Positions 1 through 64,000 of a stretch of 64,000 bases of DNA are shown one piece after another. Position 1 is the first letter of the stretch; each line of letters starts with the position of its first letter. The stretch lies in assembly GCA_037893245.1 (NCBI GenBank), contig JBAIAA010000518.1, forward strand, positions 620,001 to 684,000. The letters are read 5' to 3'. The position numbers were made by a program, and so were the translations under genes. The notes under the pieces were generated by a model, which had not been told where the DNA came from, made no database searches, and worked only from the letters and a program-made list of their open reading frames with translations. The stretch comes from Crossaster papposus (taxonomy: Eukaryota > Echinodermata > Asteroidea > Velatida > Solasteridae).

Positions 1-321
1 CGTTTTTACTAAGGTCTATTAGGGTCTACTACGGTCACACCATACTACGTTCAACTACGTTCATGACCGTAAGATGTGACCACCGCTTTAAATTAAGAGG
101 TTCTGATTTTTTTATTTTAACCCTTTGATGCACAAAAGGATCAATGTTCTTGAAAAATAATCTCACGCTTGGGTCCAGTCAATGTCAAAATAATCCCAAT
201 GCAAACTGGTATAACAAGATCTTCTCTAGAGGCCCTCTCAATTTATTTGATTTGTATATTTTACAGTAAGCAGTTTGCAGCAGTTTTGTTCGTATTCCAA
301 AACAATATATAATATTCTTAG

Positions 322-575
322 GAATTCCCTACGAAGTTCGCATCACCACCAGCGACAAGCGTGGGGCCGGGACGGACGCGCGGGTCTACGTCGTCATGTA
401 CGGAGGCAAGAAGGGCGAAGAGACGAGCGGCAAGATCTGGCTGGACGACGGGAAGTTTGCTCGCGGCCGCACCGACGTCTGCAGTGTGGAGATTGGGACG
501 ATACTTAGCCCTCTATCCAGAATAGACATCGGGCATGATAACGCCGGGGTGGGCGCAGGCTGGCATTTGGAGAAG
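322..575 (+). CDS. LOXHD1: LOXHD1 exon 1 of window: PLAT P1, N-terminal two thirds
   Basis: Acceptor cttag at 317-321, donor gtatta at 576. Entry is phase 1 (two bases finish a codon) and exit phase 0. It reads [20 protein letters not shown], then an unusual loop with [19 protein letters not shown], then [18 protein letters not shown]. It combines in one exon the parts that are split over two exons in P3, P5 or P6. The first codon is completed by an upstream exon outside the window. Confidence 0.9.
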
Positions 576-3500
576 GTATTAGAAATGTTTTCTGCAGAGG
601 AATTGATGCTTTGGATGTTGGGCGTCCTGTGTACTGCGCAATGTTAAGCAGAAAGTAAGCTGCTGGTACAGCGTGAATTGAGGACTATGAAATACGGACT
701 CGTTTGCCAATGAAAGGGTATTATAAAGTGACCAGAGGCAGATTTCACGACATGTTCAACTAGTCGACTCTGTCGTGTCTTGTGTAGAACGTGCAGTGTA
801 CCGTAGTTTTTTGGTAAAAGTTTGTGTTCTATGCACACACGTGCGCGCGCGGGAAGTCGGTTTGTGCGCTTTTTATTAACAACTGTTTTCTCTAGCGGTA
901 AAAACAAACATAAAACAGCCATATAAAATGTAGTTTTGTGTAGTTTTGTAGTGTAGTTTTGATGCGTCTTTCGTTAAGTTTCTTGAGTTTCGTAAAATCG
1001 GCCCCAGTTTTCACGGGTGTCCAAATTTCATGTGACAAATTTTATTATCAACCGTTTAGGCCAAATAAAACAAAAAACATGTTTAGCGTCCTGCCTCTTT
1101 GACAAAAAGGAAGGAGGAGGCCCTTTTTTTTGGTGGCCGCCGGACACATTTTTCAAGACAACGCGGCCGGGCTATTTTTCAAGATGGTTACCAGCTTTTT
1201 TCAAAATGGCCGCCACTTGGACTCAGGAAATGACATATTGACTATTTCCACAGCTTTATACACAGTATAAAAGTCTAAAAATACGATTTCTTTCGTCAGA
1301 GATCGTTAAAATTTATCAATTTTTGTCTTTAAAAAAAAAAAAAAAAAAAAAAAAAGGAGGCGGCCTCTAAAATGGAAAGGGGGGGACGCTAAACATGTTT
1401 GTTTGTTTGTTTACTTCGCCTTAAAACTGTCCAAATGACTGGCTCTCGAGGGTAAACTGTCTTAACGTATCGTTTAAATAATAGGTTATAGAAGTTATCA
1501 AACCAGATGCGTGTGTTTTTGTTTGTCATCCCCAGGTTGTGATCGACTGTCCCGCTGCAGGCATTGAGCAGACCTTCCTGTGCAATGACTGGCTGGCCGA
1601 CGATGAGGGCGACAAACGCATCGAGCGGACGCTGACGGACACCAAGTCCATGAGAAAATCCAAGAAACAGAGTGAGTCTGGGAGAAACTTTATAGACGCT
1701 GTGCCCTCTGACGTCACGTTTTTACATCTGTATTCAAATGTGCCCGGCAGTATGCGTGCGCACACATCGTGTTTTACATAAAATTTGCTTAAAGAGTGAC
1801 GTCGCAGGTCAGATCGCCTTTGAATTATGTGACCCCAAATGTAGATACTTTTAAATCTAGGTTAAAAACTCATTTGTTTAAGTTAGCATTTTTGGAATAG
1901 TTAATCAATGTTTGTTTATGTATGTCTTATATATTTAACTTGAAATTTCATTTGATAATTTTTATGTAATTTATTGTTCAGCGCTTAGAGGCTATTTTGC
2001 AATTTGCGCTATATAAATGTCCATTATTATTATTATTATTATCTCTTAACCAAATTTATGTAAAACATGATGCGTGCGCATATTGCCGGGCACATTGGAA
2101 TACATAGTCTATATCATGTTGGCATTGACACAAAATAGGTTTCTCCCTGTGGAGACCTGAACATAATGGGGACAGTGGGAGCCAAAAGGTCTCCACAGGG
2201 TGATTTGGGGAACATAGGGATTGGGGAACATAGGGATTGGGGAACATAGGGATCGGGGAACATAGAGATCGGGGAACATAGAGATCGGGGAACATAGAGA
2301 TCGGGGAACATAGGGATCGGGGAACATAGAGATCGGGGAACATAGAGATCGGGGAACATAGAGATCGGGGAACATAGGGATCGGGGAACTTGGGGATCGG
2401 GGAACATAGGGATCGGGGAACTTGGGGATCGGGGAACATAGGGATCGGGGAACATAGGGATCGGGGAACATAGGGATCGGGGAACATAGGGATCGGGGAA
2501 CAGAGGGATCCGGGAACATAGAGACCGGGGAACATAGAGACCGGGGAACATAGAGACCGGGGAACATAGAGATTGGGGAACATAGGGGAAATCGGGGAAC
2601 ATAGGGATTGAGGAACATAGGGATCGGGGAACATAGGGATCGGGGAACTTAGGGATCGGGGAACATAGGGATCAAGAAACATAGGGATTATGGAACATAG
2701 GTACGCACCCATAAGTGTTGCAATGTGGATGAGCTGTTGGTGATTAGCAGCTAAAACACACATGTCCAATTCCTAAACATCAATGTTCAAAACCCGATCC
2801 ATCCTCGCGCTAACCATGTGCCCATTAATTGCACACCCCAATATTCCGCTGCCAAACCCACATTTTGACTCCGCCCTATTTGCAGAGGAGGTGTGGAACG
2901 TGACCGTCTACACCAGCGACGTGCCCAGCGCCGGCACGGACGCCAACGTCCACTTCTGTCTCTACGGCGATCAGGGCAAGTCGGACGAGATCCTGCTGGA
3001 GAACAAGAGCGACAACTTCGAGCGAGGGCAGCAAGACGGCTTCAAGGTGGAGGCGGTCCCCGTGGGCAAGCCTTACAAGATGAGGGTGTGGCACGATAAC
3101 AAGGGCGTGGCTGCCGGATGGCATCTGGAAAAGGTACGATACGTTTTGTTGCCAATTGTAGATGGAGTCGGTTTTAGAAAATGAAACAGTTATTTGTTTG
3201 TTTATTTTTATTTATTTTTAATTTCCTTCAACATCCATCGGCGATATAGCGTCGATTACAGAATAGATAAGCGAGAGAAGACAATGGTTGTAAAAAAGTT
3301 ATAGTTTTAGAAGGTGGGAGGAAAACCCAAGAAGAATATTCAGGGAGAAAACCCACGGAATCAGGCAGGAACTGAAAACCCAATCCACAGTCCCTGCCTG
3401 ATTCCGTTGGTTTTTTCTTCTCTAATGTTGTGCAAACCCGACCCAGAAACCGGCCCGACCTCAAACCGACTTCGGGTCGGGTCGGGTCAGGTTGGGTCAG

Positions 3501-6500
3501 TTTTTCCGTCATTACAGTCGGGTCGGGTCAGGTCAGGTTGGGTCAGTTTTTCCGTCGTTACAGTCGGGTCGGGTCGGTTTCAGTTGTGCGCGTGTAATTT
3601 TCGGGGCATTATTTTTTTTTAGCAATCTTGTGAAAAATCTAAAATAAACTAAAAATACCATGGTACAATAATAATTAAATAGGCACTGTGTTCGTTATTG
3701 TGTTCGTACTAACAGGTCGACCCCCGAATTTGGAGTTGGATGGGCTTGGGGTAATTTGGGTTCAAAGTCTATCTATCATTGTTAATATCTTTATTTTAGA
3801 ATATCTAATATAAAAAAAAAGGCATTTAAAAGAGTAAGATCTATAATTTACCAATATTGCAGTAACTCAATAATGTGACCAGTTCCAACGAAACTGGGAC
3901 AAAGTCGCACAATGTGTTTTATTCCAATGATTTTACCATTTTGAGGTTGATTTTACCATTTCGAGGTTTTAGGTTTTTCTGAATAACAAACTATTATTCT
4001 ACATTCTCCCCAAATTTAAAAATAATCCGCCAGCCAGAAATGTGTTTTTTTGGTCGATTTGTTGAAACAATTGTGTATAGAAATATTACGCTTTTCTGAA
4101 CTTTAAAGCTGTTTATTTCATGATCGGGTTGTCAGGGTTTTATCACTAAATCCTTCTCCTTGGGGAGATAGGGTGGGGGTACATATGTAAATGATACATA
4201 AATTTAAAGCTAAGAGCCTAAAGAATTTGAAGAAAAAAAAATTTAAAACAAATAAAAAACTTTGTTCGGGTTTTGTTGGAGCAAGTCACATATCGACTTC
4301 TTGCACAAACCGCGTCACATTTCGGCTTGGCCCATGGGTTGAATTTGTTTTTTAACTCATTCAGATTGAGATGCAGCGCGTTTCTTCCAAGAAGTCCTTC
4401 ACGTTCCCCTGCAATCGCTGGCTGGCTAAGAGCGAAGACGACGGGGAGATTGTCAGAGAGATGCCGGCAACAGGAGACGGCATCAAGAAACCACTGCCTC
4501 GTAAGTCACTCACAGACATCAATTGATGTGTGTAAACACCTTCCATCGTGGACCCTCCATTGTCCTCCCGTTATCCCTCTTTTGTTTGTACTCGGACCTT
4601 AGGATCTGTACACGATCTGGTACATTGCGTTATGGGGACAACCCATAGGGTTTGTGTAAACTGAAATCTCTCTAATCTCAAACTCAGAACACTCAAAAAT
4701 TCTAAAATTTTCAGGATCACCCTAATTTGTCCTCTTCTTCATTTTCTTTCATTATACCCTAACCCAATTTTACCTTGTTCTACCTTTACTGAAGACCCAA
4801 CGCGCTATGGGGACTTGAAAATGTCCCCACTACTCGGTCTGTCTTTTCCAAACAAAAGAGATAGTCCCCCTAACGCGGTGAGTGCCTACCCAAATAACCG
4901 CGCATATGGAGACTTGTGGGGAAGACCTTTGTTACCCTCTTTTGTTTTTCTTTGTCCTATTGTAATATTTAACGCTATGGCGTTTCCACTCTGGGGTAAA
5001 TAGATTTTTAAGGATTTTCGCTCTGGGGTAAATGTATCCTATTGTCCTATTGTGATTTACCTTCCCCATACGGCTGCGTGTATACGAGCACACACACAGA
5101 CAGAACGAAACTTGGTAGGGACATCGTCCAGTCCAGCACATATCCAGTCACTTGTAACAGTTAGTCAGGCAGGTCGGGTGAACAAAATGGCAATTGGTGA
5201 TCCATGGATCATTCCATTTTCCCTCAGCCTTGCCTCGGGGGCAAACAGAATGCTCCATGGATCACCTCGAGGCTAGCTTTACTACACCACATGAAGCATT
5301 CAATATGTGTATATTATGACATGCTCTGACTTGTACGCCATATTTCCCCATCAAAAGCTTAATTCTTCTGAATATGTGACCCGCTCCATCGTAATCGGAA
5401 TAAGTCGCTGAGGCCATTTTACGCAATTGGCCATTGAATTGTACACATGGGTGAAAATCGTGACCAAGTCGTTTTTCTGAACATTGTATTTTTAGGAAGT
5501 ATAGTTATCACAGTTTATTGTCATTAATGTATTGTATGTAAAAACGATAAATAAAGATGAAAATGAAGAGGATTTGTGTGCGCTGTCCGTGTGATTTTGG
5601 TCAATTTTGTTTTGAAATCTTTTTTTCTCGGAATGTGGCTTCGGCAAATAAATATACAACTGTCATCTTCATCAGACCATAACTCGTTAACCTAAACAGA
5701 TACACATTTGTGATGGGTATCATTAGAAAGCTTATGACATTCCCTTTCTCACCATGTGCATATCTCAAAAAGTCATTTTGCGACTTATTCCTGATTTCGA
5801 TGGAGCGGGTCACATATTTCCCCTATCTGCCCCACTATTACTGACCGGTATGCGACTGCAGCACCAATTTTCAAGCGTTTTTTGTCTCTTTCCGTTCGAC
5901 AGTTGTCAAGTACAAACTTTCGGTGCACACGGCGGACAAGTTCGGCGCGGGGACAGATGCCAACGTCTTCTGTAACGTCTTCGGGGAGCTGGGCGACACC
6001 GGCAAGAGACCGCTCACCAAGTCGGCCACCAACAGGAACAAGTTTGAACGAAAGAACGTAAGTTCGCACCACTCGCGCCCAGTTTTCATTTTTAACTTAT
6101 TCTTCGGTTGTTGTTTCAAGCTGAGAAAAAAACGTAGGGAAAAGCACCGGGCTAATGTGACCACAGCTCTGCGAAAAGGAGTCTGACGTGTTAACCATAT
6201 GTGACCTGTCATCACAAAATGAGAGTAAAGTCAGAAATATTGAAAATTAAGATATTGGTATTTTCAAATTCTTCAGAAAGAAAGCTTTCCAATGGTATAT
6301 AACACTTGGGGGTTTTGCGATAAATAACTTTTACAGCGTTCTAGAAAGTCATGGGTTTCGCAAAACGTGTTTGTGAGAAAACTTACTTTAACCCTCTTAT
6401 GGTTTTACCTTTCAAAACCTTTCAAAATCTGCTTAATGGGCAAAATGGCTATCAATAAGTATGAACCTTTGAAAACGCTCCAGAATTGTTTGCTACTGCA

Positions 6501-9500
6501 CTACTACACCTTTCAAAACCTTTTGAAAGTTTTTGGTTTTTTTCACAAAAGTTTGTTCAGAGAGTTGTTTTACCTTTAGAAATCGTTCATAGGTTCCTTT
6601 TGTCAGACAGTTTTCTCACCTTTCAAAGCCCATCAGTCCAGAAACTTGAAAGGTATTGTTTTTCTCACACCAGTTTGTTCAGAGTTGTTTTACCTTTCAA
6701 AACCTTTCATAGGTTCCTTTTGTCAGACAGTTTTCTCACCTTTCTAAGCACTTCAGTCCAGAAACTTGAAAGGTATTGTTTTTCTCACACCAGTTTGTTC
6801 AGAGTTGTTTTACCTTTCAAAACCTTTCATAGGTTCCTTTTGTCAGACAGCTTTCTCACCTTTCAAAACCCTTCAGTCCAGAAAACTTGAAAGGTTTTGA
6901 AAGGTCTGACAGCTCTATGGTAACTGCACTGTATATAGGAGTGTTAAACATCTTAAACAAAAACGCGCAAAAGATTACAAAACAGGACAAGTAAGGTTCG
7001 GTTGAGCATAGCAACAGCTATGTTCTAATCATTATTTCTTCTTGAAATCTTCCACACAACCTTTCATAGGTTCCTTTTGTCAGACAGTTTTCTCACCTTT
7101 CTAAGCACTTCAGTCCAGAAACTTGAAAGGTATTGTTTTTCTCACACCAGTTTGTTCAGAGTTGTTTTACCTTTCAAAACCTTTCATAGGTTCCTTTTGT
7201 CAGACAGCTTTCTCACCTTTCAAAACCCTTCAGTCCAGAAAACTTGAAAGGTTTTGAAAGGTCTGACAGCTCTATGGTAACTGCACTGTATATAGGAGTG
7301 TTAAACATCTTAAACAAAAACGCGCAAAAGATTACAAAACAGGACAAGTAAGGTTCGGTTGAGCATAGCAACAGCTATGTTCTAATCATTATTTCTTCTT
7401 GAAATCTTCCACACATACAAACTATTGTATAAACAACAAAATATCAAAATTTCGAAAACGTGGGATATTTTTTACGAGAACCCGATTTGCATATTTAATT
7501 ACCGTGTTAATTAGACCAAGGATTTTAATCCAAACACTAACTACGCAAAATCGCGTACATTAAGAGGTTTTCGATCATCTGATCTCGCCCCCAAAAAATG
7601 GGAATATGTAGAGGAGGACTTGGGCTTTCCAAATTACCCAAAATCTTAAAATTGACCACCCCTTCATATTTTGACTTTGGATGGCCATATCTCTGAATCA
7701 CATAGTGCGACTTTACTCTCATTTTGGTGACAGGTCACATATTGTTGCAAAAAGTGTTAGTTGGTCAGAAAGAGCAGGAAATAAGCTTTCTTTTGATATG
7801 GGTAAAGGGTTCTGGCAAAATAAACGGAACTGGGCAGAGGTTGAAATAAGGTTTCTCAAGCATTAGAAAAGAGGATAAAATTCTCCTTTAATACAATGCT
7901 GTTCCTCGCGCTTCAATCAGACATTCCATTAACAAGTTATGGCTTTTTAAAGTTCGCATTTATCAACATGTCGCAAAAGTAAAATATTGAGAAAAAGGCC
8001 AATTACCGATCACAATTCACGTCTGGCAATCGCGAAATAAAAATGAGCGCGTTTTTTTATCTTGCTTTTTTCTCGGCATCCAGGAATGTAAAACTTTGGA
8101 CAGGCCAGTTAAACGATATTTACTATAAAATACAACCCCCCCCCCCCCCCCCCCAGCCAAAATCCACCCATTTCTGATAATTCAAGCAATTACCAATGGT
8201 GTATCCTACCTTTAAGAGAAAAAGTTTGAATCTAGCTGCTTTGCTATGTTGTGTCCCTGAGCTATCTGCTTTACCCGAACTTACCTCTGATCCCGCCCAA
8301 GAGCATAAATATAAGCGGTTACAGGTATTACAGTAATTGGTGACAGACTTGTCATGGTCCTTCGTTCCTACGTACCTTACAACGACAATTCACTACTCTA
8401 CGGACTCCCTCAGAATCAAATATACCGTCTTCAACGTCTTCAGAATACCGCTGCCCGCATCATCACCTTATCTAGGAGGAACTGTCACATAACCCCCATT
8501 TTGAAGGAACTACACTGGCTTCCTGTCTCCCAAAGAATTGTTTTCAAACTCATGCTTCTGGTCCACAAAGCTCTCAACAACAAGGCTCCCTACTACATTA
8601 AGGAACTACTACATGAATATTCTCCAGCAAGAACTCTTAGATCAAGTATATAACCAGCAACTTCTCGAGGAACCAATTGCTAAACGAACATGGGGCGCCA
8701 TATCTTTTTCTGTTGCAGCTCCTCGACTTTGGAATTCATTGCCACTTGAACTCAGATCATGCTATTGTACAACTAGGTTCAAATCGCTTCTTAAGACTTA
8801 CTTGATGTCGCAAATTTTTAAGAATTAATTACTTGTTGTTGTTAACCCTGAGCACCCTGCAGGGTGGATATGTGCGCTTTACAAATCTCATTATTATTAT
8901 TATTATTATAGGTTGACGAGTTTATCATCGAGGCAGTCTCGCTACGTGCCTTAAAGAAGCTCCGTATCGGCCACGACGGTACTGGGGCCGGGGCGGGCTG
9001 GATGCTGGATAAAGTGGTGGTACAACAAGAGGGCAAGACGGACTCGGAAGTTGTCTTCCCCTGCAAGAGGTAATTAGTAAAATGTAGACTGGACCATTAG
9101 TTATTTGTGCTATTATAGTGCTAAACATCCAGAGAATAGTACTAAACAACAACAACATGTTATATCTGTGAATGCTGTATATTCAGAGAGAACTTATAGG
9201 ATTTTGCCTGCGATGCACCTGCGACGCGCCTGGTACAATACAGGTACCATACCGGCACCGTACCGGCACCATATACCGGCACCATATACCGGCACCATAT
9301 ACCGGCACCATATACCGGCACTCTATATACCGGCCGGCACCATATACCGGCCGGCACCGTATACCGGCCGGCACCGTATACCGGCCGGCACCGTATACCG
9401 GCCGGCACCGTATACCGGCCGGCACCGTATACCGGCCGGCACCGTATACCGGCCGGCACCGTATACCGGCCGGCACCATATACCGGCACCATATGTGACC

Positions 9501-12500
9501 TGTCACCACAAAATGAGAGTAAAGTCGGAAATATTGAAAATTGAGATATTTGTATTTTCAACTTCTTGAGAAAGAGAGCTTCCCAATGGTATATAACACT
9601 TGGGGGTTTCGCGATAAATACTTTTTACAGCGCTCTAGAAAGTCATGGGATTTACAAAACGTGTTTGTGAGAAAACTTACTTTAAACATCTTTAACAAAA
9701 CACGCAAAAGATTACAAAAGAGGACAAGTAAGTTTCGGTTGAGCATAGCAACGGCTATGTTCTAATCATTATTTCTTCACAAACATTTCCACACATACAA
9801 ATTATTGTATAGACAACAACATATCAAAATTTCGAAAACGTGGGATACTTACGAGGACCTGATTTGCATATTTAATTACCGTGTTAATTAGACCACTAAT
9901 GGACTTTAATCTAAACACTAACTACGCAAAATCACATAATTTAAGAGGTTTTTGATCATCTGATCTCACCCAAAAAATGGGAATATGTAGAAGAGGACTT
10001 GGGCTTTCCAAATTACGCAAAATCTCAAAATTGACCACCCCTTCATATTTTGACTTTGGATGGCCATATCTCCGAATCACATCGTGCGACTTTACTCTCA
10101 TATTGTGGTGACAGGTCACATATATACCGGCCGGCACCATACTGTGTCATTTTTTTATTTGTCGCGCTAGGTGGCTGGATCGTGATGAGGATGATTGACA
10201 AATCGTCCGGATACTCGTAATGGAATCTTTGTGTCATTTTGTATTTGTCATGCTAGGTGGTTGGACCGTGATGAGGATGATGGACAAATCGTCCGGGAAC
10301 TCGTCCCCGAAGGAAACTCACAGCTTCTCTCCAGTAAGTCAAGATGAATAGTGTGCCATTAAACTTTTGATAATAATCAGTTTTAGATATGTGCAGGCGT
10401 TTTGAATTCCTGAAAAAAACTTTGCGTGTATACACATCATCCGACGCGAACTGGTTGAACTTGGTATAAAAACTGTCATCGTCATCATTTGTTTGTTTGG
10501 TGTTTTTTGTTTCGGGCGCAAATAATTATGCAGATGTTATTTATCTTTTTTGTGGACAGCCACATCCTACCACGTTTCCGTCAAGACGGGCGACGCGCGA
10601 TCGGCAGGGACAGACGCCAACGTTCACATCAAACTCTTTGGGGAAGACGGCGACTCGGGACTGATCCCGCTCAAACAGTCGGAGAACACCAAGAACAAAT
10701 TTGAGCGGGGACGGACCGACAAGTTCACGTTGGAAGCTGTGGACATCGGAAAGGTAAGTCGTCGTTAGTGTGCGTGCCACTTCTGCCACCATAAACGGGG
10801 TGACCATCCACCACATACGAGCTGTAAAGTTGCACATGTTGTTTTTACAGGAGGGACCAAATCACGATTGTAGTGGAGTACTTTCCGAGTATCAGCTTAA
10901 CTACTTGGGGCCAATTTCATAGAGCTGCTAAGCACAAATATTTGCTTAGCATGAACATTTTGTCCTTGGCAAAAACAAGGTTACAGACAAAATTTCCACG
11001 TGATCTTTATTGCTTTTGATTGATAATCAGCTGGTTGTTTGCTTAGCATGAAAAACACGTAGAATATTGGCTGGTAACCTGTCTTTAATGAGCAAAACTT
11101 TTTTGTGCTAAGCAATTTTTTGTGCTTAGTAGCTCTATGAAATTGGCCCCTGGGCCCAATTTCTTGGCTCTGCTTACCCCTAAGCGAAAAATTCCTGCTT
11201 ACTGTAGCAGAAACTTTCGTGCTTACGGTCAGCGTATTTCACACGTTAGCGAGGAATTGTGGCTTCTGCGCATGCATACATCCTGTAACTAAAGGATTCT
11301 GTGCTTTACGTGGTTAGCACAAATTGGTGATTGCAAGTGCGGAAATTTGTGGTTAGCAGAGCCAATAAATTGGGCCAGATATTATGTTGGTTTGGTCTGG
11401 ATAAAGCTGCATAATACAGACACTGGACATTAAATACTTTGCTAAATAAATGTATGAATTAAGCTTTTGAGACAAAAGCATTCAGTAAGTACTCCACCGA
11501 GTACTTTTTGAGTATTTTTTGAGTACTTTTTGAGTATTTTTTGAGTACTTTTTGAGTATTTGTTGAGTACTTTTTGAGTACTTGTTGAGTACTTGTTGAG
11601 TACTTTTCAAGTACTTTTTGAGTACTTTTTGAGTACTTTTTGAGTACTTTTTGAGTACTTTTTGAGTACTTTTTGAGTACTTTTTGAGTACTTTTCGAGT
11701 ACTTTTCGAGTACTTTTCGAGTACTTTTCGAGTACTTTTTGAGTACTTTTCGAGTACTTTTCGAGTACTTTTCGAGTACTTTTCGAGTACTTTTCGAGTA
11801 CTTTTCGAGTACTTTACGAGTACTTTTCGAGTGCTTTTCGAGTGCTTTTCGAGTGCTTTTCGAGTGCTTTTCGAGTGCTTTTTGAGTGCTTTTCGAGTGC
11901 TTTTTGAGTGCTTTTCGAGTACTTTTCGAGTGCCTTTCGAGTACCTTTCGAGTACCTTTCGAGTACCTTTCGAGTACCTTTCGAGTACCTTTCGAGTACC
12001 TTTCGAGTACCTTTCGAGTACCTTTCGAGTACCTTTCGAGTACCTTTCGAGTACCTTTCGAGTACCTTTCGAGTACCTTTCGAGTACCTTTCGAGTACCT
12101 TTCGAGTACCTTTCGAGTACCTTTCGAGTACTTCTGTCCCAAAACTTTGATTAAATAGTATCTTTATGTATCCAAAGTCCCAAGATGTTTTTGGTTCTAA
12201 CAATGACTTCATTTGTTGTCTACCGTCAATGTTTGTCTCTCTTTGATCGCAATTAACCGCTCAATATTTGGTAGTAAACGAGGTACTCGTAAAGCACTCG
12301 ACTGCAACACTGTAGCAAATGGTGTGTACTACCTTTAATTTTGACTCGTTTTGTTTCTTCTTCTCTTTCAGCTGGAGTACATGAAGATCAGCCATGACGG
12401 TTCGGGTCCTGGTGCGGGCTGGTTCCTAGACTCCGTGGAGGTTGATATACCTTCCAGGGGACTGACGTACATGTTTGCTGCCCACCGCTGGCTGGCGGAG

Positions 12501-15500
12501 GACGAGGAGGACGGCGAATTGGAGGTGGAGCTGTATCCCACGGAAACCAACAAGTCCAAAGCACGTACGTCGGAAACACTGCCTTAACCCTTCTATGGTT
12601 TTACCTTTCAAAACCTTTCAAAATCTGCTTACTTGACAAAATGGCTATAAAAAAGTATGAACCTTTCAAAACGCTCCAGAAATTGTTGCTACTGCACTAC
12701 TACACCTTTCAATAACTTTTGAAAGGTATTTTTTTTCTCATACCAGTTTGTTCAGAAAGTTGTTTTACCTTTCAAAATTGTTCATAGGTTTCTTTTGTCA
12801 GACAGTTTTCTCGCCTTTCAAAACATTTCAGTCCAAGAAACTTGAAAGGTATTTTTTTGTTCACACCACTTTGTTTAGAGAGTTGTTTTACCTTTCAAAA
12901 TCTTTCATAGTTCCCTTTTGTCAGACAGTTTTCTCACCTTTCAAAACCTTTCAGTCCATGAAACTTGAAAGGTCAGACAATTCTATGGCAACTGCACTAT
13001 ATGTAGGAGGGTTAATATCTCATATATCACTTTGTAATACAATATGGGTTGTTGCCTGCAATATTGTAAACCCTGATGTGATGCCTGTGTCAAAGGTCAA
13101 GAGGTGAGGTCAAAGTTTATTTGAGGTCAAGCTGTAAAATAGGGTAATTGCAAAAAGTAGGTGTCTCTCTTTATATGGTATCCTGTACGAGGTAACAGTT
13201 TACATTGGGTAACGTCATGAGTCGATGGGGCCACCGGACGTTGCTCATACAACGAGCATCTAGCCGTGATTCTTCCTCAAAACTGCAATGCCATGTACAT
13301 TGGGTGACGTCATGAGTTGATTGGGCTAGTTTTCATTCACGTGTCTCTTTTTTCTCAGGTATCCTGTACGAGGTAACGGTTACCACCAGACGTTGCTCAT
13401 ACAACGAGCATCTAGCCATGATCCACCCTCAAAACTGCAATGCCATGCTGTAAACATTGGTTGACGTGATGAGTTGATGAGGCTATTTTTCATTCACCTG
13501 TCTCTTTTTTCTCAGGTATCCCGTACGAGGTATCGATCACAACCGGCAGTTGCTCAGGAGCGGGGACGGACGCTAACGTCATCCTGCGCATCTATGGCGT
13601 GGACGGCGCCAAGACAGAAGAGTTCAGCCTGCGTAACCGCACCGACAACTTTGAGAAGAGCAACGTGGACAAATTCAAGGTACTACCGTCGCCACGACTG
13701 GGAACTTTGGGGCCACCGAAAAAACCATTAAACTGCTTAACCAGCTCGCGCCGGAGGACGTGTGTATATATACACGTTTTCCCCAGATTCAAAACGGATG
13801 ACGCATAAACATGCCACGAGCAAGGCCGGAAATGTCTGTCAGCAGCGAGCAAGGCCAGAAGTGCGTGGGTGGTGTGCTTCCCGGTACCATCGGCCAGAAC
13901 CCGTCTCGGATCACGTTTCGTTAAATATAACCTGTGCCTCGGCTCGGTGATGTTGAAATAATCCCGGCGCGAACTGGTTAAAAACAAATGTGACTGATGT
14001 GACTGATACGTTTTGTCTCGTATCAAAAAAGTTCAGAAAGAGACTATGCAATCTTTTTTTGTCTGTACGTCGTCCGTAGTCCTTCCACATATATAGCAGT
14101 ATGTGTCATTTTGGTTAGAGTTTACAAAAATGTGGTATATATGTGACCTGCTCCTACGAAACCCATACAAAGTTGAAAATTTCGGTTTTTAGAATTTGCT
14201 CAGAATGTATTCCAGTTGTTCAAATACATGCACTGGGGTGTATTTTTGTGTATTATTTGTTGTAGATTGAAGCTGAAGATGTTGGGCCAATTAGCAAGAT
14301 TCGCATCGGCCACGACGGCGCGGGACGCTTCGCGGGCTGGTTCTTGGACAGGGTAAGTTTTGGACATTTTTTTCAATGTCAATGTCAAAATAATTCTGGT
14401 GCAAACTGATTAATGTCTGTACAAAGTTTAAAGTTCAGATCAATCAATCAAAGTTCGCAGAGTGGACTGCAGAATTAAACAAAAATATCAATGAAATCGA
14501 TTCCTCTTATATATGGGGCAGTTGCCATAGAATTGTCTGACCTTTCAAAACCTTTCAAGTTTCCTGGACTGAAAGGTTTTGAAAGGCGAGAAAACTGTCT
14601 GACAAAAGAAACCTATGAAAGATTTCGAAAGGTAACACAACTTTCTGAACAAACTGGTGTAAGACAAAAAAAAAACTTTCAAGTTTCTTGGACTGAAATG
14701 TTTTGAAAGGTGAGAAAACTGTCTGACAAAAAAAACCTATAAAAGATTTCGAAAGGTAAAACAACTTTCTGAACAAACTGGTGTAAGACAAAAAATACCT
14801 TTCAAGTTTCTTGGACTGAAATGTTTTGAAAGGCGAAAAAACTGTCTGACAAAAGAAACCTATGAAAGATTTCGAAAGGCAAAACAACTTTCTGAACAAA
14901 CTGGTGTGAGAAAAAAAAAACCTTTCAAAAGGTTTTGAAAGGTGTAGTAGTGCAGTAGCAACAAATTCTGGAGCGTTTTGAAAGGTTAATACATGTACTT
15001 ATTTACAGCCATTTTGCCAAGTAAGCACATTTTGAAAGGTTTTGAAAGGTAAAACCATAGGAGGGTTAAGCTGTTCTAGATTGAACTTTGGAGCAGCTAA
15101 TAAAACTGTCCACTGTCTTGGAATCACAGGTCCAAATTGAACGCTTCCCGCCGAAGAGGCGCCTGAAACGTCCAAAGTCCCGGTCCAAGGCGCGGTCGCC
15201 GAGCGACGAGGATGACGACAGCGACGGCAATCGCGCCAAGAGGCGACGGTCCAAGGCGAAGAGCCGGGCCCGGAGTGACGAAGACGAGGAGGAAAAGAGC
15301 GACGACGGGAAAGAAGTTGACGAGAGCCAAGAGACCACCAAGTATCTGTTTGTCTGCAACCGGTGGTTGGCGCGCAGCGAGGACGACGGGCAGATTGTCA
15401 GAGAACTGGTCCCCACGGACGAGGCCGGCAACGTCCTCAAGAAGAACTCGCTCAAGAGTGAGTATAACTTGATGGGGTGTCGTGGCCGAGTGGTTAAGAG

Positions 15501-18500
15501 CGTGTGTCTTCTGTTTCACAGAGCGTGAGTTCGAATTCCGACCGTCGACACGTGTGTCCTTAAGCAAGGCAATAAAACCACTATTGCTTCATCCTTCGAA
15601 TGGGACGTAAAGCCGTTGGTCCCGTGTGTGTGTATTGTGTATATATTGAACCAGGACACGCACTTAAAAGAACCCAGTTACGCTTATCGCTAAGAGAAGG
15701 GGTTCGCCCCGGTGTTTCTGGCATTCCGTTCATCCTCCTACTCGGGTTTCTTCAGGCTTACGAGCTACAGTGCCTTGGGCGCTTTTGAGGAATCCTCGGT
15801 TTCATTGCCGAAAAGAAATAATAATAATAATAATAATAATAACCGCACCTACTCGGTTTCCTCTGTGGTTCATTTGTGACCTGTCATCATCACAAAATGA
15901 GCGTAAAGTCGACAAAATCAAAAAATTCTGTGGAAACAGAGCTTTCCAATGGTATATAACACTTGGAGGTTTGATACTCAATAATTTATTTATTTTTTTT
16001 TTTTTTTATAGTCTGGAGTCTTAATACAGAGATTATGAGAAAACGGGCATTTCTTGCGAGAAATTGTGTGAAAGGCATAGAAAGGCATAGTCAAAATTGT
16101 CTCAAAAACTAATGTTGTTTTTATCTGATCGTCCTGAAAAATTGGGAATTGATTGTTGGGGATTTATAGTCTTAGAAAAAAACATATAATCTCAAAATCG
16201 ACCACCCCTTCAAATTTTGACTTTGACTGGCCGTACTGGGAAATCATTCCGTGCGACTTTACGATCATTTTGTGATGACAGGTCACATTTGATGGTCAAT
16301 GCAACATTGCTAATGTTGCTAGTATCGTGACTTTTGGCGCGATCCCTGGCCACACGGCAATTAGTATTATTATTATCATTCATTCTTTATGGTAATGAAA
16401 CCAAGGATCCCTCAAAAGCGCCTTAGGCACTGTGGCTCGCAAGTCTGAAGAAACCTGTAAAGATAAGACAATGAGAAGAAGGTACAGTTTTAGAGGTGGG
16501 AGGAAAACACCAGAGGAATATCCTGGGGAAAACCCACGCAATCAGGCAGGGACTGAAAACCCAATCCACATAAAGGCCCAGGCCGGATTCGAACCCGGGT
16601 CACAGCGGTGGAAGTTGAGGAAAGAACCGCTGCGCCAACCTGACTCCCCGATTCGATTGTGGTTTCTGACTAGCGCATAGTCTTCTCTCTGCAGGTTTCA
16701 TCAAGCTTGCGAGCAACACTATCTAGGAGAATTTTGAGGAATCCTTGTTTTTCATTACTATGAGAAGACTTAATAAAAATAACTGTTACTCTAAGATTGC
16801 TTCATGTATTTATGTTCACTGTTGTTTCAGTGTGTGATTATGTCGTACACGTCTACACGGGAGACGTCTTCCAAGCGGGAACTGACGCCAACGTCTTTGT
16901 CAACATCTACGGCGAGAAGGGAGACACTGGCGAACGCAGGCTGAAGGACTCCGAGACCAACATGAACAAGTTTGAACGAAACCAGGTAAAGTAAACTGGT
17001 TGTGGTAAAGTAAAACCAGCTTTGGTTGAGGTTAATTAAAGGGAGACACTGGCGAACGCAGGCTGAAGGACTCCAAGACCAACATGAACAAGTTTGAACG
17101 CAACCAGGTAAAATAAACTGGTTGTGGTAAAGTAAAACTAGCTTTGGTTGAGGTTAATTGACGGGAGACACTGGCGAACGCAGGCTGAAGGACTCCGAGA
17201 CCAACATGAACAAGTTTGAACGCAACCAGGTAAAGTAAACTGGTTGTGGTAAAGTAAAACCAGTTTTAGTTGAGGTTAATTGAAGGGAGACACTGGCGAA
17301 CGCAGGCTGAATGACTCATCAGAGACCAACATGAACAAGTTTCAATGCAACCAGGTAAAGTAAACTGGTTGTGGTAAAGTAAAACCAGCTTTGGTTGAGG
17401 TTAATTGAAGGAAGACACTGCCGAATGCAGGATGAATGACTCTGAGACCAACATGAACAAGTTTGAACGCAACCAGGTAAATTAAACTGGTTGTGGTAAA
17501 GTAAAACTAGCTTTGGTTGAGGTTAATTGACGGGAGACACTGGCGAACGCAGGCTGAAGGACTCCGAGACCAACATGAACAAGTTTGAACGCAACCAGGT
17601 AAAGTAAACTGGTTGTGGTAAAGTAAACCAGCTTTGGTTGAGAGGTTAATTGAAAACCCGTTTAGGCCCAAGTTACCAAGTTAGTCGTGAGAGTGAAGTG
17701 TTAATAAGTGCACATAAACCGACGTGAACAAGTTTGACTGAAACCAGGTAAACTAAACTGGTTACGGTTATGGTAAAAGTAAACCAGTTTAGGCCCAAAC
17801 GTATCGCGTCAAGTGTAAAACCTCTCTATTGATGGACATCCATCTTTTGAACTGCCCGTTTTTTCGGTCGTCTGTTGACAGGAGGACATTTTCAAGATGG
17901 AGGCAGCGGATCTCGGCGGGATGAAGAAGCTGAAGATCAGACACGACAACTCTGGCCCCGGCGCTAACTGGTTCCTGGATAGGGTGGAAGTGGAGGATAA
18001 ACTGCACAATCAAAGGTCCGTAGCTGTATTAACTCTGCGAGCAGCCATGGGGCGGAATCGGAAGGCACATTTTGTTTCTTTTTCTAACTTCCATATGAAG
18101 CCGTCGGCCTATATGTGACCTGTCATCACAAAATGAGCGTAAAGTCGCACAGAGTGATTTCCCAGTACGGCCAGTCAAAGTCAAAATTTGAAGGGGTGGT
18201 CGATTTCGAGATTATATGTTTGTTTTAAAGACTAAATCCCCAACAATCAATTCCCAATTTTTCAGGACGATCAGATAAAAAAAAAAAATTAAAAAAAGAT
18301 AATTTTGACTATGCCTTTCTTTGCGCGTTCACACAATTTCTTGCAAGAAATGCCCGTTTTCTCATAATTTCTGTACATGTATTAAAACTCAAGACTAAAA
18401 AATAAAAATTAAAAAAATATTGAGTATCAAACCTCCAAGTGATTTATATACCATTAGGAAGCTCTGTTTCCACAGAATTTAGAAATACCCATATCTCAAT

Positions 18501-21500
18501 TTTAGATTTTGCCGACTTTACGCTCATTTTGTGATGACAGGTCACATATTCCATTTAATTTTGTTGTATCCCTCAATGACACATTGTAGTTTAAAGTGGT
18601 ATAGTCGCTTTTCAAGAAGCGGTTCACTAGGGGTCACTCCAGTCATGAGAAACTTGGGCCCCAGCGAAAAACCCATTCACTTGTGCACAGAACCCAATCA
18701 CTTGTGCACAAAACCCATTTACTGAAATTAACTTCATGACAATAATATAATTCTGCGTCTGTTGCGTTTCTAGGTATTATTTCCCCTGTCAGCGGTGGCT
18801 GGCGACCGGCAAAGACGACGGCCAGATCTCGCGCGACCTCATCCCGGTGGAGAAAGAGGTCATTCAGAGGTCGTTGTCCAGACGACGGTCGTCCACATCG
18901 GTCCGCGAAGAGATCGCGCTGGAAGCCAAAGGTTTGTTTTCTGTCACAGTTGTAGATTCTACTTTGTCTTGGAAGTTCATATATGCTGTTTTACAAAACG
19001 ATGTTAAAGGTAGTATATACACCATTTGCAGATATCGAAATTTTTTACTACCGAACTATTAAGAAATATCTTACTCATCTCATTTGGAAATAAATAATGA
19101 TTCTAGGCATCCAGCAAAATGATTGCGCTAGATATCTTGTAACTATTCCGAAAAACACGATTTTTATAAAGAAAAATTTGCGATCGCCGGACGGCGATCG
19201 CGAAAAAACAAAGATGACATAAGAAAAACTGCCGGCGCCGGTTGAAAACAAACGCTGTTTTTCATGCTTTTCTCGGCATCCATGATTGTAAAACTTCGGA
19301 CACGTCAGTCAAACGATATTTACTATAAAATACAACCCCCTAAATCTACCTATTCATGATAATTCAAGCAATTACCAATGGTGTATCCTACCTTTAATCG
19401 GAAAGAGCATTTAAAGGTAGGATACACCATTGGTAATTGTTTGAATTATCATGAATGGGTGGATTTGGGGGGTTGTTTTTTATAGTAAATATCGTTTAAC
19501 TGAGCTGTCCGAAGTTTTACATTCATGGATGCCGAGAAAAGCAAAAGAAACGGCATTCGTGGTTCTTATGTTCTTGTTTTTTTCGCGATCGCCGTCCAAG
19601 AATTTGTTTTATAAAATTTATTTGTTTCGGAATAATTACAGGATATCTAGCGTAATCATTTTGCTGGATGCCTAGAATCATTATTTACTTTCAAATAAGT
19701 ATGATATTTCATAATAATTTGATAGTAAAATGTTTTGATATCTGCAAATGGTGTATCCTACCTTTTAAAACTAGGATAAAAACACAACCATTCTTAAAAA
19801 ACTGGGCGTTTTTGTGTTATAATCTTGTGTAGTACGAGTTTCGAGCTCTACTTTTGCGAACACCCTAAACTCGAGTTGTTTGGGTGTAGTCGTAATTCCG
19901 GCCGTAAAGTGTTCGCCTTTGGCGAACGTGTAAGAAACCACATGTTGTGCATTGTTACTGTGGGTAAATTATGGGGAAAAACCACAACGTGTATCGAACA
20001 TTCAATGAAAACGACAAGAAAAACTGCCCACAATGTGTAACATTCTGCCAGTCTTGCGCGGAGAATGAAACGTTACGTCGCGGTATAAAAGTCCAAGTGG
20101 GAACGCGCGGAAGGAAAACTTTTGCTTAAAGGTAGTATACACCATTTGCAGATATCGAAAAAATTTACTACCGAATTATTAAGAAATATCTTACTTATTT
20201 AAAAGTAAATAATGATTGTAGGCATCCAGCAAAATGAGGGCCCTAGATATCCTGTAATTTTTACAAAAAATTGAATTGTATAAACCAAAATTCATTCTCG
20301 TCGTCTGGCGAGCGCGAAAAAACAAAGATAACATAAGAATAACTGCTCGACGCCAGTGGAAAACAAACGCTGTTTTTCATGCTTTTCTCGGCATCCATGA
20401 ATGTAAAAATTCGGACAGGTCAGTTAAACGATATTTACTATAAAATACAACCCCCCAAATCCACCCATTCCTGATAATTCAACAAATTACCAATGGTGTA
20501 TACTACCTTTAAGAGGTTAAAGGGATCTTATACGTTTGGTAATTACTCCAAAAATTAATAGCAATAAAAACTTACTTGGTAAGAAGTACAGCAGCTTTGG
20601 ATACTATAATGCATTTTTAGAAACTTGTCACTTCGAAGTACTGCGGTTATGGGAAAAAGATATCACTTTTTATCCCCAAAAAATTGAATCTGAGAAGCGT
20701 TAATACTGCAGTGACGTTTCTCAGATGGTGTATTCCAATGCAGATTATTCTTCCTGCGTGGACATAACCGCTCCAGAATTTCGACAATATCTCTAAATAG
20801 CTACCACCTTTTGAAATGAAATTTTTACAGGTTTGTTTTATGGTATATATCTATAACTATATAGGATTGAAACAAACATTTGGTTTCAATTACTAAACGT
20901 ATACGATCCCTTTAAGTCAGTTTTCCCATGTAGTTTATTCTAATTATTGATGTCTTTGTTGTTGACAGCCTCCATGGAGACATACCATGTGTTTGTGACG
21001 ACAGCCGATGTCCGTGGCGCTGGCACCGACGCTAACGTGTACACCGTCTTGTATGGTGAAAACGACGACACAGGTAAAAATGGTGAAACAATCACTTGAT
21101 TGGGATCCGTAGAAAGTAACGCTTTTTCACTTGTGAGTTACGTACAAACAAAATACAATTTCCAAAGGCAGTCTCAATCTGCTTCATGACCTCTTTAACT
21201 ATTCTGGTGTGTCATTTAACCTTGCGACGTGCGGCCATTTTGTTTTTACACGAACGCGCGTCCGTACTTTTTTCGGTTGTATTTCGTGCGTAACCCCCAT
21301 GCTGTTCGGTTTTATGGCTTTATATGTCAACACAGTACTTTCCCATATTGTCTGAATATATTCGATCCCAGCTGATGTTGTTAAATGGGGCAAGGCAACA
21401 ATAGCATAATTAATTGCTTGGGTAGGTCTGGTATACCCAGACTTGAATAGCCCATTTATGTACACAAAGTAATGAGATACTCGTGGGGCAGCACTTTCCT

Positions 21501-24500
21501 TTGCAAAAAGCTGTGTCGCCGGTTCAACCAGGGTTCAAGCGGCACTTACCATGCTATTCGGCATGCTTTGAATTAGGAATACATGTAACATGAGATTTGT
21601 TCAACAAATGATGACAAATCAATTTTTTTTTTACGGCGAAGCGACTTCGAAAAAAAGTGCGGTGGCACGTCGCAGAGTTAGGCCCAGTCACACCGGGCCT
21701 GCAACTAGGTTACGACCTAGCTGCGACCGGAAAAAATATTGGGATCACGGGCAAATCTTAGAAAGAGCGCGCAACTAGTCGCAGAGATCGTGGGTGATCA
21801 CCAGAGCAAAATCTATTAAAAGCAAGGTTGATGGTCATGATCAAAACTTCTGGCCTGCGATTCCGAATCGCAAGAGGTGGTAGACAGTCTTACATGGTCG
21901 CACCACCAGTCACCCATGGTCGCACCACCAGTCGTGGTTGATCGCTGGTCATGCAGTCGCATAATTGTGACCTGTCATCACAAAATGAGCGTAAAGTCGG
22001 CTAAATCAAAAATTGAGATATGGGTATTTCTAAATTCTGTGGAAACAGAGCTTTCCAATGGTATATAACACTTGGAAGTTTGATACTCAATATATTTTTA
22101 AATTTTATTTTTTAGTCTGGAGTCTTAACCAGTTCGCGCCGGGATTATTTTAACATCACCGAGCCGAGGGGCGGGAATATTTTTAACGAAACTCGATCCG
22201 AAGCGTGTTCAGGCCGATAGTGCTGGGAAGCACACCCACGCATTTCCGGCCTTGCTCGCTGCTGACAGACATTCCCGAACTTGACCTTGGCGTGTTTATG
22301 CGTCATCCGTTTCAAATTTGGGGAAAACTTTGCGTTTATATACGTCATCCGGCGCGAACTGGTTAATACAGAGATTATGAGAAAACGGGCATTTCTTGCG
22401 ATGCTAGTCAAAATTGTCTCAAAAACTAATTTGTTTGTATCTGATCGTCCTGAAAAATTAGGAATTGATTAGAAATTAGGAATCGACCACCCCTTCAAAT
22501 TTTGACTTTGACTGGCCGTACTGGGAAATCACTTCGTGCGACTTTACGCTCATTTTGTGATGACGGGTCACAATTGGTCGTGCAACTGGTGGTCGTGCCA
22601 CCTGACGATTGGTGGTGCCACCTGTCGCACGACCTCGCGATCAATCGTGCGAGCAGTCGCTGGCCGCCGCACACCAAGATTGGTCGTACGATCGGTCGCT
22701 GATCGCCACTACTAGTAGCATGATTACCTATGATCCGGGATGTAGTCGAGTCCATCACAAGTCCCTGCAAGTCCCTGTAAGTCCCTGCAAGTCCATCACA
22801 AGTCCTTCAGTTCCAATTCAAATCACAAGCTATTCAAATCAGCTTTGACAAAGGCATTCCTTTGTCATCGTTCATCCAGTTACTTGTGACTGCCTTTATG
22901 AAGGGACTTGGGACTGGCTTCACGAAAGGACTTGCGAAAGGACTTGCAGGGACTCGACTACAACCCTGCCTATGATTGATCTTGCCATCGATCTTCCCCA
23001 ATCGTTGGTGATCGCACGACCACGCGTACCACCAATCATACGACACCCCACCACCAGTCTTGAAGAGCAATCGCAGTATGCGACCGCTACATGGAGATCG
23101 TAGCAAACATTGCCAATTGGTCGTACCTCGGCCAAATCGCCACCAATCGCAGAAATCGTACAATCTGGTGCAACTGAGGCTGATACACTTTCATCCCGTT
23201 CACAAAATCTTGAGGTTCTTTGTTTCTTGTTCTCCCAGGCCAGCATTTTCTGAAGGCATCCAAGACAAACCGCGACAAGTTTGAACGAGGGAAGACGGAC
23301 GAGTTTGTCATCGAAGCGGTGGATATCGGAGAGATCCAGAAAATTAAGTAGGCCAATGTTTCTCATCATGATAAATTCAGGGTTCACTCGATAGTCCGAA
23401 GGTTCCATAGTCCGAAGGTTTATTGATCCGAAGGTTCGATAGATCGAACACACACAAAAGCGAGGGTTCATATGTTCTAAAATGTGACCTGGCACAACAA
23501 AATGCGTGCAAAGTCTCAAAATAACAAAATTGACATTATTATATTTATAGAAAAAAGAAGTCTTAGCTTTCCAATGATGTATTTTGTGTTGCTGTAGCTT
23601 ATTCAATTGAAATTGCTGAAGTCATGCTCTCTTGTTTTGAGAAAACGAAGTCTGTGAACCGTGTAAACTATACTATCATTCAGTTCATTTCAGCCACCAA
23701 ATAACGCACTTTAAAGTTTTGATTGAGCTATACAATTTTGGGATATGATAAAGAAGTTTTTGTTGTATGTAAAAACGTTAACAACTCTAAACCGACCTCC
23801 CACTTGAAAAATTTACGTTTCGGCCAATAACTTGTTTTGGCCATGTGCGACTTTCCGCTCATTTCCGTGGTGCCAGGTCACAAATATAATCAGGTTCGTT
23901 AAGCACAAACATTTTGCTGTCTTGCTCAGTAAAGCAGTTTACAAGCCAAAACTCCATGTGATTTTCATGCTAAGCAAAAAAGAAAAACAGCTGAATATCA
24001 ATCACAAACAATTAACACATTATCTGAAAAATATTGGTCTGTATAACCCTGTTTTTGCCTTTAACCAGTTCGCGCCGGTGGACCTATATACACTCAAAGT
24101 TTTTATCGAGATTCAAAGCGGATGACGCATAAACAGGCCACGAGCAAGTCCAGAAATGTCCGTCAGCAGTGAGCAAGGCTGGAAATGTAATGGGTGTGCT
24201 TCCCAGTACCATCGGCCTGAACCCGCCTCAGATCAAGTTTCGTTACAAATAATTCCGCGCCTCGGCTCGGTGAATGTTACAAAAATCCCGGCGCGAACTG
24301 GTTAAGTTGGGAATTTTTCTACAGAGCAAATATGTGGCCTGCTCCCACAAAAACAGACATAAGTGTTTATTTGTTATTGTGAGATATTGTTATTTCCATT
24401 TAGTACACATCGTCAGCTTTCATTTGGTACCCAAACCACCTTTATAACATACATACTTCGAGGATTTTATTTCGATGTATTTGGGAGATAAATTACCACT

Positions 24501-27500
24501 TTTAGGACACAGTTTGTCTCAATACATGCATGATTTTTGTACTTTCTCATCAATAAAGTTGATTTTGTTTAACCTAACTGAGGGTTAAAGTATACGTCTT
24601 AAAAAATACAAAAATAACGAAAAAAACAAAAATCGATGTCCGCCAGATTTGTCACCCCATTTCAACTTTAATGAGCTGTATCTCGAAATAGCCTGTGCGA
24701 CTTTATGTCGGGTTTCGTAGGAACGGGTCACATATTTGTGCTTAGCAGCTTCATGACCTCTGACCTTTACCATCATTTTGTTTGCGACAGAATTGGTCAC
24801 GACAACAAAGGCGGCTTTGCGGGCTGGAAGCTGGACAAGGTTGAGATCGACGCGCCGTCGCTCGGTAAGAAGTGGTACTTCCCGTGCGGTCGTTGGCTGG
24901 ATAAAGGGGAGGACGACGGGCAGATTGAGAGAATCCTGCAGCCGGTCGAAACGCGAACGGAGGAGTACCAAAAACGTGAGTGAAAAAGAAGAAAAAAGCA
25001 GAAAATTTGAAAGAACTTTTGGAATGTTCTTCACGGCCTTACATTTTAGCAGGGCGGCAGTGCCAGCACCAAATTTACTTCACCACAAACGAGTTCGTAT
25101 TTCATAGTTCTTATCTTTGCTTTCCTTCAGATGTGCCTTACGAGTTCACAATCCACACCAGCGATGTTTCCGGCGCGGGTACCGACTCGGATGTCTTCGT
25201 CACCCTGTACGGTCAGGAGGTCGTGACGAATCAGAAGAGTCTCTGCCAGACCAAGAAACAGAGGAAGGAATGCTTTGAGAGAAACCAAGTCGACAAGTTT
25301 GTCATTGAGGTAGATATTGAAAGGTACAGACTGCTATGAAATCTGTCACTCAGATGTCTCCGTCTCTCGGTACGGTCAGAAGGTCGTGACGAGTCAGAAA
25401 AGTCTCTGCCAGACCAAGAAACAAAGGAGGGAGTGCTTTGAGAGAAACCAAGTCGACAAGTTTGTCATTAAGGTAGGTATTGAAAGGTACAGGCTGCATT
25501 AAAATCTGTCACTCGGATGTCTTCGTCTCTCGGTACGGTCAAAAGGTAGTGACGAGTCAGAAGAGTCTCTGCCAGACCAAGAAACAGAGGAAGGAATGCT
25601 TTGAGAGAAACCAAATCGACAAGTTTGTCATTGAGGTAGGTATTGAAAGGTACAGACTGCATTAAAATCTGTCACTCGGATGTCTTCGTCACTCGGTACG
25701 GTCAGGAGGTCGTGACGAGTAGGAAAAGTCTCTGCCAGACCAAGAAACAGAGGAAGGAATGCTTTGAGAGAAACCAAGTCGACAAGTTTGTCATTGAGTT
25801 AGGTATTGAAAGGTACAGACTGCTCTGAAATCTGTCACTCGGATGTCTTCGTCACCCTGTATAGTCAGGAGGTCGTGGCGAGTCAGAAGAGTCTCTACCA
25901 GACCAAGAAACAGAGGAAGGAATGCTTTGAGAGAAACCAAGTCGACAAGTTTGTCATTGAGGTAGGTATTGAAAGATACAGACTGCTATGAAACCTGTCA
26001 CTCGAATGTCTTCGTCACTCGGTACGGTCAGGAGGTCGTGACAAGTCAGAAGAGTCTCTGCCAGACCAAGAAACAAAGGAAGGAATGCTTTGAGAGAAAC
26101 CAAGTCGACAAGTTTGTCATTGAGGTAGGTATTGAAAGGTACAGACTGCTATGAAATCTGGCACTCGGATGTCTTCGTGGGGGGTGGGGGGGGGGGATTC
26201 ACACACTCTAAATGTTTTAGCGTGGTGGCTCGTTCGTGTTCATAGACAGTGAGAACGCTTCTGGGTGATAATGAAAAGATTTACAATTACGTCGTAAGAA
26301 AAAGAAAACAAAAATGAAATTTAGATTGTTTCGTTTCCTGTGGGTTTTTTAACAGCTTGAAGACGTCGGTGAAACGATTGAAAAGCTCCGTATCGGACAT
26401 GACAACGCCGGGTTTGGAGCTGCCTGGCATCTTAATAAGGTGGAAGTACGCAGGCTGCTGGAAAACTCCAAGGTACGAGTCTATATTTTCTGTGAATAAA
26501 GATATATGTAGTAAAATCCCCTTGCGAAAGTTTCAGCCTCATCGGTCATTTCATGTCCAAGAAAAAAGAGACAATTTTCTGAAAGATTTTTTACCGGCAT
26601 TTAGCGGATTAATTCTCGTCTCATGAGACCAAAACTAATTGTTTTACTCATTTCTCAACGACTATAGCATTTCAGGCAAAACTATTCCATGGGAAGTTTT
26701 CTAACATCATCATGTTTATACCGTGTAAGTTATTTAAAATCTGTGAACATTTATGTTTTTTGAGATTTTCAAATTTAGCGGGGCATTTAAACATTTCAAA
26801 CTATAACGGTCATAATTCAAAACTTAAGTATAACATTTTACCAAATACATGATAATATTTACTGCTTGGTGGAGAGAAGCAATGAGTGACAAAAACGCCC
26901 TGCCCAACGGCACACGTACCCTAGCCACAGGCCGGATTCGCGAACCCGCAACCGGCAGGTTTTTACCCGCAGATTGCAAATTCTTCAATGCCCAAGACCA
27001 CGAGGCCACGGCACTCTCCACACTTATGTATATACCTTGCGCTGTACGGCCGGTTTTTTCTTTACACATACACCCACACTATTTTTCATAGTTCCTTGTA
27101 TTTCGTGTAATACCCCTATGCTGTTCGGTTTTATGGCTTTATATGTCAACACAGTACTTTCCCATAGTGTCTGAATATATCCCGATCCCAGCATGTCGAA
27201 AACAAATGGGGCAAGGCAACAATAGCATGATGATTGCTTGGGTAGGTCTGGCGGTAAAACCCAGACTTTAAAGGCCCCTTTATGTACACAATGTAATGGG
27301 ATACTCGTGGGGCAGCACTTTGCTTTGCAAAAAGCTGGGTCACCGGTTCAACCAGGCTTTAAGCGGCACTTACCATGTTATTTGGCTTGCTTTGAACTAG
27401 GAACACATGTAATATGAGATGAAAAGAATGAAAAAGTAATTATTTTTTTACGGCGAAGCGACTAGGAAAAATAGTACAGTGGCACATCGTAAGGATACAT

Positions 27501-30500
27501 CTTGAATTGTAACCCTAGGGTTCCAGGACCTACGTCTTTCCCTGCAACCGCTGGCTGTCGCGCAAGGAGGATGACGGGGAGATTGTCCGGGAGCTGGTCC
27601 CGGCGCAGATCACGGAAGAGAAGGTCCGGAAAGACGGAAGCACGAAGAAGAAAGAAGTCAAGCAGGACACGCTAACCAGTGAGCCTTATTGTCACGATAT
27701 CTATAGTCCTGGGCGAGTAGGAGATCTTGCGACTCAAGTACTCGCAAGGAAATTATACGCGAGTAGTCAAGTACTTATAAGAGCATAAAGACATGTTTAT
27801 ACGTGACCCGCTCCAGTAAAAGGTGACATAAGTCGCGCTATGCATTTATGAGTAATGGCCTGTTAAAGTTTATAGGGTAAATATTTTTTGTCAAAATTTG
27901 ATTTTCATTTTTGGTCTTTTCTACGAGTATACTCGTAGTGGCAGAATCCGGTACACCTGTTAATACTACGACTATACTCGTAGTCGGCAGTCAACGTGTT
28001 AAAACCTATTTGTTTCTGTCATCTACAGTGAAGAAGTACGCCGTTCACGTGTACACCGGCGATGTGTTCCGTGCCGGCACGGACGCCAACGTGTTCTGCA
28101 CGCTCTTTGGCGAGAGCAGCGACAGCGGGGAACGCCAGCTGCGTAACTCGGAGACCTACACGGACAAGTTTGAGCGGGGACATGTAAGTTCCAAACATAA
28201 TAGCTATGTAGAAATAACGTAACTGAAAGGGGATCAATAATTAGCCATTTGCGCGTGACTCCGAGTTAAATTTGAATAACATCTGGTACACTGACTTGTT
28301 CACGCACGTTTGTTTATGGTGTAAATCGAGGAGTTTCATTTGTTCCTCTCGAAAATTTCCTTTGTTTGTACTCTAACTTTTTTCCGACGGCTCTCATTGG
28401 TTTTGTACACGAATCTCAATCGAGGTCGTCCTCGATTCTAACCCTAACCCCAATTCACCTTCGTGTCGCCAGGTATGTGTCCTCCATTTACACCATAAAC
28501 AAACGCACGTACTCTTTTGGTACATAATTTGTCCTCTTCTACATTTTCTTTCATTATACCCTAACCCGATTTTACCTTGTTCTACCTTTTACTGAACACC
28601 CAACGCGCTATGGGGACTCGAGAAAAACAATGTCCCCACTACTCGGTCTGTCTTTTCCAAACAAAAGAGCCTGTCCCCCTAACGTGGTGAGTGCCTACCC
28701 ACACAGCTTGGCACCGTTATAACAAATTTTCACAGTTGTGCAATTTGAACTCCAAGGAAGTAATCAATATGTAAACACGTCATTTCTCCAGAACGGGAGG
28801 GGCTATGGAGCTCTATAATATACCAAATGAAAGCTTACGTTGTGGGCTTTTTAACCATGTATATTATACAAATATTGACTGCTTTGAGTGGTATAGTAAA
28901 ACTAGCCTCCCGAGGAGATCCATGGAGCATTCTAGTTTCCCGAGGCGAATACCGCGAAATAAAGCAGTCAATATTTGTTTTTTATAACACCTCACTCACA
29001 GATTCTGCACAATTTAAGCTTCCTGAAAGTATAGTAATGACAAAAAATCTCTGAATTCAGTGATCAAACTATACCTGTACTTTGTTGCCTTGATGAACGG
29101 GTGCGAGGGTGATAGAGCAATGTTTACGCAATGCACCGAAACACACGTCTCGGTTTCAGTCATGCTTTCGTTGCTATGCGCATAGTACTTGTGTTGCTAT
29201 GCGCATAGTACTTTTTCAGAACGAGGCTGCCTGGTATAGTCTTTTTGGAGCGCAAGTAAAAAATAGTAAAAATAGCAAGTGACACGTGACGCGCTCTCGG
29301 CCAATCAAGACAATCTGTGAGTGAGGTGTTATAAAACTCAATATCTGACTGACTATTGTGTTTTCTTCACACAGTGCGACAAATTCACCTTTGAGGCGGC
29401 CGACCTGGGCACGCCGTTCAATCTCAAGATTCGCCATGACAACACGGGCTTCTCGGCGGCCTGGTTTCTAGACCGCGTCGAGGTCATCGACCACGACGGA
29501 GAGAAGTTCGTCTTCCACTGTGAGAGATGGCTGGGGAAAAACAAGGACGACGGTAAACTAGAGAGGTCCCTCTATGCTAAGGTGGGTCTAGGTTTATGAT
29601 TATTATTATTATTATTATTATTTGTGACCTGTTCCAACGAAACCCGGACAAAGTCGACTTTTCAGTTTTTCAGATTTTGCTTTTTTCAAATTCTCTAGGT
29701 TCTCAGCTTTAAAATGATGTATCATTTACATATGTACCCCCACCCTATCTTCCCTGGGGTCTGGATTTAGTGATAAAACCCTGACAACCTAATTATGAGA
29801 TAAACAGCTTTAAAGTTCAGAAAAGCGTATTATTTCTATACACAAATGTTTCAAAAAATTGACAAAAAAACACACTTCTGGTAGACGGATTTTGTTCAAA
29901 TTTGAGGAGATTGAAGATTAATAGTGAGTGACTTAGGAAAACCTAAAACCTCAAAATGGTAAAATCCATCCCGAAATGACTTCAGGAGTACATTGTGACA
30001 AAACACATTGTGCGACTTTGTCAAGGTTTCGTTGGAACTGGTCACATGTTATTTCTGGTAATGAAACCAATAAACAACCATAGCAACGGCATACTTCCTG
30101 TTGTCTGATTGTCATAAGAGTTTCCACATTAGTTGGTCACTACCTTGACAACAATCTCCCGTAGTTTGTATTTTATACATCTTTAATATTTTTGGAAATA
30201 TGACACCTATAAATATCATATCAATAATGCACCCCAAATCATACGGACAGCGCACACAAAACCTCTTCAATTTTATCTTTATTTATCGTTTTTACATACA
30301 ATACATTAATGACAATAATTTCTGATAACTACACTTCCTAAAAATACAATGTTCAGAAAATCGACTTGGTCATAATTTTCACCCATGCGTTCACTTCAAC
30401 GGCCGATTGCGTAAAACAGCCTCAGCGACTTATTCCTGATTACGATGGAGCGGGTCACATATAGGACATTTGCCTTTTATTTAAGGCCGTGTCCGAAACG

Positions 30501-33500
30501 AGTGTCTAGAGCTACGGTCTACGTCTACAACTACAGCTACGTCTACGTAGGCGCTAAGGCAAATGGAATTCGGACTTGGCTACGGTAGAGCCTACGGCTA
30601 GATATTGCGCCCCCAAGCGATGATTGAATTAGTGTTTGCAAAATTACGATGTATAAGAATTCACAACAATTATCGTCTGCTAGATGTAATACGCAATGTT
30701 TGTTTACAGCCAGTCAAAATACCTGATGAAATTGACGTATTTGTCGATCTGTTAGTTTCAATTCATTGCACTATCATTGCAAAATAAACGAAAATTTGCT
30801 CCAAAATTAACGTTAGTGCTGCCGCCATTTTGTTTTGCCTGAGCTAGACAACTTCTTTTACGGCTAGATTTTGGTGACGTTTTAGCCGTAGCTGTAGCTC
30901 TAGACGGCATTTCGGACAGCGCGCGCGCTACAAAATGGCCGCCGAAGACAATAGACCTAGCCGTAGCTCTAGACACCCGTTTCGGACACGGCCTTAGCTA
31001 GACGTTTTTTTCTTCGTTTTCTGGGTTTGATTCTGTTTTTCGTCAGTTCGAGTCATTTTATTTTTCTGAATTTGTATTTCACTTTCTGACTGTCTTTACT
31101 GATTTTGGGCTCATCTTGTACTGTTTTTCTTTTGCAGGGTTATGAAGGCGATATGTCCAGCTCTAGCACTCTGCACAGGAGCAAGTCATCGGGGTCTCTG
31201 AAGTCGGTCCGATCGGACAGTCCCGGCCCACTCACCAGACGCAAGTCCATGCTAGAGATGCCAGAATTCACCGGACCAAGTAAGACCACTTAAAACTATT
31301 TTGTTCTAAAAAAAATTTTTTTTTATTTATTTATTTATTTTTTATTTTTTTTGAGAATTTGTACACGTTTTATTCTCTTTTATTCCTTGGATACTTAACC
31401 AGTTCGCGCCGGAATTATTTTAACATCACCGAGCCGAGAGACGGGATTATTTTTTTAACGAAACTCGATCCGAAGCGGGTTCAGGCCGATAGTGCCGGGA
31501 AGCACACCCACGCATTTCTGGCCTTGCTCGCGCGCTGCTGACAGACATTTCCGAACTTGAACTTGGCGTGTTTATGCGTCATCCGTTTTGAATTTGGGGA
31601 AAACTTTGTGTTTATATACGTCATCCGGCGCAAACTGGTTAAATGTAGGATACACCATTTTCAGATATCGAAAAAAAACATTACTACAAAATTATTAATA
31701 AATGTCTTATTTTAATACTTGGAAGTAAATAATGTTTCTAGGTGTTCATGTATGGGTCATTTGAGGTCATCGATTAATAAACACAACATTAGGTTTTCAG
31801 TGGTTTTTTTTTACACAAAACATATAAAGATCGACTGCAGAAAAAGCCAACACGCTTGTTTACTTTTTTGGGCTACGAACATTTAAACAACAGTCCTCTA
31901 ACCAATAAACCAGATCTTAATTAACCCTCCTATATATAGGGCAGTTGCCATAGAATTGTCTGACCTTTCAAAACCTTTCAGGTTTCCTGGACTGAAAGGT
32001 TTTGAAAGGCGAGAAAACTGTCTGACAAAAGAAACCTATGAAAGATTTTGAAAGGTAAAACAACTTTCTGAACAAACTGGTAAAAAAAAAAAAACCTTTC
32101 AGAAGGTTTTGAAAGGTGTAGTAGTGCAGTAGCAACAAATTCCGAAGCGTTTTGAAAGGTTCATACTTATTTACAGCCATTTTGTCCAGTAAGCAGATTT
32201 TGAAAGGTTTTGAAAGGTAAAACCATAGGAGGGTTGCATGCACATGTACATCTGTGATATCAGTTAAGTATGGGTATAACATTTTGAGAACCACATCCGT
32301 AACTAATTCTCAATCTTGTACCCACCCCTACCGTTTTGCCAGCGATTCCCTACACGATCCGCGTGACCACGGGGAAGGAGCCCGACATGGGCACGGACGC
32401 CAATCTCTACGTGGTGATCAGCGGGTCCAAGAAGAAGCAGACGACCGGCCGTCTGCCGCTGCAGATGGTCAACAAGACCAAGCTGGAGCCGGGATCCATC
32501 GAGACGTTCTCGCTGGAGGCGCCCGACGTGGCAGAGATAAAAAAGATAGAGGTATTATAGACAGGGATGTAGTCGAGTCCATCACAAGTCCCTGCGAGTC
32601 AACCACAAGTGCTTAAGTTCCAATTCAAATCACAAGCTATTCAAATAAGCTTTGGCAAAAGCATTCCTTTGTCATCGTTCATCCAGTTACTTGTGACTGG
32701 CTTCACAAAAGGACTTGTGAACGGACTTGCAGGGACTCGACTACAACCCTGATTATAGACATAACAATGACGCTCTTCTGGTCAAGAGGGGTCAGGTCGG
32801 CGCAGCAGTTCCTTCCTCGCCTTCTAACGCTGTGACCCAGACTCGAATCCGGCCTGTGCCAATATCTGGATTGGGTTTTCAGTCCTTGCCTGATTTCGTG
32901 GGTTTTTCACGAGGATATTCTTCTGGGGTTTTCCTCCAACCTTAAACAAAAAACTGTACCTTCTTCTCATTGTCTTCCCTCTACAGGTTTCTTTAGGCTT
33001 ACGAGCTACAGTGCCTAGGGATTTTAACCAGTTCGCGCCGGGATTATTTTAACATCACCGAGCCGAGTGGCGGGATTATTTTTAACGAAACTCGATCCGA
33101 AGCGGGTTCAGGTCGATGGTACCGGGAAGCACACCCACGCATTTCCGGCCTTGCTCGCTGCTGACAGACATTTCCGGCCTTGCTCGTGACGTGTTTATGC
33201 GTCATCCGTTTTGAATCTGGGGAAAACTTTGCGTTTATATACGTCATCTGGCGCGAACTGGTTAAGGGATTCTTGGTTTCATTACCAAAAGGAAATAGTA
33301 ATAAAAATAAGCGACCTGGCGCGACTAAACTAGAACATACAAAATTGTTTAATCCGATCTCACGCCTTGGAACAACCATCTGCGGTCGAGATCTTTCTCT
33401 GGCAATTTTCGTTATTTTGTTGGATTTATATCCACTTTAAATTTGGTCTGCGGACTCCAAACTTGTTGGAAAATGTAGCCACACTATTCAGATGTATATC

Positions 33501-36500
33501 TATGTTACATATAAACTTTCCTTTTACCAAGTACTGAATAATAATCACATTTTTATTCTAATAAGAAAATAGCAAATAGAACAATGGTTAATAATTTGCG
33601 ATAATTTGTGCCATAAACATGTCCATTCTACTCACTTTGTATGATTTTTTTCCCAAATTTGTAATCTTTCTTTCAACAAATTTGTCCCGGTGACGTCATT
33701 ATACCCAGGCATCGATCAGAGACCTGGGGTCAATTTCATAGAGCTGCTTAGCACAAAAAGTCTTGCTCATTAAAAACAGGTTTAACCAGCCAAAATTCTA
33801 CGTGTTTTTCATGCTAAGCAAAAAAAACAGCTGATTATCAATCAAAAACAATAAAGATCACGTGAAAATTTGGTCTATAACCTTGTTTTTGCAAAGGACA
33901 AATTTTCATGCTAAGCAAATTTGTGTGCTTAGCAGCTCTGTGGAATTGGCTGACACCAGGGGCCAATTTCATAGCGCTGCTAAGCACAACAATTTGCTTA
34001 GCATGAAAATTTGTTCTTGGCAAAAACAAGGTTACGGACCAAATTTTCACGTGATCTTTATTGTTTTCGATTGATAATCAGCTGTTTTTTTGCTTAGCAT
34101 AACAAACACGTAGAATTTCGGCTGGTAACTCGTTTTTAATAAGCAAGACTTTTTTGTGCTAAGCAAATGTTTGTGCTTAGCAGCTCTATGAAATTGGCAG
34201 ACACGAGGATAAATCGAACATTTTCATTCACGCGTATAAAGCTATAACAAAATGAACGCACCTTTGACCAACTTCAGATCGGCCATGACGGAGTGACCCC
34301 CCAGGAAGGCTGGTTCTTGGAGGAGATTGAGGTTGACATGCCAACCCTCGGGACACACGTCTGTTTTCCCTGCAAACGTTGGCTGTCTAAGGACAAAGAC
34401 GACGGCCACATCTCACGCATCCTGGTGGCTGAAGACGGGCAGAGCGCCAACTACAAGCCCAGTGAGTATAATGCTTGACCTTAATTAGTCTGGTTCCCTG
34501 ACCTTAGAGCGCCAACTACAAGTGAGTAATTGCTCAATCTTGACCTTAGTAACATAGTCTCGTTTACTGACCTCAGAGTGCCAACTACAAGCCCAGTTTA
34601 GTAATTGCTCAAACTTGACCTTATTAGTAACAAAGTCTGGTTCCCTGACCTCAGAGCGCCAACTACAAGCCCAGTTAGTTATTGCTCAACCTTGACCTTA
34701 TTAGTAACAAAGTCTGGTTCACTGACCTCAGAGCGCCAACTACAAGCCCAGTTAGTTATTGCTCAACCTTGACCTTATTAGTAACAAAGTCTGGTTCCCT
34801 GACCTCAGAGCGCCAACTACCAGCCCAGTGAATAATTGGGTATTTTCTATCTAGATGAATAGGTCTCCAGAAGGTTTTCACCAAATAGATAGGATTAGTG
34901 TTTGAGTTAGGGTTAGACAGTAGGCTACATGTATCTTTGTGTTTTTGTGATGGACTTTAAATGTAACTCTGTTGTTCTTGAACACTTCGGCAGCGTTCGT
35001 TTGTCTTTTTTCTCTCTCTTTTCTCGTTGTGTATATCTCTGACTTTTCCTTCCACTTTGGAACTAATACACGTACTAGACGGAAGTCCGACTATTGTTTC
35101 CCAGGTTCGCAGCATACACTACAAACCAAGTGAGTGGGTACCGGGGAAATTGTCGCATGACTCCGCATCATAGAGCAAGTTCGATCAAGGACTGTAGTTT
35201 AATAACCAGAGTCAACTAAGGGTGGGTTTTAAACGGGGCACACGGACGATTCGCGAAGGATGCTAATGCCTGAAGAAAAAAACAAAGTCCAACATTCGTA
35301 TTTTAGGTTCTAAAAGTTCGCCAAACATGTGAGCGGGGGTTTAGAAGCGTCGTCAGTTGTTCGTGGAAGTCGTTTTTAGTTCGGCAGGAATTTCAAAAAA
35401 AGTTGACCGAGATTCGTGCATCATTCGTGTTGTTCGGATTTTAGTCGCATATTCTTCGTGTATGTGGACTGGCTATAGTTCGGCAACGCTACACACGACA
35501 TTTTTTTCGCACATACATTGTGAGAACTACATATACGCACAAACTGCATTGTCGCGACACATTCGGGGAAAAAAATCTCTGAATGTTGGACTTTTTTTTG
35601 GCATTAGCATCCTTCCCGAATCGTTCGCGTGCCCCAAGAAAACCCACCCTAACCCCGTTTGGTGTTGCCAGGAAAAAAGTGCAAACTGAATCATCGCTCA
35701 TGCATGCTTCCTCCCTTGTTTTTGTTGATACCTATTTATTGGTCCCGTTCTTTAAAGGGATCGTATACATTTGGTAATTACTCCAAAAATTAATGTTAAT
35801 AAAAACTTACTTGGTAAGAAGTACAGCAGCTTTGGATAGTATAATGCATTTTTAGAAACTTTTCACTTCGAAGTACTGCGGTTATGAAAAAAGATATAAC
35901 TTTTTATCCGCAAAAATTTGAGAAGCGTTTATACTGCAGTGACGTTTCTCAGAGTGTGTATTCCAATGCAAATTATTCTTTCTGCGTGGACATAACCGCT
36001 CCAGATTTACGGCAATATCTCAAAATCGATAGTACCGGGAAGCACACCCACGCATTTCCGGCCTTGCTCGCTGCTGACAGACATTTCCGGCCTTGCTTGT
36101 GGCGTGTTTATGCGTCATCCGTTTTGAATCTGGGGAAAACTAAATGAGCATTTCACTAAATGAGCACTTAGGGAGACAAATTAGCGTTAGTTTTTAGTTT
36201 TAGATAATAAGGAGACATTGACACTTGGGGAGACATTTCAGTGTCTCCCTAAGTGTCTAGCTACCCTAAAAAACGATATTTAGGAATTTGTTTTGCTCTA
36301 GAACGACAGATTGGGGTCTAAATAGCATAAATCTCGAAGATCTTAGAGAAAAGGGTTAGGGTAAACAAGTTAGGACTGTTTTAAGTTTGTGTACATCCCT
36401 AAGTGTCAGTGTTTTTTTTAATATTATTATTATTATTATTATTAAACATAAATGCTTGATGCATGAAGATTATTATTTAGATTTGTAGCTTTTGTATACA

Positions 36501-39500
36501 TTTGAATAGATGAACACTGCGAAAGAAAAATGTGTATATCTCATGTTTAACCTCTACCATACATTTCACCCAATACATGCAAGTTCCCTCGTACATTTTT
36601 CTTTGAAAAGGAAGTAGAATTGGCCATTTGCGTGTGGAAGTTGAATTATATCTGGTACACTGACTTGTTCACACAGTCGTGAACCACATAACGACCGAGA
36701 ATCGATATTGTGTTTTCCTTTGTTCCTTTACTATACCCTAACCCCATTACTTAGCGCTTGCCCCAACGATCGAGGACCGAATTCGGACAAGCAAACCGTC
36801 CTTCGAGGATCCTTTGTTCCCTTTGTTCTCTTTTGTGTTTCGATCCTCGATCGTAATACGATACAAGAACACACAGCTTCGCACAGTTTACATTTAAATT
36901 CCCCAGACCAAAGACAAAAACACTTGCTATATCACGTGATTCGGGGCAAGCCTTACGCTAGCAACCCCCGGCTCTGGAATGGTCTGGTGTTTTTTTTTTT
37001 ACCATTCTCAACCATTGTGAACAATGTATTGGTGCTGAGCGTCTCTAACGTAACTGTACAAGAGCTTGCCCCGAATCACGTGATATAGCAACATCGTATT
37101 TGGTCTCGATAATTTAGAGTCAAACTGTGCCAAGCTGTGTGAACAAGTCAGTGTACCAGATATTATTTATATTCCACACGCAAATAGTCAATTGTGCACG
37201 GGTGCATGTGAATAATTGGTTTGTTTTTTTAATTAATTTTGTTTCATAGCCAACTGAGAATTTGCTCTCCCAATACTTAAAGATGGACTACAACGGAATA
37301 ATGATAAAGGCTGTGTTGCTGTTTTTGTTCGAGAAATGTATAATGATTACTAATATATCATCAGTATTCAATAAAACTTGTTCCTTCATGCAAAAAAACC
37401 ACAAAATTGATCGGCGTTCTACGACCCAGAAAAACTCAGTTTCAGCAAAAGCCCTTAACTCATGAATAATTCATACTTTGTGTGTGACGTACTACCCATG
37501 ACGATTTACTCGGGTCGATCGTGTGCGTGCATTTTTACCGTACATTACAATGCGGAATAACAGCGGACAAGCTAGGCTATATTTTGGTACACACGGAATA
37601 ACATGGCGTCTTTTGTTTACTCTCGGTTGCTCATGGGTAGTACGTCATCACTTTTCGCTGGTTTACAAGTCCGCTGTTACTATATCGTGGATTTCATTGT
37701 GGTTTTCAGTGGATCTTTGCCGGGAACCAGTACAGGGCGGGAAATTTCAAAATCGAAGAATCGACGTCTAATTTTTTCGGTCAAATTGCAACAAAATTAT
37801 TTAGAGAAAAACATGACCGTAACAATAAAGTGTTACCTGAACACAACATAAACAAGGTCCGATAATAAATTTAATGTGTGAGTTTTCGTTGTAGTCCATC
37901 TTTAATTAACTGTCCCAGGAAAATGTTGAGTATCATTTTTTGTTGTGTCTTGCCTGAACACAGTTTACAAAGAGACTAATGCAATCATTATTTCTGTACG
38001 TACATGTACATGTAGTCTGTATGTACTCCACATGTATGTGTCATTTTGGTTAAAAACTGAGTTTTGAAAAATTGGTTTTATATATGCAAAGTTGAAGTCC
38101 GATTTCTAATCGAACTTTGGTCAGGGATGCAATAGTGTAACCTTGGTTGTTGGTTGTGTTAAAGGTCAAGTACTGAGGTCAAAGGCCATTTGAGGTCAAT
38201 TGAGGGAGTGATTTTTTTTATTTGAAAGGATCCCTTGGGACAACACTGGGTGGTGTAAATACACTTTGGTGAAAGGCCAAGATCTAATATATACAATGGT
38301 CGTGTCAAAGGTCATTTGAGGTCAATTTGTAAAAGCGGTTGGAATTGTAAAATTGGTCTCATTGGAAAACTGGTAGTGCAATTGCAAGCGAACTTGGGTC
38401 ATGCATGCATTAAGGAAACTTCCATGTGATGGTAATATTAAAGGTCACATACTGAGGTCAAAGGTCATTTGAGGTCAAATTGTAAAATAGGATAATCGCA
38501 AAATTAGTCGAGACTCGTGGTCCGCGAACCATCCACGTTTGCCGAGGTGCCGGGTTCGGCCATTTCACCGTATTATTTTGTCAACCTTTTAACCTTTTTG
38601 CCTGTCAGAAATCCCGTACGAGGTGACGTTCTTCACCGGCGACGTGCAGAATGCGGGAACCGACGCCGTCATCACCCTGACAGTGTTTGGCACCAACGGC
38701 ACCACGCCGGAAATGACGCTGGACAAGAACGAGGAACGGTTCGAGCGCGGCAAGGAAGACCTGATCAAGGTCAGACCCATGTTGCCGTTATACTAGCCCA
38801 GGTTGGACGACGTTCTTCATTGCATTACGACTGACGTCCAGGGTATTGATGTATCCTGCCATAGCGAAACAATTTACAACAACATTTTGTTCATATTTTT
38901 ACCTGATGAAGGAAGCCAAAATCTTGCTTATGTCTTCCTTTTGTCTGGAACTACAGATCGTCATGGGTTATTAAAAGTTAATGCGTCTTTAGGCAACTTA
39001 TTTACAGAAAATAAATTGCAAATCCACGCTTTTGGAGGTGAACATCATGTACGAACTCTCTACAATCCCTACATGCGTGCGCGGGTACCTGGCAGCCGCG
39101 TCGGCCTAGAACTATGGCAGGATACATTGATATCCTGGACTCCGTCGCGTTGTACACAACGGAGGAGTCCAACCTGGGCTACCATTATACTATGGGTGTA
39201 TTCAAAACCCCTGTTTGGCCAGCGAACGGTATTCTCGGGTTTGCCGATTACAACCGTCCAAGTGCGTGTGGAGTGCGTGTGAAGTGGGTGAAGACAAATT
39301 CAAGACGGCACAGCACCCCAGAATTAAAACTTTAAAATGAAAAAAACTAAATTTAATTTTACGAAAATAATTTGACAAAGATACCAGGGGCCAATTTCAT
39401 AGAGCTGCTCAGCACAAAAATTTGCTTAGCATGGAAATTTGTCCTGGGAAAAAACAAGGTTACATACCAAATGTTCATGTGATCTTTATTGTTTTTGATT

Positions 39501-42500
39501 GATAATCAGCTGTTTTTTTTGCTTAGCATAACAAACACGTAGAATTTCGGCTGGTAACTTGTTTTTTTAATGAGCAAGACTTGTTTTGTTCTAAGCAAAA
39601 TTTTGTGTTTAGCAGCTCTATGAAATTGGCCCCTACTGGTAATTCTACTTACAATTATTATTAGTTATCCCGCGCGTGGAGTGGAGCACGCATTTAAAAT
39701 GTAAATCAAAATCTCGTAATTGCTACTTGGAAAGGCAATTTTGGGGGGTTGGGTTTTTTATTTTGGGGTGGGGGGGAATCATCGGCAGCGATCTTTAAAA
39801 AAAAAAAATTTGATTGATTTTTTCGTCAGCGTATTTGTAATCTAAGTAATGAAAAAGGATTTTATTTATTAATAATTATGAAATTGTGTGTTTGTTTGTT
39901 TGTTTTTGACACAGATGGAGCTGGATGACATTGCCCCGCTGAAGAAGATTCGTATTGGACACAACGGGAAGGGAACCAGACTGGACTGGTACCTTGACAA
40001 GGTGAATAACAAAAATGGGGTTCTTGGCAAAAATATGTTTGGCATACGTTCGTGTGGGATGTGCTAATGCTGTGTTCCAAGTGTTCACGAGTTCACTATA
40101 GTCGTATTTGTGTGCGCGGGAGGCAAGTGAGGGTGGAGTGGCTTGCCCAAGAACACAATATACGGCAAGCAGCATGGGTTCAAACCCCAGACCCTCTATT
40201 CACGAACACCAAACCACTACGCCACACTCTCCGACGAGCTAAAAACGAACGTACCCTAATAATAATGCCTTGTGTTGATTTTCAGGTTCATCTGCGTAAC
40301 ATGGAGACTGGCGACTTGACGGTGTTCAAGTGCGAGGACTGGTTGTCCAAGACACACAGCGACAAGAAGATAGTCAGGGAACTACCCGCCTATGTCAAGG
40401 GCAAGGCGCAGATACAGAGTAAGGACTATAATTATTCATTTGCCATGGCTCTAGAATTCGTTTGATGGGCAAAACAGCAAGACAAATTGTGACCTGCTCC
40501 AACGAAACCCGGACAAAGTTGAAATTTTTAGTTCTTGACTTTTTCAAATTCTCTAGGTTCTCAGCTTTAAAATGATGTATCATTTACATATGTACCCCCA
40601 CCCTATATCCCCTTGGGGAAGGATTTAGTGATAAAACCCTGACAACCTAATTATGAGATAAACAGCTTTGAAGTTTAGAGAAGCGTATTATTTCTATACA
40701 CAATTGTTTCACAAAATTGACAAAAAAATACGCACTTCTGGGTGATGGATTATGTTCAAATTTGGGGAGATTGTAGATAAATAGTTCGTGATTCAGAAAA
40801 AAACAAAAACCTGAAAATGGTAAAATCCACCCTGAAATGACTTCACGAGTATATTGTAATAAAACACATTGTGCGACTTTGTCCGGGTTTCATTGGAACA
40901 GGTCACAATTGCCTTTCTTGTGATTTTGTGCCGGGTTTTACGAAACCTTACGCAAAGGCGCAAAGCCCCCTTATGCCGCATTTTATTGCGTTAGCTGCGT
41001 TTTTTTGGTCGTTGCTGCGCAACATTTCGCTTACGACAGTTTTACGAAAGTGTGACGGTGCGCAAGTCCTCGGCTTACGCAACAAATTATGGTGTAGCTT
41101 GCGCAGTCAATTTAGGTGGCATAAGATATGGCGTAGCGACTGAAAATGACCTATTTTACCAGCAAATTGTAATTGACGTAAAGCCCGTCATTGCTCAACT
41201 TATTAAGCTTGATGAAAGACACTTGCAGTTTTATGATTGAAGTAAAGGACAGACAGAACAGAACAGAACCTGTGACAGAACTGACAAATTGTATTCTTTA
41301 CTTTAAAGGGATCGTATACGTTTGGTAATTACTCCAAAAATTAATGGCAATCAAAACTTACTTGGTAAGAAGTACAGCAGCTTTGAATAGTATAATGCAT
41401 TTTTTTAAATTTTTCACTTTGAAGTACTGCGGTTATGGAAAAAAGATATCACTTTTTATCCCAAAAAAAATGAATCTGAGAAGCGTTAGTGCAGTGACGT
41501 TTCTCAGACTGTGTATTCCAATGCAGATTATTCTTCCTGCGTGGACATAACCGCTCCAGATTTTTTCGGCAATATCTCGAAATCGCTACCACCTTTTGAA
41601 ATGAAATTTTTACAGGTTAGTTTTAAGGTATATATATATATAACTATATAGGATTGAAACAAACAATGGGTTCCAATTACCAAACGTGTACGATCCCTTT
41701 AACTATATGACTCAATTTTGTGTTTTTCGCCTGCCCCCACCCCACTCCCCGCCCTCAGACACCAACTACAAGGTGACGGTGAAGACCAGCGACGTGCGCG
41801 GCTGCGGCACCGACGCCAACGTCTGCCTGCTGGTCTTCGGCGAGCACGGCGCCTCGGAGGAGCTGAAGCTGAAGGAGTCGCAGACCCACCGGGACAAGTT
41901 TGAGCGTGACCAGACCGACGTCTTCACCTTCGCCATGCTGAGCCTGGGCGAGCTGGCCAAGATCAGGATCTGGCACGACAACAAAGGTACCTGGGAAAAA
42001 ATTATAGATCGATATCAACGTTCATCTCAAAGTTTCTCTCAACAGTCGGAGACTATGTCCCAGACTCGTTTACAGACCATTTGGTCCGGGAAGTGATTGG
42101 TATGGGAAGGGATTAGTATTTGAATGCCCACTTTTTGAAAATAAATTTATTAAGGGAAGAGGTACCTATCCAACCGGCGCTGGTTCATTTCCTGATCCCT
42201 TGAGATGAGTTTCACAAAATAAATCCAGACATAATTCATACACTTCTTATACATTTTATTGACATAATTTCTATATTATAATTAACTGGACAGTTAAACA
42301 GGGGGCCCTATGAGGACTGGTCATGGAGGATTGACCAGACACTCGGTGCATTTGTCCCCTCATCACCCGGAGGTATGTGGACCTGTGAAAATACCGGCGG
42401 GGCCCGGGCCCTTAAACTGCAAGGGAAACGGCCGGCCTTGCGGGACCCATTCAGACAGGGTGCCGTGTGTCTGGGGGATCTTTCGTGGCCCGCCTTCCAC

Positions 42501-45500
42501 GGGATTCTCCTGGAAAACTGCCTAGAATCAGTCTATCGTTACACTTCTATACAATAGTTCTTTCATTCTTTTGAAACGTTCTCATTCTTTTCCTTTGTGA
42601 TAATTGTCCCTTCCGACTCCAAGTTTTTATATTCTCCACAGTTCACTTGATTGTTTTTTATTACTACCTATTGTCTTATATTTGTATACATTCCCGCCAT
42701 GAATATGGCCACTGATGCCGGCACGGCGTTAAACCCTAAACTCACTCACTCACTCACTCATCTCCTGATCTATAAGGAGTTCACAGGTAACTGAACAATC
42801 AGCCCTATGTCTGAGGGTTATCCATGAAGCTTCCTGGCAGTAGGGGTTCTTGCGGGGCAAAACAAGGAGACCAATTGTGACCTGTTCCAACGAAACCCGG
42901 ACAAAGTCGCACAATGTGTTTTGTCACAATGTACTCCTGAAGTCATTTCGGGATGGATTTTACCATTTTGAGGTTTTAGGTTTTCCTAAGTCACTCACTA
43001 TTAATCTACAATCTCCTCAAATTTGAACAAAATCTGTCTACCAGAAGTGTGGTTTTTTTTCAATTTTGTGAAACATTTATGTATAGAAATAATACGCTTT
43101 TCTGAACTTCAAAGCTGTTTATCTCATAATTAGGTTGTCAGGGTTTTATCACTAAATCCAGACCCCAGGGAAGATAGGGTGAGGGTACATATGTAAATGA
43201 TACATCATTTTAAAGCTGATAACCTAGAGAATTTTAAAAAAAGCAAAATCTGAAAAACTAAAAAGTCGACTTTGTCCGGGTTTCGTTGGAACAGGTCACA
43301 ATTGTGACCCACTCTGCAAAAATTAGTCTAATGTTTTTGTTGTTTTTAAATTTTACAGTTGGTCAGCAAAAGCAGGAAATAAGCTTTCATTTGATATATG
43401 GCACAACTCTGTAGTGTAATGCATCGGTCTTTTACCATTTTTAGAAATTTGCTTTTTCTCAGTTATATATTCAAAATGTCTTGGAAGTGCTTCATCAGAT
43501 GCTATAGTAAGAGAATGACAAAACCTGATTAAAACAATTTTTTCAATCGATCAGATCTGACAAATAATGCCTCAAAACAAAACTATTATTTGTTGAAGGA
43601 AAAATCACCTCTGAGACAATAAACAGCTCTTTACGTAAAAATGTATTTTGAGACATCGGACACATTTTTGCGAGCGGGTCACAATTACACTTGGTTGGCT
43701 TCCCAATAATCTTGGCTTATCTCTCTTTTAGACCCAATGGATGTATTCAGGTACAGTTTAAGTCAAAGTTGTGGTTTCTATTCTACAAGATGTTGGCTCT
43801 CTGGATTTTTAATGACCCCATGGGCCAGGCTGGCTGACCTCTTGCATATACCAATATTCATGACATAGGCTCGTTCTTTTCAAAATCCTCAGACACCAGA
43901 GTTGTATTCGAGTCCCTGCAAGTCCTTTCACAAGTCCTTTCACAAGTCCAGTCACAAGTCCAGTCACAAGTCCAGTCACAAGTCCAGTCACAAGTCCTTT
44001 TCATAAAGTCAGTCACAAGTAACTGGTTAAACGATGACAAAGGAATGCCTTTGTTATTAACAGTTCATCTAAACCTCTAGTGACTTGACTTGAGACTGAA
44101 GGACTTGCAGGGACTTGTGGGGACTTGCGGGGACTTGATTACAACTCTGTGCCCCAAGGTAGTTGACTTGATTTTTAATAAGCCCATGGGCCAGGCAGGA
44201 TGACCTCTTGCACATGCCTATGTGACACCTTGTATCGGCGTAGAATAGGGAGACTTGGAAGGCCAGCGTTAGCATAACATAGAAGGTGTTTCTTTATTCT
44301 GCGAGTGAGAGTAAAACAGGATCGATGTTACTTGGTCGATTCACTGTGTTTGAATGTGTCACGTACTATTATTTAGGTAAACAGTTAAAAATACAAACTA
44401 AATGTACAGGTAAAGATAAAATTAACAATCTACTTACTTATGTAATCAAATAAATACAACCTCGGTAAATAATAAGGCAATACTAAATCAATGAGTGAAC
44501 TATAATCACTAAATGAATGGCGATTCGCGCCAAACGATCGGCGTTGGCTGCCATCTTGCAGCCAACGCCCTATTACAAAAAAAACTAGTACATGTCGAAA
44601 ACGTTGAATATAAATGCAAGATAAGAAAGTGTACAAATAAAAAGTAAGTTGATAATAAAAGTGAGAATTAATATCAGTGAAGATAATTATCAACATGAGA
44701 AATAAATTAAGTAGAATATAAATTACCTGCGAGTTAGAGTAAAACAGGATCGATGTTACTTGGTCGATTCACTGTGTTTGAATGTGTCACGGCAGGAAGA
44801 CTGCCGGATCTAGTTGAACTACTTTACGATAGGTGGCGGAGTGATATTTGTTATGTAATGACAGTTAAACAGGAGGCCCTACTAGTCCTGGGGGACTGGT
44901 CATGGCGGGTTGACCAGACGCTCGGAGCCATTGTCCCCTCATCACCCGGAGGTATGTGGACCTGTGAAAATACCGGCGGGGCCCGGGCCCTTAAACTGCA
45001 AGGGAAACGGCCGGCCTTGCGGGACAAATTTAGACAGGGTGCCGTGTGTCTGGGGAATCCTCCGTGGCCCGCCTTCCACGGGATTCTCCTGGAAAACTGC
45101 CTAGAATCAGTCTATCGTTATACTTCTATACAATGTTTTTTTATTCTTTTGAATCGTTCTCATTCTTTTCCTGTGTGATAATTGTTCCTTCTGACTCCAA
45201 GTTCTTATATTCTCCACAGTTCACTTGATTGTTTTTTTTATTACTAACTATTGTCTTATATTTGTACACATTCCCGCCGTGAATATGGCCACTGATGCCG
45301 GAACGGCGTTAAACCCAAAACTCACTCACTCACTCACTGTTATGTAATGATGTTTAAAGGAACTAATACAAATTAAAGGAACTAATGAACAGGAACTAAT
45401 GAAAGGGGGGGGGGGGGTGTATTCTTACCCGCCACATTATCCTCCCCTTTTTAGAAAAGTCGTCCTCAACTTTTACTTACACTTGTATACTATAATATTA

Positions 45501-48500
45501 CAAAATAAAGCTAAATTTTGCCAAAATAATACAATCCAACCATTTTTTATTTTTTTTATTTTTTTTAAGTAAGTACTTATAATTACTAATAGGCTGGTTC
45601 CTAGTCTTACAACTGTTAAAGGAGAATAATATATCTGCTCCAAAAATTTAACTAGACAATTATCACACTTCAACATTATTTAAATGGCTATTAAAGTTTG
45701 ATTGAAATGTACATCAAAATATTACAGAAATTTATTTTGACTACGCATTACAGTCATTGCATATATAATTCTTGTCTAGTACAATCGATTTAGCTTGTAA
45801 ACCGAATACATATAGTTATCAATGGTCACAATAGCAATTATAACTTAAATATATACACTGTACAATATAATTAGGTCTGGGTCAAGTCATCAGATAATAT
45901 TTGCAAGCATGCCTTTCGTCTAGCTGCTGCCATTTCTGGACTTTTCCACTTCGCAAATAGGTATTTGCCTCTTCCGAGGCGAATGGATTTGTCCTTATTG
46001 GCATGATGTTCTTTCGTTTGACCCAAAAAGTCGTATGATAATCTGTCAACGGGCTTTCTGGTTCTCGTTGGTCTTACTTCAACAAGTTCTGGGGGAATGT
46101 TGACGGGAGACTCTGTATTTGGCTCTGTTGAAGGTTCTGATGGAGGTTCGAGAGGTTCAAATATAGACTCGGATCTATGCTCAGAAGAAGATAGGTTATC
46201 TGAAGGAGAGTTCGATGAAGATTTAGTGATTATAGTTCACTCATTGATTTAGTATTGCCTTATTATTTACCGAGGTTGTATTTATTTGAAAATGGATAGG
46301 TTAGGAGGTTCATATTTAATTACATATTTAATTACATTTGTTTGTTTTATTTTTACAAAATTCCACTTTTCTTGAACATCACAGCAAGAAATGAAGTTCT
46401 CATATTAGTATTGAACAGATTGGAGGTGAACTTCAGTCATTTTAAATTAAAACACAATTCTACTTGTTCAGAAAGTCAAAAGAAGTGCAAGCTTTGTTTA
46501 CTTGATCATGTTCTTCATCGCTTGTTCCCATTCCATCATTCTGACAATGCGGTCTCGTCCATACGCCGCTCCCTGATGCAACACAAGGTCCACCATCTCC
46601 GCAGTGTCGTCTGGCCCTCCATACGCCGCCCCCTGATGCAACACAAGCTCCACCATCTCCGCAGTGTCGTCTGGCCCCCGTGTTGGTGTTGTACTTGTAC
46701 GTATCCTGCTGCTGCTTGCTGCTCCTCCTCCTCCTCCCCAGTGTCTGTGTCTGCCTCCTGAAAAAGCATAGTCCCGTGTTGGTGTTGTACTTGTACGTAT
46801 CCTGCTGCTGCTTGCTGCTCCTCCTCCTCCTCCCCAGTGTCTGTGTCTGCCTCCTGAAAAAGCTTCCCGTGTTGGTGTTGTACTTGTACGTATCCTGCTG
46901 CTGCTTGCTGCTCCTCCCCAGTGTCTGTGTCTGCCTCCTGAAAAAGCATCCTTCACAGCTTGGTATTGAAGAGGTGGTATCCTTCTGTGGGAAAGCCTGA
47001 AGGGATGATCATCCATCAGTGATATCGTGTGTTTTACTGTTGAGGTCCGGCCAAAGTCGAGTGAGTCAATAGAAAATATGTCTGAAAACTTTTGAGGGAG
47101 ATGGTGAAGTTGTTTTCTCTGGACATCGTTTTCTAAGGTGGACTTGGAAAGGTTGATTAATGGAATAACGTCAACTTCTTCTTCTGTTGTTTTGATGTTT
47201 CTCACATGGACATGAGGGACGTCCCCTTCAAGGTTAGGTGGAGGAGGAAACGCTCCTTTTGTCTCAGTGGTTAATTTAGTGCTGCCAGTAACCGAAATTT
47301 CGTCATGACATAGTGATGAGACTTGGGCTAGTCGACAATTTCTGGTGATGACAAAGGGCTTAGCCGATATGTTGCACATCCTAACTGGCACTCGCCAGTC
47401 ACAGCCTCAGTTTGTTCCACCGCAGCTAAACTCAACAGCCCGGCCCCATCAACAGAAAGCAATGGCTGCCCCGAAACCTCAGAAGACCAACGATCAAACG
47501 ACAAGCCATCACCAGACTCAAGATGAGGACGTCCTTCAAAGCCTAGTCAAAAGAGTCGAGCAGCTGTCACTTGAAACAAACTATCTACTAAAGCGTTCAA
47601 TTATTTAACTTTGTAGCGGTGAAACCACGACAGGGCCTTCGACAGGCCGGGGTGCAGCAACTAGGGCCGAACGGAATGTTTAGCTGATGTACTGTGGCGA
47701 TCCTCGCTAGCAGCAATGTGTTGAGTCGTTGGTAGCTGAAACGGACAAGATCTTCTGGGTGCATAGGGTGGGATCTGCGGTAGCTTGCGTGGCCACGACT
47801 ATGGCGACGATGTTCGGATGTCGGACCCGACAGTGGTTGGCCGCGTGTCACCGATGCTGTACGGACAACGGTCTTCAGTTGATGGATCTGGTTCCCCTCA
47901 ATGCTGGCTGGCCGCGGTGTTAGTTCCAAGCCCGGATCTTCCACCAAATGTGACACCTTGTATCGGCGTCGAGAATAGGGAGACTTGGAAGGCCAGCGTT
48001 AGCATAACATAGACGGTGTTTCTTTATTCTGCGAGTTAGAGTAAAACAGGATCGATGTTACTTGGTCGATTCACTGTGTTTGAATGTGTCACGGCGGGAA
48101 GACTGCCGGATCTAGTTGAACTACTTTACGATAGGTGGCGGAGTGATATTTGTTATGTAATGATGTTTAAAGGAACTAATACAAATTAAAGGAACTAATG
48201 AAAATTTAAAGGGGGGGGGGGTGTATTCTTACCCGCCACATTATCCTCCCCTTTTTAGAAAAGTCGTCCTCGACTTTTACTTACACTTTTATACTATAAT
48301 ATTACAAAATAAAGCTAAATTGTGCCAAAATAATACAATCCAACCATTTTTTTTTTAATTTTTTTTTTAAGTAAGTACTTATAATTACTAATAGGCTGGT
48401 TCCTAGTCTTACAACTGTTAAAGGAGAATAATATATCTGCTCCAAAAATTTAACTAGACAATTATCACACTTCAACATTATTTAAATGGCTATTAAAGTT

Positions 48501-51500
48501 TGATTGAAATGTACATCAAAATATTACAGAAATTTATTTTGACTACGCATTACAGTCATTGCATATATAATTCTTGTCTAGTACAATCGATTTAGCAAAA
48601 CCGAATACATATAGTTATCAATGGTCACAATAGCAATTATACACTGTACAATATAATTAGGTCTGGGTCAAGTCATCAGATAATATTTGCAAGCATGCCT
48701 TTCGTCTAGCTGCTGCCATTTCTGGACTTTTCCACTTCGCAAATAGGTATTTGTCTCTTCCGAGGCGAAAGGATTTGTCCTTATTGGCATGATGTTCTTT
48801 CGTTTGACCCAAAAAGTCGTATGATAATCTGTCAACGGGCTTTCTGGTTCTCGTTGGTCTTACTTCAACAAGTTCTGGGGGAATGTTGACGGGAGACTCT
48901 GTATTTGGCTCTGTTGACGGTTCTGATGGAGGTTCGAGAGGTTCAAATATGGACTCGGATCTATGCTCAGAAGAAGATAGGTTATCTGAAGGAGAGTTCG
49001 ATGAAGATTTAGTGATTATAGTTCACTCATTGATTTAGTATTGCCTTATTATTTACCGAGGTTGTATTTATTTGAAAATGGATAGGTTAGGAGGTTCATA
49101 TTTAATAATTACATATTTAATTACATTTGTTTGTTTTATTTTTACAAAATTCCACTTTTCTTGAACATCACAGCAAGAAATGAAGTTCTCATATTAGTAT
49201 TGAACAGATTGGAGGTGAACTTCAGTCATTTTAAATTAAAACACAATTCTACTTGTTCAGAAAGTCAATTTATTTTTTTTTAGAAGTGCAAGCTTTGTTT
49301 ACTTGATCATGTCCTTCATCGCTTGTTCCCATTCCATCATTCTGACAATGCGGTCTCGTCCATACGCCGCTCCCTGATGCAACACAAGGTCCACCATCTC
49401 CGCAGTGTCGTCTGGCCCTCCATACGCCGCTCCCTGATGCAACACAAGGTCCACCATCTCCGCAGTGTCGTCTGGCCCTCCATACGCCGCCCCCTGATGC
49501 AACACAAGCTCCACCATCTCCGCAGTGTCGTCTGGCCCTCCCTACGCCGCTCCCTGATGCAACACAAACTCCACCATCTCCGCAGTGTCGTCTGGCCCTC
49601 CATACGCCGCTCTCTGATGCAACACAACGTCCACCATCTCCGCAGTGTCGTCTGGCCCTCCATACGCCGCTCCCTGATGCAACACAAACTCCACCATCTC
49701 CGCAGTGTCGTCTGGCCCTCCATACGCCGCCCCCTGATGCAACACAAGCTCCACCATCTCCGCAGTGTCGTCTGGCCCTCCATACGCCGCTCCCTGATGC
49801 AACACAAACTCCACCATACGCCGCCCCCTGATGCAACACAAGGTCCACCATCTCCGCAGTGTCGTCTGGCCCTCCATACGCCGCCCCCTGATGCAACACA
49901 AGCTCCACCATCTCCGCAGTGTCGTCTGGCCCTCCATACGCCGCTCTCTGATGCAACACAACGTCCACCATCTCCGCAGTGTCGTCTGGCCCTCCATACG
50001 CCGCCCCCTGATGCAACACAAGGTCCACCATCTCCGCAGTGTTGTCTGGCCCTCCATACGCCGCTCCCTGATGCAACACAAGCTCCACCATCTCCGCAGT
50101 GTCGTCTGGCCCTCCATACGCCGCCCCCTGATGCAACACAAGCTCCACCATCTCCGCAGTGTCGTCTGGCCCTCCATATGCCGCCCCCTGATGCAGCACA
50201 AGCTCCACCATCTCCGCAGTGTCGTCTGGCCCTCCATACGCCGCCCCCTGATGCAACACAACGTCCACCATCTCCGCAGTGTCGTCTGGCCCTCCATACG
50301 CCGCTCCCTGATGCAACACAAACTCCACCATCTCCGCAGTGTCGTCTGGCCCTCCATACGCCGCTCCCTGATGCAACACAACGTCCACCATCTCCGCAGT
50401 GTGGTCTGGCCCTCCATACGCCGCTCCATGATGCAACACAAACTCCACCATCTCCGCAGTGTCGTCTGGCCCTCCATACGCCGCTCCCTGATGCAACACA
50501 AACTCCACCATACGCCGCCCCCTGATGCAACACAAACTCCACCATACGCCGCCCCCTGATGCAACACAAGGTCCACCATCTCCGCAGTGTCGTCTGGCCC
50601 TCCATACGCCGCTCCCTGATGCAACACAAACTCCACCATCTCCGCAGTGTCGTCTGGCCCTCCATACGCCGCTCCCTGATGCAACACAACGTCCACCATC
50701 TCCGCAGTGTCGTCTGGCCCTCCATACGCCGCTCCATGATGCAACACAAACTCCACCATCTCCGCAGTGTCGTCTGGCCCTCCATACGCCGCTCCCTGAT
50801 GCAACACAAACTCCACCATACGCCGCCCCCTGATGCAACACAAGGTCCACCATCTCCACAGTGTCGTCTGGCCCTCCATACGCCGCTCCATGATGCAACA
50901 CAAACTCCACCATACGCCGCCCCCTGATGCAACACAAGGTCCACCATCTCCGCAGTGTCGTCTGGCCCTCCATACGCCGCTCCCTGATGCAACACAAACT
51001 CCACCATCTCCGCAGTGTCGTCTGGCCCTCCATACGCCGCCCCCTGATGCAACACAAGCTCCACCATCTCCGCAGTGTCGTCTGGCCCCCGTGTTGGTGT
51101 TGTACTTGTACGTATCCTGCTGCTGCTTGCTGCTCCTTCTCCTCCTCCCCAGTGTCTGTGTCTGCCTCCTGAAAAAGCATAGTCCCGTGTTGGTGTTGTA
51201 CTTGTACGTATCCTGCTGCTGCTTGCCGCCCCCTGATGCAACACAAGGTCCACCATCTCCGCAGTGTCGTCTGGCCCTCCATACGCCGCTCCCTGATGCA
51301 ACACAAGGTCCACCATCTCCGCAGTGTCGTCTGGCCCTCTATACGCCGCTCCCTGATGCAACACAAACTCCACCATCTCCGCAGTGTCGTCTGGCCCTCC
51401 ATATGCCGCCCCCTGATGCAGCACAAGCTCCACCATCTCCGCAGTGTCGTCTGGCCCTCCATACGCCGCCCCCTGATGCAACATAAGGTCTACCATCTCC

Positions 51501-54500
51501 GCAGTGTCGTCTGGCCCTCCATACGCCGCTCCCTGATGCAACACAAACTCCACCATCTCCGCAGTGTCGTCTGGCCGTCCATACGCCGCCCCCTGATGCA
51601 TATCACCAACTTCTTCTTCTGTTGTTTTGATGTTTCTCACATGGACACGAGGGATGTCCCCTTCCAGGTTAGGTGGAGGAGGAAACACTCCTTTTGTCTC
51701 AGTGGTTGATTTAGTGCTGCCAGTAACCAAAATTTCGTCATGACATAGTGATGAGACTTGGGCTAGTTGACAATTTCTGGTGATGACAAAGGGCTTAGCC
51801 GATATGTTGCACATCCTAACTGGCACTCGCCAGTCACAGCCTCAGTTTGTTCCACCGCAGCTAAACTCAACAGCCCGGCCCCATCTACAGAAAGCAATGG
51901 CTGCCCCGAAACCTCAGAAGACCAACGATCAAACGACAAGCCATCACCAGACTCAAGATGAGGACGTCCTTCAAAGCCTAGTCAAAAGAGTCGAGCAGCT
52001 GTCACTTGAAACAAACTATCTACTAAAGCGTTCAATTATTTAACTTTGTAGCGGTGAAACCATGACAGGGCCTTCGACAGGCCGGGGTGCAGCAACTAGG
52101 GCCGAACGGAATGTTTAGCTGATGTACTGTGGCGATCCTCGCTAGCAGCAATGTGTTGGGTCGTTGGTAGCTGAAACGGACAAGATCTTCTGGGTGCATA
52201 GGGTGGGATCTGCGGTAGCTTGCGTGGCCACGACTATGGCGACGATGTTCGGATGTCGGACCCGACAGTAGTTGGCCGCGGTGTCACCGATGCTGTACGG
52301 ACAACGGTCTTCAGTTGATGGATCTGGTACCCCCAATGCTGGCTGGCCGCGGTGTTAGTTCCAAGCCCGGATCTTCCACCAAATGTGACACCTTGTATCG
52401 GCGTCGAGAATAGGGAGACTTGGAAGGCCAGCGTTAGCATAACATAGACAGTGTTTCTTTATTCTGCGAGTTAGAGTAAAACAGGATCGATGTTACTTGG
52501 TCGATTCACTGTGTTTGAATGTGTCACGTACATGTACTATTATTTAGGTAAACAGTTAAAAATACAAACTAAATGTACAGGTAAAGATAAAATTAACAAT
52601 CTACTTACTTATGTAATCAAATAAATACAACCTCGGTAAATAATAAGGCAATACTAAATCAATGAGTGAACTATAATCACTAAATGAATGGCGATTCGCG
52701 CCAAACGATCGGCGTTGGCTGCCATCTTGCAGCCAACGCCCTATTACAAAAAAAACTAGTACATGTCGAAAACGTTGAATATAAATGCAAGATAAGAAAG
52801 TGTACAAATAAAAAGTAAGTTGATAATAAATGTGAGAATGAATATCAGTGAAGATAATTATCAACATGAGAAATAAATTAAGTAGAATATAAATTACCTG
52901 CGAGTTAGAGTAAAACAGGATCGATGTTACTTGGTCGATTCACTGTGTTTGAATGTGTCACGGCGGGAAGACTGCCGGATCTAGTTGAACTACTTTACGA
53001 TAGGTGGCGGAGTGATATTTGTTATGTAATGATGTTTAAAGGAACTAATACAAATTAAAGGAACTAATGAAAATTTAAAGGGGGGGGGGGGTGTATTCTT
53101 ACCCGCCACATTATCCTCCCCTTTTTAGAAAAGTCGTCCTCGACTTTTACTTACACTTGTATACTATAATATTACAAAATAAAGCTAAATTGTGCCAAAA
53201 TAATACAATCCAACCATTTTTTTGTTTTTTTTGTTTGTTTAAGTAAGTACTTATAATTACTAATAGGCTGGTTCCTAGTCTTACAACTGTTAAAGGAGAA
53301 TAATATATCTGCTCCAAAAATTTAACTAGACAATTATCACACTTCAACATTATTTAAATGGCTATTAAAGTTTGATTGAAATTTACATCAAAATATTACA
53401 GAAATTTATTTTGACTACGCATTACAGTCATTGCATATATAATTCTTGTCTAGTACAATCGATTTAGCTTGTAAACCGAATACATATAGTTATCAATGGT
53501 CACAATAGCAATTATAACTTAAATATATACACTGTACAATATAATTAGGTCTGGGTCAAGTCATCAGATAATATTTGCAAGCATGCCTTTCGTCTAGCTG
53601 CTGCCATTTCTGGACTTTTCCACTTCGCAAATAGGTATTTGCCTCTTCCGAGGCGAAAGGATTTGTCCTTATTGGCATGATGTTCTTTCGTTTGACCCAA
53701 AAAGTCGTATGATAATCTGTCAACAGGCTTTCTGGTTCTCGTTGGTCTTACTTCAACAAGTTCTGGGGGAATGTTGACGGGAGACTCTGTATTTGGCTCT
53801 GTTGAAGGTTCTGATGGAGGTTCGAGAGGTTCAAATATAGACTCGGATCTATGCTCAGAAGATAGGTTATCTGAAGGAGAGTTCGATGAAGATTTAGTGA
53901 TTATAGTTCACTCATTGATTTAGTATTGCCTTATTATTTACCGAGGTTGTATTTATTTGAAAATGGATAGGTTAGGAGGTTCATATTTAATTACATATTT
54001 AATTACATTTGTTTGTTTTATTTTTACAAAATTCCACTTTTCTTGAACATCACAGCAAGAAATGAAGTTCTCATATTAGTATTGAACAGATTGGAGGTGA
54101 ACTTCAGTCATTTTAAATTAAAACACAATTCTACTTGTTCAGAAAGTCAATTTTTTTTTTTTTAGAAGTGCAAGCTTTGTTTACTTGATCGTGTCCTTCA
54201 TCGCTTGTTCCCATTCCATCATTCTGACAATGCGGTCTCGTCCATACGCCGCTCCCTGATGGAACACAAGGTCCACCATCTCCGCAGTGTCGTCTGGCCC
54301 TCCATACGCCGCTCCCTGATGCAACACAAGGTCCACCATCTCCGCAGTGTCGTCTGGCCCTCCATACGCCGCTCCCTGATGCAACACAAACTCCACCATC
54401 TCCGCAGTGTCGTCTGGCCCTCCATACGCCGCCCCCTGATGCAACACAAGCTCCACCATCTCCGCAGTGTCGTCTGGCCCCCGTGTTGGTGTTGTACTTG

Positions 54501-57500
54501 TACGTATCCTGCTGCTGCTTGCTGCTCCTCCTCCTCCTCCCCAGTGTCTGTGTCTGCCTCCTGAAAAAGCATAGTCCCGTGTTGGTGTTGTACTTGTACG
54601 TATCCTGCTGCTGCTTGCTGCCCCTCCTCCTCCTCCCCAGTGTCTGTGTCTGCCTCCTGAAAAAGCATCCCGTGTTGGTGTTGTACTTGTACGTATCCTG
54701 CTGCTGCTTGCTGCTCCTCCCCAGTGTCTGTGTCTGCCTCCTGAAAAAGCATCCTTCACAGCTTGGTATTGAAGAGGTGGTATCCTTCTGTGGGGAAGCC
54801 TGAAGGGATGATCATCCATCAGTGATATCGTGTGTTTTACTGTTGAGGTCCGGCCAAAGTCGAGTGAGTCAATAGAAAATATGTCTGAAAACTTTTGAAG
54901 GAGATGGTGAAGTTGTTTTCTCTGGACATCGTTTTCTAAGGTGGACTTGGAAAGGTCGATTAATGGAATAACGTCAACTTCTTCTTCTGTTGTTTTGATG
55001 TTTCTCACATGGACACAAGGGACGTCCCCTTCAAGGTTAGGTGGAGGAGGAAATGCTCCTTTTGTCTCAGTGGTTGATTTAGTGCTGCCAGTAACCGAAA
55101 TTTTGTCATGACATAGTGATGAGACTTGGGCTAGTTGACAATTTCTGGTGATGACAAAGGGCTTAGCCGATATGTTGCACATCCTAACTGGCACTCGCCA
55201 GTCACAGCCTCAGTTTGTTCCACCGCAGCTAAACTCAACAGCCCGGCCCCATCAACAGAAAGCAATGGCTGCCCTGAAACCTCAGAAGACCAACGATCAA
55301 ACGACAAGCCATCACCAGACTCAAGATGAGGACGTCCTTCAAAGCCTAGTCAAAAGAGTCGAGCAGCTGTCACTTGAAACAAACTATCTACTAAAGCGTT
55401 CAATTATTTAACTTTGTAGCGGTGAAACCACGACAGGGCCTTCGACAGGCCGGGGTGCAGCAACTAGGGCCGAACGGAATGTTTAGCTGATGTACTGTGG
55501 CGATCCTCGCTAGCAGCAATGTGTTGGGTCGTTGGTAGCTGAAACGGACAAGATCTTCTGGGTGCATAGGGTGGGATCTGCGGTAGCAGGCGTGGCCACG
55601 ACTATGGCGACGATGTTCGGATGTCGGACCCGACAGTGGTTGGCCGCGTGTCACCGATGCTGTACGGACAACGGTCTTCAGTTGATGGATCTGGTTCCCC
55701 TCAATGCTGGCTGGCCGCGGTGTTAGTTCCAAGCCCGGATCTTCCACCAAATGTGACACCTTGTATCGGCGTCGAGAATAGGGAGACTTGGAAGGCCAGC
55801 GTTAGCATAACATAGACGGTGTTTCTTTATTCTGCGAGTTAGAGTAAAACAGGATCGATGTTACTTGGTCGATTCACTGTGTTTGAATGTGTCACGGCTT
55901 GAAGACTGCCGGATCTAGTTGAACTACTTTACGATAGGTGGCGGAGTGATATTTGTTATGTAATGATGTTTAAAGGAACTAAAGAAAATTTAAAGGGGGG
56001 GGAGGGGGGGGGTGTATTCTTACCCGCCACATTATCCTCCCCTTTTTAGAAAAGTCGTCCTCGACTTTTAGTTACACTTGTATACTATAATATTACAAAA
56101 TAAAGCTAAATTGTGCCAAAATAATACAATCCAACCATTTTTTTTTAAGTAAGTACTTTTTTAAGTAAGTAAGTTATTTTAAATAATTACTAATAGGCTG
56201 GTTCCTAGTCTTACAACTGATAAAGGAGAATAATATATCTGCTCCAAAAATCACACTTCAACATTATTTAAATGGCTATTAAAGTTTGATTGAAATGTAC
56301 ATCAAAATATTACAGAAATTTATTTTGACTACGCATTACAGTCATTGCATATATAATTCTTGTCTAGTACAATCGATTTAGCTTGTAAACCGAATACATA
56401 TAGTTATCAATGGTCACAATAGCAATTATAACTTAAATATATACACTGTACAATATAATTAGGTCTGGGTCAAGTCATCAGATAATATTTGCAAGCATGC
56501 CTTTCGTCTAGCTGCTGCCATTTCTGGACTTTTCCACTTCGCAAATAGGTATTTGCCTCTTCCGAGGCGAATGGATTTGTCCTTATTGGCATGATGTTCT
56601 TTCGTTTGACCCAAAAAGTCGTATGATAATCTGTCAATGGGCTTTCTGGTTCTCGTTGGTCTTACTTCAACAAGTTCTGGGGGAATGTTGACGGGAGACT
56701 CTGTATTTGGCTCTGTTGAAGGTTCTGATGGAGGTTCGAGAGGTTCAAATATAGACTCGGATCTATGCTCAGAAGAAGATAGGTTATCTGAAGGAGAGTT
56801 CGATGAAGATTTAGTGATTATAGTTCACTCATTGATTTAGTATTGCCTTATTATTTACCGAGGTTGTATTTATTTGAAAATGGATAGGTTAGGAGGTTCA
56901 TATTTAATTACATATTTAATTACATTTGTTTGTTTTATTTTTACAAAATTCCACTTTTCTTGAACATCACAGCAAGAAATGAAGTTCTCATATTAGTATT
57001 GAACAGATTGGAGGTGAACTTCAGTCATTTTAAATTAAAACACAATTCTACTTGTTCAGAAAGTCAATTTTTTTTTTTTTAGAAGTGCAAGCTTTGTTTA
57101 CTTGATCATGTCCTTCATCGCTTGTTCCCATTCCATCATTCTGACAATGCGGTCTCGTCCATACGCCGCTCCCTGATGCAACACAAGGTCCACCATCTCC
57201 GCAGTGTCGTCTGGCCCTCCATACGCCGCCCCCTGATGCAACACAAGCTCCACCATCTCCGCAGTGTCGTCTGGCCCCCGTGTTGGTGTTGTACTTGTAC
57301 GTATCCTGCTGCTGCTTGCTGCTCCTCCTCCTCCTTCCCAGTGTCTGTGTCTGCCTCCTGAAAAAGCATAGTCCCGTGTTGGTGTTGTACTTGTACGTAT
57401 CCTGCTGCTGCTTGCTGCTCCTCCCCAGTGTCTGTGTCAGCCTCCTGAAAAAGCATCCCGTGTTGGTGTTGTACTTGTACGTATCCTGCTGCTGCTTGCT

Positions 57501-60500
57501 GCTCCTCCCCAGTGTCTGTGTCTGCCTCCTGAAAAAGCATCCTTCACAGCTTGGTATTGAAGAGGTGGTATCCTTCTGTGGGGAAGCCTGAAGGGATGAT
57601 CATCCATCAGTGGTATCGTGTGTTTTACTGTTGAGGTCCGGCCAAAGTCGAGTGAGTCAATAGAAAATATGTCTGAAAACTTTTGAAGGAGATGGTGAAG
57701 TTGTTTTCTCTGGACATCGTTTTTTAAGGTGGACTTGGAAAGGTCGATTGATGGAATAACGCCAACTTCTTCTTCTGTTGTTTTGATGTTTCTCACATGG
57801 ACACGAGGGACGTCCCCTTCAAGGTTAGGTGGAGGAGGAAACGCTCCTTTTGTCTCAGTGGTTGATTTAGTGCTGCCAGTAACCAAAATTTCGTCATGAC
57901 ATAGTGATGAGACTTGGGCTAGTCGACAATTTCTGGTGATGACAAAGGGCTTAGCCGATATGTTGCACATCCTAACTGGCACTCGCCAGTCACAGCCTCA
58001 GTTTGTTCCACCGCATCTAAACTCAACAGCCCGGCCCCATCAACAGAAAGCAATGGCTGCCCCGAAACCTCAGAAGACCAACGATCAAACGACAAGCCAT
58101 CACCAGACTCAAGATGAGGACGTCCTTCAAAGCCTAGTCAAAAGAGTCGAGCAGCTGTCACTTGAAACAAACTATCTACTAAAGCGTTCAATTATTTAAC
58201 TTTGTAGCGGTGAAACCACGACAGGGCCTTCGACAGGCCGGGGTGCAGCAACTAGGGCCGAACGGAATGTTTAGCTGATGTACTGTGGCGATCCTCGCTA
58301 GCAGCAATGGGTTGGGTCGTTGGTAGCTGAAACGGACAAGATCTTCTGGGTGCATAGGGTGGGATATGCGGTAGCAGGCGTGGCCACGACTATGGCGACG
58401 ATGTTCGGATGTCGGACCCGACAGTGGTTGGCCGCGGTGTCACCGATGCTGTACGGACAACGGTCTTCAGTTGATGGATCTGGTACCCCCAATGCTGGCT
58501 GGCCGCGGTGTTAGTTCCAAGCCCGGATCTTCCACCAAATGTGACACCTTGTATCGGCGTCGAGAATAGGGAGACTTGGAAGGCCAGCGTTAGCATAACA
58601 TAGACGGTGTTTCTTTATTCTGCGAGTTAGAGTAAAACAGGATCGATGTTACTTGGTCGATTCACTGTGTTTGAATGTGTCACGTACTATTATTTAGGTA
58701 AACAGTTAAAAATACAAACTAAATGTACAGGTAAAGATAAAATTAACAATCTACATACTTATGTAATCAAATAAATACAACCTCGGTAAATAATAAGGCA
58801 ATACTAAATCAATGAGTGAACTATAATCACTAAATGAATGGCGATTCGCGCCAAACGATCGGCGTTGGCTGCCATCTTGCAGCCAACGCCCTATTACAAA
58901 AAAAACTAGTACATGTCGAAAACGTTGAATATAAATGCAAGATAAGAAAGTGTACAAATAAAAAGTAAGTTGATAATAAATGTGAGAATGAATATCAGTG
59001 AAGATAATTATCAACATGAGAAATAAATTAAGTAGAATATAAATTACCTGCGAGTTAGAGTAAAACAGGATCGATGTTACTTGGTCGATTCACTGTGTTT
59101 GAATGTGTCACGGCGGGAAGACTGCCGGATCTAGTTGAACTACTTTACGATAGGTGGCGGAGTGATATTTGTTATGTAATGATGTTTAAAGGAACTAATA
59201 CAAATTAAAGGAACTAATGAAAATTTAAAGGGGGGGGGGTGTATTCTTACCCGCCACATTATCCTCCCCTTTTTAGAAAAGTCGTCCTCGACTTTTACTT
59301 ACACTTGTATACTATAATATTACAAAATAAAGCTAAATTGTGCCAAAATAATACAATCCAACCATTTTTTTTTTTAATTTTTTTTTTTAGGTAGGTACTT
59401 ATAATTACTAATAGGCTGGTTCCTAGTCTTACAACTGTTAAAGGAGAATAATATATCTGCTCCAAAAATTTAACTAGACAATTATCACACTTCAACATTA
59501 TTTAAATGGCTATTAAAGTTTGATTGAAATGTACATCAAAATATTACAGAAATTTATTTTGACTACGCATTACAGTCATTGCATATATAATTCTTGTCTA
59601 GTACAATCGATTTAGCTTGTAAACCGAATACATATAGTTATCAATGGTCACAATAGCAATTATAACTTAAATATATACACTGTACAATATAATTAGGTCT
59701 GGGTCAAGTCATCAGATAATATTTGCAAGCATGCCTTTCGTCTAGCTGCTGCCATTTCTGGACTTTTCCACTTCGCAAATAGGTATTTGCCTCTTCCGAG
59801 GCGAATGGATTTGTCCTTATTGGCATGATGTTCTTTCGTTTGACCCAAAAAGTCGTATGATAATCTGTCAACGGGCTTTCTGGTTCTCGTTGGTCTTACT
59901 TCAACAAGTTCTGGGGGAATGTTGACGATAGACTCTGTATTTGGCTCTGTTGAAGGTTCTGATGGAGGTTCGAGAGGTTCAAATATAGACTCGGATCTAT
60001 GCTCAGAAGAAGATAGGTTATCTGAAGGAGAGTTCGATGAAGATTTAGTGATTATAGTTCACTCATTGATTTAGTATTGCCTTATTATTTACCGAGGTTG
60101 TATTTATTTGAAAATGGATAGGTTAGGAGGTTCATATTTAATTACATATTTAATTACATTTGTTTGTTTTATTTTTACAAAATTCCACTTTTCTTGAACA
60201 TCACAGCAAGAAATGAAGTTCTCATATTAGTATTGAACAGATTGGAGGTGAACTTCAGTCATTTTAAATTAAAACACAATTCTACTTGTTCAGAAAGTCA
60301 AAAGAAGTGCAAGCTTTGTTTACTTGATCATGTTCTTCATCGCTTGTTCCCATTCCATCATTCTGACAATGCGGTCTCGTCCATACGCCGCTCCCTGATG
60401 CAACACAAGGTCCACCATCTCCGCAGTGTCGTCTGGCCCTCCATACGCCGCCCCCTGATGCAACACAAGCTCCACCATCTCCGCAGTGTCGTCTGGCCCC

Positions 60501-63500
60501 CGTGTTGGTGTTGTACTTGTACGTATCCTGCTGCTGCTTGCTGCTCCTCCTCCTCCTCCCCAGTGTCTGTGTCTGCCTCCTGAAAAAGCATAGTCCCGTG
60601 TTGGTGTTGTACTTGTACGTATGCTGCTGCTGCTTGCTGCTCCTCCCCAGTGTCTGTGTCTGCCTCCTGAAAAAGCATCCCGTGTTGGTGTTGTACTTGT
60701 ACGTATCCTGCTGCTGCTTGCTGCTCCTCCCCAGTGTCTGTGTCTGCCTCCTGAAAAAGCATCCTTCACAGCTTGGTATTGAAGAGGTGGTATCCTTCTG
60801 TGGGAAAGCCTGAAGGGATGATCATCCATCAGTGGTATCGTGTGTTTTACTGTTGAGGTCCGGCCAAAGTCGAGTGAGTCAATAGAAAATATGTCTGAAA
60901 ACTTTTGAAGGAGATGGTGAAGTTGTTTTCTCTGGACATCGTTTTCTAAGGTGGACTTGGAAAGGTCGATTGATGGAATAACGCCAACTTCTTCTTCTGT
61001 TGTTTTGATGTTTCTCACATGGACACGAGGGACGTCCCCTTCAAGGTTAGGTGGAGGAGGAAACGCTCCTTTTGTCTCAGTGGTTGATTTAGTGCTGCCA
61101 GTAACCAAAATTTCGTCATGACATAGTGATGAGACTTGGGCTAGTCGACAATTTCTGGTGATGACAAAGGGCTTAGCCGATATGTTGCACATCCTAACTG
61201 GCACTCGCCAGTCACAGCCTCAGTTTGTTCCACCGCAGCTAAACTCAACAGCCCGGCCCCATCAACAGAAAGCAATGGCTGCCCCGAAACCTCAGAAGAC
61301 CAACGATCAAACGACAAGCCATCACCAGACTCAAGATGAGGACGTCCTTCAAAGCCTAGTCAAAAGAGTCGAGCAGCTGTCACTTGAAACAAACTATCTA
61401 CTAAAGCGTTCAATTATTTAACTTTGTAGCGGTGAAACCACGACAGGGCCTTCGACAGGTAGCTGAACGGAATGTTTAGCTGATGTACTGTGGCGATCCT
61501 CGCTAGCAGCAATGTGTTGAGTCGTTGGTAGCTGAAACGGACAAGATCTTCTGGGTGCATAGGGTGGGATCTGCGGTAGCTTGCGTGGCCACGACTATGG
61601 CGACGATGTTCGGATGTCGGACCCGACAGTGGTTAGCCGCGTGTCACCGATGCTGTACGGACAACGGTCTTCAGTTGATGGATCTGGTACCCCCAATGCT
61701 GGCTGGCCGCGGTGTTAGTTCCAAGCCCGGATCTTCCACCAAATGTGACACCTTGTATCGGCGTCGAGAATAGGGAGACTTGGAAGGCCAGCGTTAGCAT
61801 AACATAGACGGTGTTTCTTTATTCTGCGAGTTAGAGTAAAACAGGATCGATGTTACTTGGTCGATTCACTGTGTTTGAATGTGTCACGTACTATTATTTA
61901 GGTAAACAGTTAAAAATACAAACTAAATGTACAGGTAAAGATAAAATTAACAATCTACTTACTTATGTAATCAAATAAATACAACCTCGGTAAATAATAA
62001 GGCAATACTAAATCAATGAGTGAACTATAATCACTAAATGAATGGCGATTCGCGCCAAACGATCGGCGTTGGCTGCCATCTTGCAGCCAACGCCCTATTA
62101 CAAAAAAAACTAGTACATGTCGAAAACGTTGAATATAAATGCAAGATAAGAAAGTGTACAAATAAAAAGTAAGTTGATAATAAATGTGAGAATGAATATC
62201 AGTGAAGATAATTATCAACATGAGAAATAAATTAAGTAGAATATAAATTACCTGCGAGTTAGAGTAAAACAGGATCGATGTTACTTGGTCGATTCACTGT
62301 GTTTGAATGTGTCACGGCAGGAAGACTGCCGGATCTAGTTGAACTACTTTACGATAGGTGGCGGAGTGATATTTGTTATGTAATGATGTTTAAAGGAACT
62401 AATACAAATTAAAGGAACTAATGAAAATTTAAAGGGGGGGGGGGGGTGTATTCTTACCAGCCACACCTATATTCATGACATAGACTCGTTCTTTTCAAAA
62501 TGCTCAGACACTTTACCCGCCGGTGGGATATATGTATGTGTTCCCTAACGACTGGACCATTATAACACAAAAATAACCGACGGTTGAAAAAGGCGACACT
62601 TGCGATTGCCCGGATCACTTGTTTAGTATCGTTTTGCTGTCTCTTCTTCCCTCAGGTCTGAAGGCTGGCTGGCATCTGGAGTACGTGGAGATCGTGGACG
62701 AGAGCAAAGGGCAGACCTACATGTTTCACTGCAATCGCTGGCTGGCGAGAGACGAAGACGACAAGCAGATCATGAGAGAGCTGACGTGCGCAGCGCTGAA
62801 CACCCCTAGAGACGACAAGGAGAAAATCAGTGAGTGTACTGCGCAGCCACAAGGTCGTAACTGTTATCACATCGTCTAGTTTATACACGGCATCTATCGA
62901 CTAAATTATTTAAATATCAGCCTGAACCCCCCTCGGACCGAGTTTTGATACAAATAATCCCGCGCTTTGGCTTGGTGATCATGGCGCGAACTGTTTAAGA
63001 ACAAATAAACCTCCCCCCCCCCCCCCCCCCCCCCCTCTCCCTCCCCTGTTTACTCATATGTGACCTGTCATCACAAAATGAGCGTAAAGTCACACAGAGT
63101 GATTTCCCAGTACGGCCAGTCAAAGTCAAAATTTGAAGGGGTGGTCGATTTTGAGATTATATGGTTTTTTTAAAGACTAAATCCCCAACAATCAATTACC
63201 AATTTTTCAGGACGATCAGATAAAAACAAAATTAGTTTTTGAGACAATTTTGACTATGCCTTTCTATGTCTTTCACACAATTTCTCGCCAGAAATGCTCG
63301 TCTTCTCATAATCTCTGTATTAAGACTCCAGACTAAAAAATTTAACTAAAAAACAATTGAATATCAAACCTCCAAGTGTTATATACCATTGGAAAGCTCT
63401 GTTTCCACAGAATTTAGAAATATACATGTATTACAATTTTTGATTTTGCCGACTTTACGCTCATTTTGTGATGACAGGTCACATATGCAAATTGTGTCTC

Positions 63501-63677: not shown

Positions 63678-63734
63678 GTAAGATATCTTCTTCTTCTTTC
63701 GTTGTTGTTGAGAGGTTTCAAGTTTCACTTTGCG

Positions 63735-63965
63735 AAAGTTGCCCCGAGAGACGAGAGTCGGGTTCGCGTAGCGGTTCTTTTCTCGCATTCCACCGCTGTG
63801 AACCGGATTTAAATCAGTCTCTGCCCGACTCCGCGGGTTCACCCTCAGAATGTTCTTCTTGGGTTTTTCTCCCACCTCTAAAACTGTGTCTTCTTCTCAT
63901 TGTCTTCTATCTCTGCAAGTTTCCTTTGAGCAATCCTTAGTTTCATTACCAGAGAGAATTCCTCA
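63735..63965 (+). mobile_element. SINE fragment, sense
   Basis: GGTTCGCGTAGCGGTTCTTT, CCACCGCTGTGAACCGG, GTTCTTCTTGGGTTTTTCTC, TTCTTCTCATTGTCTTC and CTTAGTTTCATTACCAGAG follow the order of the SINEs at 16359 and 32785, with divergence. Confidence 0.7.
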
Positions 63966-64000
63966 TAACAAAATGTGTGTTGCACAACTGTGTAGTGTAA

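Follow-up and report, generated by a model that had tools for sequence, protein, structure and literature searches.

The window analysed here, a 64,000-nt stretch of Crossaster papposus DNA, contains 32 exon cores of a multi-PLAT gene whose full extent is approximately C518:611.2-687.8 kb, with 44 exon cores. The gene, whose building blocks are PLAT domains, is one that we take to be LOXHD1-like. In the 1.02-Gb assembly, contig C632 carries a second copy of the locus, colinear with the window; based on this colinearity, C632 is taken here as the presumptive other haplotype, and we label the window haplotype A and C632 B. The features discussed below are listed in Table 1.

Exon-edge arrays on the window haplotype

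Using Tandem Repeats Finder (TRF) on the window, we recovered all five exon-edge arrays where a preliminary description had placed them, each across one splice junction. Its statement that five of 32 exons are affected is right for the window, the whole gene having 44. Sequence inspection of the five arrays showed that the unit combines part of the coding exon with one splice site and, as had been described, none of the units in these window arrays carries both splice sites of its own exon. Extra copies were counted by a same-strand BLAST scan with each exon (core plus 30 nt on each side) within approximately 1.5 kb. The scan agreed with the earlier copy counts, taking into account that the second extra copy of exon 10 is degenerate, was missed by the scan and was seen by eye, and that exon 26 gives four extra copies by the scan and five using a short anchor.

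Table 1. Features of the multi-PLAT gene in the window (positions in the window; extra copies by BLAST scan on the window haplotype).
Feature	Position	Strand	TRF interval, period x copies	Splice site copied	Extra copies	Description
Multi-PLAT gene	324..63615	+				32 exon cores inside the window; contains the five arrays
Exon 7 array	10143..10304	+	10143-10304, 86 x 1.9	acceptor	1	86-bp unit; extra copy lies 5' of the authentic acceptor; exon start ~10257
Exon 10 array	13161..13556	+	13233-13556, 157 x 2.1	acceptor	1	~157-bp unit of acceptor and first ~40 nt of exon; besides a degenerate copy, one clear extra copy whose acceptor lies immediately before 13359; authentic exon start ~13516
Exon 13 array	16916..17654	+	16916-17654, 122 x 6.0	donor	5, plus one older at 84%	122-bp unit of last ~70 nt of exon, donor and ~52 nt of intron; five extra copies downstream of the authentic donor, ~16986
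Older degenerate exon-13-edge copy	17718..17793	+				Present on both haplotypes
Exon 19 array	25185..26178	+	25185-26178, 163 x 6.1	donor	5	163-bp unit of last 125 nt of exon, donor and 38 nt of intron
Exon 21 donor region	27650..27690	+				Single-copy on the window haplotype, opposite an array on C632
Exon 26 array	34440..34838	+	34487-34838, 77 x 4.7	donor	4	~77-bp unit of last ~21 nt of exon, donor and intron; 4-5 extra copies

GT or AG sites are retained in many of the array copies, not in all, which bears out the earlier remark that the arrays create decoy splice sites. The extra copy of exon 7 has an AG acceptor together with an in-frame stop, and one of the exon-19 copies has lost its GT. 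Seven arrays were read through, and in six of them the first extra copy contained a stop codon. At the arrays examined, we found no new intron inside formerly continuous coding sequence; the coding exon is uninterrupted and the copies lie in the existing intron.

Differences between the two presumed haplotypes

The two copies of the gene differ in copy number at four of the five window arrays. Exon 7 has two copies in total on each. For exon 10, inspection of C632 by eye revealed just one degenerate copy and unrelated inserted sequence. Exon 13 has six copies on the window haplotype versus one intact copy plus short degenerate remnants on C632, exon 19 has six versus five (5.0), and exon 26 has six versus at least 17 (at least 16 extra, over 1.3 kb). 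In the exon 26 array, the terminal copies A5 and B13, one from each haplotype, are mutually closest. Interior copies have expanded on B, where B0 and B2 are identical over the 90 nt compared. This pattern of homogenised interior and allelic terminal units is not clear at exon 19, unlike exon 26.

Mis-assembly of repeats would be a very improbable explanation of the arrays. Short tandem arrays are error-prone, and among the cases described in PMC3087553 one such array had been aberrantly assembled in a draft genome; here, however, the same borders (exons 7, 19 and 26) bear arrays on each of two contigs, exons 19 and 26 differ in variants and copy number between the contigs, and point changes distinguish the copies. 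The second colinear copy of the locus thus argues against an artefact and shows array turnover.

Two further exons have an array on C632 only, with a single-copy site opposite. One is f8, the exon just upstream of the window, whose array is described below. The other is exon 21, where the array (C632:45937-45167, 148 bp x 5.2) is more complex than a simple duplication: a piece of exon edge, approximately 33 bp long, alternates with a spacer of approximately 115 bp that forms a strong hairpin when folded and that the window haplotype lacks. These features would fit an origin in which a small MITE-like hairpin element inserts beside an exon, generates a long target-site duplication and is then amplified in tandem together with the duplicated piece. 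As a general origin of the arrays such an insertion is improbable: the arrangement was seen at exon 21 alone, exon 19 and, by eye, f8 are in line with simple duplication at short homology, and in the stretches of sequence examined the spacer had one weak match outside its own array (76% over 51 bp). We retain this origin for exon 21 on C632 only.

Altogether, border-spanning copies occur on at least one haplotype at seven of the 44 exons (7, 10, 13, 19, 21, 26 and f8), on the acceptor side of exons 7 and 10 and on the donor side of the other five. An old exon-derived copy of the upstream exon f4 is present on both haplotypes; its alignment stops short of the splice site, so that f4 is an eighth exon with an exon-derived copy, outside the border-copy count. 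The remnants of older exon 13 copies beside the young 122-bp array, together with the one-haplotype arrays of exon 21 and f8, support recurrent local duplication. This part of the preliminary description's proposal stands; RNA-templated repair and R-loops, which it had also named, are singled out by no result.

The array of f8 on C632, with a unit of 78 bp (26 codons), is the exception on read-through, the authentic frame staying open through six complete extra copies, and it is not certain that the copies there are always intronic. Such an array would fit copies that are functional and under selection, as back-up or decoy splice sites or as a source of in-frame peptide repeats. The GT or AG sites kept by many copies point the same way, as does the divergence among exon 19 copies on C632, which is 0.026 in the exon-derived part and 0.092 in the intron-derived part. 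Nevertheless, we regard selection for function as quite improbable, given that the presence and copy number of arrays vary between the two haplotypes, that the exon- and intron-derived divergences of exon 19 are similar on the window haplotype (0.071 and 0.100), and that stops interrupt the six other arrays read.

Comparison of exon edges with introns

Local repeats are also abundant in the introns of the same gene, which are the main control for the preliminary description's claim. For A, nearby same-strand copies were found in 24 of 77 intron windows and 6 of 44 exon windows before removal of dispersed elements; for B, the counts were 24 of 90 and 7 of 44. Inverted copies were present in 31 of 77 (A) and 34 of 90 (B) intron windows, which indicates that many of the same-strand intron copies are dispersed elements. 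After these elements had been removed, and intron windows inside exon-edge arrays had been taken out by hand count, copies remained in 12 of 163 (A) and 29 of 194 (B) intron windows and in 5 of 44 (A) and 7 of 44 (B) exons, the value for A becoming 6 if exon 13 is included despite having been filtered out as dispersed. The corresponding odds ratios were 1.6-2.0 for A (P 0.37-0.23) and 1.1 for B (P 0.82); the filtered counts are close to parity and no lower for exons than for introns. Rotation of the exons along the gene gave no excess, with 5 observed versus 6.0 expected for A and 6 versus 8.9 for B in a test that lost exon 13 to the filters and retained some short-period arrays.

A hand-counted seed test over distinct long-period loci assigned 8 of 17 to exon edges, the eight including f4 and the other nine being intronic. 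The tally omits arrays whose basic period is below 40 bp or which consist of dispersed elements, as well as isolated weak matches and the 20-kb repeat intron, and another reader may differ by one to three. Against an expectation of 16% for random units, this gives P 0.003 (P 0.008 for 7 of 16, without f4); against 25%, the values are 0.04 and 0.08, respectively. Additionally, single-unit permutation of the five window arrays gave a product of 7e-5, a figure that covers just the arrays that drew attention.

The seed count and the permutation product would be in agreement with exon borders being true hot spots, at which splicing- or transcription-linked damage (R-loops, RNA-templated repair or stalled forks) seeds duplications. 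We consider this unlikely, since neither the rotation test nor the filtered odds ratios gave a significant excess, the permutation figure is based only on the arrays that had been noticed, and copies beside an exon under constraint would be expected to decay at a lower rate and to be more readily recognised. The absence of over-representation by rotation and of significance after filtering suggests that duplication is not aimed at exons; nevertheless, the seed count exceeds the expected proportion of approximately 16%, and there may be a preference for exon edges. Hence, exons are not clearly more often affected than introns of the same gene, and a modest exon-edge excess is possible by the hand-counted seed test. 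The earlier statement that the arrays are far more frequent at exon edges than chance would allow is not established by these counts.

Elsewhere in the assembly, four short stretches of other PLAT genes, with approximately 6-7 exons and thus too few to compare, contained no exon-edge arrays, and 13 chosen 10-kb stretches, which looked mostly non-genic or satellite-like, yielded no exon rate. A GFP-family search had no match, either here or in the controls.

Comparison with amphioxus mirages

Exon-edge arrays as a kind are already known as mirages, repeats that were named in amphioxus and are described from lancelet Adh3, globins, TnC and PGBD5 in PMC3087553 and PMC3902484. Their occurrence in several unrelated genes speaks against the earlier idea of a process special to the gene studied here. 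In BflGb6, BflGb9 and Adh3, the passages of PMC3087553 describe tandem units that lie over the exon-intron boundary at either exon border, measure 150-160 bp in BflGb6, carry AG/GT signals in many but not all units and, in one comparison of two haplotypes, number 6 and 3; the interior units are homogenised and the edge units are not. The sea star arrays resemble them in the boundary-spanning units at seven exons, in the use of either border, in the partial retention of AG/GT, in the copy-number difference between the two presumed haplotypes, and in the homogenised interior and allelic terminal units of exon 26. They differ in the far greater length of the gene, of whose 44 exons 7 have an affected border on at least one haplotype (eight with f4). 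In addition, two of the arrays are present on one haplotype and absent from the other, one is in frame, and one is a composite that includes a hairpin spacer.

Several exon-edge arrays in a single gene are also described for lancelet PGBD5, where repeats of 60 bp at exon 3 and 108 bp at exon 4 occur in 2 or 7 and 3 or 6 copies, respectively, in two versions of the genome sequence (PMC3902484); as far as that description goes, PGBD5 has two such exons, fewer than here, and the two versions are not given as named haplotypes. An idea cited in PMC3087553, and also the topic of PMC4974935 and PMC3443670, is that introns may be gained by tandem duplication of exon sequence bearing AGGT. Splice signals are duplicated in both situations, but the units found here carry one splice site and lie inside existing introns.

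Proposed origin and tolerance of the arrays

We propose that the arrays are probably mirage-type minisatellites, produced by local tandem duplication and subsequent copy-number change under a selection filter. This explanation draws on the arrays and their anatomy, the copy-number differences between haplotypes and the single-copy sites opposite the arrays of exon 21 and f8, as well as on the terminal and interior copies of exon 26, whose pattern is the one described for mirage clusters in the relevant part of PMC3087553. The founding step would be a local tandem duplication of approximately 75-165 bp that by chance spans one exon-intron border; shared ends are cleanly readable at one array, that of exon 19, whose duplicated unit has the 4 bp ACTC at both ends. 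Unequal exchange or replication slippage may then raise or lower the copy number.

Throughout, the intact exon would stay joined to one splice site of its own, in the first copy of a donor-side array and in the last copy of an acceptor-side array. The arrays would be tolerated because the complete exon keeps this site, the extra copies then being intronic, and the gene is presumably spliced normally despite them. A comparable situation is suggested in PMC3087553, where Adh3 data and globin RT-PCR indicate that regular splicing is apparently undisturbed by mirages. Selection would probably remove duplications that lie within an exon or cover it entirely, since these would alter the protein. The arrays may thus be what selection has left of frequent local duplication throughout the gene, and not the result of an exon-aimed process.

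Significance

In the sources drawn on here, mirages are known from a handful of lancelet genes; in the gene described here, they reach a density of 7 of 44 exons on at least one haplotype, and they have been gained and lost between two haplotypes. Where a single-copy site lies opposite an array, the founding duplication can be read, so that the proposed link between mirages and intron gain becomes testable in population data. There is a small chance that exon borders in this lineage are a real, several-fold hot spot of tandem duplication, the chromosomes of one animal differing in which exons bear arrays. If true, such a hot spot would provide living populations with a steady supply of decoy splice sites, of in-frame coding repeats such as that of f8 on C632, and of raw material for new introns.

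The PLAT gene and its two copies

A single gene on the plus strand crosses the window (C518:620001-684000) in an assembly of 1.02 Gb and 1841 contigs, with 32 exon cores inside the window. Joined exon translations matched the Pfam PLAT domain in all three cases tested (E-values 1.4e-14, 5.9e-24 and 7.3e-23), and one of them also matched the PLAT domains of lipoxygenase and polycystin-1 in the PDB. In its long chain of PLAT domains, the gene resembles LOXHD1. A copy colinear with the window lies on the minus strand of contig C632; where the two can be aligned, identity is mostly about 86-99%. Because 44 of 44 exon peptides found their best matches there, in the same order, this copy is taken, on sequence comparison, as the second haplotype (B, the window copy being A). 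Haplotype B, unlike A, has an in-frame stop and a split match in g4, the last PLAT exon found.

Other repeats occur in and around the gene (see table). Tandem repeats of ~3 kb, which themselves contain 60-bp and 84-96-bp minisatellites, fill most of one intron. The gene's introns also hold several copies, in both orientations, of a dispersed element with internal ~122-bp repeats (consensus TTGAAAGGTATT...). Elsewhere in the assembly, two of 13 chosen 10-kb stretches (L025 and L028) are nearly all long-period satellite, with units of 645 and 486 bp and 99% matches.

Positions and copy numbers of the exon-edge arrays and neighbouring features (bare positions are those of the window; C518, window contig; L-numbers, stretches of the assembly outside the window; f8, an upstream exon)
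Feature	Position	Haplotype A	Haplotype B	Remarks
Whole PLAT gene	about C518:611.2-687.8 kb (+)			44 exon cores
Exon 7 array		2 copies	2 copies	total
Exon 10 array		authentic + one clear + one degenerate	authentic + one degenerate + inserted sequence	B by eye
Exon 13 array		six + one old copy	one intact + short old remnants
Exon 19 array		6.1 copies	5.0 copies
Exon 26 array		6 copies	at least 17 copies	total
Exon 21 array	C632:45937-45167	one copy	148 bp x 5.2	B only
f8 array	C632:69844-68885 (L013:4885-5844)	one copy	78 bp x 12.3	B only; just upstream of window
Exon g4	L019:7087-7295 (C632:11087-11295)
~3-kb tandem repeats	44220-62465	~18 kb	just ~4 kb (C632 about 20.4-16.5 kb)
Dispersed element	6523-7415, 12719-12973, 14547-14928
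11-bp minisatellite	11498-12133	~58 copies	looks shorter	intronic
A/T-rich satellite	L016:8122 to L017:10000			downstream of gene; at least 11 kb; units 88 + 105 bp, ~193-bp period

Anatomy of the exon-edge arrays

TRF analysis of the window gave positions matching those of the five arrays in the preliminary description. Based on our reading of the sequence, the acceptor border is copied upstream of exons 7 and 10, and the donor border downstream of exons 13, 19 and 26; in each of these window arrays, the copy adjoining the remainder of the exon is the complete one. When every exon was scanned within about 1.5 kb, exon-derived copies were found at 8 of 44 exons on at least one haplotype (f4, f8, 7, 10, 13, 19, 21 and 26), and none on either haplotype at the other 36. 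The copies include the exon border at seven of these eight exons. At the exception, the upstream exon f4, both haplotypes carry an old copy (74-75% identity) that aligns within the exon core and does not reach the border.

In six arrays (exons 7, 10, 13, 19 and 26, and exon 21 on C632), read-through encounters a stop codon before the end of the first extra copy, the starting point being the authentic exon except at exons 7 and 10, where it was the upstream copy. In the f8 array on B, each unit corresponds to 26 codons, and the authentic frame runs through six complete extra copies before meeting its first stop in the seventh. Judged from its reading frame, this array could encode peptide repeats, given the use of a downstream donor.

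A possible preference for exon borders

The preliminary description held that these arrays exceed chance. This obviously applies to the arrays themselves, whereas a preference for exon borders is only possible, the tests being mixed. A unit-by-unit permutation of the five window arrays gave a product of 7e-5, which counts just the arrays already noticed. In a hand tally of distinct long-period, non-dispersed loci on both haplotypes, 8 of 17 were exon-edge (P = 0.003, 0.011 and 0.040 with 16, 20 and 25% expected, respectively); without f4, the tally was 7 of 16 (P = 0.008, 0.027 and 0.080).

Nearby same-strand copies (offset at least 40) were found for 24/77 intron windows on A and 24/90 on B, and for 6/44 and 7/44 exon windows. 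Since inverted copies were present in 31/77 (A) and 34/90 (B) intron windows, much of the intron signal corresponds to dispersed elements. Their removal left 20/171 (A) and 47/212 (B) intron windows, and 5/44 exons on A, where the filter put exon 13 among the dispersed elements, and 7/44 on B. With the further exclusion of the intron windows inside exon-edge arrays, counted by hand (8 on A and 18 on B), the intron counts were 12/163 and 29/194. The resulting exon odds ratio was 1.6 on A (P = 0.37; 2.0 and P = 0.23 with exon 13) and 1.1 on B (P = 0.82). Rotation of the exons along the gene, a test in which some short-period arrays were kept, exon 13 was dropped and ages were unmatched, showed no excess on A (5 observed vs 6.0 expected, P = 0.78) or B (6 vs 8.9, P = 0.95). 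Additionally, constraint on an exon should slow the divergence between it and an adjacent copy, compared with that of two copies lying in introns; by this reasoning, the hand tally of exon-edge loci would be inflated.

Seeding and growth of the arrays

The exon 19 unit starts at an exonic ACTC, and ACTC also stands at the very beginning of what follows the haplotype B array; thus, 4 bp are common to the ends of the unit. The f8 junction, inspected by eye, is compatible with short imperfect exon-intron homology. At exon 21 on B, a ~33-bp donor-spanning piece alternates with a ~115-bp spacer that is absent from A and forms a strong predicted hairpin (-40.7 kcal/mol, RNA parameters). The spacer may have arisen by insertion with target duplication, or as filler during repair, with later amplification; the array may also once have existed on A and been lost via recombination between repeats.

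At exon 26, the terminal copies of A and B are mutual nearest, and the interior copies have multiplied on B; growth after seeding thus looks like ordinary minisatellite turnover. Among the exon 19 copies, mean pairwise differences of the exon-derived and intron-derived parts are similar on A (0.071 and 0.100), whereas on B the exonic value is lower (0.026 vs 0.092), which could reflect recent homogenisation or some constraint. The exon-directed mechanism proposed in the preliminary description is not required by the evidence.

Relation to lancelet mirages

In lancelets, arrays of this kind are called mirages. One report describes them in the globins BflGb6 and BflGb9, Adh3 and further loci, notes haplotype differences, suggests that they contribute to intron gain, and finds regular splicing apparently undisturbed in Adh3 and the globins (PMC3087553). 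Another adds TnC and PGBD5; in PGBD5, two exon-edge arrays vary in copy number from one genome version to another (PMC3902484). Given these lancelet genes, the array kind is already known and found in more than one gene. A lancelet host is a tentative reading, based partly on the mirages themselves: amphioxus is described as having roughly 500 Mb and 3.2-4.2% heterozygosity (PMC12500494), with which a 1.02-Gb assembly carrying this locus twice would be compatible. A GFP-family search gave no match in the assembly, nor in any control genome. The comparison with other PLAT genes of the assembly yielded no exon-edge arrays in ~6-7 exons (four stretches, 10.7 kb), too few to compare. Among the matches listed from the open-licence literature, we found neither a genome-wide mirage survey nor a report of mirages in this PLAT gene.

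The arrays are a real and well-resolved example of the known mirage kind, to which they add some new detail: their high density within a single gene, arrays present on one haplotype and absent from the other, one in-frame array and one composite array.
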